DNA of 64,000 nucleotides from Siderastrea siderea. Taxonomy: Eukaryota > Cnidaria > Anthozoa > Scleractinia > Rhizangiidae. Under the pieces are notes generated by a model. It searched no databases. It was not told the origin of the DNA and was given only the letters and a program-made list of their open reading frames with translations. This document shows positions 1 to 64,000 of this stretch, piece by piece (within the stretch, counting starts at the first letter, position 1; every line of letters begins with the position of its first letter). The DNA is taken from contig OZ034978.1 in the NCBI GenBank assembly GCA_964030785.1, forward strand, positions 1,074,001 through 1,138,000, given 5' to 3'. Position numbers and translations under genes: made by a program.

Positions 1-3000
1 AAAATCGAAGTCATCATGAAACAAGTTATTTGAGCTGTTTCCGGCAGCTACTTAAATAAATCCTGTTTTCGAAAGACTCATAATGGAGAGAATTCGCTAT
101 GCGTTGTAGAGAGCTAAAACAAGGAGAATGTACTACAGAGATGGAAATCATTATAAAACACCTGGTAAAGGCTTTTCCCAGCAAGTTTTGACAAAACGAA
201 ATTTTAGTGACTCGTAACGGAGAAAATTCGGTCTGTGTCGCAAAGGGCTCCAAAGTTGTAGAATATGCCACAGACATCGAAGTCCTCATAAAGCAAGTGA
301 TTTTACCTGTTTCCAGGAACTATAGAATAAATCCAGTTTTCGAAAGACTCATAATGCCCAGAATTTGTTATGCCTCGTGGAGAGCTAAATCTAAGAAAAT
401 GTACTGGAGACATGGAAATCATCAAAAAACAGATGGTTTCGTCTTCTGCCAGCAAGTTTTGAGTAAACGAGATTTCAGTGACTCGTTATGGACAAAATTC
501 GGTCCGCGTCGTAAAAGACTAAAACATTCAGAATATGCCCCAGACATCGGGGACACCATAAAAAAAAGTGATTAGAGATGTTTCCGGCAACCATTGAAAA
601 AGTGGAGTTTTCGAAAGACTTATAATGGACAGATTTCGTTCTGCCTCGCAGAGAGGCAAAACCTTGGAGGATGTACTACAGACATGGAAATCATCATTAA
701 ACACTTAGTTTGATCCTTTTCCACCAAGTTTTTACAAAACGAGATTTGCAGTTACATATTATAACCAAAATTCGGTGTATGAGTTAGAGCTTCTACAGTC
801 GCAGAATATCCCACAGACATCGAAGTCACCATGAATCAAGTGATTTCACCTGTCCCCGAGAACTATTGAAAAATCCAGTTCTTGAAAAACTCATAATAGA
901 CAGAATTCGTTATGGGTCGCTGAGAGCTAATACTAAGATAACGTACTACAGACATGGAAATCATCATAAGAAACCTAGTTTGGTCTCTTGCCACCAAGTT
1001 TTGACAAAACGAGCTTTCACTGACTCGTGTTCGACAAACTTTGGTCCGGGTCGTAAAGGGCAAAAGCTTTCCGAATATGCCCCACACATCAAAGTCATCA
1101 TGAATCAAGTAATTTGAGCTGTTTCCGGCAACTATTGAATAAATCCAGTTTTCGAAAGACTAATAATGGACAGAACTCGTTAACCGTCGTAGAGAGATAA
1201 AACTGAGAGAATGTCCTGCAGACATAAAAATCATGATAAAACTCCTGGTTTGCTCAGTTCCCAACAACTTCTGACCAAACGGGAGTTGCAGTGAGTCTTA
1301 GGGACGCATTTCGGTTTGTGTCGTACACTGTTAAAGCCTGCAAAATATGCCACGGATATGGAAGTCATCATGAGCCAAGTGATTTTAGCTCTTTCCGACA
1401 ATTTTTAAATAAATGCAGTTTTCAAAAGACTCATTATGGACAGAAATCGTTATGCGTGGTAGAGAGCTAAGGCTGAGAGATTGTTCTACAGATATGGAAA
1501 TCATCATGAAAAGCCTGGTTTGGTCAGTTCCCATTAGCTTCTGACAAAAGGGGATTTGCAGTGACTAGTTATGGACTAAAGTCAGTCCGTGTCCTTAAGG
1601 GCCAAAGCTATCAGAATATCCCCAGACATTAAAGTCATGATGAAAGGAGTGATTTGAGCTGTTTGCGTCAACTATAGAATAAATCCAGTTTTCGAACGAC
1701 CCATAATGGACAGAATTCGTTATGCGGCGTAAGAAGCTAATACTAAGAGAATGTGCTACAGACACGGAAATCATCATAAAACACTTTCCCAGCAAGTTTT
1801 GACAAAACCAAATTTCAGTAACAAGTTATGGACAAAAGGCAATCTGTGTCGTACATGGCTGAAACTTGCAGAATATGAAACAGACAACAAAGTCATCATC
1901 AAACAGATGATTTAAGCTGTTTGCGGGAACTATTGCAAAATGCACCTTTCGAAAGGCTGATAATGGACAATATTCGTTATGCATCGTAGAGAGCTAAGGC
2001 TGAGAGAATGTCCTATAGACATGGAAAACATCATCAAAAACGCCGTTTGGTCTTTTTCCAGCAACCTTTGAGACAACAAGATTTCAGTGACTCGTTATGG
2101 ACAAAGTTCGGTGTGTATCGTAAAGAGTAAAGCTTGCAAAATATGCGACAGACATTGAAGTTATCATGAAACAAGTGATTTGAGCTGTTTCCGAAAGACT
2201 CATAATAAACAGAATTCGTTGAGCGTCGTAGAGAGCCAAACTAAGGGAATGTTCTAAAGATATGGAAATCATCATAAAAAGCCTGTTTTGGTCAGTTCCC
2301 AACATTTTCTGACTAAAGGAGATTTGCAGTGACTCGTTATTGACTAAATTCGGTCCGTGTCGTAAAGAACCAAAGCTTACAGAATATGCCACAGACATTA
2401 AAGTCATCATGAAAGAAGTCATTTGAGCTTTTTCCGTCAGCTATTGAAAAAAGCCAGTTTTCAAACGACCCATAATGGACAGAATTCGTTATGCGTCGTA
2501 AAGAGCTATTAAATACTAAGAGAATGTACTACAGACATGGAAACTCATCATAAAACACCTGGCAAGCTCTTTTCCCAGCAAGTTTTGACAAAACGAAATT
2601 TGATTAACAAGAGCTCATGACGGAGAGAGAATTCGTTATGGGTCGGAGGGAACTAAAACTAAGAGAAAGAACTATAGATATGGAAGTCATCATAAAACAC
2701 TTGGTTTGGTCTTTTTCCAGCAGGTTTTGAAAAAACGAGATTTGCAGTGACTTGTTACTGACATAATTCGATTTGTGTCGTACAGGGCGAAGCCTCGCAG
2801 AATATGCCACAGACATCGAAGTCATCTGATATGCCTCGTAGAGAGCTAAATCTGAGAGAATGTACTACAGACATGGAAATCATCAGAAAACAGATGGTCT
2901 GGTCTTCTGCCAGCAGGTTTTGGGAAAACAAGATTTCAGTGACTCGTTATGGACAAAATTCGGTCCGTGTTGCAAAGGGCTAAAGCTTTATGAATATGCC

Positions 3001-6000
3001 ACAGACATCCAGGGCATCATGAATCAAGAGAGCTAAAACTGAGAGAATGTCCTACAGACATAAAAATCATGATAAAACTCCTAGTTTCGTCAGTTCCCAA
3101 CAACTTCTTACCAAACGGGATTTGCAGTGAGTCGTTAGGGACGCATTTCGGTTTGTGTCTTACAGTGGCCTTACAGGGTTAAAGCTTTCAGAATATGCCA
3201 CAGACATCGAAGTCATCATGAAAGAAGTGATTGGAGCTGTTTCCGGCAGCTATGAAATACATCCAGTTTTCAAAAGACGCCTTATGCAGAGAATTTCTTT
3301 TGCGTCGTGGAGACCTAAAACTGAGCGAATGTCTTACAGAAATGAAAATCATGATAAAACACCTTGTCTGTTAATTTCCCAACAACGTCTGACAACACGA
3401 GATTTGCAGTGACTCGTTAGGGTTTTAATTTGAATACGCCACTGACATCGAAGGTTTCATGAGACAAGTTACTTGAGCTGTGTCCGGGAACAAATGAATA
3501 ATTCCAGTTTTCGAAAGACTCGTAATGCAGAGAATTCGCCATGCGTCGTAGAGAGCTAACACAAGGAGAATGTACTACAGAGATAGAAATCAATATCAAA
3601 TACCTGGTAAGATCTTTTCCCAGTAAGTTTTGACAGAATGAGATTATAGTTACTCGTTATGGACAAAATACGGTCTGTGGCCGTGTTGCAGAATATGCCA
3701 CAGACATCGAAGTCAGCATGAAGCAAGTGCTTTTAGCCGTTTCCAGGACTATAGAATAAATCCAGTGTTCAAAACACTAATAATGGACAGAACTCGTTAT
3801 GCATCGTAAAGAGCTAAAACTGAGAGAATGTCCTACAAACATCAAAATCATGATAAAACACATGGTTTACTCGATTCCCAACAACTTCTGACAAAACGAG
3901 ATTTCAATTGATCCGTTTAAGGGACGTATTTCCGTTTGTGTCGTACACTCTTAAAGCTTGCAGAATATGCCACGGATATGGAAGTCATCATGAGACAAGT
4001 GATTTGAGCTGTTTCTGGCAACTTTTGAATAAATGCAGTTTTTGAAAGAATCAAAATGGACAGAATTCGTTATGCGTGGTAGAGAGCTAGGCCTGAGAAA
4101 AAGTGCTAGAGACATTTTCTTTTTCCAGCAAGTTTTGACAAAACAAGATTTCAGTGACTCGTTTTGGACAAAATTCGGTCTGTGTCGTAAAGGGCTAAAG
4201 CTTGCAAAATATGCCACAGACAATGAAGTTATCATCAAACAAGTGATTTGAGCTGTTTCTGGGCACTATTGTACAAATGCAATTTTCGAAAGACTCATAA
4301 TAAACAGAATTCGTTGTACGGCGTAGAGAGCTAAACCTAAGAGAATGTACTAAAGATATGGAAATCATCATAAAAAGGCTGGTTTCGTCAGTTCCAAACC
4401 ACTTCTGTCAAAAAGAGATTTGCAGCGACTCGTTATGGACTAAATTCGGTCCGCGTCCTAAACGGCCAAAGCTTTCAGAATATACCACAGACATTAAAGT
4501 CATCATGAAAGAAGTCATTTGAGCTGTTTCCATCAACTACAGAATAAATCCAGTTTTGAAACGACCCATAATGGACAGAATTCGCTATGCGTCGTAAAGA
4601 GCTACTAAATACTAAGAGAATGTACTACAGACATGGAAACTCATCATAAAACACCTGGTAAGGTCTTTTCCCAGCAAGTTTTGACAAAACGAAATTTGAT
4701 TAACAAGTTATGGACGAAAGGCAATGCGTGTCGTACATGGCTGAAACTTGCAGAATATGAAACAGACAACAAAGTCATCATCAAACAGGTGATTTAAGCT
4801 GTTTCCGGGAACTATTGAAAAATGGAGTTTTCGAAAGGCTCATAATGCACAGTAGTCGTTATGCGTCGTAGAGAGCTAGGACTGAGAGAATGTCCTACAG
4901 ACATGAAAATCATGATAAAACAATTGGTTTGGTCAGTTCCATACAACTTCTGACAACACGAGATTTGCAGTGACTCGTTAGTGACGTAATTCGGTTTGCG
5001 TGGTACAGGGTTCAGGCTTGCAGAATATGCCACTGACATCGAAGTCATCATGAAACAAGTGATTTGAGCAGTTCCTGGCAACTTTGAAATAAATCCAGTT
5101 TTTGAAAGGCTCCTAAAGGCCAGAATTGGTTATGCGTGGTAGAGACCTAAAAATGAGAGAATGTCCTACAGACATGGAAATCATGACAAAACACCTGGTT
5201 TGGTCAGATCCCAAGAACAAACAATAAATCCAGTTTTCGAACGACTCATAAATGACCGAATTCGTTATGCGTCGTCGAGAACTAAAACTTAGAGATTGTC
5301 CTACAGACATGAAAATCATGACAAAAGAGCTGGTATGGTCAGTTTCCGATACCTTTTGACAAAACGAGATTTGCAGTCACCTGTTAAGGACTTATTTCCG
5401 CTTCTGTCGAACAGGGTTAAAGGTTGCAGAATTTGCCACACACATGGAAGTCATCATGAAACAAGTGATTTGAGCTGTTTCCAGCAACTTTTGTATAAAT
5501 GCAGTTTTTGTGAGAGTTTTTTCTAAGGCTGAGAGAATGTCCTACAGACATGGAAAACATCATAAAAAAGGCAGTTTGGTCTCGTTATGCATCGTAAAGA
5601 GCAAAAACTGAGGGAATTTCCTACAGACATAAAAATCATGAAAAAACACATGGTTTACTCGATTCCCAACAACTTCTGACAAAACGAGATTTGCGGTGAC
5701 CCGTTAGGGACGTATTTCGGTTTGTGTCATACACTGTTAAACCTTCCACAATATGCCATGGATATGGAAGTCATCATGAGACAAGTGATTTGAACTGTTT
5801 CTGACAGCGTATGAATAAATGGAGTTTTTGAAAGACTCATAATGGACAGAATTCGTTATGCGTGGTAGAGAGCTAAAGCTGACAGAATGTCCTACAGATA
5901 TGGAAAACATAAAAAAGGCGGTTTGCTCTCTTTCCAGCAAGTTTTGACTAAACGAGATTTCAGTGACCCGTTATGGACAAAATTCGGTTTGTGTCATAAG

Positions 6001-8824
6001 TGGTAAGGCTTGTAAAATACGCCACAGACATTGAAGTTATCATGAGACAAGTGATTTGAGCTCTTTTCGGCAACTTTTGAATAAATGCAGTTTTCGAAAG
6101 ACTCATAATGGACAGAATTCGTTATGCGTGGTAGAGAGCTAAAGCTGAGAGAATGTACTAAAGTTCCTGGTCACCATAAAAATCATCATAGAAATCATCA
6201 TAAAAAGCGTGGTTTGGTCAGTTCCCAAAAACGTCCGACAAAAGGAGATTTGTAGTGACTTGTTATGGACTAAATCCGGTCCGTGTCCTAAGGGGCCAAA
6301 GCTTTCAGAATATGCCACTGACATTAAAGTCATTATGAAAGAAGTCATTTGAGCTGTTTCTGTCAGCTCTTGAATAAAGCCAGTTTTCGGAAGACATGAT
6401 GGAGAGAATTCATTCTGCGTCGTGAAGAGCTAAAACTGAGAGAATTTCCTACAGACATGGCAATCAGATAAAACATCTGGTTTAATCTGCTTCCAACAGC
6501 TTCTGACAAAACGAGATCTACAGTGACTCAGTAGGGACGTAATTCGGTTTGTGTCGTACAGGGAGAATGATCTCTAGACATGAATATCATCATAAAACAG
6601 CTGGTAAGGTGTTTTCCCAGATAGGTCTGACGAAAGGACATTTGCAGTGACTCGTTATGGGCTAAATTTGGTCGGTGTCCTTAAGGGCCAAAAGCTTTCC
6701 AAATATGCCACAGACATTAAAGTCATCATGAAAGAAGTGATTTGCGCTATTTCCGTAAACTATGGAGTAAATCCAGTTTTCCAAAGACCCATAATGGACA
6801 GAATTCGTTATGCGTCGTAAAGAGCTAATACTAAGAGAATGTACTACAGTCATGGAAATATTCATAAAACACCTGGTAAGGTCTTTTCCCAGCAAGTTTT
6901 GACAAAACGAAATTTCAGGAACGAGTTATGGACAAAAGGCAATCCGTGTCGTACATGGCTGAAACTTGCAGAATATAAAACAGACAACAAAAGTCATCAT
7001 GAAACATAAGTTTTAAGCTGTTTCCGGGAACTCGTTATGCGTGGTAGAGAGCTAAAACTGAGAGAATGTCCTACAGACACAAAAATCATGATAAAACACA
7101 TGGGCTACTCGATTCCCAAAAACTTCTGAGAAAACGAGATTTGCAGTGACCCGTTAGGGACATATTTCGGTTTGTGTCGTACACTGTTAAAGCTTGCAGA
7201 ATATGCCACGGATATGAAAGTCATCATGAGACAAGTGATTTGACCTGTTTCCGGCAACTTTTGAATAACTGCAGTTTTTCAAAGACTCATAATGGACAGG
7301 TTTCGTTGTGCGTGGTAGAGACCTAAAGCTGAGAGAATGTCCTACAGACATGGAAAACATCATAAAAATGGCGGTTGGTCTTTTACCATGAAGATTTGAC
7401 AAAACGAGATTTCAGTGACTCATTATGGACAAAATTTGGTCTGTGTCATAAAGGCCTAAAGCTTGCAAAATATGCAACAGGCATTGAAGTTATCATGAAA
7501 CAAGTGATTTGAGCTGTTTCCGGGAACTATTGAATAAATGCAATTTTCGAAAGACTCATAATAAACAGAATTTGTTGTACGTCGTAGAGAGCTAAAACTA
7601 AGAGAATGTACTAAAGATATGGAAATCATCAGAAAAGGCCTGGTTTGGTCAGTTCCCAACAACTTGTGACAAAAGGAGATTTGCAGTGACTCGTTATGGA
7701 CTAGATTCGCTCCGTGTCCTAAAATACCAAGGCTTTCAGAATATGCTACAGACATTAAAGTCATCATGAAAAAAGAAATTTGAGGTTTTTCCGTCAGCTA
7801 TTGAATAAAGCCAGTTTTCGAAAGACATGATGGAGAGAATTCGTTATGATTCGTGGAGAGCTAAAACTGAGAGAATGTCCTACAGACATGACAATCAGGA
7901 TAAATCACCTCGTTTGGTCAGTTTCCAACAACTTCTGACAAAACGAGATTTGCAGGTCTCGGTAGGGACGTAATTCGGTTTGTGTCGTACACGGCTAAAG
8001 GTTGCAGAATATGCCACAGACATCGAAGTCATCATGAAACAAGTGATTTGAGCTGTTTTCGGGAACTATTTCTAAAATGCAGTTTAGGAATGACTCATAA
8101 TGGACAGCATTCGTTATGTGTCGTAGAGAACTAAGACTAAGAGAATGTACTCCAGACATATAGATCATCATAAAACACCTGGTTTGGTCTTTTGCCAGCA
8201 AGTTTTGACAAAACGAGATTTGTAGTGACTGGTTAGGGACGTAATTCGATTTGTGTCGTACAGGGCTAAACCTCGCAGAATATGCCACAGACATCGAAGT
8301 CATCATGAAGCAAGTGATTTTAGCTGTTTTTCAGGAACTATAGAATAAATCCAGTTTTCGAAAGACTCATAATGTACAGAATTTATGCCTCGTAGAGAGC
8401 TAGATCTAAGAGAATGTTCTACAGACATGGAAAACATCAAAAAACAGATGGTTTGGTCTTCTTCCTGCAGGTTTTGGGAAAACGAGATTTCAGTGACTCG
8501 TTATGGACAAAATTCGGTGCCTGTCGTAAAGGGCTAAAGTTCTCAGAATATACCACAGGCATCGAGGGCATCATGAATCAAGTTATTTGAGCTGTTGCCG
8601 GCAACTATTGAATAAATCCAGTTTTGGAAAGACTCAATATACAGAATTCGTTATGTTTCTTTGAAAGCTAAGAGTGAGAGAATGTCCTACAGACTTTAAA
8701 ATCACGATAAAACTCCTGGTTTGATCAGTTCCCAACAACGTCTGACAAAACGGGATTTGTAGTGACTCGTTATGGACGTATTTCGGGTTGTGTCGTACAG
8801 GGCTAAGCCTTGCAGAATATGCCA
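1..8824. repeat. Satellite array, left block (about 270-bp monomer)
   Basis: About 33 head-to-tail monomers of roughly 270 bp, all in one orientation. Landmarks recurring in each monomer are GAATTCGTTATGCG, AGAGAGCTAA, GACAAAACGAGATTT, GCAGAATATGCCACAGACAT and CAAGTGATTTGAGCTG. Monomers differ by roughly 10-25 percent, and several subtypes recur in a fixed order (see findings). Short open frames on both strands are incidental: they repeat with the monomer and have no protein-like features. The block stops inside a monomer at the Polinton B target site and resumes at 50684 in phase. Confidence 0.95.
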
Positions 8825-8830
8825 CAGACA
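8825..8830. repeat. Target site duplication of Polinton B, left copy
   Basis: CAGACA, identical to 50678-50683. In uninterrupted monomers the same place reads GCCACAGACATCGAAG, so the two flanks rejoin exactly with one copy of the 6 bp. Six-bp duplications are typical of Polinton integrases. Confidence 0.9.
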
Positions 8831-9022
8831 ATGTCGGCTCCCTGGAAGATCCTGGGCTCGTTTTGATGTTGAAGGATTTGATTGGTGGAGGAGGGTCAAA
8901 AAAGCGGCGAATTTGGATTTTTCTGGCTGGTGATTGGTGGAGAGGGAAGGGATCAAAAGTCCAATTTGGTATCACGCGGGTGTTCACGTGCTGCTACCAA
9001 AAAAGGTAAAAACGGAAATGAC
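8831..9022 (+). repeat. Polinton B left TIR, outer part
   Basis: Inverted match to about 50488-50677, high identity, for example TTTGATGTTGAAGGATTTGA, TGGTGATTGGTGGAGA and TTCACGTGCTGCTACCAAAA. The repeat continues at 33073, on the far side of the LINE. Compared with the right TIR, about 7 bp are missing from the tip. Confidence 0.92.
9008..9022. repeat. LINE target site duplication, left copy
   Basis: AAAAACGGAAATGAC, repeated exactly at 33058-33072. The right TIR of Polinton B serves as the empty site: it reads GGTAAAACCGGAAATGAAAT without interruption. A 15-bp duplication is typical of target-primed reverse transcription. Confidence 0.93.
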
Positions 9023-9165
9023 TGGGGGTTTTAAGATGGCGGTCAGACGTGTAGACTCGAAGTCTGCTTGTATCGCTCTAACTGACGCCTCTCCGGCACC
9101 CAAATATCCTGAGAAATGTGGTAGACCAGCTTTTTAAAGTAATAATCTTTATTTGTCCAGTGTAA
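9023..9165 (+). promoter_or_regulatory. LINE 5' leader, probable internal promoter
   Basis: 143 bp between the 5' target duplication and the ORF1 start codon. It includes an AAGATGGCGG stretch that resembles a YY1-type core, which is common in L1-class 5' leaders. Promoter function is inferred from position and resemblance only. Confidence 0.4.
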
Positions 9166-9823
9166 ATGTCCTTACGAAAAAAGAACAAACGCGGAGATCG
9201 CGGGTCGATTAACGAAGACAACAGACGCTCCAAAAAGTCCAACATGGCGTCCAACTCTAAAGAAGTGCTCGAAGATGACTGCAACACGTTAGACGAAGAC
9301 CAAGCAGAACCAAGCCTTCTTGAAATTAAAGAGATGTTAATTGACATGCAAATTTCTATTGCTTCAGTCATTGCCGATAATCAAGCGATCAGAAAAGAAA
9401 TTGACGATCTCAAAAGCTCGGTGACCCTTAACGGAGAAGAGTTAAAAAATTAAAAGCCTCTCAAGAAGACGAAAGATGAGAATAAAGCCTTAAAGATCTC
9501 CTTAGCGGCGTTGAATACCCGGGCTTACAGCAACAGAGAAGGAGCTGCAGAATCAAAGCGCAGAATGCGAGTAATTGTGGGAAAACCTCGACCACTTAGA
9601 GCAGTATTTGCGTAAAAATTCTCTAGACATTCATGGCGTTCCGCAAGATGGGTACACATCCACAGAACATGTAGTGATTAAAGTGGCTGAAGCCCTTAAT
9701 ATTACCGTGGAACCCGAGGAGATTGAAATATCACATAAAATCAATCAAGGCAGAAGCATCTTAGTAAAGTTCTGCAGCCACAAGACGAAAGCCAAAATTT
9801 ACAAAGAACGCACAAAGCTGAGA
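9166..9823 (+). pseudogene. LINE ORF1, 5' part (coiled coil and RRM-like), broken
   Basis: This is the nucleic-acid-binding chaperone of the LINE. From the ATG at 9166 a basic, charged N-terminus leads into a predicted coiled-coil stretch (about residues 45-95). An in-frame TAA lies at 9451. A frame change near 9570 leads into a segment containing ENLDHLEQYLRKNSL and HKINQGRSILVKF, the pattern of Transposase_22 or FP25K-like ORF1 proteins. The frame is then cut after codons CTG AGA by Polinton A. The remaining C-terminal domain lies at 28466-28696, in the same frame once the insert is ignored. I have not assembled the protein. Confidence 0.82.
9818..9823. repeat. Target site duplication of Polinton A, left copy
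   Basis: CTGAGA, repeated exactly at 28466-28471. Both copies fall on a codon boundary (Leu-Arg) of LINE ORF1. Confidence 0.95.
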
Positions 9824-9929
9824 AGTACTATAGTGGGCCCAAATAGAGAAGTTTCCCACGTTAATTTGCATACACACCCCCTAGATTGGTTTGTGATTGG
9901 TCGAGAGGTTGTCATGGAAACCAACCGCG
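9824..9929 (+). repeat. Polinton A left TIR
   Basis: About 106 bp inverted match to 28360-28465 with scattered mismatches. Shared blocks include TTTGCATACACACCCCCTAG, ATTGGTTTGTGATTGGTCG and TTGTCATGGAAACCAACCGCG. Confidence 0.93.
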
Positions 9930-9964
9930 GACCGATCGCAGGCGCAGGGGAACCACGTGACCGA

Positions 9965-10265
9965 AAGCAGAAGTGACGTCACCGGAAGTCACAGGACCGG
10001 AACCGGAAGTGACATTACCGGAACCGGAAGTCACCTGGTTTGGAAGGGAAAACCGCGGATCGGGTGGGAAAACTGCGGGCTCAGGGGCACTTGAAGTCAC
10101 GTGGTTTGGAAGGGAAACTGCTGACAGGGTGGGAAAAAGGATGGCGGGCTCAGAGCAAGAACAAGAGAGGACAGGTCGTGAGGCTACCATGACGTGGGTG
10201 GGAAACCGCGGACCACATCGCATGCGTAGATCAGACAAAACAACACCGGAAGTGCCATGGAACAT
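9965..10265. promoter_or_regulatory. Polinton A left subterminal region with CRE and ETS-like sites
   Basis: Contains a perfect ATF/CREB palindrome TGACGTCA at 9974-9981 and repeated CCGGAAGT (ETS-core) motifs between about 9982 and 10040, with related GGAAGTCAC and TTTGGAAGGGAAA repeats up to 10140. Polinton B TIRs carry the same two motif types. The role is inferred. Adenovirus ITRs also carry host factor sites beside the origin. Confidence 0.5.
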
Positions 10266-10341
10266 GCTTTATTCATTCATGTTGAATAACAAGTAGAAAA
10301 AAACGAGTCCAAAGTCCAAACAGGACACCGCACTGGGTCCT
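10266..10341 (-). terminator. Polyadenylation region of the leftward early genes
   Basis: On the minus strand an AATAAA hexamer lies at about 10268-10273 (TTTATT on the plus strand), roughly 70 bp downstream of the RING gene stop codon. It would serve the three leftward genes at 10342-11173. Confidence 0.55.
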
Positions 10342-10749
10342 TTACAAGAAGCTCAAACAGGTTTTCATGCGTTGAATGACTTGGCTTTTGGTGTGACCCA
10401 GAAAGTAGAGTGTTTTGCGGTTGGCATCATACGGATCTCGGAGTTCTCCCCAGAATCCTTCCAGACCCTCGTCGTTGTTTTCATAACAAATGACATACCA
10501 CAAAGGATTCTCTTTCCAAACGTCCTTGACTTGCTCCACAAACTCAGGGTCTTCTTTCCATTGTTGAGGATGAATGACTTGAAGGACGGAAAGAGAAACG
10601 ACTTGTTTGCAGCTAGGACATATGAGGGTCTGACCTTGCTGTCTGCATTGGTTGGCACAGGCGGCATGACAAGGTTGACCACAACACCTCAACGTGGCAT
10701 GATTGGTGACAGGTGTTAAACAGATCACACACGGGAGGGATTGAGGCAT
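10342..10749 (-). CDS. RING-finger-like protein, candidate E3 ligase
   Basis: An intact 135-residue protein. The N-terminal half has a cysteine/histidine array: CVIC at about residues 7-10, then CCGQPCH, then a CxxxC pair, then CPSC at about residues 44-47. This is the arrangement of a RING-type zinc finger. The C-terminal half is charged and tryptophan/tyrosine-rich and not recognised. Its ATG overlaps the stop of the upstream gene (TGATG), so it is probably translated from a shared leftward message. In viruses, RING proteins usually redirect host ubiquitination; here that is inference. Polinton B has no counterpart in its left arm. Confidence 0.7.
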   Translation of the reverse strand: MPQSLPCVICLTPVTNHATLRCCGQPCHAACANQCRQQGQTLICPSCKQVVSLSVLQVIHPQQWKEDPEFVEQVKDVWKENPLWYVICYENNDEGLEGFWGELRDPYDANRKTLYFLGHTKSQVIQRMKTCLSFL

Positions 10750-10967
10750 CAGGCCAAAGGATCAAAGAGAGGATTCGTCAAGAGATGAAATTCGGTGTTG
10801 GTGATGATGCCTTCCAGGCGGAGTCGACACAATTCTTGGTAAGTGAGTTGGTAACGTAAGGGTTGGATCAGTTCTAGGACTTGTTTTCGGATGTCTCCTA
10901 AACGTTGTAGGATTTCCACGGCTTCAGGACTGATCTTGTCGGCTTCAGGACTTATCTTGTCGGCCAT
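10749..10967 (-). CDS. Small helical protein, paralogue 1
   Basis: A 72-residue protein from ATG 10967; the open frame extends further upstream but only with a GTG. It begins with a duplicated seven-residue DKISPEA unit, followed by a helical region with LQRLGDIRKQ and YQELCRLRLEGIITNTEF. It aligns with the neighbouring gene at 10976-11173 over the SPEA...RL...L...ELxRLxxE...NELxLLT pattern, so the pair arose by tandem duplication. Function is unknown. Confidence 0.6.
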   Translation of the reverse strand: MADKISPEADKISPEAVEILQRLGDIRKQVLELIQPLRYQLTYQELCRLRLEGIITNTEFHLLTNPLFDPLA

Positions 10968-10975
10968 ACACGGTG

Positions 10976-11173
10976 TTACCACTGGTAGAAGTTTTTTAAG
11001 GTTAATAAACACAATTCGTTGCGACTGAGGACTTTTTCACTGTGAAGGCGAAGCAATTCGAAATAAGAAGCTTTGAAGCGGATCTCCTCCAAGTCTTTTT
11101 CGAGTTGACCCAACAAGGTTCGTAGACGATCAATCACTTGTTGGGCTTCTGGACTGAGGTCTGGATCCCCCAT
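10976..11173 (-). CDS. Small helical protein, paralogue 2
   Basis: A 65-residue protein beginning MGDPDLSPEA. The ATG at 11173 is chosen because a TATA box at 11206-11216 would place transcription start near 11180, which excludes the in-frame ATG at 11191. It is predicted all-helical and strongly charged. It is paralogous to the next gene downstream and is the first gene of the leftward early cluster. Function is unknown. Confidence 0.6.
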   Translation of the reverse strand: MGDPDLSPEAQQVIDRLRTLLGQLEKDLEEIRFKASYFELLRLHSEKVLSRNELCLLTLKNFYQW

Positions 11174-11205
11174 AGGTTGAAAGTGAAACATGGAATGGGA
11201 CGGTG

Positions 11206-11400
11206 TTTTTTTATAGAGAAACAAAGGGTCACGTGGGAGGGGTAACGAACCAATGAGAGGGAGGTCCCATGGTGCCTAGGGAGGGGTGGGAAGGCGTGGG
11301 GGACCCCCATCCCCCCTCCCTAGTTGGGCCCCATGATGCTTTGCGGGGATCAGGGTGTATATAGGTCGGGCGAGGCCCCAGGACGTCACTCCTAGCTTTG
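11206..11400. promoter_or_regulatory. Bidirectional early promoter module, left copy
   Basis: On the minus strand there is a TATA box (CTATAAAAAAA, 11206-11216) and an E-box CACGTG (11230-11235), then a G/C tract (about 11281-11335) with GGGGGG-A-GGGGG-TCCCCC character and CCCATGATGC beyond it. On the plus strand TATATA at 11358-11363 would serve the gene at 11442. Read in reverse, the interval 11206-11340 matches 25683-25795 closely. Confidence 0.75.
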
Positions 11401-11441
11401 AGTTCGTGCTTGGCTGACTTTTGTCTGTTGAGGAGAAAAAA

Positions 11442-12051
11442 ATGGTTAAAACGAGAAGGCCCTTGCGCTCGCTAGCCAGTGACAGCAATGTAAACGGAGA
11501 AGAGGCTTTGAGGAGAGTTGGGCCGGAGAGAACACCCGTACAACGCCATACCATGGGAATGTACGCAAGATGTGAGGAAGCGTGGAGGCCCCTCACCCGA
11601 CAGCGCGTGGCCGCGTTTCTTCGGCTGTTTGTTCTTTGCTTTGTCGAACTTGAAAATGATCTCCGTCTCCAGACTGTGACTTACAGGATTCTGAAGAAGA
11701 CCATGAGGAAAAAAATTCTTCCCTGGATCCACAACCGGCTGGTGTATACCACGGAGGAGAGGTACTGGCCCATCACCCTGCAGCAATTTCAGGAACTTGA
11801 CCAGTACTTGGCCGACCACATACCCATGGTACACAGAGACGATTCGGTATTTTTTTAAACAAGTGGTGGATCAAAGGGAGGACTGGAGGAGAATTGAGAA
11901 ACTGGAGAGGGAGGCCATGGAGGCCTACGACCGATGTATGGTTCGTTTGAACAGTTGGACATTTTTTTTTATGGTTGACATTTTTGGTTGCTGTGAGTCA
12001 AGAGACACTATTTACGATTACCGTGCAAAACCAGTGTTGTCAGTTTTTTAA
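11442..12051 (+). pseudogene. Helical early protein, frameshifted (B counterpart at 34032)
   Basis: From ATG 11442 a basic N-terminus is followed by VNGEEALRR and a helical body ending WPITLQQFQELDQYL. The frame changes near 11845-11858, after which the homologous C-terminal helix continues (EAYDRCMVRLNSW). Comparison with 34032-34538 in Polinton B shows it is one gene. The segment PWIHNRL...ERYWPITLQQF is loosely reminiscent of the second conserved helix of Bcl-2-type proteins. I regard that only as a hypothesis, since no clear BH1 motif is visible. The gene diverges from the leftward early cluster across the promoter module. An AATAAA lies near 12168. Confidence 0.55.
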
Positions 12052-12081
12052 AATGTTTTAATTAAAAAGAGTTGATGTCTT

Positions 12082-12117
12082 TTACAAATGGTTGTCCGTG
12101 TCCATCTCTTGCCACGT
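12082..12117 (-). pseudogene. Remnant of the 100-residue gene seen in Polinton B
   Basis: The last 11 codons and stop of a leftward gene whose complete copy is at 34655-34957. The shared C-terminal pattern is TWQEMDT in A and AWQDMDT in B. The rest has been replaced by A-rich repeats. Confidence 0.45.
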
Positions 12118-12129
12118 GGGTGGGGCGCT

Positions 12130-12305
12130 CCTATTTACAATGGAAAACTAAGAATTGCAATAAAGCTATGTACAGATTGAAAAATAAAACTAAAAATTGA
12201 AAAGAAAGCCATGTACAAGTCCAAAAGTAAAACTAAAAAAAATTGGAAAAGCTATGTACAATTGAAAAAAACTAAAAATTGAAAAATGCTATGTCCAAAA
12301 GGGCT
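12130..12305. repeat. Degenerate A-rich tandem repeats
   Basis: About four imperfect copies of a 35-45 bp unit around GCTATGTACA...AATTGAAAA...AAAACTAAAAATTG. They fill the gap between convergent genes, with no coding capacity. A related TAGCTATGT motif occurs in the TIR of Polinton B. Confidence 0.6.
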
Positions 12306-13166
12306 TTACAAATGAAAGTCTTCGAGTTCCAGGCGTAATTGATCAATGTTTACGGGTAGACAGAACGTGCGGTTGAATAAGGCTTGAATTTCTGCTCGGG
12401 TTTGACTGTCCAAATCACGGGACCCCACAACAGCACTGCTTTGATGAAGGGTGGGCCCTTTGGGACCCCAAGGGACAAATTGACTGCCAGTGACCAGGGT
12501 GGAGGCATTCTCGTTGACCTGGTAGTGATGGTCCGAGCGGTACCACGATTGACTGGGAATATCAAAGAGGTAGACGGGTCTGCCTTGATCACGCGTTTGC
12601 CATCCTTTTCCAAGATGCCAAAAGCATAGAGGGTATGCGCTTTTTTGGTAATTTGATGATTGCGTTGCAGCAACTGCAGCGTGTAAAAATGACTGGGTAT
12701 CCGTTTCCCTAGTTTCTCAGCCGCCTGGTGAAGATGCGGGTTGGCCAGCATGAGGACGTCCACGGTGGAAGGTGTGATGAAGTGGGCTCGGGGATGGTTG
12801 GGGGTACCAGGACTTCCACTTGCATACCAAACTGTTTGGCCATTTGTTCGACTAATTCGTCGGTGCCCTTGGCTCCCCCGGTGTACACCACATGTCCATG
12901 GCCAATTTGGAGTTCCAAGGCCTCGACATCTTGTTCTCTGATCATGGGGATCTCTGGGGGCATGTGTTGGGAAACACGTACTCAGGGCCTACAATGGCTA
13001 GAATGTCGGCTTGACTCAACCCTAACGCCAAACCCAAATCAATGAGTTGATGATCTTTCCACTGTCGGACCGTGAATCCGGCCGCGATAGCTCGTTTGAG
13101 ACGTTCGAACAGATAGGCGTCGTCTGAGGCAAAGTCGTCCCGGTTGAGATCCTGGTAGTAGTCCAT
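12306..13166 (-). pseudogene. SLOG/DprA-like nucleotide-binding protein, frameshifted
   Basis: One leftward gene spread over several frames. The N-terminus (from ATG 13166, MDYYQDLNRDD) is a small helical domain. The core has VVYTGGAKGTDELVEQMAKQ, the glycine-rich nucleotide-binding loop of the SLOG/DprA-Smf superfamily, followed by ANPHLHQAAEKLGK and KKAHTLYAFG. Frame changes occur near 12960, 12770 and 12580. The C-terminus (stop at 12306) matches the Polinton B copy (LYAFGTLEK..., SSAVVGSRDLD). Such Rossmann-like proteins bind nucleotides or nucleotide-derived signals. The role in this virus is unknown, but the gene is kept in both elements. Confidence 0.72.
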
Positions 13167-13169
13167 CTA

Positions 13170-13363
13170 CTTTGAATGAAGACCAGGGAACGAGGGGCCG
13201 TCTTAAATAGGGAACTCTGACCAGTGGGAACACGAGAGGAGCTTATAGGGTCATGACAAGCTGACCAATGAGAACACGAGAGGACCAACTATGGTCATAA
13301 AAAGGTGACCAATCCCATGAAGGGGTCCAGGGGCGGTAGGGGGTGAAAACAACCTTTAGCAGG
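13170..13363. promoter_or_regulatory. Bidirectional promoter between SLOG-like and GRF genes
   Basis: About 195 bp between divergent start codons, with repeated TGACCAATGAGAACACGAGAGG units carrying CCAAT boxes and a TATA-like CATAAAAAGG near 13292. Polinton B has the same arrangement, with more copies, at 35765-36050. Confidence 0.6.
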
Positions 13364-14170
13364 ATGTCCGTCGATGTGTCTCCAGTGCGTTATCCCGGTC
13401 GGAAGAGAAAATCAACCCATCCCCCTGTGGGGAAGAAGAAGAAGGCCATTCAACCTAGGACGCCCGAAGACTGTGATCCTGTAGTACGCGAGGTGGTGGA
13501 AGACACCCGAGTCGCGGTGGAAGACATGATGAAAGAATTGAATGACATGGTGGAGCAATCCGTCCAAACACCACCACCACCACCTCAATTCACCCTGACG
13601 ACCGTGTATGACAAGGCGGAGGACTTGGCTCAAGCGAAAGTTGACAGTGAAAGAAAGGTCAATGCATTACCCCTAGCCAGTTCGGTGGACACCATGGTGT
13701 GCCCTTGCAATGACGTGCGTTTGGAGGCCCGTCAATCTCAAAAGGGATGGCCCTATGTGAAATGTCCCATCCAACCGTGTTTGCTGTTTTGTGGTCAAGA
13801 CCAAGCCCCAGACTATATGAAAGCCGTGTATAGTCAACCTCATCCAGAAGTGTTGGACATGTGGCGTTGTTTGCAGTGCTTTTGCCGTGAACCCGCCACG
13901 CTGCAACAGAGCCATTCCACCACCAACCAGGATCGATTGTATGTGACCTGTTCCGAGAAAAAGTGTCACTTCTTCCGGTGGGCCGATCAACCGTTGGGTC
14001 CCAAGTACTGGAGTTGGTTTCATGACCATCCCCCCAAAAAAGCGGATCCCCTCGCTGAACCGCCTTTACCCAGCCGTGATACCCAAGGGTATCCCAAGCG
14101 TGGGGTGGACATCCCAGGACCTCCACCTCGAGTCAGAAGGAAAGAGGACGTCGAACGAGAACGGCCCTGA
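13364..14170 (+). CDS. GRF-type zinc-finger protein, 3' end probably frameshifted
   Basis: 268 residues from ATG 13364 (MSVDVSPVRYPGRKRK, which matches the start of the B copy). A basic proline-rich N-terminus precedes two zinc modules. The first has VCPC at about 112-115 and CPIQPC at 134-139. The second has CFC at about 172-174 and a CSEKKCHFFRWAD stretch at 196-208, the signature of GRF zinc fingers found on DNA-repair and nucleic-acid enzymes. After the TGA at 14168 an adjacent frame stays open for about 58 codons to 14330 with plausible protein sequence (LTEYETHLLRDIQDLKNHQE), so the original protein was probably longer. An AATAAA lies at about 14353. Confidence 0.7.
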   Translation: MSVDVSPVRYPGRKRKSTHPPVGKKKKAIQPRTPEDCDPVVREVVEDTRVAVEDMMKELNDMVEQSVQTPPPPPQFTLTTVYDKAEDLAQAKVDSERKVNALPLASSVDTMVCPCNDVRLEARQSQKGWPYVKCPIQPCLLFCGQDQAPDYMKAVYSQPHPEVLDMWRCLQCFCREPATLQQSHSTTNQDRLYVTCSEKKCHFFRWADQPLGPKYWSWFHDHPPKKADPLAEPPLPSRDTQGYPKRGVDIPGPPPRVRRKEDVERERP

Positions 14171-14282
14171 CAGAGTATGAGACACACTTGTTGCGAGACA
14201 TTCAAGATCTCAAGAACCATCAAGAAATGATGGTAGCACCGGCTCCACTGCGCCCCAAGTACAGTGACCCTGTAAAGAACTG

Positions 14283-14331
14283 GCAGAAAAGCCTAGAGAC
14301 GGTCGCTTATGACCGTCTTGGTCTCTTTTAA
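14283..14331 (+). other. Strong hairpin at the 3' end of the GRF gene
   Basis: AGACGGTC, a 6-nt loop GCTTAT, then GACCGTCT form a perfect 8-bp stem just before the downstream-frame stop codon. It overlaps the reading frame, so it may be a coincidental or a 3'-end RNA structure. Confidence 0.35.
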
Positions 14332-14379
14332 CAACATGTATAAAGGAGTACGAATAAAATTTTTTTTATTAGTGTGACC

Positions 14380-14744
14380 ATGGAGTCTGTGTGGATGTGT
14401 ATGCGTGGGAGGGTCTATTGTCTCTGGTGCAATGGCAATGCCATCAAACCCTTTGCCAAGTCTTATATGATCACCAACCCGGCGAACCAGTCCTCATTCC
14501 CCCATGTCCCGAGGACACGCATCCTCTCCACGTCTTTGAAGAAACCCACGTGGATCTCAATGTGTATCGATGGGTGGTGTTTGTCTTATGGTTAAAAGCC
14601 CATCCGAACGCGTGGCGATGGTATCGAATCATTCAAAAGGCGCATCCCGACACCGTCCCTTCCATACCCACCTTGTGGGATGAGTGCCAGAACGTATGGC
14701 ACCTCAAAAGAAAAACAAGCTCGATGTCTCACAATCATGGTTGA
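14380..14744 (+). pseudogene. Tryptophan-rich protein of unknown function, damaged start
   Basis: An open frame of about 117 codons (VYAWEGLLSLVQWQCH..., WVVFVLWLKAHPNAWRW...) lacks an in-frame ATG. The nearest ATG (14380) lies in another frame, so a small indel near the 5' end is likely. The protein is rich in Trp and His with a hydrophobic central stretch. It overlaps the start of integrase. There is no counterpart in Polinton B, where this interval is deleted. Not recognised. Confidence 0.45.
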
Positions 14745-15817
14745 GCTGTTACCATGATCCCAGAGCCCCCGGCAGTTTAGGAGGCGTGCAACGGTTTGCA
14801 CGAACCCATCAGATTCCTTTGAAACAAGCCCAACGTGTGTTGGAACGGGATTTGGCCTACACGTTACATAAACCTCGACGTCGTCGTTTTCCCACGGTGC
14901 CCGTGATCGTGGGAGGTTTAGATGATCAATGGGTAGCGGATTTGGTGGAAGTGCAACCCTTCGCCAAGTATAATCGGGGCATACGGTATTTACTGACGGT
15001 GTTGGATGTGTTGTCCAAGTACGCGTGGGTGCAACCGTTGAAAGCCAAAACCGCGGTGGCGTTGGTCCATGCCTTTGACAAGATTTTGAAACAGGGACGC
15101 CGTCAACCCAATCGATTGCAAACGGATCGAGGGAAGGAATTTTACAACCGGACACTTGACCGTTGGCTCGACGAGCAAGGGATTAAACATTTTTCCACCG
15201 AAGGGGATGCCAAAGCGAGTGTGGTGGAACGATTTAACTGCACCTTGAAAGAACGTTTGTACCGCTATTTCACGGCCGCCAACACGTTGAAATTTGACGA
15301 TGTCTTACCCGAGTTGGTGCAAGGCTACAATGCCACACGTCATCGAAGTATTGGCATGGCCCCCCAAGACGTGACGTGGGACAACGAAGAAGCCGTGTGG
15401 AAACGATTGTACGGTCCACGGTTGAAAGGAAAGAAAAAACCCCAATTCAAGGTGGGAGATCGAGTGCGTCTCAACAAGATTCATCGTACGTTTGCCAAAG
15501 GCTATGTACCCGGTTGGACCGAAGAAGTGTTTGTGGTGCATCGTGTGGTGCCGGGACCTGTGCCCACCTATAAGATTCGCGAATGGGATGACACCCCGGT
15601 GCAAGGCACGTTTTACGACGCCGATTTACAAAACGTGCACGTGTCCGACGTGTTTCGGATCGAAAAGGTACTTAAGCGTCAAAAAGACCGTTGGTTGGTC
15701 AAGTGGAAAGGGTGGCCGGACAAGTACAACAGTTGGATTGCTCGTGGAGAAGTGACCTCCCTCCGACCGCCCAAAACAAAGAAAGAGACAAGACCCCAAA
15801 GACGACGACGCGACTAA
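14696..15817 (+). CDS. Polinton integrase with C-terminal chromodomain, intact
   Basis: 373 residues from ATG 14696; upstream in-frame GTG is not needed. This retroviral-type DDE integrase would insert the element and create the 6-bp duplication. The N-terminus is basic. The catalytic core has Asp at about 82 (ADLVEVQPF), Asp at about 144 (LQTDRGKEF) and Glu at about 178 (VVERFNCTL), with 33 residues between the last two. An SH3-like stretch (KPQFKVGDRVRLNK) follows, then a chromodomain (FRIEKVLKRQ...WLVKWKGWPDKYNSWI, about 319-348) and a basic tail. Chromodomains direct some integrases to modified chromatin. This is the best preserved catalytic gene of Polinton A; the B copy is truncated. 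Confidence 0.93.
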   Translation: MAPQKKNKLDVSQSWLSCYHDPRAPGSLGGVQRFARTHQIPLKQAQRVLERDLAYTLHKPRRRRFPTVPVIVGGLDDQWVADLVEVQPFAKYNRGIRYLLTVLDVLSKYAWVQPLKAKTAVALVHAFDKILKQGRRQPNRLQTDRGKEFYNRTLDRWLDEQGIKHFSTEGDAKASVVERFNCTLKERLYRYFTAANTLKFDDVLPELVQGYNATRHRSIGMAPQDVTWDNEEAVWKRLYGPRLKGKKKPQFKVGDRVRLNKIHRTFAKGYVPGWTEEVFVVHRVVPGPVPTYKIREWDDTPVQGTFYDADLQNVHVSDVFRIEKVLKRQKDRWLVKWKGWPDKYNSWIARGEVTSLRPPKTKKETRPQRRRRD

Positions 15818-15830
15818 TTGGTTGGCAGGC

Positions 15831-16868
15831 ATGACGTGGGTGCCCAGTTCCTCGTCTTACGTGACGTTGATGAGTCATGCTAGTACCCGGGAGTTTCCTC
15901 AGAACAGGCCCCATCATTTCAGAAACCGGTTGCCCAAACCCATACGATTTGTGGGACGAGGATGGATGGTGGGCATGGTGAGTTTGTCCTTACCCACCAT
16001 TCCGGTGATCGGGGAACAATTTGTCCCCGACTCCCATCCTCTGTTGTACGTACGATGGCAGGAACGGGTGTATGCCAAAGACGATCAAGGGGACGATGTC
16101 TAGTGGCATTAACGTCGAGAACTCTTTGTCTACGGCCGAGATATGAGAGACCCATTGTCCTCGTCGACGGGATCGCACTTTTTTCACCAACTGGTGTATC
16201 GCTACGAGCAAGCACGTGCCAAACAAACCCAACCCAAAAACAAATGGACGGAGAACGATGGCCTCAAGTTGTACCCGACCTTTGAATGGACCGCGCAAGG
16301 GGATTTGTTGTTGAACACGGTCAATGTGGATTCCCATCGACAAGTGGCGCGCGTGTTATGGGGCAAAACCTTGGCCCTGAAAATGGGATGGATCGAACAA
16401 GTGTCGACGGGCGTGTATCGATTGGGTCCCAATCTCTTGCAAGAATTTCATTCGGACACGATTCCCACGCCGACGGATGTCCTCGATGCCAACAACAAGC
16501 CCGCCTTTTGGAAAGTGGATGGGGATTATATGGAGTTGAGTGTGACGTGTAATTGGCGGTTTGTGAATTTGAACGACACGTTTCGTCCCTCGTCGGAATT
16601 TCCCTCGACGCGTGCCTTGCATGTGTATTGCGATGTAGGTACCAGCAGCATGGTGGGGGGTCGCATCACAGATCTCTTGCGAGAAATCAAGTACCACCCT
16701 CAAAACACCACGCACTTTGAACCTCGACACATTCAATATTTCCCGGTACGCAATGAAGTGGTGGAAGTCGTGGAAACCCAGATGGCCGAAATCAATGGGG
16801 ATCTGGTGCAATTTGGCGAAACGCATACCCTCCTGACCCTGCACTTTAAAAGGGAAGTGGTGGTGTGA
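15831..16868 (+). pseudogene. Putative virion structural protein, paralogue 1, broken
   Basis: From ATG 15831 the N-terminus (SSYVTLMSHASTREFPQN, GWMVGMVSLSLP) matches the neighbouring gene. The frame is interrupted between about 16090 and 16145 by a stop and indel, then continues to 16868 (KMGWIEQVSTGVYRLGPNL, CNWRFVNLNDTF, LLREIKY). I recognise this as a protein type common in cnidarian Polinton-like loci, beginning [FY]VTLPS and containing a W.VGL strand. The late block between integrase and capsid suggests a minor capsid or penton-class role. That assignment is inference. Confidence 0.5.
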
Positions 16869-16884
16869 AGAAAAAGAAGACAAG

Positions 16885-17927
16885 ATGTCGTTCTACGTGA
16901 CGTTACCCAGTCATGCCAACCGACATGAATTTCCCAACAACCAAGCCAATTCCTTCAAGATTCGTTTACCTCAACCATTACGGCTCACGGGGGGTCCATG
17001 GCAAGTCGGGTTGAGTGCCATTTCCTTACCGGATGCTCGCGTCAATTTGTACGAGTTGGTCAAAGAAGACGGGTACATCATGTCGACGTCCTGGGACCAA
17101 ACCTATCCCGCACCGGGAAGAAGCGATGGAACCATGGCCGGTCGCCCAGGATCCGCTAAGACCCTCATCAATGACATTCAAGCTTTGGATTGGGTGGTGG
17201 ATGGCGTGAGTTTCATGAAAGCCACCATTGCTCACCTGGACCAACGACGCGTGCAAGAGGCGGTTCAAGGAGGACGCTTTACCAACTCTCACGGCAAACA
17301 CACTTACGTCAAGTTTCGTTGGGAAGGGGAGGATCTGCTCATTGACAACAGCAATGTCTGTCATTGTGCCGACGAGACACCCGCCTTGGACATCTACACC
17401 AAATTAGCTGTCAAGATGGGATGGTTACGTCAAAGTAGCCGTGGATGGATCTTGGGACCTAACTTACAGCAAGAATTCATAGGTGATCAAATACCCGACA
17501 TGACCAAGAACAGCGACTGGAACGATTTGGACGACGATCAGCACAACCCAGTCTTTTGGACCGTTTTTTCGTCTTTGCCGGATTATTTAGTATTGAGTAT
17601 GAGTTGTAATTGGCGTTTCACTAACTTGAATGTGGCGTTTCGGGCGGTCGTGGGTGAACCCACACGATCGTTGCACGTGTACTCGGACGTGGCAGGCAGC
17701 ACGATTGTGGGCAATCGCGTGACCGATTTGTTGCGAGAAATCCAGTACAAGAGCAAGGACGAGGCACCCTGTACTTTGAACCGTTGCACATTCAATACCT
17801 GTCTCTTCGTAACGAGGTGGTGGAAATAATTCACATTCAAGTGGCCGAAACGATTGGCACCGGGGGAGACTTGGTCAAGTTTGGCGACGGCCATACCGTT
17901 GTCACGTTGCACTTCAAAAAGACATAA
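16885..17927 (+). pseudogene. Putative virion structural protein, paralogue 2, frameshifted near the end
   Basis: 314 open codons from ATG 16885 (SFYVTLPSHANRHEFPNNQ, WQVGLSAISLPD, KMGWLRQSSRGWILGPNL, CNWRFTNLNVAF, LLREIQY), then a frame change near 17765. The homologous C-terminus continues in the next frame to a TAA at 17925-17927. It is a tandem paralogue of the preceding gene, only 16 bp apart. Beta-rich composition and position suggest a capsid vertex or minor capsid protein, unproven. Both paralogues are absent from Polinton B. Confidence 0.55.
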
Positions 17928-17965
17928 GAAGGGGGTCTTGGAAAGGGAGTTTCCATCACAACAAG

Positions 17966-18154
17966 ATGCCCAAGACAAGAGTGCGTCGAAGGAGACGAAA
18001 GAGACATCAACGAGGCGGTGTATTGCCTCTCGCCGCGCTTATTCCAGCCTTGATCGCTGGGGGGAAAGCCGTGGCGTTGGGCGCGGCGGGCGGTGTGGCT
18101 AGTTACGGCGCCAAAAAAGGGTTGGAAGCGGTCTTTCGGAAAAAACGACGATGA
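17966..18154 (+). CDS. Small basic protein with hydrophobic helix, core-protein-like
   Basis: 62 residues: an Arg/Lys cluster (TRVRRRRRKRHQRGG), then an Ala/Gly/Leu-rich hydrophobic helix (about 20-46) and a basic tail (RKKRR). The GG after the basic block is a plausible cleavage context for the adenain-type protease. Small basic, protease-processed proteins condense DNA in adenovirus cores (pX/mu class), and that is the likely analogy. Not identifiable by sequence alone. Confidence 0.6.
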   Translation: MPKTRVRRRRRKRHQRGGVLPLAALIPALIAGGKAVALGAAGGVASYGAKKGLEAVFRKKRR

Positions 18155-18157
18155 CGG

Positions 18158-18166
18158 TATAAAAAG
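18158..18166 (+). promoter_or_regulatory. TATA box for the gene at 18217
   Basis: TATAAAAAG directly after the preceding stop codon. Its spacing puts transcription start near 18188, which excludes the in-frame ATG at 18175 and supports ATG 18217. Confidence 0.6.
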
Positions 18167-18216
18167 GGGGTCACATGAAGCACAGACAAAATTTTGTCCT
18201 TGGTGAAGAAGACACC

Positions 18217-18543
18217 ATGCGAGGAGGAAGTTTGACACGATTTCGGACGGACGAGTGGTATGATCAACATGGCAAAGGGCTGGTGACGGATCTCCTGCGT
18301 GGGGGTTTCCAAGGCCTTAAAAGCACCCGTAATCCCTTGAAACTGCCTAGTAATATAAAGAGAGGATTGGAAACAGGCTTCACACGAGGCGTCAAACCCA
18401 AAGCCGAAGACGTCATCAAAAAAGAAATCACCAAACAAGCCAAGAAAGCGTTGAACCAGAAGAACGTGAAAGAAGCCGTGCGCGTGGCCAGTGCTTTGTT
18501 TTCCAAACAAGTCAAACGCGCTCGCGATGTTTTTGGGGTCTGA
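18217..18543 (+). CDS. Conserved basic late protein (MRGGSLTRF family)
   Basis: 108 residues from ATG 18217, the start shared with the Polinton B copy at 37581. The MRGGSLTRFR N-terminus is followed by DLLRGGFQGLK and a lysine-rich helical body (KKEITKQAKKALNQKNVKEAV). Paired glycines at positions 3-4 and in RGGF could be adenain-type cleavage sites. By size, charge and place just before the capsid gene it may correspond to an adenovirus pVI/pVII-type internal protein, an analogy only. Confidence 0.6.
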   Translation: MRGGSLTRFRTDEWYDQHGKGLVTDLLRGGFQGLKSTRNPLKLPSNIKRGLETGFTRGVKPKAEDVIKKEITKQAKKALNQKNVKEAVRVASALFSKQVKRARDVFGV

Positions 18544-18545
18544 AC

Positions 18546-18737
18546 ATGGAGCCCGTGCATTCGCGACCTCGACGGATTCGTAGTGATCGAGGGTTCCCTC
18601 AATGGGGAGGACTGTTTCCTTTTTGGAAACGCATGCGACGACAACGTGGCGGATGGTTGAGTCCCGAAGTGATGAGAGGGCCCGGGTTTGATTTGAGACA
18701 ACGCTTAGCACGACGACGACGCTATAAAGACCCCTGA
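18546..18737 (+). CDS. Small arginine-rich protein upstream of the capsid gene
   Basis: 63 residues (VHSRPRRIRSDRGFPQWGG, FPFWKRMRRQRGGWLS, LRQRLARRRRYKDP). The ATG lies 3 bp after the preceding stop. The last codons contain GCTATAAAGACC, which is also a good TATA box for the capsid gene, so coding and promoter sequence overlap. The Polinton B copy at 37915 has the same overlap. Probably a DNA-binding virion component; function not established. Confidence 0.6.
   Translation: MEPVHSRPRRIRSDRGFPQWGGLFPFWKRMRRQRGGWLSPEVMRGPGFDLRQRLARRRRYKDP
18721..18729 (+). promoter_or_regulatory. TATA box of the major capsid gene, inside coding sequence
   Basis: CTATAAAGA about 30 bp upstream of the capsid ATG (18756), embedded in the last codons of the preceding gene. 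Confidence 0.55.
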
Positions 18738-18755
18738 CGACGACGGGGTGCCAAC

Positions 18756-20128
18756 ATGCCTGACGTGAGTACGCAAACGGCGCCGGCTCACGCGCGTTCC
18801 GAAGGGACCGTGAACCCGGCGTTACGGATTTTCAAGGTGCCTCCCACGGACATTAGCATCAATGCCTATCGCATGGTCACCATCCAACCCACCACCACCG
18901 GCATCAATCCCATGGAATTCATTGTGCCAGGGTTGCACGATTTTGTGGATTTGGGACGCAGTTACTTTACCATGGAATTGAGATTGCAAAAAAGTACGAA
19001 CGATGACTTGGTGGCGAATGAAAAATTGTGGCCCGTCAACAATTTGGCCCATTCCATAATCAAACAAATTGACTTGCAGTTGAATGGCACGTTGATCAGT
19101 CCTCAATCCGAGACCTATCATTACAAGGCCTAACTAGAAACCTTGCTCAATTATGATCGAGAAGATGGCAAGACCGTGTTGGGACCGCAAGGCTGGTTCA
19201 ATCAAGTGGATTCCCCACCCCAATGGACCAACAACAATACCAACAGTGCTGGACCGCATGCAGACTACCGGAATCTCAGTGCCAATCACAAAGGAGCGTT
19301 GTCCGCCATGGTAGCCGAAACCGCCAAGTATGCTGGAGGCCTCACCCACAGTCTGGTGTTTACCCCTCACTTGGAAGTCTTTCACACTGGCAAACTGTTG
19401 GTGCCTGGCATAGAAATCAAGATGAAATTTCATTTCAATGGTCCGAACCTGTTTTTGAATGGAGTGGCTCTGGCGGGCCGTTTCATCTGTGTCAACCGTG
19501 TTTGAATGACGCCATCTACAAGGGTTTGTCTGAAAAAAGACACAATGAAGGCCAAGTGGCTGCCTACCCGACCGTCCGCAGTGAAATCCGGACCTTCAGC
19601 ATGCGAGGCAACCTGGCCCTCTTTGACATCCCCAATCTGTTTCAAAAAAGAGTACCCGACCGATTGATTGTGGGGTTGGTAGACAGCCGCGCCTTCAATG
19701 GGGATGTGACCCGAGATCCCTTCTGCTTCCAGAAATTTGGTCTGGCCTCCATTAAACAGATTGTCAAAGGAGAAGAATACCCTTATGAAACCCTGCACTT
19801 GGTGCGCAACAATGGGACCCAAGATAATCTAGGCTACTTCCGTTTTCTGCAAGCCAGTGGAGCCTGGTGTAAAAAGAAAGGCAATATGGTCGAACTAGGA
19901 GATTGGGGCCAGGGGAAAAATTGTACCTTGTTCATGTTTGGAAACGTAGCCAATGGATGTGCTGACAGTCAAACGCTCAACCCCAAGCAAACCGGGGATT
20001 TACAACTCAGCTTGGAATTTGGAGCGGCGCCCAATACCAATATAACCGTGCTCGTGTATGGGGAATTTGAGAACTTGCTGGAGATTGACAAGAACGGAGC
20101 CGTGTTGTATAACATTTACCAACACTAA
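18756..20128 (+). pseudogene. Major capsid protein (hexon-like), broken
   Basis: About 455 codons in the original gene. It begins MPDVSTQTAPAHARSEG, and the conserved body is FKVPPTDISIN, GINPMEF, DLGRSYFTMEL and LAHSIIKQIDLQLNG. A TAA stop falls at 19131-19133 where Polinton B has a Tyr codon. A deletion of about 28 bp near 19482 then changes frame. The rest remains open to 20128 (RSEIRTFSM, DIPNLFQKRVPDRLIVGLVD, LNPKQTGDLQLSLEFG). Polinton capsid proteins are double jelly-roll proteins related to adenovirus hexon. The call rests on position before protease and ATPase plus resemblance. The reading frame is described, not repaired. Confidence 0.78.
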
Positions 20129-20133
20129 AGAAG

Positions 20134-20673
20134 ATGGAACACGTGGCCTTGAATAATGTACAGTTGGATTATTTAGCCTGCGACGATCCGCCATTGAAAC
20201 TTTACTTTTACGGGACGGTGGCCTGTGATCGTTTACCCAAGAGCCCTGTCAAGACCAAACCCCAAGGGTACAATGTGAACACCGACCCGCACGATCAACC
20301 AGGGCAACATTTGTTAGCGGTCTGGACCGATGGAAACGTCTGTGAAGTGTTGGACAGTTAAGCCTTGCCCTTGGAAACGTACGAGCAAGCCGCCCCGTTG
20401 CGAGCGTGGATCGTGAAACATTGGAAGTACGTGGTGACCAATGGCAAGTCCCTACAAGCCATCTCAAGCAAGTCATGTTGCGATTACGCCTTGTTGTACT
20501 TGAAAGCCAAAGCCTGTGGACGTACCTTGCAAGACTTTTTAAATGACTTTTCCGATCATGATTATGTAAGCAATGACCATCAAGCCGGTCAACGCCTTCA
20601 ACAATTGATTGTAGGCCAACAAGCGAGATGGTACCAAGTCTGTTGTCACCCGTATCATCAACGTGGTTGTTAA
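20134..20673 (+). pseudogene. Adenain-type cysteine protease, one nonsense mutation
   Basis: A 179-codon C5-family protease gene that would mature virion proteins. The frame is continuous but for a TAA at codon 76 (20359-20361), where Polinton B has TAT. Catalytic positions are His59 (PGQH), Asp74 (VLDS), Gln108 and Cys115 (SKSCCDY). The residue after the catalytic Cys is Cys instead of Gly. ATG 20134 lies 5 bp after the capsid stop. An AATAAA overlaps the end of the gene (about 20674). Confidence 0.85.
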
Positions 20674-20726
20674 ATAAAACATGTTCCTAAAAAAAACCAG
20701 GTTGTTGTCTGTGTGTCCTATCCAAA

Positions 20727-20804
20727 GGAGTCGTAGCTCAGTCGGTAGAGCCTCGGGGGGACACAAGTCTCGGCCGTGCGTGGGTTCGAGTCCCACCCAC
20801 TCCA
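20727..20804 (+). tRNA. tRNA-like gene with intact A and B boxes, anomalous anticodon arm
   Basis: 78 nt. The acceptor stem GGAGTCG pairs with CCACTCC with one C-C mismatch, and the discriminator is A. The D arm is GCTC...GAGC. The T arm GTGGG-TTCGAGT-CCCAC is perfect. TAGCTCAGTCGG fits the Pol III A box and GGTTCGAGTCC the B box exactly. Between the D and T arms there are 28 nt (C, then a G-rich TCGGGGGGACACAAG..., then GTGC), too long for a normal anticodon plus variable region. No standard 7-nt anticodon loop forms, so no amino acid can be assigned. It is followed by T8. It could be a tRNA pseudogene, a viral tRNA-like RNA or a captured SINE head. Polinton B has no counterpart at this junction. 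Confidence 0.7.
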
Positions 20805-20816
20805 TAAAAAGGTGCC

Positions 20817-20824
20817 TTTTTTTT
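20817..20824 (+). terminator. Pol III terminator of the tRNA-like gene
   Basis: A run of eight T residues, 12 bp downstream of the tRNA-like 3' end. Confidence 0.6.
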
Positions 20825-20843
20825 CATGGTGTTAGTCCTCATC

Positions 20844-21499
20844 ATGCAAACGGGTCCACCGTTTCGTTTTCATACCCCTTCCAGTATTTTGGTGGTGGGG
20901 CCCTCGGGATGTGGCAAAACCGTGTTTACGGAAAAACTCTTGTTAGAGAACTCGGACTTGTTTGAAACCCCACCGACCCAAGTGCATTATTGTTATGGCG
21001 CCTGGCAGATCGATTTCAACCCATGCAAGATCAAGGGGTGGTGTTTCACGAAGGGATTCCCGATCATCCAACGTTGGTGCAATGGTTTCCTTCAGAGCGT
21101 AAAGGAGTGCTGGTCTTGGATCATTTGATGGACGAAGGGAGTCACGATAAACGCGTGTTGGATTTATTCACCAAACATTCGCATCATCAAGGTGTGACGG
21201 TACTGTACTTGTGTCAAGACATGTTTCCCGTCGGCAAATATGCCAAAAGCATTTCCCGCAATGCCCATTACATTGTGGCGTTCAAGAACCCCCGAGATCT
21301 ATTGGGGGTGCGCAATGTCTTGCTTCAATCGTTTCCCACCACCTGGAAAGACACTTTGGAGACCTTTCATCATGCCACCACGCGACCGTATGGCTATTTG
21401 GTGCTGGATTTACATCCCGCCTCCTCCGATCAACAACGCTTGTTGAGTCACCTGTTAAAAGACGAAGGATGGACCGGCACCTATCAAAAACGTCTATAA
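20844..21499 (+). pseudogene. Genome-packaging ATPase (FtsK/HerA class), frameshifted
   Basis: From ATG 20844 (MQTGPPFRFHTPSS, matching the B copy). Walker A is GPSGCGKT (about 20902-20925). One base is missing near 21010 compared with B, after which the next frame continues to 21499. Walker B reads VLVLDHLMDE, with His where B has Asp (LDDLMDE), so a catalytic acidic position is also changed. Later motifs are VTVLYLCQDMFP and AHYIVAFKNPRD. The enzyme would drive DNA into the capsid. It is related to adenovirus IVa2-like and NCLDV A32-type ATPases by function. Confidence 0.85.
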
Positions 21500-21542
21500 A
21501 GGGACGACACCCTTTGAACGGACCTTTGTCCAAGGAGCGACC

Positions 21543-22314
21543 ATGGCCGATGACGATGGAACACGTCAACCTCCGCAAGCGTACGACACGGTGTCCCCCG
21601 CTGGCGTCGGTGCGACCACCACCAATCAAGTGTCCCCAGGGACCCTGCAAGACCTTTATTTCACGGGAGACGAAGGCCTTATCGACGTAGCCATGGAGGA
21701 AATGGGACCCGATGACCTCAATGCCTTTTTGGCACAGCTCCCCTCCCCCAACACAGTCGCGGGCTGGCCCGATTTGGAGGGCATGGTCCCTGCCGGGGGC
21801 ACATCCCTTGCCGGGGTGGGGAGTCAAGCGTCTCACACCCCGTCGACCGTCTCCATGAGAACACCAAAACTTTCCCCATCGCCCACAACGCAGAGAAGAC
21901 AATTAACACGAAGAACATTAGCCGCTGCGATAGCAGCAGGGGCTGGTGGTGATGGTGATGATGATGGCAGTGGCGGTAGTGGCGGCAGTCGGCGCAGTAC
22001 GCCCCGGGGACGACAAGGACGAGGACGAGGACGACGCCGACGACCACGACGACCCGTACGACCCCCCAGGTTACCTTGGACACCTCCCGCCCAACAATCC
22101 ACCCCTCTGAGGGTCTTGGAGTTCTGGGAGTCAGCCTCGCACCTTGAGTCAAGCGGATTTACAACGACGTTTACGGATGATGTTACAAGATCAAGAACAA
22201 TTGGCGCAAGGACGGAAAATTGCCAATGTCACCATGACCAATAGCATCGTGACCAGTTATAAAGAGGGAGGAGCACCGAGCGTGCAAACCTCTTCGTCCC
22301 GGATTTCGGCGTGA
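21543..22314 (+). pseudogene. RG-rich protein with acidic N-terminus, frameshifted
   Basis: From ATG 21543. The N-terminal 95 residues are acidic and proline-rich (YDTVSPAGVG, TTNQVSPGTLQ); the VSPAGVG-like unit recurs (SLAGVGSQAS). An Ala/Gly/Asp low-complexity linker and an Arg/Gly-rich segment (TPRGRQGRGRGRRRRPRR) follow. The frame changes near 22110, and the conserved C-terminus (ADLQRRLRMMLQDQEQ, TNSIVTSYKEGG) ends at TGA 22312-22314, overlapping the next ATG (GTGATGA). It is homologous to 41118-41835. Likely a virion DNA-binding protein; the family is not recognised. Confidence 0.6.
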
Positions 22315-23010
22315 TGAAAGAAAAAACCGTCGTGTCGTTATTGAATGGATGGAAACATCATGGCGTCCCCTTCCCGCCGGAATTGTTACAACGCATGGAT
22401 TCCTTGTTATGCCTATTACCACCACCAATGGTGGTGTTATCGCAAAATGTTGAATCATTTCAAGTGTGTCCATGGCTTCTTCAACGGCATGGCGTTACTG
22501 CTGATGGCCGCGGGCATAATTGCCGGTCCCCTCTTGGACAACAGCACGTTGGTGGCGTGTTTGGCGGCGGTGGGCACGGTGGTCAAAGGATGGACTGATT
22601 TTAAACAATACCGATTTAAAGTGGCCATGAGTCGCTTTGCGTTTACCACGTATGCCAAAGCCTTGACCGAATTGAAAACCCATGTACGAGGGGTTCCCTT
22701 GGAGGACCTGGAAGGGTTTTTGATCAAGATGCAAACCCTGGATGATACCATCGTGGATTTGACACCCCCCTTACCCAAGCGATGCGTGCAAGATTACCAC
22801 CGTCACTTTGTGTACCAACCCGTGGCGGCGCCATGCTATGTGGACGGTTGTCCTCGTCCGTTGGGGCCCAAAGGGTATTGGACGGAAAAGGATAAGAAGG
22901 AGACCCCATCCAGTCCCGCGCTCCTAGTACCATGGCCGTCAGAAGAAGACGAAGAAGAAGAAGAAGAACGAAACGACGACAACAAGGGGGAGATTGGTGG
23001 CAAGATTTGA
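22314..23010 (+). pseudogene. Conserved two-helix membrane protein, frameshifted
   Basis: From ATG 22314 (MKEKTVVSLLNG, ELLQRMDSL). An extra T near 22405 compared with B shifts the frame. The rest continues as YHHQWWCYRK, then two adjacent hydrophobic stretches (NGMALLLMAAGIIAGPLL and TLVACLAAVGTVV), then YRFKVAMSRFAFTTYAKAL, FLIKMQTLDDTI and a Cys-containing tail. The B stop has been lost here, so the frame runs into the overlapping basic gene up to 23010. The two hydrophobic helices suggest a membrane-active virion or entry protein. Function not established. Confidence 0.6.
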
Positions 23011-23114
23011 AACGCAACACCCGTCAAGGCTATAAAGAGACGCGAGACCTCATCAAACAAAACAAAGCCCTTCAGCGTCTGTTGTCACACCCTACGCGCC
23101 CATGGTATCCTTGA
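22932..23114 (+). CDS. Small arginine-rich protein with WWQDLKRNTRQGYKETRDL motif
   Basis: 60 residues: an uninterrupted basic run (VRRRRRRRRRTKRRQ), GG, then a helical WWQDLKRNTRQGYKE segment that is almost identical in Polinton B (42600-42690). It overlaps the end of the previous gene and the start of the next in other frames. It looks like a core or DNA-condensing protein with a possible GG cleavage site. Confidence 0.6.
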   Translation: MAVRRRRRRRRRTKRRQQGGDWWQDLKRNTRQGYKETRDLIKQNKALQRLLSHPTRPWYP

Positions 23115-23275
23115 GAAGAAGACCACGACGACGTCGTCGTCAACAAGAGGTTTTTTTGAACTTGTTGGTCCCGGCCATGGCGGGATTGGGGAAAGCCGTG
23201 GCGCTCGAAACAGATAAACGTATAAAACGCACGATCCAAAAAGCCAACCAACGGTATCGTCGTCGCCGCTGCTGA
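23102..23275 (+). CDS. Small basic protein with hydrophobic helix
   Basis: 57 residues from ATG 23102 (MVSLRRRPRRRRRQQEVF, LLVPAMAGLGKAVALE, basic tail QRYRRRRC). The layout is basic-hydrophobic-basic, like the product at 17966 (both share GKAVAL), so the two may be distant paralogues. It overlaps the preceding gene by 13 bp and ends 1 bp before the next ATG. The Polinton B counterpart is at 42713-42879. Confidence 0.55.
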   Translation: MVSLRRRPRRRRRQQEVFLNLLVPAMAGLGKAVALETDKRIKRTIQKANQRYRRRRC

Positions 23276-23276
23276 G

Positions 23277-23594
23277 ATGCAACGTCTTCGACGTCAATTA
23301 CCGTTTTTACGGTCGGTGTTACAAGAAGCCAATCGCTCCAAACGTCAAGATCTTTTACAACATGCCAATGCCGATCAAGTCAATGCTGTGAGTGAACTGG
23401 TCTTGAACTTGTTAAAAAACAAGATTCCTGTGACCCCACCCATCCTGGCAAGGCCTCGACCCTATAAAAAGGTGCTACGTGACTTGGGACGTCGTCGACA
23501 TTCCGTGAAAAAACGTCGTGCGTGGTTGGTCCAACAAAAAGGACGGGGGTTGTTTCAAGGGCTTCACCACGTGTTATTTCAATGTGTTCGTTAA
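23277..23594 (+). CDS. Conserved late protein (FLRSVL...ANADQVNAVSELVLN family)
   Basis: 105 residues, intact. It begins MQRLRRQLPFLRSVLQEA, with a central HANADQVNAVSELVLNLL block and a basic end (LRDLGRRRHSVKKRR). The sequence is highly conserved with Polinton B (42906-43238), and the type recurs in cnidarian Polinton-like loci. No enzymatic motif is visible. Probably a virion core or scaffold protein. Confidence 0.6.
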   Translation: MQRLRRQLPFLRSVLQEANRSKRQDLLQHANADQVNAVSELVLNLLKNKIPVTPPILARPRPYKKVLRDLGRRRHSVKKRRAWLVQQKGRGLFQGLHHVLFQCVR

Positions 23595-23881
23595 CGCTCC
23601 CCACGTGGGTGACCCCCAAACCCCTCATTACACCTTCGGCGAAGAAAGGCAAAACCACCAGTCAGATTCCCATTGTCAAGAAAGGGAGCCCATCCACCAG
23701 TCGAGGAGACGATATCCAGTCCCGTTTAGAAGCCATTCGAGAACGGCGCAAGACTTTGGAAAAAAAGTTAGCCGAGAGTCCTTTTGGGAAAGGCAAAGGC
23801 AAAGGCAAAGGACCCGCGCGTGAAGTGGAACGATTAAAACCCTTACCGGGTGGGAAGATTGGTACCGAGGCAAAAAGCTGA
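23582..23881 (+). pseudogene. Fusion remnant of two late genes
   Basis: From ATG 23582 the first ten residues (MCSLTLPTWV) match the start of the zinc-ribbon gene at 43211 in Polinton B. The sequence then jumps to the middle of the next gene (ITPSAKKGKTTS, RGDDIQSRLEAIRERRKTL; compare 43790-43930), followed by GKGKGKGKG. A deletion of about 0.5 kb therefore removed the zinc ribbon and the N-terminal IPQKDLDQLI domain. The remaining frame is open, but probably not a functional gene. Confidence 0.55.
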
Positions 23882-23913
23882 GACGTCGGTTGGATTACGA
23901 GAGTGACTAAAAG

Positions 23914-24317
23914 ATGAAAACCCAGAAAAGAAAAAAAACCCAAGAGGACAAGGAGAACCCAAAGGAAACGCACCCAATCCGGTGGGGCGGTGGATGTTCA
24001 AAAATGGATCGCCAAAACCGGCAAAGAATTTCACTGGCCTGATACGCACGCATTTGGCACGCGTTTGGCACGCATTTACCCACGCGTTTGGCACGCATTT
24101 GGCCAAACGTCTGAAATGAGGGGATCCGGGCATCAATCGCTTGGACCAGATTGCCAAACAACACGACATTGATTACGGCCGTGCGAAGAATTTGCAAGAC
24201 AAATGGAAAGCCGATACCAAGATGATCCAAGCCATTGATCGGTTACCCGGCAAGAAAACCAAGACGGAACGCGTGGTCAAAAAAATCATGCAAGCCAAGA
24301 AACGTTTGAAATTGTAA
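23914..24317 (+). pseudogene. PLA2-like (parvovirus-type) protein, active-site part broken
   Basis: One frame carries a basic stretch, then SGGAVDVQKWIAKTGKEFHW. Another carries DPGINRLDQIAKQHDIDY, with the His-Asp pair of secreted/parvoviral phospholipase A2, then WKADTKMI and a basic end at TAA 24315-24317. Between them, where a calcium-binding YLGPG-type loop is expected, lies a 13-bp minisatellite (24041-24110) that disrupts the frame. Viral PLA2 domains breach endosomal membranes; the assignment rests on the HD motif and flanking pattern. The B copy also lacks the loop. Confidence 0.55.
24041..24110. repeat. 13-bp minisatellite in the PLA2-like gene
   Basis: About five imperfect copies of CACGCRTTTGGCA. 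Absent from the matching place in Polinton B. Confidence 0.75.
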
Positions 24318-24433
24318 TGTTTTAATCACACACCATGTTACATGTTGTTTTTTGAGAAAAAAGAAAATTGAAATGTCTCATTTGTTGATGTCTAAGCACT
24401 GTCTCTTTTTAAAAAAGGCACAACCATGGATTT
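24318..24433. other. Convergent 3' ends, no gene
   Basis: A/T-rich spacer between the rightward late block and the leftward gene. No clear AATAAA is seen on either strand. Confidence 0.5.
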
Positions 24434-25279
24434 TTAACTCACAAAGTCGTCCAAATGAAAGGAAGGATCCTCCCCCAGCTGGCCCCACTCGTCGGGCGAC
24501 ATGTCCATTAATAACTCATACAAAGAGTCGTCCGACGACGACGACGACAAGTCACTGAGCTCCTCCAGTTAGTCGTCCAAAAATCGGCCCCCATCGTCAG
24601 GCGACATGTCACGAAAAGAAGAAAGGGACGACCCGTCCCATGCAGAATGATCCCGGGGATGAAGGTCCCCTGAATCCATGTCCATCGCGGTCATAGCATC
24701 CTCCCGTGGCACGAGGCAACATGGTTCCAGAGAACGGTCCTCCGGGGTGAACGAGGCCTCCGAGGGTGAGGAGTCCGTCTCGAGGGAGTCACAAAAGTCC
24801 TCCATAAAATCCTCCAGCGTCACCGTTAGTTTCAGGGGGCCTAAGGCTTTTATTTTCTCTGACGTTATCCATCTCTCTCGATATCTCGCCGGGTATGATT
24901 TGTCCTGTTCTGTTTTTCTCGATAAGGCGGCAGCCTCTCGCTGTTTCACTCGATATTGCGCCATCCACGCCCGTCTGTGTTCCGATTAGCGGCGTTGTCT
25001 TTCATACGCCCTGCACTGTTCCACATGAGTGTGATAGTACCGTTTGTGGGCCTCACGAAGTTGGGCCCAATACTTCTCCCGAGAGCGTCGTCTCGGGGCG
25101 ACCACTCGGTCTGGATGCCTGGCCCGATACCTGGCTTTGGCGGCCCGTCGCTGCGCCCGTCGTTGGGCTTCTTTGGCCCGAAGCTCTGCGAGTTCGTCCA
25201 AGTCAACGTCGTCGTCGCTTTGTGGGTAGGTCGTGGGGCGTCGGTGGCTGCAGCTGCAGGGTTGTTTGTTGGGAGGCAT
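24434..25279 (-). pseudogene. Candidate viral transactivator: basic middle and acidic C-terminus, broken
   Basis: Leftward from ATG 25279 (MPPNKQPCSCSH). An acidic patch (SDDDVDLDELAEL) is followed by a long Arg/Lys/Tyr-rich helical region with AKARYRARHPDR, KYWAQLREAHKRYY and CRAYERQRR. In-frame stops occur at 24986 and 24571. The frame otherwise continues through KALGPLKLTVTLEDFMEDF to an acidic, phenylalanine-containing end (MSPDEWGQL, FHLDDFVS). The B copy ends LDSFDFDLLS. A basic segment plus acidic/aromatic tail resembles a transcription activator, and its promoter is shared with PolB. This is inference; no DNA-binding fold is recognised. Confidence 0.5.
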
Positions 25280-25619
25280 CGGGGGATGGCGGTGGTGCTG
25301 GCGGTGGCGTGCGGGGCCGCTTAAATTGGTAGCGCCAATATGGGCAGCAGAAATCCAGGGCCTTGATAAAGCAGGCTGTCGTCAACTGAGGGTAATGGCG
25401 GGGGGCCCAATGGTTTCGCACGTACGTGGCTCGTGCTGCCTGGGCTGCCTGGGCTGCCTGTTTCAACCGTTCTCTCTCCTCCTCTAACAAGTGACCAAAC
25501 TCACTGACGCCTTCGTCGAACACCCACTCCTTCTTCACCTTCTTCAGAATGTCTTCTACTTGCAAATCCAACTCAAATGCTTCAAATTCTTGGAGCAATT
25601 TCTCTTGACAAGAGGCCAT
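25203..25619 (-). CDS. Helical protein upstream of and overlapping the candidate transactivator
   Basis: 138 residues from ATG 25619 (MASCQEKLLQEFEAFEL). It has a charged helical N-terminus, an Ala-rich helix (KQAAQAAQAARATYV), a conserved YPQLTTACFIKALDFCCPYW...FKRP block, and a proline-rich end. It overlaps the next leftward frame by 77 bp. Polinton B keeps the same arrangement (45180-45482; YPQFTCNWFIEGLDFC...FKRP). The offset between the two frames differs (+1 in A, -1 in B), so they are either separate overlapping genes or one gene with independent indels. Confidence 0.55.
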   Translation of the reverse strand: MASCQEKLLQEFEAFELDLQVEDILKKVKKEWVFDEGVSEFGHLLEEERERLKQAAQAAQAARATYVRNHWAPRHYPQLTTACFIKALDFCCPYWRYQFKRPRTPPPAPPPSPDASQQTTLQLQPPTPHDLPTKRRRR

Positions 25620-25639
25620 GTTGAGATGCCCCAGCCTGG

Positions 25640-25800
25640 TGCTCGATCTCTTTTATAGTCTCTCTCTTCGTTCCCCGCGAGGCATGATGGGGCCCAACTA
25701 GGGAGGGGGGAGGGGGTCCCCCCACCCCTTCCCACCCCTCCCTGGGGCATCTCGTGCCCCTTCTCCCACGTGACCCTTTGGTCTCTATAAAAACGGGCAC
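25640..25800. promoter_or_regulatory. Bidirectional promoter module, right copy (PolB and leftward gene)
   Basis: The plus-strand TATA box TATAAAAA at 25786-25793 and E-box CACGTG at 25767-25772 serve PolB. A minus-strand TATA (CTATAAAAG, about 25648-25656) serves the leftward gene. The block 25683-25740 (CATGATGGGGCCCAACTAGG, then the G5-6/C5-6 palindrome) matches the reverse complement of 11281-11340 almost base for base. Confidence 0.78.
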
Positions 25801-25825
25801 CGACCTCCAGCTGGTTCATCTGATC

Positions 25826-27687
25826 ATGACCTCTCCCCAAGAAGAAGCCGAAGAGATACTCGCTTTGCTAGGCCTAGACACATCCGACACTGAGAAAGAA
25901 GACGACCACCCATCCACCTCTAACAAAGATCATGAAGAGATGGGAGACAGTGATGAGGATGACCTCTATCAAGAGGTCTTAGATAGGTTCGAACGCCAAC
26001 GGGCCTTTCAATCCCAGCTCCATGAACAAAGCGGTGGTGGTGCCTTGGATGATGCTGAGGGCACTTTTGACTTTCAACTCGACCCCTATGTCGATCTTTT
26101 GAGTAGCCGTATGGGCGTTCGCGAACGGCAATTCAAAACCCAGTTACGTCAAAGAGGCAACTTTATTGAACAAATAAATATCACTCAAGAGCTTCAAGAC
26201 GGGTTACGTCGAGCGGTGAATCAAGTGTTAACCACGACTCCCAACCTACACGATGAAGACCGATTGTATTTTACCCTCAGTTCCAACCGTCTCACCAAAA
26301 TTTCCAGGGATGGGGATTACGAGCGGGAGAATGGCACGAACGAGGCGCTCGCTTGGACGCCCTCTTCGATCGGTTGGCCCACGCGCTCAACAGCAACGAA
26401 CAATTTGAAATGGACGATTCGTTTCAACTGTCCATCACCCAAGTCCACCATGCGCCTCAGGGAACCGGCAAACCCCGCCGTGGCAAACCGGGGCATGCTA
26501 CACTTCAAACAATAACCAAGAATTCCAACTCAGTCATCCGCATCCAAAATGACGATGCCCTCTGTTGTGCCAGAGCCCTCGTCGTCGCCAAAGACAGAGT
26601 GGACCAACACCCGAAATGGCACAGCCTTCGCCAGGGGAGGGGGCCGCTGCAAAGGGAACTCGCGTTCCGGCTCCATGACGAAGCTCGCGTCCCTCCAGGT
26701 CCTTGCAGCTACAACGCCTTGACGTCCTTCAGTGCCGCGCCGTCACTCGTTGACTACCAGATCATCCTGGTGGATGCTCACCGGTCCTTCCATATCACGA
26801 CCTTTGGAGACACCCAAGACAAACAATTGATTTTGCTCCACGAGCAAGGCCATTACGATGTCATTTCCCGTTTGCCGGCGTTTTTCGGGTCCAGTTACGT
26901 GTGTGACTACTGTTGGAAACCCTATAACACAGAGGGAGGCCATCGATGCACCAGAAAAGCCCAATGCGGAGCCTGTGGCCAAAAAGCCTGCCCTGATTTC
27001 CTTCATGCTTACCTCCGAAGTCTCAAAGCCACGCGACGTTGCCAGACTTGTCATCGGGACTTTTTTGGCGAGACTTGTTTCCAAACGCATCTCGCTGTTG
27101 ACCAGGCGGGCAAACCACCCACCAGCCCTCAGACCACCGATTGCTTTCATCGTCGTCGCTGTTCTAAATGTCGCAAGCAGGACGTGGGGGTGGAAAAGAT
27201 TCAACGGCATCAGTACGTGGGTGGCCGTCGTGGGTAGGCGACGACGAAACCAAACACCAACAGTACCTCCGCGAGTACGAGGAACACGAAGGCATCCAGT
27301 TGGAGTACGATAAGATCGAACACAACCCGGGTCTGCGCAACCTGGCGAAAATGATGCTCAATTCCATGTGGGGCAAGTTTGGACAACGTCTCAACAAGAC
27401 CCAAGTCAAAGCCTTTGACGACCTCCAAGCCTTTCACCGTTTCCTGGATACCGATACCATGGACGTGCGTCACGTCTCCGTCATGAACGACGCCATGGTC
27501 GAGGTATTCTACCAAGCCCCTCATGAAACCTCGTGAAACCCAAGTCATCAAAATGCATCAGATTGTCCGAGACCCCACACAGTACAAGTTGTACACCTTT
27601 CCCGATCACAAACGTTACCAATTGGGGTACGACAAGAGAGTCGTGGATCCCGTCACCTTTCTCACCTACCCGTACGGATACCAATGA
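25826..27687 (+). pseudogene. Protein-primed-type DNA polymerase B, catalytic core deleted
   Basis: From ATG 25826 (MTSPQEEAEEILALLGLD). The N-terminal region matches Polinton B PolB, with a frameshift near 26300. A Cys/His-rich zinc region (CDYCWKPY...HRC, CQTCHRDFFGETC, CSKCRKQ) is kept. Near 27225 the sequence jumps to a segment just before the second polymerase motif (MLNSMWGKFGQ, about 27349-27381), so the 3'-5' exonuclease and polymerase motif A are gone: about 1.9 kb compared with B. A TGA at 27534 removes the motif with the second catalytic Asp, and the last block ends YPYGYQ at 27687. This copy cannot encode an active polymerase. Confidence 0.88.
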
Positions 27688-27930
27688 CATGATTTCCTAA
27701 AAGTACATCACGTCATGCTTATCTTATCTTCTTCGTTATAACAGCTCTCGTCGCCGGTTTGCCCGTATGGCCTTGAGACCTCATGGGTACGCCTCCCGAA
27801 AATCGAGACAGAGGTCAGCCTCCTCCTCCATGAGAACTTTGGCCATCAAAAGGGCTTACTGCTATCCGTAGGTGTTGCTTGCCTCGTCTTGCCAACACGG
27901 ATCGTTTCTGCACTGACACTCATCACAAGG
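27688..27930. other. Right subterminal region of Polinton A, no gene
   Basis: Non-coding. It contains CCGTAGGTGTTGCTTG-type sequence near 27880 that also occurs in the left arm of Polinton B (about 33650), in the same orientation. No reading frame of interest. Confidence 0.4.
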
Positions 27931-28345
27931 AATATTTAAAAAAGGAAAACTCATCAAAATGCAACCCATAAAAAGGAACACTCATCAAAATGGAATAGGA
28001 CGACTCACTACAAAGGAAATGAACGCTCCTATTTAAGAAGGAACACTCATCACAAGGAATATTTTAAAAAGGAACACTCATCATCAAAATGGAATAGGAC
28101 GTTGTAACCCACTCACTACAAAGAAATGGAACACTCCTATTTAAGAAAGGAACACTCCTCAAAAGGAAATGCAACCCATAAAAAGGAACACTCATCAAAA
28201 AAAGAAACATGGAACACTCATCTAAAGGAGACCATTTGGGCCCACGTTCCCCTATCTCGTCGGTGGGCACACCACTAGGTCCTGCTTCTGCTTCCTCTTG
28301 GAAATGATATGGAACTCTCATCATCCACATGACATGGATTATCGG
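27931..28345. repeat. GGAACACTCATCA minisatellite at the right end of Polinton A
   Basis: At least ten imperfect copies of AAAGGAACACTCATCA, interspersed with AAATGGAATAGGACG and CACTACAAAGGAAATG. They lie just inside the right TIR, where the left end instead has the CRE/ETS region, so the subterminal sequences of A are no longer symmetrical. Confidence 0.8.
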
Positions 28346-28359
28346 GGCTGTTGAAGGTT

Positions 28360-28465
28360 CGCGGTTGGTTTCCATGACAACCCCGCGACCAATCACAAAC
28401 CAATCTAGGGGGTGTGTATGCAAATTGACGTGGGAAAATTCTCTATCTGGTCCCACTATACTACT
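28360..28465 (-). repeat. Polinton A right TIR
   Basis: Inverted partner of 9824-9929, ending ...CACTATACTACT. Confidence 0.93.
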
Positions 28466-28471
28466 CTGAGA
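28466..28471. repeat. Target site duplication of Polinton A, right copy
   Basis: CTGAGA, identical to 9818-9823. Confidence 0.95.
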
Positions 28472-28696
28472 GATGTTAAAATCGCGGATTTATTCCTGGG
28501 CTATCCTTCTACAGCCCGACATCGTATATTTGTTAACGAAAACTTAACGGCTTTCAGGCGATCCTTGATAGAAGCCGCAAACAAGAGAAGAAAGGATGGA
28601 TCACTCTGGTCCTTGGACGGAAAGTTATATGTCAAAAGGACCCCAGAAGGATCTCCTGTAAGAAATCTTGCAGAAGAAGACTTAAATGATATATAA
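28466..28696 (+). pseudogene. LINE ORF1, 3' part (C-terminal domain)
   Basis: The C-terminal domain of the ORF1 protein starts with the duplicated Leu-Arg codons and runs to TAA at 28694. Visible pattern: ADLFLGYPSTARHRIFVNEN, RRSLIEAANKRRKDGS, WSLDGKLYVKR. This is the conserved end of LINE ORF1/FP25K-like proteins. It was separated from its N-terminal part by Polinton A. The frame matches across the 18.6-kb insert. Confidence 0.88.
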
Positions 28697-28992
28697 ACGG
28701 TATTTATATAAACATTTATTGCTGACAATGGAGTTAATTCTTCGCCGGATGTAGCGCGGAGTTCAGGCTTGGTAACTCCCTTTGGCACCTGAAAAAAGAA
28801 GGTAAATGTTCGCTCTATGTGTGCTTAGTTTAGCTCTTCTTCTATTTGTTTATACTTTGTTTAATTCTTGTTTGCTCCAGCTCGTTACTGGCCCAATTAT
28901 GCAAAGCCCACCACTTTGTCTTTCGACCGATACACACCTGTCAAAGTCCCTTGCCATTGCAATTACACTTAAAATATCCTTTGTTTCACATT
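28697..28992 (+). other. LINE inter-ORF region
   Basis: About 300 bp between ORF1 stop and the ORF2 start. Short in-frame extensions upstream of 28993 are hydrophobic, unlike endonuclease sequence, and are not counted. Nothing else is seen. Confidence 0.5.
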
Positions 28993-31900
28993 ATGAACTC
29001 GCACTTCAACTTTAATTTTAAATTCCAATCTTTAAACGTGAAGGGGCTGAATAAATCAATCAAAAGGCGCTCGATCTTCAGATGGTTAGACAATCGAAAA
29101 TATCACTTCACGTTCCTGCAAGAAACTTACAGTTCCATAGAACACGCTCGCATCTGGGAAGCCGAATGGGGTGGAAAAGTATTTTTTAGTCATGGCACAT
29201 CACATAGTAAAGGTGTCATGACGCTAATTAATCCAATACTTGACTTCAAAGTGGAAAAAAGCATTTGTAATAAGAACGGCCGACTTTTAATCTTAGATTT
29301 AATTGTCGAAGACACTCATCTCATACTTGTAAATATTTACGCCCCAAACGATGCAAAACAGCAAATAGGGTTCTTCAAAGAACTTCAAAACCATCTAACC
29401 GAATTTGCACAAGAAAACATCGTAATTGCTGGCGACTTTAATTGAGCCTTGACAGACAAGGACAAAAAAGGTGGAAACTCAGTTTCGAAGAAGGCCCTTG
29501 TAATCAAAGAAATCGAGCATCTTGCCAGTCTTTACAACTTAACAGACATTTGGCGTGACCGTAACCCCCTGGGGAAAGTTTCACTTGGAGAAATAAATCT
29601 GCCAAAATTCAATGCCGCTTAGACTTCTTTCTTATTTCGAAAATACTCGTCAACGAAGTGTTTACATGTGAAATTTTGGACGCTCCCGAAAGTGACCACT
29701 CTGTTATCACGTTATACCTTAAATCCGAAATAGCAAGGCAGCCCAGAGGTCCTGGCTTCTGGAAACTCAATAACTCCTTACTTGAAGAACATGAATACTC
29801 CAACAGACTTCGAGAAAACATAACCCTTTTCAAAAACAAGTACGCTGATATTGAAGATTTACCTTGAAGTGGGACCTACTTAAAATGGAGATTCGTGGTT
29901 TTACAATCAAATATTCTAAAATCAAGGCCAAGAAAAGAAAAACCGAAGAGGTTATACTCCAGCATAAAGCTAACAAGCTACTGCAAAAATCCGCAAAGAA
30001 TCCCAGCGATAAACAACTCTTAAACGAGCTTTACGCGACAAAATCGCGCTTAGAAACAATAATGCGACAAAAGACAAAAGGAGTTATTATTAGAAGCAAA
30101 GCTCGGTGGCGTGAACAAGGCGAACGCAATACTAGATACTTTCTTAATCTAGAAAAGCGCAATCAAAGCAGGAAAGCGGTTACAAAATTAAAAGTTGGCA
30201 ACGATAAATACACTTTTGACCAGTTTGAGATATTAGAAGAGGAAAAACGCTTTTATGAAACACTATACAGGTCAGAAAACATTGACGAGCAGAGTCTGTC
30301 TGGATACACTTTTTTCAAATCCGAGAATATATCTCCGTTAAAAGAAGAAGAAATCCAGATATGCGTAGGTCTCGTCTCAGAAAACGAATGTTTAAACGCT
30401 CTGAAAGAATTCAAAAACGCTAAATCTCCTGGTTCCGATGGTTTCTCTGCGGAATTTTATAGATTTTTTTGGCCTGAGCTAGGTCCTGGAATGGTTGCCA
30501 GTTTTAATTATGGCTTTCGGACTGGAACTCTTTCTATTAGTCAAAGACGTGGAATCATTTCGTTAATTCCTAAAAAGAACAAAGATAAAACTTTGCTTGA
30601 AAATTTAAGGCCAGTCTCTCTGCTTAATATAGACTACAAAATCCTGACTAAAACTATCGCAAAAAGGCTAGAGAAAGTGCTCCGAAAAATCATAAACTCC
30701 GATCAAACCGGTTACGTCAAAGGCCACTTCATAGGTGAAAATGTTAGAGTAATACAAGATGTCATGTTTTTCACTGAATACACGAAAAAACCCGGGATTG
30801 CTATATTCCTCGATTTTAGAAAAGCATTCGACACAATAGAATGGCCTTATCTCAAGGCTGCCTTACAAATGTTTAATTTCGGCCCTGATATTCTAAATTG
30901 GTTTCAAATAATTTACAACCAAGTATCCAACTGCGTCTTGCACAGCGGTCATGGATCTGAATTCTTTCTTCTAGAGCGAGGAGTCAGGCAAGGTTGTCTC
31001 TTGTCGGGCCTCCTTTTTGTTATCGGAATCGAACTTTTCGCTAGGGGGCTAAAAAACGACCCGAATATCAAAGGTATTAATGTAGGCCAAAAGGAAATAA
31101 AAATCACACAATATGCGGATGACACCACGGTCCTGGTACGTGACTGCGACTCAGTGCCAAGATTATTAAAACTTTTAGAAGAATTCAAAAAAGTCAGTGG
31201 CCTACAAATTAACACCAGCAAAACAGAAGCCATGTGGTTAGGTACATGGAAAAGCCGCAAGGAGAAACCCTTCTGTTTCAAGTGGCCACATGATCCTGTT
31301 CTCGCTCTTGGAGTACACCTTTCTTATGATACTGAACGTGCCAAGAAGCTTAATTTGAAAGATAAGATAGCCACATTGCAAAAAACTCTCAATAGCTGGA
31401 AGTGAAGAAAACTCACTCTTATTGGAAAAATACACATTGTAAAAACATTAGGCTTGTCCAAACTTATCTACAGCGCTTCTGTATTGGCAATGTCGAAACA
31501 TACTGTAGAGAGAATTAACAAAATCATTTTTAACTTCCTTTGGGATGGCAAACCTGCCAAAATAAAGAAAAAACTATTATTGCCGAAAAAAAGCATGGCG
31601 GACTAAAAATGATTGACTTTGAAATTATGGAACGGTCACTCAAATTAGCTTGGATTAAGAGAATTGCAGAAAACAACCTCGCTGCGTGGAAAATAATTCC
31701 AGAACAGGCATTGAGCCAATACGGTGGTTTCGCGTTTTTCTCTCAATGCCAGTATGATATTAACTTTTGTGACCTTCAAAATTTACCTGAATTTTACCGA
31801 CCCATTCTGAGTTACTGCCAAAATTTTAAGCTCTTAACTGGTGTTGAAAAAGCAGCACAGAACCAAATAATTTGGAACAATCGCAACATTCTCGTAGACG

Positions 31901-32725
31901 GAAAACCAATTATGTATAAAACGTGGCTCAAAAAAGGAATAATTCATATCAAGGATTTAATCAACGAAGACTCAAATTTTCTTTCTCTAAGCGATCTTAA
32001 AGCAAAATTCAACTTAGAAGTACCTTTCACTGTCTATTATGGCCTAGTAAATGCTATCCCAGCAAGTTGGAAAGAAAACATCCAAAATACGGATGTTGCC
32101 CCATCAGAAGCCGTACCGTCTCTCTTACTTCCCTCTACCAAAATAGCTTATTCGACCATACTTGGCAAAAGCCACTCTGTACCACCATCTGAAAGTAAGA
32201 TTTTAAATTATGGCTTCACTACAGACAACATCCAAGAGGTCTATATGCTTCCATTTCAAATTTTGAAGGAGCCAAAGTTAATAATTTTCCAGTTTAAAAC
32301 CATTCATAACATCCTACCCACGCAATTTAGCTTGTTCCGTGCGGGTATAAAAGACAGTGACATATGCCCCTTATGTAATTCTGAAAGCCAACCTTTAAGT
32401 CACATGTTGATTACATGTGATACTTCCTCATCGTTTTGGAACCAGTTCAAACACTGGTGGCAAAAAAGCTTTCAGGAACAAATAAATTTACCCGAAAGCG
32501 TGATTCTCTATGGCTGGCACAAAAAAATCAAACGCCTGGCTAGGGCTCAACTACACGCTCATTATTGCAAAATACCACATTTTCACCACAAGTGTAGGCA
32601 ATGGCAACCTGGATTTTGAAGGTTTTCTCTCACGCCTGAAAAGCGAGCTTACTAGTCTGCGAACAATAGCATCTACAAATAACAATCTGGAGCAATTTAC
32701 AGAAACTTGGGCCGATGTGTTATAG
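28993..32725 (+). pseudogene. LINE ORF2: APE endonuclease, reverse transcriptase, zinc knuckle; broken
   Basis: About 1,240 codons from ATG 28993. The APE-like endonuclease has SLNVKGLNK, LQETYSS, VNIYAPND and AGDFN followed by TGA where Trp is expected (29443). Further frame changes lie near 29575 and 29865. The reverse transcriptase (29864-31405) is one long open block with KSPGSDGFSAEFY, PVSLLNIDYKI, FLDFRKAFDT, GVRQGCLLSG and the active site QYADDTT. Another TGA at 31403 and frame changes near 31540 and 32545 follow. The C-terminal CPLCNSESQPLSHMLITC is the zf-RVT knuckle. A dead copy, but with an almost intact RT segment. Confidence 0.92.
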
Positions 32726-33057
32726 GGCTGGAGGTATGTGTGTGTACTTCTCTGTGCGTCCATCGCTTTGCTGTTCAGCTGCGTAATGCTCTTATACAAT
32801 TCGTTTACCTTTTTTGTGCCATGTAGAGTAGTGCAGGATATTTTATTGTTTTGTAATTTTAGTATCATAAGTTACTGTTTAGCAATTAAGTATTATACGT
32901 TATTGTTAGGTATTTCATTGTAAATTTCGCTTGTAGCCTACTAAGTCTGTATCGTTGTAAAACAGTGTAGAGTACTTTTATAGCATGTAATTAAGTATTG
33001 TACGTTAGTGTATAATTTTCATTGTATAGTAGCGTGTAAATTGGTAATTGCACTAAA
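32726..33057 (+). other. LINE 3' untranslated region
   Basis: T/A-rich, with repeated TATTGTACGTTA-like and AGTGTAAT motifs. It ends in a short A-run merging with the A-rich target duplication. Confidence 0.7.
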
Positions 33058-33072
33058 AAAAACGGAAATGAC
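33058..33072. repeat. LINE target site duplication, right copy
   Basis: AAAAACGGAAATGAC, identical to 9008-9022. The first bases are shared with the LINE A-run, so the exact border is uncertain by a few bases. Confidence 0.9.
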
Positions 33073-33335
33073 ATCATACGGGAACCGGAAGTGATCCCCC
33101 TTAGAACCAGTGACGTCATGCCGGAAACGGAAGTGAAAAATCACCATGACAACCGTAAGTAAAATGGAAAAAAATCAATTTTTTAATCAACCCATACTTA
33201 GTTTACAAGCGGGAACGTGTGCCTGGACCCGAGTGGTCAGCGGCGTCCCATGAGAAAGGTTCAAAGTCCAAATAGCTATGTTCAGGGTGGCAGGGTGCCG
33301 GTTGGGTCTGAGTGGTCAGTGGCATCCCATGAGAA
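33073..33335 (+). repeat. Polinton B left TIR, inner part
   Basis: Continues the TIR interrupted by the LINE; inverted match to about 50214-50475. It contains CRE TGACGTCA at 33111-33118, ETS-core GGAAGTG motifs, and two tandem copies of a unit of about 85 bp with GAGTGGTCAG...GTCCCATGAGAAA...TAGCTATGT. Confidence 0.85.
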
Positions 33336-33730
33336 AAGTTCAAAGTCTAAATAGCTATGTACAAGCTGGTGGTGCGTGGTGCCTGGACCCTAGTTCCATA
33401 GACGCGTGATGAGTGAGTGAGGGTTGGGTGGACTGGAGCCAAGTGGCGTGTCAAACCTGTCGTTAAAGTCCAAAATTAAAAGAAAAACAGGGGATGTCAT
33501 GTAGAGAAAGCGAATCATTAATTAAATCCTGGAGCACGTGGGACCTAGCCCGGTTAGCTCCAGAATAGGCTAACTACTTAGATTGGTTTTGAAAGGGGTG
33601 GGTTTCCTTTAGTGAAGAACCGAGGAATGAAAAAAGCTTACCGTCATCTGTAGGTGTTGCTTGACATTCTTGCTTGCTTGTTTGCTTGGAGTGAAGAATG
33701 AAATGGGAAGGTCGAGTTGCTCGGTTTTAT
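33336..33730. other. Left arm of Polinton B, no gene recognised
   Basis: About 400 bp without a credible reading frame. The RING and paired helical genes found here in Polinton A are absent. CTTACCGTCATCTGTAGG near 33640 resembles sequence at the right end of A. Confidence 0.5.
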
Positions 33731-33970
33731 AGAGAAAAAGGGGTCACGTGCCATGCAGTTGAAAACCAATGACAGACAGGCCACGTGAAAAAAATACAAA
33801 TTGAAAAGGGTGGGGGCACTCCCTCCCCCCTCTTGATTTTCCCATCATCCTTGGCGATCCACAAAAAAAATTAAAAAGGGTGGGGGTACCCCCCTCCCCC
33901 CTCTACATTTTCCTATCACCCCTAGCGATTCACTCAGCATAAAACCCTGGATGCGCCACGGAGCTTCACT
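33731..33970. promoter_or_regulatory. Bidirectional promoter module of Polinton B, left, internally duplicated
   Basis: Minus-strand TATA (TTTTATAGAG on the plus strand, about 33734) and two CACGTG boxes (about 33747 and 33781) are followed by two tandem copies of AAAAGGGTGGGGG..CCCTCCCCCCTCT...TTTTCC.ATCA (about 33816-33872 and 33887-33932); the second contains the palindrome GGGGGTACCCCC. A plus-strand GCATAAAACC lies near 33938. It corresponds to 11206-11400 in A. Confidence 0.65.
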
Positions 33971-34031
33971 CCTAGCTTTGAGTCGGACAGTGTTGACTTT
34001 TGTCAATTTGTGAAAGAAAACAAAAATTTAA

Positions 34032-34538
34032 GAAGAAGAAAGTTCTTTGTCTGACCTGGCTTCCTACATCAACGTGAATGGAGAGGAGGCGCTTAGTGAT
34101 GCAGTGGGGGAAGAAAGAACGGAGTTGGAGAGAGCAGTGGTGGAGAATGAAATTCAAGCGGACGTGATGTTTTTGAGAAGAAGAAGAAGGTTGGGATTGG
34201 AGCAAGAGGGTGCCCATTTGTTGGCTCGTTTTTACTCGAAAGTCATGGCGAATGAAGAGAACTCGTTGCGTTGCCATTGCCAGAAGAGAGTGATGAAGAA
34301 GATGTTGGTGAAGGAACTGATTCCTTTCATTCATAAGAACTTGAATGATTCACCCCTTGAGGAGCACTGGCCCATTACGGGGGGTCAATTTGAAGCACTC
34401 AACGATGGTTTGTCTGTCAAGTTCCCCAAGATTCACGCTGGTCGTCGATGGCAAGACATCATTCAGTGCTTCGAAAGAGCCATGTACCGCTTGGAAGAAC
34501 GAATGAATGCATGGCATGCAGTTGAAGACACATATTGA
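34032..34538 (+). pseudogene. Helical early protein, start codon lost (A counterpart at 11442)
   Basis: One open frame of about 168 codons with YINVNGEEALSDAV, an Arg run, KELIPFIHKNL and WPITGGQFEALNDGL, ending EERMNAWHAVEDTY. No in-frame ATG exists near the 5' end; the A copy has its ATG where B reads ATTTAAG. It is therefore untranslatable as it stands, or uses a non-AUG start. It is the better copy for judging the fold: all-helical, with a helix pair around FIHKNL...HWPITGGQF that is faintly Bcl-2-like. Confidence 0.55.
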
Positions 34539-34654
34539 ACGTTGAACATTTTTTATTTTTAAATCAAAGCATTGTGAGTCAAGACTTCTGTGAGTCAAGA
34601 AAAAAAATTACAATGGTGTAAATGAAGTAATGTGAAAAAATTTGAATTTTAAAA
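34539..34654. other. Convergent 3' ends, no gene
   Basis: A/T-rich spacer of 116 bp with two tandem copies of a GTGAGTCAAGA motif at about 34573 and 34591. Nothing else is seen. Confidence 0.5.
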
Positions 34655-34957
34655 TTAAACATTGGTGACTTTTTCGACAACAACAACAAACTCTGTGTCC
34701 ATATCTTGCCACGCTGTATTAGCGCTTTGCAGACGTTGTGCTCGTTGTTGTTTTCTTATGTCACTATAAGCAGCTGTTCTTAAAGTGTGACTCAAACGTA
34801 ACGTGGATTTCATCTCTCGACGAAGTCTCTGAAAACGGCAACGTCTCTTTGATACGTCCTCTTCTGAAGTAAGCGGTTCCTTTTGAATCCAATGAACTTC
34901 CCCACGCATAAAGGGATAATAGACTTGAGTCTGTTTACAAAAGTTAACGCTTTTCAT
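34655..34957 (-). CDS. Basic helical protein, unknown
   Basis: 100 residues from ATG 34957 (MKSVNFCKQTQVYYPFMRG), with an Arg/Lys-rich central helix (KRRCRFQRLRREMKSTLRL) and an acidic/valine end. It lies 5 bp downstream of the leftward SLOG-like gene and is probably co-transcribed. Only its last 11 codons survive in Polinton A (12082-12117). No recognised family. Confidence 0.5.
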   Translation of the reverse strand: MKSVNFCKQTQVYYPFMRGEVHWIQKEPLTSEEDVSKRRCRFQRLRREMKSTLRLSHTLRTAAYSDIRKQQRAQRLQSANTAWQDMDTEFVVVVEKVTNV

Positions 34958-34962
34958 GATTT

Positions 34963-35735
34963 TTACAAATGAAATTTTTCCAGTTCCACTCTTAATTGTT
35001 CAATGTTCTCGGGTGAACAGAAGGTACGGTTAAATAAGCCTTTGATTTCCTCTCGGGTTTTCTGGTCAAGATCTCGGGAACCAACCACAGCACTGCTTTG
35101 ATGAAGGGTGGGGGGTTTGAGACCCCAGGGTAAGAACTTGCTCCCAGTCACCAGACAGGCAGAATCGTTTCTGACGTTGTAGTAATTTTCAGACCGGTAC
35201 CAAGTTTGACTGGGAATGTCAAACAGGTAAACTTCTTTGCCTTGATCCAAAGCCAATTGCACGGTCCACCCCGTTCCCGCTTTGACTCGTTTAGCATCCT
35301 TTTCCAATGTGCCAAAGGCATAGATGGTATGAGCCTTTTTAGCAATTTGGTAATCGCGTTGCAGCAAATGAAGCGTGTAGAAATGACTGGGAACACGTTT
35401 AGACAGTTTTTGAGTAGCCTGATGAAGTTACGGATTGGCTAGGACTAATACTTCCACCGTGGAAGGACTGATGCAATTGGCTCGTGGATGATTAGGGGGT
35501 ACAATGACTTCGACTTGCATGCCAAAATGTTTGGCCATTTCTTCTGCCATCGGTACCTTTGGCTCCACCCGTGTAGATCACGTGACCATTTCCGATACTG
35601 AGCTGCATTTCTTCTTCCACGTCTTGGGCTCCAATAATGTCGATGTCTGGGTCTGGGAACATTCGTCGGGAAAAATGTAACCGGTATGGGTCCTACGATT
35701 TCAAGAATGTCTACTTTGGTTAACCCCAAAGCCAA
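34963..35735 (-). pseudogene. SLOG/DprA-like nucleotide-binding protein, broken
   Basis: The leftward counterpart of 12306-13166. The N-terminal helical domain is mostly deleted; sequence starts at GLTKVDILEIVGP. The nucleotide-binding core is frameshifted around 35560-35640. A stop at about 35427-35429 interrupts the ANP.LHQ motif. From 35367 to 34963 the frame is intact (KKAHTIYAFGTLEKD, GTGWTVQLALDQGKEVYLFD, SSAVVGSRDLDQ) and gives the cleanest view of the C-terminal half: a GTGWTVQ loop followed by a Rossmann-like strand. Confidence 0.68.
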
Positions 35736-35764
35736 TGATGAAAAAGTGAATGAGGAACCCTCTT

Positions 35765-36060
35765 AAATAGGTAAAAATAAAATGAAAGGGAACCAATGGG
35801 AAAAGAGTTGACCTTATATGGACATCACGTGATGGGAAAAATGAACCAATCAAAAGTCGAGACGACCTGACCAATGGTGAGTATTTTGACCTTCTATGGT
35901 CATGAACTGATCCCAAATCGGACCAATCACCCCGAAAAAAAGAACCTGACCTATCAGAGGCACTTTGACCTTATATGGTCATCACGTGATCCCAAAATGA
36001 ACCAATGAGAAAAAGGTTTAAGGTGTATAAAAAGCCATGCGCTGGTTGTGAAAAAGTCAC
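35765..36060. promoter_or_regulatory. Promoter region with repeated CCAAT and GACCTTATATGGTC units
   Basis: Three imperfect copies of a roughly 60-90 bp unit, each with ACCAAT and TTGACCTT.TATGG.CAT, two followed by CACGTGAT. A TATA box GTATAAAAAG lies near 36025, 45 bp upstream of the GRF gene ATG. It corresponds to 13170-13363 in A, expanded. Confidence 0.6.
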
Positions 36061-36072
36061 ATTTCAACGAAA

Positions 36073-36910
36073 ATGTCCACCTTATGGGAATATGGCGATG
36101 TCTCTCCATCTCGTTATCCAAATCCTGGTCGGAAGAGAGAATCTGGTTCTGCCAAAAGCGCTAACCCTACCGGGAAGAAAACGAAGGAGAAGGAGGAGAA
36201 TGAAACCTTGGTGATTCAAAATATGACGCCAGTGGGATTGAAGAAAAATGAGGTGACCTGTTTGGGTGAAATGCCTAGTGACGATGATCCTGCGACAGTG
36301 GTAGAAATGATGAAAAAAAAATGCTTCAGTTACATCCCTAACCCTAACAACCCACATGGCTGTGAGGACATCGTGGAAGTGGTACAAGAGGGAATGTCTT
36401 GCTCCCAGCCTAACGAGAAAGAAACCCAGGAAGCGGTGCAAGAGTTGATGAACGAATTGAATGGCATTGTGGACCAAGCCACCCACATTGGATGAGATGT
36501 TGCACAGCAAGGTGAAATTGGTGGGGGTGTATGACAGTCCCGAGGATTTTGCTATGGCCATGAACAGTGAAAGAAAGGTCAACCCTCCTCCACCCGAGGA
36601 TGACAATGAAGGGATTAAAAGATTGGTGAGAATGGCTACCATATTTCAAAGTCCGGCCTTTCAAAACCCTAGACCCCGTGCCCGTGCGGTGGACTTCATG
36701 GTTTGCCCTTGCCATGTGGTTCGTTTGGAGGAGCGCAAGTCCCAAAAGCGGTGGGAATATGTCAAATGTCCCATGCACCCTTGTTTGCTGTTTTGTGCTA
36801 AAGAGAAAGCCCACGACTATACGAGGGAGGTGTATCGTCAACCTCATCCAGACGTTTGCGACATGTGGAGCTGTTTGTTGTGCTTTTGCCGTGAACCTGC
36901 CACGCTTTAA
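36073..36910 (+). pseudogene. GRF-type zinc-finger protein, frameshifted and truncated
   Basis: From ATG 36073 (MSTLWEYGDVSPSRYP). A frameshift near 36470 and a stop follow, with the second frame carrying the first zinc module (VCPCHVVRLEE..., CPMHPCLLFC) and the start of the GRF motif (CFCREPATL). At about 36908-36930 the sequence passes directly into integrase. The C-terminal GRF half and the tryptophan-rich gene of Polinton A are missing through a deletion of about 0.9 kb. Confidence 0.7.
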
Positions 36911-36924
36911 CAGAGCCACTCATC

Positions 36925-37498
36925 AAATTCCCCTGAAAAACGCTCAACACGTATTGGAACGGGATTTGGCGTTTACGTTGCATAAACCTCGACGTCGTCG
37001 ATCAACGTCGTCGTCGTCAATCTCGTCCCCGTGATTGTGGGTGAATGGATGATCAATGGGTAGCGGATTTGGTGGAAGTCCAACCCTTGGCCAAGTACAA
37101 TCGAGGCATCCGTTATTTACTGATGGTCTTGGATGTGGTGTCCAAGTACGCGTGGGTGCAACCCTTGAAAGCCAAAACGGGGGTGGTCTTGGTCAAGGCC
37201 TTTGAAAAGATTCTGAAACAAGGACGTAAGCCCAACCGTTTGCAAGCGGATCGAGGCACAGAATTTTACAATCGCACGTTTTAACGCTGGGTCAAGGATC
37301 ATGGGATTGATAATTTTTTTTTTTACCGAGGGGGATGCCAAAGCTGCGGTGGTGGAACGGCTTAACTGCACGGTGAAAGAACGACTGTACCGTTATTTTA
37401 CGGCGGCCAATACTTTGCGTTTTGACGACAAGTTAGCCCAATTGGTAGAAGGATACAGTGCGACGCGTCATCGTAGTATTGACAAGGGAAACAATTGA
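36925..37498 (+). pseudogene. Integrase, truncated at both ends, no chromodomain
   Basis: Starts inside the N-terminal region (HQIPLKNAQHVLERDLAF). After an indel near 37010 the core follows (WVADLVEVQPLAKYNRG, LQADRGTEFYN). A stop at 37282 and a T-run frameshift near 37315 precede the Glu motif (VVERLNCTVKERLYRYF). It ends abruptly after ATRHRSID at about 37484. The SH3-like region, the chromodomain and both downstream structural paralogues known from A are missing, a deletion of about 2.8 kb. Inactive. Confidence 0.85.
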
Positions 37499-37580
37499 GT
37501 TGTCGTGTATAAAAAGAGAGACGAGTTTCGTGAAGAAAGAAAAGAGTGATCATTGGTGACGAGAGTAGAAGAAGAAAACC

Positions 37581-37906
37581 ATGCGAGGTGGTAGTTTGAC
37601 GCGATTTCGTCCTGACGAGTACTACGATCAAGATGGAAAAGGCATGTTGCCAGACGTGTTTCGTGGTGGTCTCCAAGGACTTAAAGGACCCGAAATCCAC
37701 TGAAACTACCTAGTAACACCTTCAGTGGATTAAAAGCAGGCTTGACATGAGGTGTCAAACGAAAAGCCGAACAAGTGATCAAACGGGAAATTACCAAACG
37801 AGCTAAGAAAGCTTTGGGTAATAAGAACGTGAAAAAAGCCGTGCGCGTGGCCAGTGCTTTGTTTCCCAAACAAGTGAAAAGAGCACGTGACATTTTTGGT
37901 GTTTGA
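37581..37906 (+). pseudogene. Conserved basic late protein (MRGGSLTRF family), frameshifted
   Basis: From ATG 37581 (MRGGSLTRFRPDEYYDQDG). It matches the intact A gene at 18217 until about 37680, where an indel in a CCCGAAATCC context shifts frame. The remaining homologous DNA extends to TGA 37904-37906. A TATAAAAAG box lies at about 37508. Confidence 0.65.
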
Positions 37907-37914
37907 AAAGAACA

Positions 37915-38238
37915 ATGCCGTTGGCTCCAGTCCATTCTAGTCCTCGACGTATTCGCAGTAATCGTGGTTTGCCTCAACGTGGGGGATTGTTTCCTTTTTG
38001 GAAATTGATGAGAAGACGACCGCAACGACAACAACAACGTGGAGGGTGGTTGAGTCAAAGTGTTGTAAGAATTCCTGGGTTTGATTTGGCGCAACGGTTG
38101 GCACGACGACACGACGGTATAAAAACCCATCACGACGGGGTCCCTCTTCAAATAGACGAAGAAGACGTTAAAGGAAAAAAATGGCAGAAGCAGCTCCAGC
38201 TCACGCTCGTTCCGAAGGGGCCATCAACACGGCATTGA
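37915..38238 (+). pseudogene. Small arginine-rich protein, stop codon lost
   Basis: From ATG 37915 (LAPVHSSPRRIRSNRG, GGLFPFWKLMRRRPQRQ, RGGWLS). It is homologous to 18546-18737, but the end is shifted and reads through into the capsid gene in another frame until 38238. GGTATAAAAACC near 38118 is the capsid TATA box within the coding frame, as in A. Confidence 0.55.
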
Positions 38239-39597
38239 GAGTCTTCAAGGTTCCTCCTACCGACATTAGCATCAATGCCCATTGCATGGTCACCATTCAA
38301 CCCACCACCACGGGCATTAATCCCATGAAATTCATCATTCCGGCCTTGGACGATTATGTGGATTTGGGACGCAGTTACTTTACCATAGGACCGAGTTTGA
38401 AAAAGAGTACCAATGCTAACTTGGTGGCCAATGAAAATCTTTGGCCCGTCAACAATTTGGCGCATTCCATCATCAGGCAAATTGACCTGCAGTTAAATGG
38501 TACTTTGATTAGTCCCCAATCAGACACGTATCATTACAAGGCCTACATAGAAAACTTGCTGAATTTTGACCGAGAGGATGGAAAGACTGTATTGGGACCT
38601 GAAGGTTGGTTCAATCAAATGGATTTCCCACCCCAATGGACTGCTAATAACACAGACAGTACCACGCCTGATGCAGCCTACAGGGCTCTAAGTGCCAATC
38701 ACAAAGCTGCCTTGGCCACGTCCATAGCAGAAACCGCTAAGTATGCTGGAGGAATCACTCACAGTTTGGTGTTTACCCCTCACTTGGAAGTGTTTCACAC
38801 TGGGAAAGTACTGGTACCAGGCGTAGAAATCAAGATGAAATTTCATTTCAACAGTCCCAACCTGTTTCTGAATGGTGTGGCTCTGGCCGGGAGATTGATT
38901 GAAGGGGACATCAAGCTCCGTTTTCATCTGTGTCAACTCCGTTTGAATGAAACCGTTTACAGGAGTTTGTCTGCCCAAAGACACAATGACAAACAATTGG
39001 CTACTTACCCCACAGTGCGGAGTGAAATCCGGACCTTCAGCATTCAAGACAACCTCACCCACTTTGACATACCCAACCTGTTTCAAAACAGGATCCCCGA
39101 TCGATTGATTGTGGGTCTATTGGACAGTCGAGCCTTCAATGGGGAAGTGACCCGAGATCCCTTCTGCTTCCAGAAATTTGGACTGAGTTCCATTCGACAG
39201 ATTGTAAGGGGAGAAGAATACCCTTATGAAACCCTCCAACTGGTTCACAACACGGCAGCCCGAGATAATCTGGGGTACTTTCGTTTTCTTCAAGCCAGTG
39301 GAGCGTGGTGCGAAAAGAAAGGCAATATGGTGGACCTGGGAGATTGGGGACAGGGTAAAAATTGTACCTTGTTTATGTTTTGCAATGTAGCCAATGGATG
39401 TGCTGACAGCCAAAGACTCAACCCCAAGCAAACTGGAGACACAACTCAGCTTGGAATTTGGAGCAGCTCCCGGTACCAATATAACCGTGCTCGTGTATGG
39501 AGAATTTGAGAACTTGCTAGAGATTGACTCGAACGGAGCTGTGTTGTACGACATTTACCAGCATTGCAGAAAAAATGGAACAAGTGGCTTTGAATAA
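38181..39597 (+). pseudogene. Major capsid protein (hexon-like), frameshift near the 3' end
   Basis: 442 open codons from ATG 38181 (AEAAPAHARSEGAINTALRV), with the full conserved body (FKVPPTDISIN, DLGRSYFTIG, LAHSIIRQIDLQLNG, GWFNQMDFPPQW, RSEIRTFSIQDNL). A 2-base loss near 39435 shifts frame 24 codons or so before the natural end. The last conserved block (LSLEFGAAPGTNITVLVYGE) continues in the next frame, and its stop is also lost, so that frame runs into the protease gene to 39597. This is the best capsid sequence in the window for fold comparison. Described only; not repaired. Confidence 0.8.
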
Positions 39598-40114
39598 TGT
39601 GCAGTTGGATTATTTAGCGCGAGACGATACTCAATTGAAACCTTATTTTTATGGGACCATGGCTTGTGATCGTTTGCCCAAGACACCCAACAAGAAAACA
39701 CCCCAAGGAAACACTGTGAACACAGATCCTCACGAACAACCCGGTCAGCATTGGTTGGCGCACTGGACCTATCAGAACGTGTGTGTAGTGCTGGATAGTT
39801 ATGCCTTACCCCTGGAGAGATATGAGCAAGCCATCCCATTGAGAGACTGGATGGTAAAACATTGGAAGTATGTGGTGACCAATGGTAAGTCCCTTCAAGC
39901 CGTCAATAGCAAGAGTTGTGGGGATTACGCGTTGTTGTACTTGAAAGCCAAAGCCCGTGGTCGCACGTTGCAAGAATTTTTAAATGACTTTTCAGATTAT
40001 GATTATGTAAGCAATGATCACAAAGTGGGTCAAAGAGTGAAACAGTTGATTGTTGGTAACGAGTCGGTTTGGCACAAAGTGTGTGGAAGCCCTTATCATC
40101 AGCGTTGTTGTTAA
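39575..40114 (+). CDS. Adenain-type (C5) cysteine protease, intact
   Basis: 179 residues, uninterrupted from ATG 39575, close to adenovirus protease in length (about 200). Active-site pattern: His59 (PGQHWLAHW), Asp74 (VVLDSYA), Gln108 (KSLQAV) as oxyanion-hole candidate, and Cys115 (NSKSCGDYALLYL). The Gln-Cys spacing of seven is the same as in adenain. It would process capsid and core proteins, and the many GG-containing basic proteins encoded nearby are plausible substrates. An AATAAA follows the stop at once. It is the best preserved enzyme of Polinton B. Confidence 0.92.
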   Translation: MEQVALNNVQLDYLARDDTQLKPYFYGTMACDRLPKTPNKKTPQGNTVNTDPHEQPGQHWLAHWTYQNVCVVLDSYALPLERYEQAIPLRDWMVKHWKYVVTNGKSLQAVNSKSCGDYALLYLKAKARGRTLQEFLNDFSDYDYVSNDHKVGQRVKQLIVGNESVWHKVCGSPYHQRCC

Positions 40115-40159
40115 TAAAAAGGCTGAAAAGTGAACCAATGTCTGTCATTCTTTTTTGTC

Positions 40160-40826
40160 ATGCAAGTAGGAAAACCTTTTCGCTTTCACACCCCATCCTC
40201 CATTTTAGGGGTGGGTCCTTCGGGGTGTGGCAAAACCCTTTTTTACGGAAAAACTCTTGTTAGAGAACGCTGACTTGTTTGAAACCCCTCCTACCCAAGT
40301 GCATTATTGTTATGGAGTATGGCAAGACCGATTCAAACCCATGCAAGATCGTGGTGTCCTACTTCATGAAGGCATTCCCGATCACCAAGCCTTGGTGCAA
40401 TGGTTTCCTCAAGGGGAAGGTGTCCTGGTCTTGGATGATCTGATGGACGAAGGCAGTAACGATAAACAGGTATTGGATTTATTCACCAAACATTCCCATC
40501 ATCAAAACGTCACGGTCCTTTACTTGTGCCAAGACCCGTTTCCCGTCTGCAAATATGCCAAAAGTATTTCCCGCAATGCCCATTACATCGTGGCCTTCAA
40601 GAACCCGCGGGATCAATTGGGAGCACGCAACGTCTTGCTTCAATCGTTTCCCACCAGTTGGAAAGACAGTTTGGACACCTTTCATCAGGCCACCGCACGT
40701 CCTTATGGGTATTTGGTATTGGATTTGCACCCGGCGTCGTCCGATCAACAACGGTTGTTGAGCCACGTTTTAAAAGACGAGGGATGGACGCGTACGTATC
40801 AAAAGCGTCGCAGCGATCAGACATAG
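40160..40826 (+). pseudogene. Genome-packaging ATPase, frameshifted after Walker A
   Basis: From ATG 40160 (MQVGKPFRFHTPSSIL, then GPSGCGKT). One extra T in the T-run near 40240 shifts frame right after Walker A. The next frame is then open to 40826 (FTEKLLLENADLFETPPTQ, Walker B VLVLDDLMDE, YLCQDPFP, AHYIVAFKNPRDQ). The A copy is broken elsewhere, so the two frameshifts are independent. Confidence 0.87.
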
Positions 40827-41117
40827 GATGTCAAGGTTGTCTCTGTCCCCCATTGTTTTGGCTTTGTTGGGAGATGCCAAGTAGACGATTACCGAGTAGA
40901 CGGTTACAGGGATTGGCTCCACCCTTGTTTTGATTTGTTGGGAAAAAATCGTGGGTGATTATTTTCATAGCATGCGTTTGGATGACATGGGTTACCAGGC
41001 CATGTGACAGGGATATAATTTGATTCGAAATCGACGAGGCAAATCCATTGACCGTTTCATCGATCGTTACAACGAAACGTATTTTCCTGAACTGGTGTGG
41101 ACCTTAGAAGATCGAGC
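40827..41117 (+). other. Possible decayed small gene between ATPase and RG-rich gene
   Basis: About 290 bp absent from Polinton A. One frame reads YFHSMRLDDMGYQAM then, after a stop, YNLIRNRRGKSIDRFIDRY, which looks protein-like but has several stops and no continuous frame. Not recognised. Confidence 0.3.
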
Positions 41118-41835
41118 ATGGCAGATGATGATGCATCCCGACGTCCTTCGCAAGCTTACGCAACCGTTTCACCTGCAGGGGTAGGCACTACCACGACCAA
41201 TCAAGTATCACCGGGGACCCTGCAAGAAATTTTGGATACGGAAGACCAGACCCTGATTGACCAACCGCTTGATCAGTTAACAGCCGATGACCTCACCGCT
41301 TATTTGGAGTCTCTCCCATCCCCCAACGCTTATGGTGAAGTGTCCCCAGCCGGGGTGGGTAGTCAAGCTTCCTGAATTCCTTCCACTCGAGCACCCTCTA
41401 CCCTATCAGTGAGAACACCCACACCTTCCCCATCGCCCAGAACGCAGAGAAGGTAATTAAGACGAAGAATATTAGCAGCTGTGGGGGCTGGTGATGGTGG
41501 TGACAGCAGTGGTGGTGGAAGTGGGGGGAAGTGGTGGTGGTCGTAGTACCCCACGTGGCCGACCCAGACGACGACGACGACGACGACCTCAACCCTCTCC
41601 CTCGCTACCTTGGACCCCACCCAGACCTTCTCGACAAGCCACATCACGAGGGTCCCCTAGAACCTTGAACCAAGCGGATTTACAACGACGATTACGTATG
41701 TTGTTACAAGATGAAGAACAATTTGCCCAAGGGCGTGAAATTGCCAATATCACCACCACCAATAGCATCGTGACCAGCTACAAAGAGGGAGGACGGCCTA
41801 CCGTGCAAAGCAATTCGTCCAGATTTTCCACTTGA
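41118..41835 (+). pseudogene. RG-rich protein with acidic N-terminus, broken
   Basis: From ATG 41118 (MADDDASRRPSQAYATVSPA). A TGA follows SPAGVGSQAS at 41373. After a low-complexity Gly/Val stretch, the Arg-rich region (RSTPRGRPRRRRRRRPQ) and conserved C-terminus (ADLQRRLRMLLQDEEQF, TNSIVTSYKEGGRP) resume in another frame to TGA 41833. It is the partner of 21543-22314; both lost the frame around the central low-complexity region. Confidence 0.58.
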
Positions 41836-41849
41836 GGGGATCAAAATGG

Positions 41850-42486
41850 CTCCCCAAAAAGAAAAACTGTGGTGTCTTTATTGAATGGACCGTTGTCCAA
41901 ACTCATTGGTTTAAAGTTTAAACCGGAACTTTTACAACGCATGGATTCGTTGTATGCCTTTTACCACAAACAGTGGTGGTGTTATCGAAAAACGTTGAAT
42001 CATTTCAAGTTTTACAACGCCTAGTTCAATGGGATGGCTTTACTACTGATGGCAGCTGGTATGATTGCGGGTCCCATCTTGGAAAACAGTACGTCGGTGG
42101 CATGTTTGGCGGCTGTGGGTACTGTGGTCAAAGGATGGAACGATTTAAAAAAATACAGGTTTAAAGTGGATATCAGTCGTTTTGCTTTCACCACTTACGC
42201 CAAAGCCTTGATCGAATTGAGAACCTACATGCGTGGCATTCCCTTTGAGGGATTGGAAGGGTTTTTGATCAAGATGCAAACGTTGGATGACACCATCATT
42301 GATTTTACACCACCATTACCCAAACGCTGCGTGCAAGAATACTACCGTCAGTTTTTCTATCAACCCGTGGGTGCGCAATGCTACGTGGATGGATGTCATC
42401 GTCCCTTGATGTCCAAAAGTTATTGGGTGGAAAAGGATAAAAACCCTCACAGTCCCACTCTCATGTATTCAGAACCATGCCCCTAG
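41850..42486 (+). pseudogene. Conserved two-helix membrane protein, broken
   Basis: The frame with KTVVSLLNGPLSKLIG, LLQRMDSLYAFYHKQWWCYR lacks a good in-frame ATG. A TAG at about 42022 splits it before the hydrophobic pair (NGMALLLMAAGMIAGPIL, SVACLAAVGTVVKGW). The rest is intact to 42486 (SRFAFTTYAKALIEL, IKMQTLDDTIID, CYVDGCHRPL). It aligns with 22314-23010. Confidence 0.58.
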
Positions 42487-42760
42487 CAGAAGAAGAAAAG
42501 GAGGAAGAAGAAAACGTGGTGGTCACGTGAATGTAGGAGGAAGCATTTTTCCCCTCTTGGCTTTGGTCAATAAAAAGAAAAAACAGAAAGCAAGTGGATG
42601 GTGGCAAGATTTCAAACGAAATACTCGTCAAGGCTATAAAGAGACTCGTGACCTCATCAAGCCAAACAAAGCACTTCAGTATCTGTTGAACCGATCAGAT
42701 CGCCCAGGAGAGTACGAAGAAAACGACGACGACGTTCTCGTCAAAAAGGAGGTTTTTTGA
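42478..42760 (+). pseudogene. Small basic protein with WWQDFKRNTRQGYKETRDL motif, frameshifted near start
   Basis: The ATG at 42478 leads into Glu-rich codons because of an early indel. The correct frame is Arg/Lys-rich, then GGSIFPLLALVNKKKKQ (a hydrophobic insert not present in A), then WWQDFKRNTRQGYKETRDLI. It ends at 42760 in the frame of the next gene's overlap. Confidence 0.5.
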
Positions 42761-42879
42761 AGGTGTTGACCCCAGCGTTTTTTGGGTTGGGTAAAGCCGT
42801 GGCTCTGGAAACTGACAAAAGTATAAAAAGCTATATCAACAAAGCCAAGCAACGTCATCGTCGTCGTAGTCGCCGGTGA
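42713..42879 (+). pseudogene. Small basic protein with hydrophobic helix, start lost
   Basis: Frame with RRKRRRRSRQKGGFLKVLTP, FFGLGKAVALETDK and RHRRRSRR to TGA 42877-42879. It matches 23102-23275, but the ATG is missing. Confidence 0.5.
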
Positions 42880-42905
42880 AAAAACAGACAAAGACTTTGG
42901 GTGGT

Positions 42906-43238
42906 ATGAAACGTCTTCAACGTCAATTTCCGTTTTTACGGTCTGTGTTAAAAGAAGCCAATCGTTTAAAACGTCAAGAAAGTTTACAACATGCTAATGC
43001 GGATCAAGTCAATGCCGTCAGTGAACTGGTATTGAACCTGTTAAAAAACAATATTCCCGTGACACCCCCCATCATGGCACAGCTTCGTCCCTATAAAAAG
43101 GTGCTACGCGACCTGGGTCGTCGTCAACATTCGGTGAAAAAACGTCGTCAGTGGTTGGTCTTGCCAAAAGGTTGAGGTTTGTGGCAAGGGCTCAACAACG
43201 TGTTATGTCAATGTGTTCAACGACAACGGCAACGATAA
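42906..43238 (+). pseudogene. Conserved late protein (ANADQVNAVSELVLN family), one nonsense mutation
   Basis: From ATG 42906 (MKRLQRQFPFLRSVLKEANR). Same frame and motifs as 23277-23594. A TGA at 43173-43175 stops translation before the last 21 codons or so, which remain in frame to TAA 43236-43238. The loss is mild, and the main conserved block is intact. Confidence 0.6.
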
Positions 43239-43432
43239 ACCTTCCAACATGGGTGAGCCTTTTCCAAGACGCCAATCGGGAAACAGAGAAGTGGATAGAA
43301 AGTTATTATTGGAAGCATAAGTATCAGTTGTTGTATCGGGAGTCTATGCATATCTTAACCAGTCTACGTTGTGAGAGGTGTCGTAACCTGGAGGACGGAG
43401 AACTTTGTGCGGAGTGTAGCAACACCCCATGA
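43211..43432 (+). CDS. Small zinc-ribbon-like protein
   Basis: 73 residues from ATG 43211; an in-frame ATG 6 bp upstream is less likely because A aligns from MCS. Motif NLPTWVSLFQDANRE, then a helical, Tyr-rich region, and near the end LRCERC...ELCAEC: two CxxC pairs 10 residues apart, a zinc-ribbon-like arrangement. Its TGA overlaps the next ATG (ATGA), so translation may be coupled. In A all but the first ten codons are deleted. Confidence 0.55.
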   Translation: MCSTTTATINLPTWVSLFQDANRETEKWIESYYWKHKYQLLYRESMHILTSLRCERCRNLEDGELCAECSNTP

Positions 43433-44132
43433 AAGAGGTGTACATGATTCCTCAAAAGGATTTGGATCAACTCATTCATTATTACAAAGGGGAGTTAACG
43501 GAAAATGCTCTGCTCAACAAAGCGGCTACGTTAGCGGCTGAAAAACATGTCTTGTTAGCGGATCCCCAACTCTCACCAGCCATCGTCAATGCCCAATCTA
43601 AACCGCTGAGTCCTGAATTAACCAAGTTAACCAAACGCATACGTCAATTTCCTGGGGGTGCGTGTGTTGGTGCCCCTGGTGGACCTCCGGGAGAGGAAGG
43701 AGAGGAGGAAGAAGGGGATTTGGTGACGGGTCCCGTGGAACAACGGTTGAAGCGCATGATAAAAGGCAGTCCGTCGACCCCCAAACCACAGATCACCCCC
43801 ACAGGACGAAAAGCAACCAGTGCACCCGTCAAGAAAGGCAAAGCGTCCCAAGTCGAGGAGACATCAGTGATATCAGTGCTCGTTTAGAAGCCATTCGAGG
43901 ACGGCGCAAGACACTGGCCAAACGTCTCAAACGTGGAAATCCCGGCATCAATCGATTGGACAAGATTGCCAAACAACACGATATTGATTACAGTCATGCC
44001 CAGAATCTACAAGACAAGTGGAAAGCTGATACCAAGATGATCAAAGCCATTGATCGTTTACCCGGCAAGAAAAACATGACAGAACGTGTCGTCAAAAGAA
44101 ACATGCAAGCCAAGAAACGTTTGAAATTGTAA
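43429..44132 (+). pseudogene. IPQKDLDQLI protein fused to a PLA2-like C-terminus
   Basis: From ATG 43429 (VYMIPQKDLDQLIHYYKGE, ENALLNKAATLAAEKHVLL, then a Gly/Glu-rich linker). A frame change near 43850 leads to ISARLEAIRGRRKTLAKRLK, followed directly by NPGINRLDKIAKQHDIDY (His-Asp of the PLA2-like site) and a basic end at TAA 44130-44132. In A these are two genes. Here a deletion joined them and removed the FHWP...GPG calcium-loop region. The N-terminal domain type recurs in cnidarian Polinton-like loci; function unknown. Confidence 0.6.
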
Positions 44133-44248
44133 AAAAACATTTTAATTGTAAAACTTGCTTCTAAAATCATACACAAACTTTGTTATTGCTGTTGAAAAAA
44201 AAATAAAAATACATTTTAAAGAGAAAAAAATGTCTGCTGCTTTTTCTT
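44133..44248. other. Convergent 3' ends, AATAAA signal
   Basis: A/T-rich spacer with an AATAAAAAT hexamer near 44201 for the rightward late genes. Confidence 0.5.
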
Positions 44249-45261
44249 TCACGATAAAAGATCGAAATCAAAACTGTCCAGCACATCGTTCCAGACATTT
44301 TCCCAGTCATCCGGGGTCATGTCCTCAACCAAGTTCTCAAAGTCAACATGGTTCTCCATGGTTTCCAATGAAGATGGTTCATCTAATTCTGTGATTAAGT
44401 CATCGAGCCAATTGCTCGCATCGGTGTCCCACATGTTTATCCATACTTTCGATTTGACCTGAATCAAGGTTTAACATGCTCATGTCCTCCTGATTTAACA
44501 TGTCCAGGAAGGATGAGGGTTCTTCTTCCACATCGAGCGATTGGCAAAAGGATTCCATATACATGACAACCGGGGTACGCAGGTCTGCAAAAGGAACAGG
44601 ATCACGAGAGGGTGGAGATTTCAAATAATCGGTCAAAGTGACCCTGACTTTCTTTGGCCCTAAGGCTTTGAGTTTCTCTCGGGTTGTTTTTGTTGACGGT
44701 GAAAATGGCCCATTTGTTGTTGAAATGTCATTCCAAATGTTTTGTCTCTCTTTTCTCAATACTTAATCATAAACTCCCTAGCAGCTTCTCTCCTTTGTCG
44801 CTGATCTTTCTTTTGCTGCATTAATCGAACCTCTCGGTTAGCCGTGTAATATTGTCGATAATACTCTTTCCACTTTTCAGCATATTTCTCTCGATATTCC
44901 TTTTGTTGAATTGATAGAGTCTCTCGGTGTCTTTCGATATATCGTCGACGATTCTCCCGTATTCGTTCTCGATGTTTCTCTCGATGTTGTCTTTGATACT
45001 CCCTGATTTTTTCGCTGTTGGTTTCATTGTATCTTTTCTTGGACTCTGTAATTTTGTTTGTGTTTTTTCATGGTATCTTTTTCGGGCCTCCACAATTTTC
45101 TCTGGGTACTTTTCTCGGTACCTTGCTTTGGCTTTGATTCGACGAACACGTTGGTTGTTGAGGCTTTGCATCATTTGTTCTAGTTTTTCTTCCATTTTCT
45201 TGGTGGCAGCGGTGGTGGGGTAATGGGCCTCTTGAACTCGTGCCTCCAGCCGGGAGTACAA
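44249..45261 (-). pseudogene. Candidate viral transactivator, broken (A counterpart 24434-25279)
   Basis: A likely start is the ATG within the overlap with the upstream gene (MEEKLEQMMQSLNNQ, about 45197). A basic Tyr/Arg-rich region follows (AKARYREKYPEKIVEARKRY), then NIERNIENEYGRIV-type repeats. Stops and frame changes near 44820 and 44470 split it. Later blocks are KALGPKKVRVTLTDYL, then an acidic C-terminus (LDDLITELDEPSS, DMTPDDWENVWNDVLDSFDF ending DLLS). The C-terminal 25 residues alternate acidic and bulky hydrophobic residues like acidic activation domains. Role inferred. Confidence 0.5.
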
Positions 45262-45482
45262 AAGTCCAACCCCTCAATAAACCAATTACAAGTAAACTGA
45301 GGGTAAATGGTTATCTCCCACAGCGGTTCGATCCGTTCCTCTTGCTTCAACTCTTGGGCAAACTCGTCCAGACTCAAGTCCTTCAAAAACCGAAATTCTT
45401 CATCCGCCTGTTTTAAAATCTCATCCACTTTCTTCTCTTCTTCTTCTGTCTTCAGTTTCCGCTTGTTGACAGTAGGATTCAT
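45180..45482 (-). CDS. Helical protein overlapping the candidate transactivator
   Basis: 100 residues from ATG 45482 (MNPTVNKRKLKTEEEEKKVD). A charged helix leads to the conserved block YPQFTCNWFIEGLDFC...FKRP and a proline-rich end. It matches 25203-25619. An upstream minus-strand TATA (CTATAAAAAG, about 45515) supports it as the first gene of this leftward unit. Confidence 0.55.
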   Translation of the reverse strand: MNPTVNKRKLKTEEEEKKVDEILKQADEEFRFLKDLSLDEFAQELKQEERIEPLWEITIYPQFTCNWFIEGLDFCTPGWRHEFKRPITPPPLPPRKWKKN

Positions 45483-45489
45483 GATGAGA

Positions 45490-45742
45490 TGAAGAGCCCC
45501 CAGACTTTCGATCTTTTTATAGTCTCTACTCTTCTTTCCCCGAAAAGATTCGTGGGTAAAAAAATACCTAGGGGGGAGGGGGTACCCCCACCCTTGTCAT
45601 TTTCTTAGGATCACGTGACTCGTCTGTCATTGGTGGTTCAACACCCCACATCCCTTCGATTCGTCCTATCCCTACCCTTTGATGTTCTTTTAAAAATGGG
45701 TGCCCACACAAAGTTTTTCATCATTTCTCGCTTGACCTTACC
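45490..45742. promoter_or_regulatory. Bidirectional promoter module of Polinton B, right
   Basis: It holds the G/C palindrome block GGGGGGAGGGGGTACCCCC (about 45571-45589), CACGTG at about 45614, a minus-strand TATA near 45515 and a TTTTAAAAA TATA-like site near 45690 before PolB ATG 45743. It matches the left module of B and both modules of A in order of elements. Confidence 0.68.
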
Positions 45743-48700
45743 ATGTCATCAAACCAAGAAGAAGAACAAGAGGCAGGTCCTAGCGGAATTTCCCGTGAGG
45801 AAACCTTTACTTTGCTAGGACTTGACATGTCAGACCATGAAGAAGAAGTAAAATTTGTCGTGCCCTAAGGTGATGGAGGGGAGTGAAGAAGGAGAACTGT
45901 GTAATGAAGCCATGGGTCGTTTTGAAGGTCAACGAGCTTTTCAATCCCAACTCCTTCAACAGAGTGGAGGAGGAGGACTGGATCCACAAACCCCGGTGGG
46001 AACCTTTAAATTTGATCTCGAACCCTTTGTGGATCGACGTAGTGTTACCATGGGAGTTCGCGAACGCCATTTCAATACCCGATTACGTCAAACGGGTAAT
46101 TTTGTAGACAGTCCTCACGTGGTCCAAACTCTCCAAAACGGGTTGCGACGTGCCGTGGACCGCATGTTAACCACCACTTCCAGCCTCCACGATCAAGACC
46201 GTCTCTACTTTACTCTCAGTTCCAATCATCTCACCAACAATTTCCAAGGCTGGGGATTACGCGCCGGTGATTGGCGAGATGGTGGAGAACGATTGGATGC
46301 CCTTTTCAATCGATTGGCTCAAGCCCTCAACATCAACGAACAATTTGAAATGGACGATTTGTTTCAATTGTCCATCACTCAAGTCCACCATGCTCCTCGG
46401 GGAAGTGCAAGAAAACGACAACTGAAACCAGGTTATCGAACTCTCCAAAAATTAAACGTTAAAAAACAATCCGTCATCCGCATCCAAAATAACGATGTCT
46501 TGTGCTGTGCGCGTGCCCTGGTCACCGCCAAAGCCAGGGTGGACCAACACCCCAATTGGAACTCCATTCGACAAGGAGGCAAACTCCAAAAAGAGCAAGC
46601 TTTGCTACTCCACCACAAAGCCCACGTCCCATTTGGTCCCTGCGGGTACAAAGAGTTAACCCAATTCAGTGCAGCCCCCTCCCTCTACGAGTACCAGATC
46701 CTCTTGGTGGACGCGGACTGTTCCTTCCAGGTGAGTAGTTTTGGACCCACCCAACCCAAACAGTTGATCCTGCTCCACGAGAAAGGTCACTATGATATCA
46801 TCACCAGTTTCCCTGGGTTTTTCGGGTCCAGTTACGTGTGTGCCAACTGCCTCAAACCCTACAACGATCAAGGACGTCACCGATGTTCAAAAAACGTCCA
46901 GTATCGCGCCTGTCTCCAAAAAGAGTGTCCCGATTTCCTTCACGCCTACCTGCGCAGTCTCAAAGCCACCAAACGTTGTCATGACTGCCGACGCGACTTT
47001 TTCGGTGACACTTGCCTCGAAGGTCATCTTACCAGAGACCATACGGGAAAAACCGCGGGCTGCCATCAGTACACCATCTGTTTTCGTCGACGCAGATGTC
47101 CCATCTGTCTCAAACTGGAAGTGGGGTTCAAAAACAATATACGTCATCAATGTGGGTACATAGATTGTCCTTCCTGCCATGAGTACGTCGACGCCCAAAC
47201 CCACCGTTGTTTCATTCAGAGAGCCCTTACTCCTCAAGAAATCCGAGAGAAGAAAACGAAACGCAAACGCCAGCGTCAAGGAGGTCCTCGCGCCAAACGG
47301 GGTGCTGCCGCTGGTCATCAAACCTTGCGAGCCAATGAGGAGGAGGAGGAAGAAGAAGTTGACGAAGAAGATGATGACATTCCACCCATCCACGTGTTTT
47401 TTGACATCGAGGCCATGCAACCCCAAGAACAGCACGTGGCCAATCTGGTCGTGGCCGAAATGGAAGACGACGATCGTCCCTTTTGTTTCCGAGGAGAACA
47501 TTGTTTACGAGATTTTCTCGAATGGTTGGATACCCTAACCCTGAACGACACGCGTCAAGTCAGCGTCATCGCCCATAATTTCCAAGGGTATGACGGGTAC
47601 TTTGTCATCCACCAGTACCACTCCGACAACCAAATGGTGGAACAACTACGTAATGGGTGCAAACTCCTAGAAGTCAAACACGATCGCATCCGTTTCATCG
47701 ATTCCCTCAGCTTCTTCCAGATGCCCCTCTCGGTCTTTCCCAAAACCTTCGGGCCCACAAGTTCAACATCCCCGAAAACCAAGAGTACGTGGGATCTATT
47801 CTTGCCCAAGACTACTACATGCCCGAAACCATGTCCCCCAAGGGACGTGAAGAATTTGAAACATGGCAACAAGAGCAACGAGACAATGACGAGGTCTTCG
47901 ATTTCCAAAAAGAATTGGTGGCTTACTGCAAATCGGATGTCCGCCTATTGAAAGAAGGGTGTTTGACTTTCAAGCGTTTGTTTGAAGTCAAAGCAGGGTT
48001 GAACCCGTTGGAACACATCACCATCGCCTTGGCCTGTAACCGCGATCTGCGCATGAACTGCATGATTCCCAAAAGCATTGCCAGTGAACCCGTGAACGGA
48101 TGGCGCAATCGTAGCAACCAATCACGGGTGGCCCTCGAATGGTTAACCTGGTGCGATCACCAACGACACCAGCAAGTCTTGGAGCAACAGTTGTTCAACC
48201 ATCCGCATCCCAATCAGTTTTACTACGTTCAACACGCCGGCAATAGCGGTGAGTATCGCGTGCCCGCCATTGGCTTCACCGTCGACGGTTTCGAGTTCGC
48301 CACCAACACCGTGGACAAATTCCATGGGTGTTTCTGGCACGGTTGTCCCCAGTGTTATCCCGTACGTCACGAAAAACATCTACGTTTTTGTGATCGCACC
48401 ATGCTGGATGTTTTTGAGAAGACCCAAAACAAAATGAGACAGCTTCACATCCTAGGGTACAATGTGGTTGAAATGTGGGAATGTGAGTGGGCCCGCCTCA
48501 AACAAACCTCTCCCGACATCCAAACGTACGCGAACTCCCTGTATTTCGTGGAACCCCGTCAACCCGCGTGAAGCCTTTTGTGGAGGACGCACCAATGTCG
48601 TCAAGCACTACCACCACGTGACACCGGGCCAAAAGATCCACTACATCGACTACACGTCCTTGTACCCCTGGGTCAACAAGACACGCGTCTACCCTAAAGG

Positions 48701-49930
48701 TCATCCTCGGTTGATCTCACATCCGGGTCACACGGAGATTAACATCTACTTTGGTGTCATCAAATGTCGAGTCCTGTGCCCGCGTGAACTGTACCATCCC
48801 GTACTGCCTTACCGCCATGCCGGCAAACTTACCTTTCCTCTCTGCAAGAAGAAATGGCCAAACCTCCCTTGCCGAGATCTTACCAGTGCACACACTCCGA
48901 TGACGAGCGCGCCCTGACCGGTACGTGGTGCACCCCCGAATTGCAAAAAACCGTGGAGTTGGGCTAGCGAATCCAGTACATCTATGAGGTGTGGCATTTT
49001 GACGAAACCTGTCAAGGTCTCTTCCGAGACTACGTCAACACTTGGTTGAAAATCAAACAAGAAGCCAGCGGTTGGCCGAAATGGGTGGGTGATGACGAAA
49101 CCAAACGCCAGCAGTACATCGGCGAGTACTACGAGCACGAAGGTATCCGCCTAGAGTACGACAAAATCGAACACAATCCGCGTCTGCGTGCTCTAGCCAA
49201 AATGATGCTCAATTCCATGTGGGGCAAGTTTGGGCAACGTCTCAACAAGACCCAAGTCAAGGAATTTGACGACCCCCAAGCCTTTCACCGTTTCCTGGAT
49301 ACCGACACCACAGATGTACGTCACGTGTCCGTTGTCAACGACCACCTCGTGGAAGTCCACTATCAACATCAACAAGAAGACATCCCCGTGTCTCCCAATC
49401 TCAACGTTTTCGCGGCCTCTTTCACGACCTGTTGGGCACGTGATCGTCTCAATGAAGCCATCTAACTCTTGGGTGAACGCGTGCTGTACTACGACACCGA
49501 CTCGGTCCTTTACCTGGAGGAACCGGGTCAACCCAACCCTCCCTTGAGAGATTACCTCGGAGGGTCTACCAGCGAATTGGAGGCTGACGATTACATCGAA
49601 GAATTCGTGTCGGGCAGTCCCAAGAATTATGGCTACAAAACCAAGAAGGGCAAAGCCGAATGCAAAGTGCAAGGCTTCCGGCTCAACAGCAAAAGAAAAA
49701 CCCAATTGAATTATGACGTCATGCGTCAGAACGAGGTGGACGAAATCCAAAAGCCTCAAAAGGAACCGCGCCAAACTTAAGTCGTCAAAACGTATCAGAT
49801 CGTCAAAACCTACGATCTCTTTCCCGACTACAAGCGTTACCAACTGGTGTACGACAGGAGAGTCATCGATCCCAGTACCTTTCAAACCTACCCTTACGGA
49901 TACCAAGCAATATGCCAAGATATTACCTAA
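45743..49930 (+). pseudogene. Protein-primed-type DNA polymerase B, near full length, multiply frameshifted
   Basis: About 1,390 codons. After the ATG at 45743 the frame changes near 45860. A long block to about 47745 carries the N-terminal domain, a Cys-rich zinc region (CANCLKPY, CHDCRRDFFGDTC, CPICLKLE) and exonuclease motifs I (FFDIEA, about 47399) and II (NFQGYDGYF). Frame changes near 47745, 48565 and 48860, with stops near 48965, 49462 and 49778, follow. Exo III is YCKSDVRLL, polymerase A is DYTSLYPWVNK, B is MLNSMWGKFGQ and C is YYDTDSVLY; a KKGKAECKVQGF block follows. All catalytic motifs are present but not in one frame. Confidence 0.92.
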
Positions 49931-50211
49931 TTCGTCTAGCCCATACGCCTCAAGATCAATTGACCGAACTAGAAAAATGTGAACTCAATTTGATGAAAAC
50001 AAACATTTACGAAGAAACCATTCAGCAAGTCCACAAATTATTTCAAGAATGCTTTCAAGACGTCAAAGAAGACGTGGAAGATTTCATCTTAGCCTAAAAA
50101 CACAGAGACATTCCAGCCATTCGTCAAGCCTACCAAAAAGTACCCAAATTCAATCTCATCTGTGACCATTGTGGCTTATTGGACGTAGAACGAGACTTAT
50201 GGAAAAACTGA
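49912..50211 (+). pseudogene. Small CxxC protein after PolB, one nonsense mutation
   Basis: From ATG 49912 (MPRYYLIRLAHTPQDQLTE), overlapping the end of PolB by 19 bp. A helical acidic region runs to a TAA at 50095. The same frame continues (IPAIRQAYQKVPKFNLICDHCGLLDV) to TGA 50209, with a CxxC pair. It is adjacent to the right TIR and not seen in Polinton A. Function unknown. Confidence 0.5.
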
Positions 50212-50213
50212 TC

Positions 50214-50677
50214 AGTATGGGACGCCGCTGACCGCTCAGACCCAAGCTCCACGCTGCCACCCGGTACATAGCTATTTGGCCTTTGAACTCTTTTTTATGG
50301 GACGCCACTGACCACTCAGGTCCAGGCAAACGCTCCCTCTTATAAACTAAATATGGGTTGATTAAAAAAAATTGATTTTTTTCCTGACAAGTGGCTTAAT
50401 GCTTTGATATTTTCACTTCCGGTTCCGGTATGACGTCATTTCCGTTGTCATGGTGATCACTTCCGCTCCTGGTATGATTTCATTTCCGGTTTTACCTTTT
50501 TTGGTAGCAGCACGTGAACACACGCGTGATACCAAATTGGACTTTTGACCCCTTCCATCTCCACCAATCACCAGCCACAAAAATCCAACATGGCCGACTT
50601 TTTGACCCTCCTCCACCAGTCAAATCCTTCAACATCAAAACGAGGCCAGGAACTCCTAACGAGCCGACATTACTACT
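50214..50677 (-). repeat. Polinton B right TIR, uninterrupted
   Basis: 464 bp, inverted partner of 8831-9022 plus 33073-33335. It contains CRE TGACGTCA (50431-50438), ETS-like CACTTCC/ATTTCCGG repeats, CACGTG (about 50511) and the subterminal unit with TAGCTATTTGG. It ends ...GACATTACTACT and preserves the empty LINE site. Confidence 0.92.
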
Positions 50678-50683
50678 CAGACA
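50678..50683. repeat. Target site duplication of Polinton B, right copy
   Basis: CAGACA, identical to 8825-8830. Confidence 0.9.
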
Positions 50684-53600
50684 TCGAAGTTATCAGGAAG
50701 CAAGTGATTGGAGCTGTATCCGGCAGCTATTAAATAAATCCTGTTTTTGAAAGACTCGTAATGGACAGAATTCGTTATGCGTCATACAGAGCTAAAACTA
50801 AGAGAATGCAGTACAGACATGGAAATCATTATAAAACACCAGGTTTGGTCTTTTCCCAGCAAGGTTTGACAAAACGAGATTTCAGTGACTCCTTAAGGAC
50901 AAAATTAGGTCTGTGTCGTAAAGGGCTAAGGCTTGCAGAATATGCCAGAGACACCGAAGTCATCATGAAAAGTGATTAGAGATGTTTCCGACAACCATTG
51001 AAAAAATGGAGTTTTCGAAGGACTCATAATGGACAGATTTCGTTATGCCTCGTAGAGAGATAAACCTAGGAGAATGTACTGCAGACATGGAAATCATCAT
51101 TAAACATCTAGTTTGGTCTTTTTCCACCAAGTTTTGACAAACAAGATTTTCAGCTACTTGTTATCAACAAAATTTGGTCTATGAGTTAGAGCTTTTAAAC
51201 TTGCAGAATATGCCACAGACATCGAAATCACCATGAATCAAGTGATTTGAGCTGTTCCCCAGAACTATTGAAAAATCCAGTTCTTGAAAAACTCATAATA
51301 GACAGAATTCGTTATGGGTCGCTGAGAGCTAATACTAAGATAAGGTACTACAGACAGGGAAATCATCATAAAACACCTTGTTTGGTCCTTTGCCAGCAAG
51401 TTTTGACAAAACGAGGTTTCAGTGTCTCGTTATCGACAAAATTTGGTCCGTGCCTTAAAGGGCTAAAGCTTTTAGAATACCCCACAGACATCACAGTCAT
51501 CATGAATCAAGTGATTTGAGGTGTTTCCGGCAACTATTGAATAAATACAGTTTTCGAAAGACTCATAATGGCCAGAATTCGTTATGCGTCGTAGAGAGCT
51601 AAAACGAGATAATGTCCTACAGGCATAAAAATCATGATAAAACTCCTGGTTTCGTCAGTTCCCAACGGGATTTACAGTGAGTCGGTAGGGACGCATTTCG
51701 GTTTGTGTCTTACAGGGTTAAAGCTTTCAGAATATGCCACAGACATCGAAGTCATCATGAAAAAAGTGATTGGAGCTGTTTCCGGAAGTTATTAAATACA
51801 TCCAGTTTTCAAAAGACTCCTTATCCAGAGAATTAATTTGCGTCGTGGAGAGCTAAGACCGAGCAAATGTCGTACAGAAATCGAAATCATGATAAAACAC
51901 CTCGTCTGGTCAGTCCCCAACAACTTCTGACAAAACGAGATTTCCAGTGACTCGCTGGGGACGTAATTTGAATACGCCACTGACATCGAAGGTTTCATGA
52001 AATAAGCGATTTGAGCTGTGTTCGGGAACAATTGAATAATTCCAGTTTTCGAAAGCTGATAATGGAGAGAATTTGCCATGCATCGTAGAAAGCTAAAACA
52101 AGGAGAATGTACTACAGAGATGGAAATCATCATAAAATACCTGGTAAGGTCTTTTCCCAGCAAGTTTTGACAAAATGAGATTTTAGTGACTCGTTATGGA
52201 CAAAATACGGTCTGTGTCGTAAAGGGCTAAAGTTGCAGAATATGCCACAGACATCGAAGTCAGCATGAAGCAAGTGATTTTAGCTGTTTCCAGGAACTAT
52301 AGAATAAATCCAGTTTTCAAAAGACTAATAATGGACAGAACTCGTTATGCATCGTAAAGAGCTAAGACTGACAGAATGTCCTACAAACATCAAAATCATG
52401 ATAAAACACATGGTTTACTCGATTCCCAATAACCCGTTAAGGACGTATTTCGGTTTGTGTCGTACACCGTTAAGGCTTGCAGAATATGCCACGGATATGG
52501 AAATCATCATGAGACAAGTGATTTGAGCTGTTTCCGGTAACGTTTGAATAAATGCAGTTTTTTAAAGACTCATAATGGACAGAATTCGTTATGCGTGGTA
52601 GAAAGCTAAAGCTGAGAGAATGTCCTACAGACATGGAAAACATCATAAAAAAGGCGGTTTTGTCTTTTTCCAGCAAGATTTGACAAAACGAGATTTAAGT
52701 GACTCGTTATGGACAAAATTCGGTCTGCGTCGTAAAGGGCTAAAGCTGGCAAAATATGCCACAGACATTGCAGTTATCATGAAACAAGCGATTTGAGCTG
52801 TTTCCGGGAACTATTGAATAAATGCAATTTTCGAAAGACTCAATAAACAGAATTCTTTGTGCGTCGTAGAGAGCTGAAACTAAGAGAATGTACTAAAGAT
52901 ATGGAAATCATCATAAAAAGCCTGGTTTGGTCAGTTCCCAACAACTTCTGACAAAAGTAGATTTGCAGTGACTCGTTATGGACTAAATTCGGAAGGGTCA
53001 AAGCTTTAAGAATATGCCACAGACATTGAAGTCATCATGAAAGAAGTCCTTTGAGCTGTTTCCCTCAGCTATTGAATAAAGGCAGTTTTCGAACGACTCA
53101 CGATGGAGAGAATTTGTTATACGTCGTGGAGAGCTGAAACTGAGAGAATGTCCTACAGACATGACAATCAGGATAAAAAACCTGGTTTGGTCAGTTTCCA
53201 ACAACTTCTGACAAAACGAGATCTGCAGTGACTCGGTAGGGAGGTATTTCGGTTTGTGCCGTACAGGGTTAAAGGTTAAAGAATATGCCACAGACATCGA
53301 AGTCATCATGAAACAAGTGATTTGAGCTGTTTCCGGAAACTATTTCTAAAATGCAGTTTACGAATGACTCATAATAGACAGAATTCCTTTGGGGCCGTAG
53401 GGAGCTAAAACTAAGAGAGTTGTACTACAGACATGGAAATCATCATAAAACAGCTGGTAAGGTCTTTTCCCAGGGAGTTCTGAAAAAAGGAGATTTGCAG
53501 TGACTCGTTATGGACTAAATTCCGTCTGTGTCCTAAAGGGGCAAAGCTTTCAGAATATGCCATAGAAGAGTGAGAATACTGAGTACTCAGAACACTGAGA

Positions 53601-54663
53601 GAATGTACTACACGGATGGAAATCATCATAAAACACCTGGTAAGGTCTTTTCCCAGCAAGTTTTGACAAAACGAAATTTCAGTAACAAGTTGTGGACAAA
53701 AGGCAATGCATGTCGCACATGGCTGAAACTTGCAGAATATGAAATAGACATCGAAGTCATCATGAAACAGGTGATTTAAGCTGTTTCCGGGAACTGTTGA
53801 AAAATGCAGTTTTCGAAAGGCTCATAATGGACAGTATTTGTTATGCGTCGTAGAGAGCTAAAACTGAGAGAATATCTTACAGACATGAAAATCATGATAA
53901 AACAATTGGTTTGTTCAGTTCCATACAACTTCTGACAAAACGAGATTTGCAGTGACTCGTTAGTGACGTAATTCGGTTTGTGTGGTACAGGGTTCAGGCT
54001 TGCAGAATATGCCACTGACATCGAGGTCATCATGAAACAAGTGATTTGAGGAGTTTCCGGCATCTTTTAAATAAATCCAGTTTTCGAAAGACTCACAAAG
54101 GGCAGAATTGGTTATGCGTCGTAGAGAGCTAAAACTGAGAGAATGTCCTACAGACATGAACATCATGATAAAACACCTGGTTTGGTCAGATGAAAACAAC
54201 AATAAATCCAGTCTTCGAACGAATCATAAATGACCGAATTCGTTATGCGTCGTATAGAACTAAGACTTACAGAATGTCCTACAGACATGAAAATCTTGAC
54301 AAAACAGCTGGCTTGCTCAGTTTCCAATACCTTCCGACAAAACGAGATTTGTAGTCACTTGTTAGGGACATATTTCCGTTTGTGTCGAACAGGGTTAAAG
54401 CTTGCAGAATATGCCACAGACATCAAAGTCATCGTGAAAGAAGTCGTTTGAGCTTTTACCGGCAGCTATTTAATAAATCCAGTTTTCGAGACTCATAATG
54501 GAGAGAACTCGTTATCCGTCGTTGAGAGCTAAAACTGAGAGAATGTCCTACAGATATCAAAATCATGATAAGACACCTGGTTTGGTCGGTTCCCAACAAC
54601 TTCTCACCAATGGACATTTGCAGTGACTCGTTAGGGACGTAATTCGATTTGTGTCGTACAGAA
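50684..54663. repeat. Satellite array, middle block
   Basis: About 15 monomers of the same satellite and orientation as 1-8824, resuming mid-monomer (TCGAAGTTATCAGGAAGC). Some monomers are nearly identical to ones in the left block; for example 51250-51350 matches 850-950. It ends mid-monomer at a TTAA. Confidence 0.95.
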
Positions 54664-54667
54664 TTAA
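54664..54667. repeat. TTAA target duplication, left copy
   Basis: TTAA at the left border of the long-TIR element. In intact monomers the target reads GTACAGGGTTAAAGCTTGCAG. Confidence 0.85.
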
Positions 54668-56447
54668 GTGGCATTCTCGCTAAAAGCGGTCCACTCGATT
54701 TCGCGACCAAAAATAGTTTTCCTTTATTTTTGGTTTGTGAAAAGGGTTTGATACACATGTATTTCCAATTCTTTATTTTCGCCTTGCTACAAGTCAAAAA
54801 CCAATTTTGCCCGCAATGGGGTTTCCGGCGGTGATCAAAAGGCTGAAATTTATGGATTTTGAGAGGCGGGTTACGGCCAATTAAATGCAGCTTACGAAAT
54901 TTTGCTTTGACCTAGTATCTAAGATACACCGACCAATTTCGCAAACAAAATGTGGAAAAAGTTGATAAATTTTTGAGCACGTCAGGTGAAGTAAAAGACA
55001 ACATACTCTGAAGCCTATAACGAGATCCCCAAAATGGACCAAATACAAGAAACCATTTCGTATCGTTTGCGGCCTAAATTGGGTTAAAAAACAACATCAC
55101 AGCAAAGTTCTTACCTTATTTAATCAATTTGTAAGCTCAAACGTGCGGGTATCTCCCTGGATCACAAGCGAAAACAGGTTAGAACTCCGCCATTGACAGC
55201 GTGTTAACGTAAATATCGCTTGTGTCAAAGGTCACTTACATCACCCTAGAACTTGGCAAAAATACTTTATTCGGGGATTTTAACCCGTTGCTGTCCACCA
55301 AAATAAATGTCTATAGCTTCCTTTAATGCTCGTACATCCAATTTGGATCCAGAACAGGATGAAAGTTGCGTTAATTTGATAAATATTCATGGCGGGTGAC
55401 GCTCAACAGAGTAAACAACGTCGGGTATCGTAGTTAATCCAGATTTTTGCTCCGGTAAGGAATAAAAAACTCTGTAAGATCCCTAGAATAAGAAGAGAAG
55501 TTATGTAGTTGAACTCTAACAATGAATTTAGACTGTTCAACACCTCCTGCAACTTGGACGCCGTCAAGGCAGAAAAATGTAATTTGAAAAGTTGCAACGA
55601 AAATCGTGCTAGTTGTCCAGACTCACCTGGGAACTGGCCCGCCAGAACGTGAAATGAAATTATTTTCGACTAAGTCGCCTGAGTTTCCGTTTTAGCCTTG
55701 GGTCTAGTCGTTCGGTAATGTACTGTAGGAATTGTGAAGTTCGCAGTAGTTGGAATTACTCATCTCAGAAGATTTGGGACGACGGCGACGTTTGCTTACG
55801 TCACAATTTGTCACACAATCTTATCAATGTCGCGCGACTAACTTAGTAGCAAGCGAAAAGAGATATTTAAAAAATCCTTTGCGATTTAGGCCCTGTGCAC
55901 TTTATGATAATTTATAGAAAGTGGTGAACAGGTTTCATCTAGCAAGTAAGAGAAAATAAAATTGATATATTCAAGCCATGATGTAATTTTCTTTTTATTA
56001 TAATGAGAAGAGTATTCTTGCACATGAGTGAGAGAATAAGAGAGTGTAAGAGCGGGAAATGACGTCATCGATATCGTCACTAGTGAGGATATGGAAAATA
56101 CGCCACTCGTCCCAGATGTAGTTTCGTGTGAAATTTACGAGTGGTCTACTTTCCACTAAAACACTCTTGTCTATATCATAAGGAGAAATACGTCACAACC
56201 GGCACGGTACAGTCGTATGTCGGAAATATGAATAGGAAATATCAAATATAGTAGGAAACGTGAGTTGTTCTCTAACTGAGCAGCTGAGAGAGAAAACGTT
56301 TCTATACTTACGACTAGTTACGTAAAATAAATCAATCATTAAATACATATTCATTCCAACGCCGAGGAATCACCAGACTGGGGAGCAGTACCAAACTAAG
56401 ATATCCTCAGTGCCACTTCAAATATTGGACGAGGTGGGGGTGTTGAA
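54668..56447 (+). repeat. Left arm of the long-TIR element
   Basis: Inverted match to 57794-59469 with roughly 90 percent identity by eye in most stretches. A segment of about 150-200 bp near 55960-56210 does not match the other arm and is probably a later insertion or replacement. Non-coding. Confidence 0.85.
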
Positions 56448-57793
56448 AGAGAGCATAGAACAAAAATCAACGACTACGAGCCAACAATTGCATAGGTGTG
56501 GCTGAACGTTTATACAATCCAGAAAATAATGACAATATCTGAAAAGATAAACGCTTCCTTGATATCTTTATTACTCCGTGACTCGCTTGACCAGACTGCA
56601 TTTTCTAATAAACGCAGTGACTTTTTTACATTGTCAAAGAAAGTTGACGAGCATTAGTTCTTCACCACATTGGCCAGGGCAACAAAACCGTCAAAGGGCA
56701 ACAGGGCAACAAAGATCCTGAAGGTTCCAACCAAGACGCTCTGTTCGAATGCTAGGAGCCAAAACACCAACCGTCAGAAGGTTTGTATGAAAGACGTGAC
56801 TAGGCATTCATCGTTTTCATCACTGGCACTAGAATCCAAGCTATCAGCAGGGGAAGGCTCCCCCCCTAGGCTCAAACCCTTACCCTTTAATATACCAGTT
56901 TTTTACCCAAATTGCACCCTTTTAATAACCTAGAGTAAGAATGTAGCCCTTTCTTCTACACATGTTTATATCTCAAGGATTGTCGCGACATGTGTATCTG
57001 GGCTTTCAGTCGCCCTGAGTCGGTTACTAAAGGTCCTCAACTCTCGTGTGTTCCGCGTCATTTTTGCCAGAATTTGGCACCTTTTTGTATACTTAACTTT
57101 AGCTGCTTTCTCCTTTACTTAGCAGCGCACTTTGCTGACCTTTAAAATACTTAATATACTAAGATGACGATTTTTCCAACCTTTCACTATGCTGCAGGCT
57201 CAAAAAGTCACTCTTTTTGGGCGGAGTCTCCCATATACTCCACTATAGGAAGTGCCTCCCCCCCCCCAATTGCAAAGTGAAGTAATAATCGAATTGTGCG
57301 ACATGGGCTGGCACTACAGAGACCAAGAGGAAAGGATCGAGGATTTCGGAGAGGGTAAAAGAGTACCCTACAACGCGATTTGATATTGGCGAGGAAAGAC
57401 TACGAATAGCTGATTCAGTACAGGTGTCAGGGGACATGAGAAAGGCCAGAGAAACAGTTGGAGAGAGAAGAGGTGAGAGAAGTGAATGGCTAACAAAGGC
57501 TCAGATGTAACTGACGTTTTTTTCAAGATGAAAGCCTCATGGAACATGGATTAAATTACCTTACATGAGAAGTAAAGGCAGAATACTATAGATGAGGTTG
57601 TAAGCCAGGTGGGACTCCATCATTTAATGACTTTTGATGGTTATGACGTGTGCGAGCAAGTCAGGCTCGACCCGTTATCTAAATTCCACGTCACCCTGCT
57701 TAAGGCCATGTGTTCGCATTTTGAACTTCCCTTTAAAACCAGAGAAGTGAAGGCCTCTTTATTAAAAAAGCCAAGAAACATGGTAGAAGAATG
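56448..57793. other. Internal segment of the long-TIR element
   Basis: About 1.35 kb, not duplicated elsewhere in the window. The longest frame (56670-56933, 87 codons) has no recognisable domain. It contains a C10 run at 57258-57267 and short duplicated GGGCAACA motifs near 56695. No transposase motif seen. Confidence 0.5.
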
Positions 57794-59469
57794 TTCAACA
57801 ACCCCACCCCGCCCAATATTTGAAGTGGCGATGAGGATATCTTAGTTTGGTAGTGCTCCCCTGGCCCCAGTCCGGTGATTCCTCGGCATTGGAATGAATA
57901 TTTATTTACTGTTTGATTTATTTTACGTAACTAGTCGTAAGTATAGAAACGTTTTCGCTCTCAACTGCTCAGTTAGAGAACAACTCACGTTTCCTACTAT
58001 ATTTGATATTTCCTATACATATTTCCGACATACGACTGTACCAATCGAAAATAAAATTCCTATCTTCGCGCCGCCGTGTAATGTCCTCTATATGTTTTGG
58101 GTGAACGCAATGCGCCCCGTCACGCTCCCACCTTTTTTCTCTCACTTGCTAGATGAAACCTGTTCACCACTTTCCATAAATTATCATAAAGTGCACAGGC
58201 CCTAAATCGCGAAGGATTTTTTTTTAATTTCTCTTTTCGCTTGCTACTAAGTTAGTCACGCGACATTGATAAGATTGTGTGACAAATTGTGACGTAAGCA
58301 AACATCGCGGTCGTCCCAAATCTTCTGAGATGAGTAATTCCAACTACTGCGAACTTCACAATTTCTCTTTATACTAAAAAGATTCCTACAGTCCATTACC
58401 GAACGACTAGACCCAAGGCTAAAACAGAAACTCAGGCGACTTAGTCGAAAATAATTTCATTTCACGTTCTGGCGGGCCAGTTCCCAGGTGAGTCTGGACA
58501 ACTAGCACGATTTTCGTTGCAACTTTTCAAATTATATTTTTCTGCCTTGACGGCGTCCAAGTTGCAGGAGGTGTTGAACAGTCTAAATTCATTGTTAGAG
58601 TTCAACTACATAACTTCTCTTCTTATTCTAGGGATCTTGAAAAGTTTTGTATTCCTTACCGGAGCAAAAATCTGGATCAACTACGATACCCAAAGTTGTT
58701 TACTTTGTTGAGCGTCACCCGCCATGAATATTTATCAATTTAACCCACATTTCATCCTGTTCTGGATCAAAGTTGGATGTACGAGCATTAAAGGAAGCTA
58801 TAGACATCTATTTCGGTGGATAGCAACGGGTTAGAATCCCCGAATAAAGTATATTTGCCAAGTTCTAGGGTGATGTAAGTGACCTTTGACACGAGCGATA
58901 TTTACGTTAACACGCTGTCAATGGCGGAGTTCTAACCTGTTTTCGCTTGTGATCCAGGGAGATACCCGCACGTTTGAGCTTACAGATTGATTAAATAAGG
59001 TAAGAACTTTGCTGTGACGTTGTTTTTTAACCCAATTTAGGCCGCAAACGATACGAAATGGTTTCTTGTATTTGGCCTATTTTTGGGATCTCATTATAGG
59101 CCTTAGAGTAGGTTGTCTTTGACTTTACGTGACTTGTTCAAAAATTTATCAACTTTTTCCATATTTTATCTGTGAACTTGGTCGATGTATCTTAGATACT
59201 AGGTCAAAGCAAAATTTCGTTAGCTGCATTTAGTTCGCCGTAGCGCGCCTCTCAAAATCCATAAATTTCAGCCTTTCGATCACCGCCGGAAACCCTGTTG
59301 CGGGCGAAATTGGTTTTTGGCTTGTAGCAAAGCAAAAATAAAGAATTGGAAAATAAATGAAGTGGTTTTGATACATGTGTACCAAACCCTTTTCACAAAC
59401 CAAAAATAACTGAAAACTATTTTTGGTCGCAAAATCGCAAAAGTGGACCGCTTTTAGCGAGAATGCCAC
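57794..59469 (-). repeat. Right arm of the long-TIR element
   Basis: Inverted partner of 54668-56447. Confidence 0.85.
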
Positions 59470-59473
59470 TTAA
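59470..59473. repeat. TTAA target duplication, right copy
   Basis: TTAA followed by satellite sequence GGCTTGCAGAATACGCC. Confidence 0.85.
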
Positions 59474-60705
59474 GGCTTGCAGAATACGCCATTGACATCG
59501 AAGTCATCATGAAGCGTTATTTGAGCTGTTTCTGGCAGCTACTGAAATAAATCCTGTTTTCGAAAGACTCATAATGGAGAGAATTCGCTATGCGTCGTAG
59601 AGAGCTAAAACAAGGAGAATGTACTACAGAGATGGAAATCATCATAAAATACCTGGTAAGGTCTTTTCCTTGCAGGTTTTGACAAAATGAGATTCTAGTG
59701 ACTCGTTATGGACAAAATGCGGTCTGTGTCGTAAAGGGCTAAAGTTGCAGAATATTCCACAGACATCGAAGTCATCATAAAGCAAGTGATTTTTAGGAAC
59801 TATAGAATAAATTTTTTCAGAATAAAAACTATAGAATAAATTTTTTCAGAATAGATTTTTTCAGGAACTATAGAATAAATCCAGTTTTCGAGAGACTCAT
59901 AATAGACGGAACTCGTTATGCATCGTGAAGAGCTAAAACTGAGAGAATGTCCTAAAGACATAAAAATCATGAAAAAACACCTGGTTTACTCGATTCCCAA
60001 CAACTTCTGAGAAAACGAGATTTGCAGTGACCCGTTAGGGACGTATTTCGGTTTGTGTCGTACACTGTTAAAGCTTGCAGAATATGCCACGGATATGGAA
60101 GTCATCATGAGACAAGTGATTTGAGCTCTTTCCAGCAACTTTTGAATAAATGGAGTTTTTGAAAGACTCGTAATGGACAGAATTTGTTATGCGTGGTAGA
60201 AAGCTAAAGCTGAGAGAATGTCCTACAGACATGAAAAACATCATTAAAAAGGCGGTTTGGTCTTTTTCGAGCAAGTTTTGACAAAACGATATTTCAGTGA
60301 CTCGTTATGGATAAAATTCGGTCTGTGTCGTAAAGGGTTAAAGCTTGCAAAATATGCCACAGACATTGAAGTTATCATGAAACAAGTGATTTGAGCTGTT
60401 TGTGGGAACTATTGAATAATGCAGTTTTCGAAAGACTCGTAAGAAACAGAATTCCTTGTGCGTCGTAGAGAGCTAAAACTAAGAGAATGTACTAACGTTA
60501 TGGAAATCATCATAAAAAGCCTGTTTTGGTCAGTTCCCAACAACTTCTGACAAAAGGAGATTTGCAGTGACTCGTTATGGACTAAATTCGCTCCGTGTCC
60601 TAAAGGGCCAAGGCTTTCAGAATATGCCACAGACATTAAAGTCATCATGTAAGAAGTCATTTGAGCTGTTTCCGTCAGCTATTGAATAAAGCCAGTTGTC
60701 GAGAG
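59474..60705. repeat. Satellite array, right block
   Basis: About 4.5 monomers in the same orientation. A small local triplication of AACTATAGAATAAATTTTTT lies at 59796-59880. The array ends at GCCAGTTGTCG, where the 147-bp repeat starts. Confidence 0.93.
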
Positions 60706-61560
60706 CTATGTCCAGGATTGAACTCTGCTACGAGAATTACGAAAACTGCCAAAATTCGCAGAGGTACCAAGAATGGCTTACAAGATGTCAGAGCGACCCA
60801 AGAAGAACTGCGAATTTTACGAAAATTACGAGAATTACGAGAACTGCGAAAATTTGCAAGATCTCAGAGGGACCCAACGAGAATTACGAAAACTGCGAAT
60901 ATTTGCAAAGGTACCAAGAATGGCCTACAAGATGTCAGAGGGACCCAACGAGAACTGCGGATTCTACGAAAATTACGAGAATTACAAGAACTGCGAAAAT
61001 TTGCAAGATCTCAGAGGGACCCAACGAGAATTACGAAAACTGCGAACATTCACAAAGGTACCAAAAATGGCTTACGAGATGTCAGAGGGACAAAACGAGA
61101 ACTGCCAATTTTACGAAAATTACGAGAATTACAAGAACTGCGAAAATTTACAAGATCTCAGAGGGACCCAACGAGAAATATGAAAACTGTGAATATTCGC
61201 AAAGGTACCAAGAATGGCTTACGAGATGTCAGAGGGACCCAACGAGAACTGCGAATTTTACGAAAATTGCGAGAATTACGAGAACTGCGAAAATTTGCAA
61301 GATCTCAGAGGGACCCAACAAGAATTGCGAGAATTACGAAAGCTGCGAATATTCGCAAAGTTAGCAAGGATGGCTTATGAGATGTCAGAGGGGCCCAACA
61401 AGAACTGCGAATTTTACAAAAATTTCGAGAATTACGAGAACTGCAAAAATTTGCAAGATTCTTGAGGGACCCAAGGAGAATTACGAGAATTAAGAAAACT
61501 GTGAAAATTCACAAAGGTTCCAAGAAATACCTCAGGGAAAACTGCCTTTAAGCAAGGGTT
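60706..61560. repeat. 147-bp tandem repeat, about 5.5 copies
   Basis: AGGTACCAAGAATGGC recurs at 60762, 60909, 61056 and 61203 (exact 147-bp spacing). Degenerate forms at 61359 and 61514 have slightly longer spacing. Within a unit, GAATTACGA and GAACTGCGAAAA sub-motifs repeat, so it is built from shorter units. Long reading frames in three plus frames follow from a stop-free unit divisible by three, not from a gene. Confidence 0.92.
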
Positions 61561-61714
61561 ACAATTGGAGAAATTACACCATCAATTATGAAAATACATG
61601 TATTTTTGGAATGATTACTTTGTAACAGCTTGTTTCAGCTATAATTTCACCTATCACAAACTGCAAAAGTCTCTGGGTTAGTTTAAATTTGTTTCATTTT
61701 ATGACTGGATCAAA
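61561..61714. other. Unique A/T-rich sequence, nothing recognised
   Basis: No reading frame, repeat or RNA gene seen. Confidence 0.4.
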
Positions 61715-61837
61715 CTTAAGAATACCCATCCCCTTATTGGCATGCCATTGAATAACAATATTATTCCTTTCGTTTTCATATGCCTCATTTTTCAAAACAT
61801 TGAGAGAAATGTGAATGAGGGGACGGGTATTCTAAAG
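61715..61837. mobile_element. Small hairpin element (MITE-like)
   Basis: 123 bp with about 24-bp terminal inverted repeats: CTTAAGAATACCCATCCCCT at the left and the inverted CTTTAGAATACCCGTCCCCT at the right, 3-4 mismatches. No clear target duplication was identified. Confidence 0.5.
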
Positions 61838-63385
61838 TTGCTCCCATGATTGTTTGGCTATAAGAACTAATCATTCAAGAAATGACCACTGTTTATGTCT
61901 TAGTATTTTGAGTTGCCATAAAATGCAGCTTGTCAATATATGTAGGCTTAATGAGGGTATATGCCATAATATGTATCTGAGAGCCTTAATTAAAAGGGGG
62001 GTGTAAACACAACAACAGATCAACAACAGATAAGAAACCAAACAAAAGCAGCGTATGCTTACGTTATTTTCTTCGTTCCTAGTATCGTAGCCACTACAGC
62101 CAATAACTTGTTGCCAGTGCTCTTTGTTTGATAATCATTTCATGTTCACAAATTGCTGTAGACATAGCGTTGAAGGAAACTACCGATGTAAATTCACATG
62201 TTTGGATTGAAAGCCATGCCAATCAGTAGAAAAAAGCATACTTGAATTGTGAAAAGTACTGGTAGAGATGACCTTCACATTTCCAGACTGAAAAAGCATG
62301 GGTAGTAGAGAATTTCTCAGCTTCCAGGTTGTCGATGAGGAATCCAACATTAAGCCAACATATAGCAGTGATGAAACATATAATGCGCCTGTCTCCCGTT
62401 ATGCTCCCCAAAAACTATCACGAGGGAGTGTGAAGTTGTTTTCTGATCTTTTCGACTTCTTTTGTTGCCCTACAAACGGCTGCATTTTGCCAGTGATAAG
62501 TTGTTTAGTGTACTGAAAACTTCCATTTGATAAATTTGCCAGGCACTGTGCACGTGAGAGGGACTGCCACAAAACAGTTTTCCCACGTCCACCCACAGAG
62601 AGCTTCAGGTGGTCAAACATTTACATTTGGGTGGATTTACGTGACTGAACCGGCGAAACTTTGAGCGAGTGCGATTTTACAAATCTGTCAAGCCCTTTTG
62701 GTGCCGTGCACGTGAAACTGCGTTTGTTTACTTGCCGAACTACACGAATAATACATAGAACCTGTCGAAAAAAGAAAACGTCCCAAATGAAACTGATGTA
62801 AAATATCTCAGTTTCGAAGTTTAATACTCACAGTCTGGTCTTGTCTTCAGCGATAAATAACAAGTGATTTACTTTTTACCCTACGCGCGTTAATTTGCAT
62901 ACGTCAAAAGGGAAATCGGAAACCTTACACAAGTAACAGAACGATGCTTTTGAAGCAATTCAGCCCGGGCGCTAGCTCTCGACAGACGTTTTGCCCTTCT
63001 GTTTCACCCGTAAATGTGTAAATTTATAAATATTCGGAAATTAAGCATCGCTTACACGATGCTTGTCACTATGCTGAACCTGTGAAATGCCTGTTTCACG
63101 CAACACCAGGGAAAAGTTTTCCAGCGACTTTACGCTCGAGCGTTTTGTCACTGAGTAGCCGTTTTGAGAATTATCGCAACAATTTCGGTAAATTAAAAAC
63201 TTAAAGTGGATAATTTGCTACCCTATAAGGAAAGGAGCAGCCAATTCTAAACGCGTGTGTATCATTTGATCGCATGAAAAGGTGACGATTGCTCCTCATT
63301 TTTCGACACATTCGGATCTGTAAACAATAACGCACGCGATTGTCCGATGTATTATTTCTTGAGAGATCACCCAAGCGACAAGCTC
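61838..63385. other. Non-coding flank, nothing recognised
   Basis: About 1.5 kb of A/T-rich sequence without credible genes. Reading frames near 62223-62620 are under 75 codons on opposite strands and lack domains. Confidence 0.45.
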
Positions 63386-63505
63386 ATTAGTTTCTCGACT
63401 CGAAACTCGATTCTCGATCTTCAAAATTCTCGACAACTCGAGACTCGATTCTCGAAATTTTCGAGAATCGGGTCTCGAGACGCGAGGATCGAGACGCGAG
63501 GGACT
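63386..63505. repeat. CTCGA/TCTCGAAA-rich simple tract with dyads
   Basis: Repeated ACTCGA, TTCTCGA and CGAGACGCGAG, including an inverted pair around TTCTCGAAATTTTCGAGAA. Confidence 0.7.
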
Positions 63506-63705
63506 ATCAACTTACCTTTTGCCGACTGTATATAGTCATGTTGCTAGGAGCTTTTAAAACGGGAGATATTGAGATATGCCTGTGCTCACACTGGATATTA
63601 TATCTCGCACTAAATGCTTTTAGAACGAGGGATATTCACATATTATGTGATTGTTTCATGTGAATGTCGCAATCAGTTTGATTAAATATTCTTTATATAA
63701 TACAG

Positions 63706-63868
63706 ATCGGAAATCTCGCCGTTGATCATCGGCGAAGTGAAACCGTCTGTATAATGAAGGACTCAATATCCCACCGTTGATCACCGGCGAAGTAAAACCG
63801 TCGGTATAAAGTAGGCATCGGTATCTCGCCGTTGATCATCGGCGAAGTGAAGCCGTCTATATAATGGT
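63706..63868. repeat. 55-bp tandem repeat, three copies, each with a palindrome
   Basis: CCGTTGATCA starts at 63719, 63774 and 63829 (exact 55-bp spacing). Each unit carries the near-palindrome CCGTTGATCATCGG (TGATCA core), then GAAGTGAAACCGTCTGTATAA. Flanking sequence is non-coding. Confidence 0.85.
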
Positions 63869-64000
63869 TTTGTTTTGGAACCGCCTTTCAAAACGGTTAA
63901 TTTCCCGATTGTTATTGGTTCCTTCTTGGATCACGTGGCTGCTAGCTCAAGTTTCGCTTTCCACGTGCTTTAGATCAGATTACATTGTTTCTTCATTATC

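What the first reader, a model, noticed from the sequence alone, without database searches (positions are those of the whole stretch)
1..60705. Four-level nest: satellite, Polinton B, LINE, Polinton A, with exact junctions at every level
Each insertion is defined to the base or nearly so by target duplications (CAGACA; 15-bp A-rich; CTGAGA) and by sequence that rejoins correctly when the insert is ignored. This gives an absolute order of events: satellite, then B, then LINE, then A. A large DNA virus-like element inside a retrotransposon inside the terminal repeat of its own relative is rare and gives a clock for Polinton activity in one lineage.
Basis: seen in the sequence. Interest (0 to 1): 0.88.

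Follow-up and report, generated by a model that had tools for sequence, protein, structure and literature searches.

The report
Nested Polintons in a satellite array
A satellite array was interrupted by a virus-like DNA element (Polinton), then by a LINE retrotransposon in that element's end repeat, then by a second, distantly related Polinton inside the LINE; the nest looks real and neatly readable, but it is ordinary transposon piling and gives an order of events, not a clock.

Summary
The nest is confirmed. Rejoining 80-bp flanks matches the expected host sequence best exactly at the proposed junction for B/satellite (first of 281 offsets) and LINE/B-TIR (first of 241). The LINE's ORF1 stays open in one frame across A. 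Target duplications are CAGACA, AAAAACGGAAATGAC and CTGAGA.

Both large elements are Polintons by AGT-type ends, 6-bp duplications, integrase, polymerase B and capsid genes, much of it broken.

(1) Nesting gives order, not a clock: TIR divergence is the same in A and B (8/110 vs 17/192, p=0.83), CpG decay is symmetrical, and decay counts lean the right way without significance. (2) A and B are distinct families (median dS 0.88, dN/dS 0.09-0.29 in the coding frame). (3) Both are defective, in different genes. (4) A further insertion was missed: a TTAA-flanked 4.8-kb foldback element at 54668-59469. (5) 'Rare' is weakened: a retrotransposon-virophage-retrotransposon nest is published (PMC8547959), and these families are high copy.

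Best lead: A's integrase keeps a chromodomain with conserved aromatic residues, which would predict targeting of silenced repeats; untested here.

The parts
1..8830 (.). Left satellite block, ~270-bp unit made of two ~135-bp halves; last 6 bases CAGACA are B's target duplication
8831..9022 (+). Polinton B, outer part of its left TIR (about 7 terminal bases lost); 9008-9022 is the left copy of the LINE's target duplication
9023..9823 (+). L1-type LINE, 5' part with the first part of ORF1; 9818-9823 CTGAGA is A's target duplication
9824..28465 (+). Polinton A, 18,642 bp; TIRs 9824-9933 and 28356-28465 (93%)
14684..15817 (+). A: integrase, uninterrupted 377 aa, rve domain plus C-terminal chromodomain (residues about 322-361)
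15852..17921 (+). A: two tandem paralogous genes (41% aa identity), no match in B
18756..20125 (+). A: major capsid protein gene, one stop and one frame change
20128..20670 (+). A: homologue of B's adenain-like protease ORF, one stop relative to B
20808..21493 (+). A: P-loop ATPase gene (GPSGCGKT seen in the translation; Pfam P-loop hits below cut-off); packaging role inferred
25940..27536 (+). A: polymerase B remnant; middle of the gene missing at 27219-27222 relative to B 47157/49070
28466..33057 (+). L1-type LINE, 3' part: rest of ORF1, endonuclease, reverse transcriptase, zf-RVT; ORF2 spread over several frames
33058..50677 (+). Polinton B, remainder (33058-33072 is the right copy of the LINE's target duplication); right TIR about 50217-50677
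36903..37480 (+). B: integrase fragments, 2 stops, 2 frame changes, C-terminal part with the chromodomain missing
38172..39564 (+). B: major capsid protein gene, one frame change near the end; predicted double jelly-roll class
39521..40114 (+). B: adenain-like protease ORF (Peptidase_C5 E 0.0009, below cut-off)
45852..49465 (+). B: polymerase B region: a 699-aa ORF without a Pfam hit, then three overlapping or adjoining pieces with DNA_pol_B_2 hits (47654-48571 weak, 48456-48917, 48968-49465)
50678..54667 (.). Right satellite block; first 6 bases CAGACA, last 4 bases TTAA
54668..59469 (.).
59470..60705 (.). Satellite resumes in register, ends near 60705

Best explanation
A satellite array received, in separate events, a Polinton (B) by integrase strand transfer with a 6-bp duplication, then an L1-type LINE by target-primed reverse transcription into A-rich DNA of B's left TIR with a 15-bp duplication, then a second Polinton of a different family (A) by integrase into the LINE's ORF1. 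A TTAA-specific foldback element entered the same satellite independently. All of them then decayed. Shown: layers, junctions, duplications, gene content, relative nesting. Inferred: the insertion chemistry (from the signatures), that each arrived at this locus separately rather than as a passenger, and that tolerance of insertion in silent repeats, helped perhaps by the integrase chromodomain, is why they accumulated here.
For: Exact-junction maxima against expected host sequence; right TIR of B as empty site; ORF1 frame continuity across A; AGTAGT at the right ends of A and B with 6-bp duplications, as in the (AGT)2 ends and 6-bp duplications given for vertebrate Mavericks in PMC8097293 (passages); integrase, PolB and capsid genes, with weak protease and ATPase hits; L1-type RT. 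Decay counts lean the right way: B 5 vs A 2 disablements in integrase plus capsid genes (p=0.25), off-consensus residues B 23 vs A 14 over 561 codons (p=0.19).
Against: B's left end lacks about 7 terminal bases. No raw reads or related-species alleles were available; the genome search was unreachable in seven tries. The decay tests are not significant and CpG decay is flat. The innermost layer, A, is itself missing the middle of PolB.
Confidence: 0.88

Rival explanations
1. Passenger model: the LINE (perhaps with A) was already inside B when B integrated in the satellite, or A was already inside the LINE copy when that was retrotransposed.
For: The final structure would be the same. PMC12220804 suggests that polinton-like viruses may shuttle nested elements (passages). 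TIR divergence does not separate the two Polintons in time.
Against: A 24-kb LINE+A RNA reverse-transcribed with a clean 15-bp duplication is implausible on general grounds, and a 41.8-kb B with a split left TIR would have to replicate and integrate. Not tested directly.
Confidence: 0.07
2. Chromodomain targeting (compatible with the best explanation, a rival only to chance): Polinton integrases read methylated histone H3 and send Polintons into already silenced repeats, so satellites and dead elements are preferred sites.
For: A's integrase ends in a chromodomain (CBX7 match E 2e-6 with the 72-residue C-terminal piece; 4e-5 with the whole protein; Pfam Chromo E 1.9e-4, below cut-off). In an alignment of it with 20 chosen of the 120 listed homologues, W341 and W344 are invariant and F324 nearly so; that these are the methyl-lysine cage positions is recalled. 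Adintovirus integrases are described with a C-terminal chromodomain (PMC11071296, passage). Both Polintons here sit in repeats.
Against: Only two insertions, and in a repeat-rich genome both could be chance. B's integrase has lost that region, so its own targeting cannot be read. No chromatin data.
Confidence: 0.3
3. Assembly join: one of the layers is a misassembly between repeats.
For: The layers are repeats, where misjoins are common; reads could not be checked.
Against: Misjoins would not be expected to give matching target duplications and in-register or in-frame continuation at four places.
Confidence: 0.04

Closest known systems
Polinton/Maverick (including adintovirus-type) elements of animals
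   Same: AGT-type ends, TIRs, 6-bp duplications, rve integrase with chromodomain, PolB, capsid protein of double jelly-roll class; weak protease and ATPase hits. Polintons are on record from the cnidarian Nematostella (PMC4028283, passages).
   Different: Both copies are broken; A carries a tRNA-like gene and a tandem gene pair not found in B.
Endogenous virophages (EMALEs) with Ngaro retrotransposons in Cafeteria burkhardae, PMC8547959 (passages)
   Same: Retrotransposons inside virus-like elements, 4 of 20 analysable sites in TIRs; one EMALE holds two Ngaro1 and itself lies inside an Ngaro4.
   Different: Protist, tyrosine-recombinase retrotransposons, not a Polinton inside a LINE inside another Polinton.
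Polinton-like viruses of cryptophytes with nested retrotransposons, PMC12220804 (passages)
   Same: Retrotransposons split viral elements in genes or spacers.
   Different: No second viral element inside the retrotransposon is described in the passages seen.
L1 superfamily LINEs
   Same: RT aligns over 512 residues to human LINE-1 ORF2p (E 3e-62) against R2 at 2e-22; endonuclease and zf-RVT hits.
   Different: No clear poly-A tail: only about three As stand before the right duplication copy. Of three ORF1 pieces scanned, one gave a weak Pfam hit below cut-off, to Baculo_FP, and two none.

Membership tests
Polinton/Maverick | Terminal inverted repeats with AGT-type ends | tested here: met
   A: 110 bp, 93%, ends AGTACT/AGTAGT; B: about 460 bp, right end AGTAGT, left end lacks about 7 bases
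Polinton/Maverick | 6-bp target duplication | tested here: met
   CTGAGA for A, CAGACA for B
Polinton/Maverick | rve integrase | tested here: met
   A intact (rve E 1.2e-11); B only fragments of the same protein
[quoted passage not shown]
   B: DNA_pol_B_2 in pieces, best E 9e-11; A: only a C-terminal piece, E 1.6e-7. Protein priming itself not testable
Polinton/Maverick | double jelly-roll major capsid protein | tested here: met
   Model of B's ORF, mean pLDDT 59, matches capsid proteins of an iridovirus (best, E 4e-9), PBCV-1, Mavirus and Sputnik, and in BFVD a bracovirus protein (E 2e-15). TM-scores of the listed matches are low (about 0.2-0.5), so fold class only; a sequence search of the PDB with 22 sequences found nothing at E up to 1
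Polinton/Maverick | adenain-like protease and packaging ATPase | tested here: inconclusive
   Peptidase_C5 E 0.0009 and P-loop hits from E 0.0012, below curated cut-offs
L1 superfamily LINE | L1-like reverse transcriptase with AP endonuclease | tested here: met
L1 superfamily LINE | Target duplication of variable length from target-primed insertion | tested here: met
   15-bp identical copies
piggyBac-type element (for 54668-59469) | TTAA target duplication | tested here: met
   TTAA on both sides, rejoins satellite exactly
piggyBac-type element (for 54668-59469) | Transposase or terminal similarity to a known family | not tested
   No stop-to-stop ORF of 150 aa or more lies wholly inside; one of 151 aa (54456-54911, minus strand) crosses the left border. 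Ends not compared with a repeat library, so it is not filed as piggyBac

The most novel reading that the evidence does not exclude
Polintons of this lineage steer themselves into silenced repeat DNA through a working chromodomain on their integrase, so nests such as this one are the expected product of targeting ('landfill' insertion) rather than chance, and satellite and dead elements serve as a safe harbour where Polintons accumulate. (This claims more than the targeting rival, hence slightly lower odds.)
Probability: 0.25. Interest if true: 0.6.

Novelty: new member of a known kind. Interest (0 to 1): 0.33.

Why it matters
It is a clean, self-controlled stratigraphy in which one Polinton's right TIR shows the LINE insertion and a LINE reading frame shows the second Polinton. 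It indicates that two Polinton families with deep divergence (median dS 0.88 in the coding-frame rows) both integrated in one host lineage, and it supplies a specific test of whether chromodomain integrases send Polintons to heterochromatin. By itself it is one locus and gives relative order only.

Tried and rejected
Clock from TIRs: rejected, A 8/110 and B outer 17/192 do not differ (p=0.83) and B's TIR is uneven, 17/192 vs 41/269 without gaps (p=0.046). Dating by the LINE duplication: its two copies are identical and both differ from B's right arm at two of 15 bases; I first took those two differences to predate the LINE, but they may as well be later changes in the right arm, so they date nothing. 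Clock from CpG decay between A and B: 8,533 aligned sites, 79 vs 67 with control 77 vs 63, no signal. Clock from disablements: A 2, B 5 in integrase plus capsid genes, p=0.25; other genes not counted for want of reference proteins. A transversion skew between A and B (C or G in A against A or T in B 404, reverse 127, all aligned sites; 30:2 at synonymous sites of 561 codons) looked like a decay signature but is not seen in the residue changes that could be polarised (B 4 vs 4, A 2 vs 1; 37 polarised, 67 unclear dropped), so I read it as codon-usage divergence. dN/dS (recounted): of 56 printed rows 27 give 0.09-0.29, 26 give 0.38 or more and 3 no value; I took the 27 as the coding frame. Many of the others are alternative frames of the same DNA, but some (such as A 12477-12706 and 13595-13913) may be faster-evolving or wrongly framed stretches. 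One further row was off the diagonal and dropped.

Searches for relatives in viral contigs: four scans (integrase, capsid protein, two alignments), no relative confirmed. PHROGs on four proteins and a PDB sequence search with the capsid profile: nothing. First structure model (22 sequences) too poor to use, pLDDT 49. Whole-genome search of the window's own assembly did not complete, so copy numbers, other insertion sites and empty alleles could not be examined.

Full report
What is there. The window is a ~270-bp satellite (two ~135-bp halves) from 1 to about 60705, broken by large inserts. Its host is probably an anthozoan: among the 120 hits listed for each of three proteins, the only names that give an organism are from the stony coral Oculina patagonica (five LINE hits, one capsid hit; 45-61% identity).

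Level 1, Polinton B (8831-50677; 17,797 bp of its own). The right end is AGTAGTAATGTCGGC read inwards; the left end lacks about 7 terminal bases and reads CAGACA|ATGTCGGC. CAGACA is duplicated, and a flank join without B restores the satellite: the exact join scores 206, first of 281 offsets.

Level 2, LINE (9023-9823 and 28466-33057; 5,387 bp after one copy of A's duplication is set aside). It is of the L1 superfamily by reverse transcriptase (LINE-1 ORF2p E 3e-62 vs R2 2e-22), with endonuclease and zf-RVT hits. It sits in B's left TIR, and B's right TIR shows the uninterrupted sequence. The exact join scores first of 241 offsets. The 15-bp duplication copies are identical.

Level 3, Polinton A (9824-28465; 18,642 bp), in the LINE's ORF1, with CTGAGA duplicated. 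ORF1 is open for 83 codons before and 76 codons after A in one frame.

Missed layer. At 54668-59469 an element with 1.34-kb inverted arms (91.5%) plus 249-bp inner arms, without an ORF of 150 aa or more wholly inside, lies between two TTAA copies; joining the satellite at TTAA scores first of 181 offsets. It cannot be ordered against B.

Gene content. A has an uninterrupted integrase and a capsid gene with one stop and one frame change, homologues of B's protease and ATPase stretches, a stretch matching B's PLA2-like region (Phospholip_A2_4 E 7e-4 in B, below cut-off; A/B 85% aa), and a PolB that lacks its middle. B has a capsid gene with one frame change and an integrase with two stops, two frame changes and no C-terminal part, a protease ORF, and PolB in several frame pieces. 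About 2.8 kb of A, including the integrase end and the tandem gene pair, has no counterpart in B. So neither copy looks able to serve itself now; whether A's deletion came before or after its insertion is unknown.

Capsid identification. A model of B's ORF with 53 sequences (mean pLDDT 59) matches double jelly-roll capsid proteins in the PDB (best E 4e-9) and in BFVD, where the best hit is a protein of a Cotesia bracovirus (E 2e-15); transfer of a Maverick to a wasp bracovirus is on record (title seen in the reference list of PMC4028283). TM-scores are low.

Relationship of A and B. Their aligned blocks keep the same order, with 20% mismatches over 8,533 aligned bases. In 27 of 56 rows, which I take as the coding frame, dN/dS is 0.09-0.29 with dS 0.32-1.76, median 0.88: two lineages that diverged largely while functional, not a recent pair. 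Their TIRs do not align with each other (score 2).

Is it a clock? No. TIR divergence, CpG decay and disablement counts do not separate A from B significantly. B's TIR divergence is uneven along its length (p=0.046), which sits badly with arms identical at insertion that then drifted evenly. What the nest gives is order.

Could inner layers be passengers? The structure alone allows it. I give it 7% because a LINE carrying A would have to be transcribed and reverse-transcribed as about 24 kb, and B would have to move with a split TIR. Empty alleles would settle it.

Mechanism. Integrase strand transfer for A and B, target-primed reverse transcription for the LINE, a TTAA-specific transposase for the foldback; these are inferred from the signatures and from general knowledge of the families. 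Why here: repeats tolerate insertion, and the families are abundant (90%-identity clusters with 1,118 and 905 capsid proteins, 766 and 691 integrases, 178 proteins for the closest LINE cluster), so nests are expected. A's chromodomain offers a directed alternative: its match to CBX7 (E 2e-6) lies in residues 322-361, and in an alignment with 20 of the 120 listed homologues W341 and W344 are invariant and F324 nearly so; that these correspond to the methyl-lysine cage is recalled. Chromodomain-directed integration of retrotransposons into heterochromatin is known (Gao et al. 2008, title seen in reference lists; paper not held).

Literature. Nested retrotransposons in virophages and polinton-like viruses are published (PMC8547959 passages; PMC12220804 passages), including a virophage inside one retrotransposon and holding two others. 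Searches for Polinton with 'nested insertion', with 'nested' + 'satellite DNA' + 'target site duplication', and a five-term search with nested phrases showed no title or abstract start on a Polinton-in-LINE-in-Polinton case; of the papers listed there I opened only PMC12220804, and the library lacks most subscription papers.

Verdict. Observation confirmed; interpretation right on layers and relative order, not borne out on the clock and overstated on rarity; one layer missed. New member of a known kind.

Noticed in passing
window 20727-20804: tRNA-like gene in Polinton A (Rfam tRNA 42.9 bits) between protease and ATPase, with good A and B boxes but an odd anticodon arm (ARAGORN finds it only with an intron allowed, as Ser or Leu), followed by eight Ts at 20817; not seen at the same place in B, and the only Rfam hit in the window.
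   Followed up: partly
window 54668-59469: 4.8-kb foldback element with TTAA duplications and long imperfect inverted arms, inserted in the same satellite.
   Followed up: yes
window 15852-17921: Two tandem paralogous genes in Polinton A, 41% identical, no Pfam or NCBIfam hit for the two main ORFs, no match in B.
   Followed up: partly
A 9824-28465 versus B 33073-50677: Strong one-way transversion skew, C/G in A against A/T in B (404:127), while transitions are nearly even (384:350); 30:2 at synonymous sites. Cause unknown.
   Followed up: partly
window 60730-61486: A different tandem array, 147-bp unit, starts about 25 bp after the satellite ends.
   Followed up: no
window 59798-59864: Small tandem expansion (29/15-bp unit) inside a satellite unit.
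   Followed up: no
window 63719-63866: Short tandem array with a 55-bp unit in the right flank.
   Followed up: no
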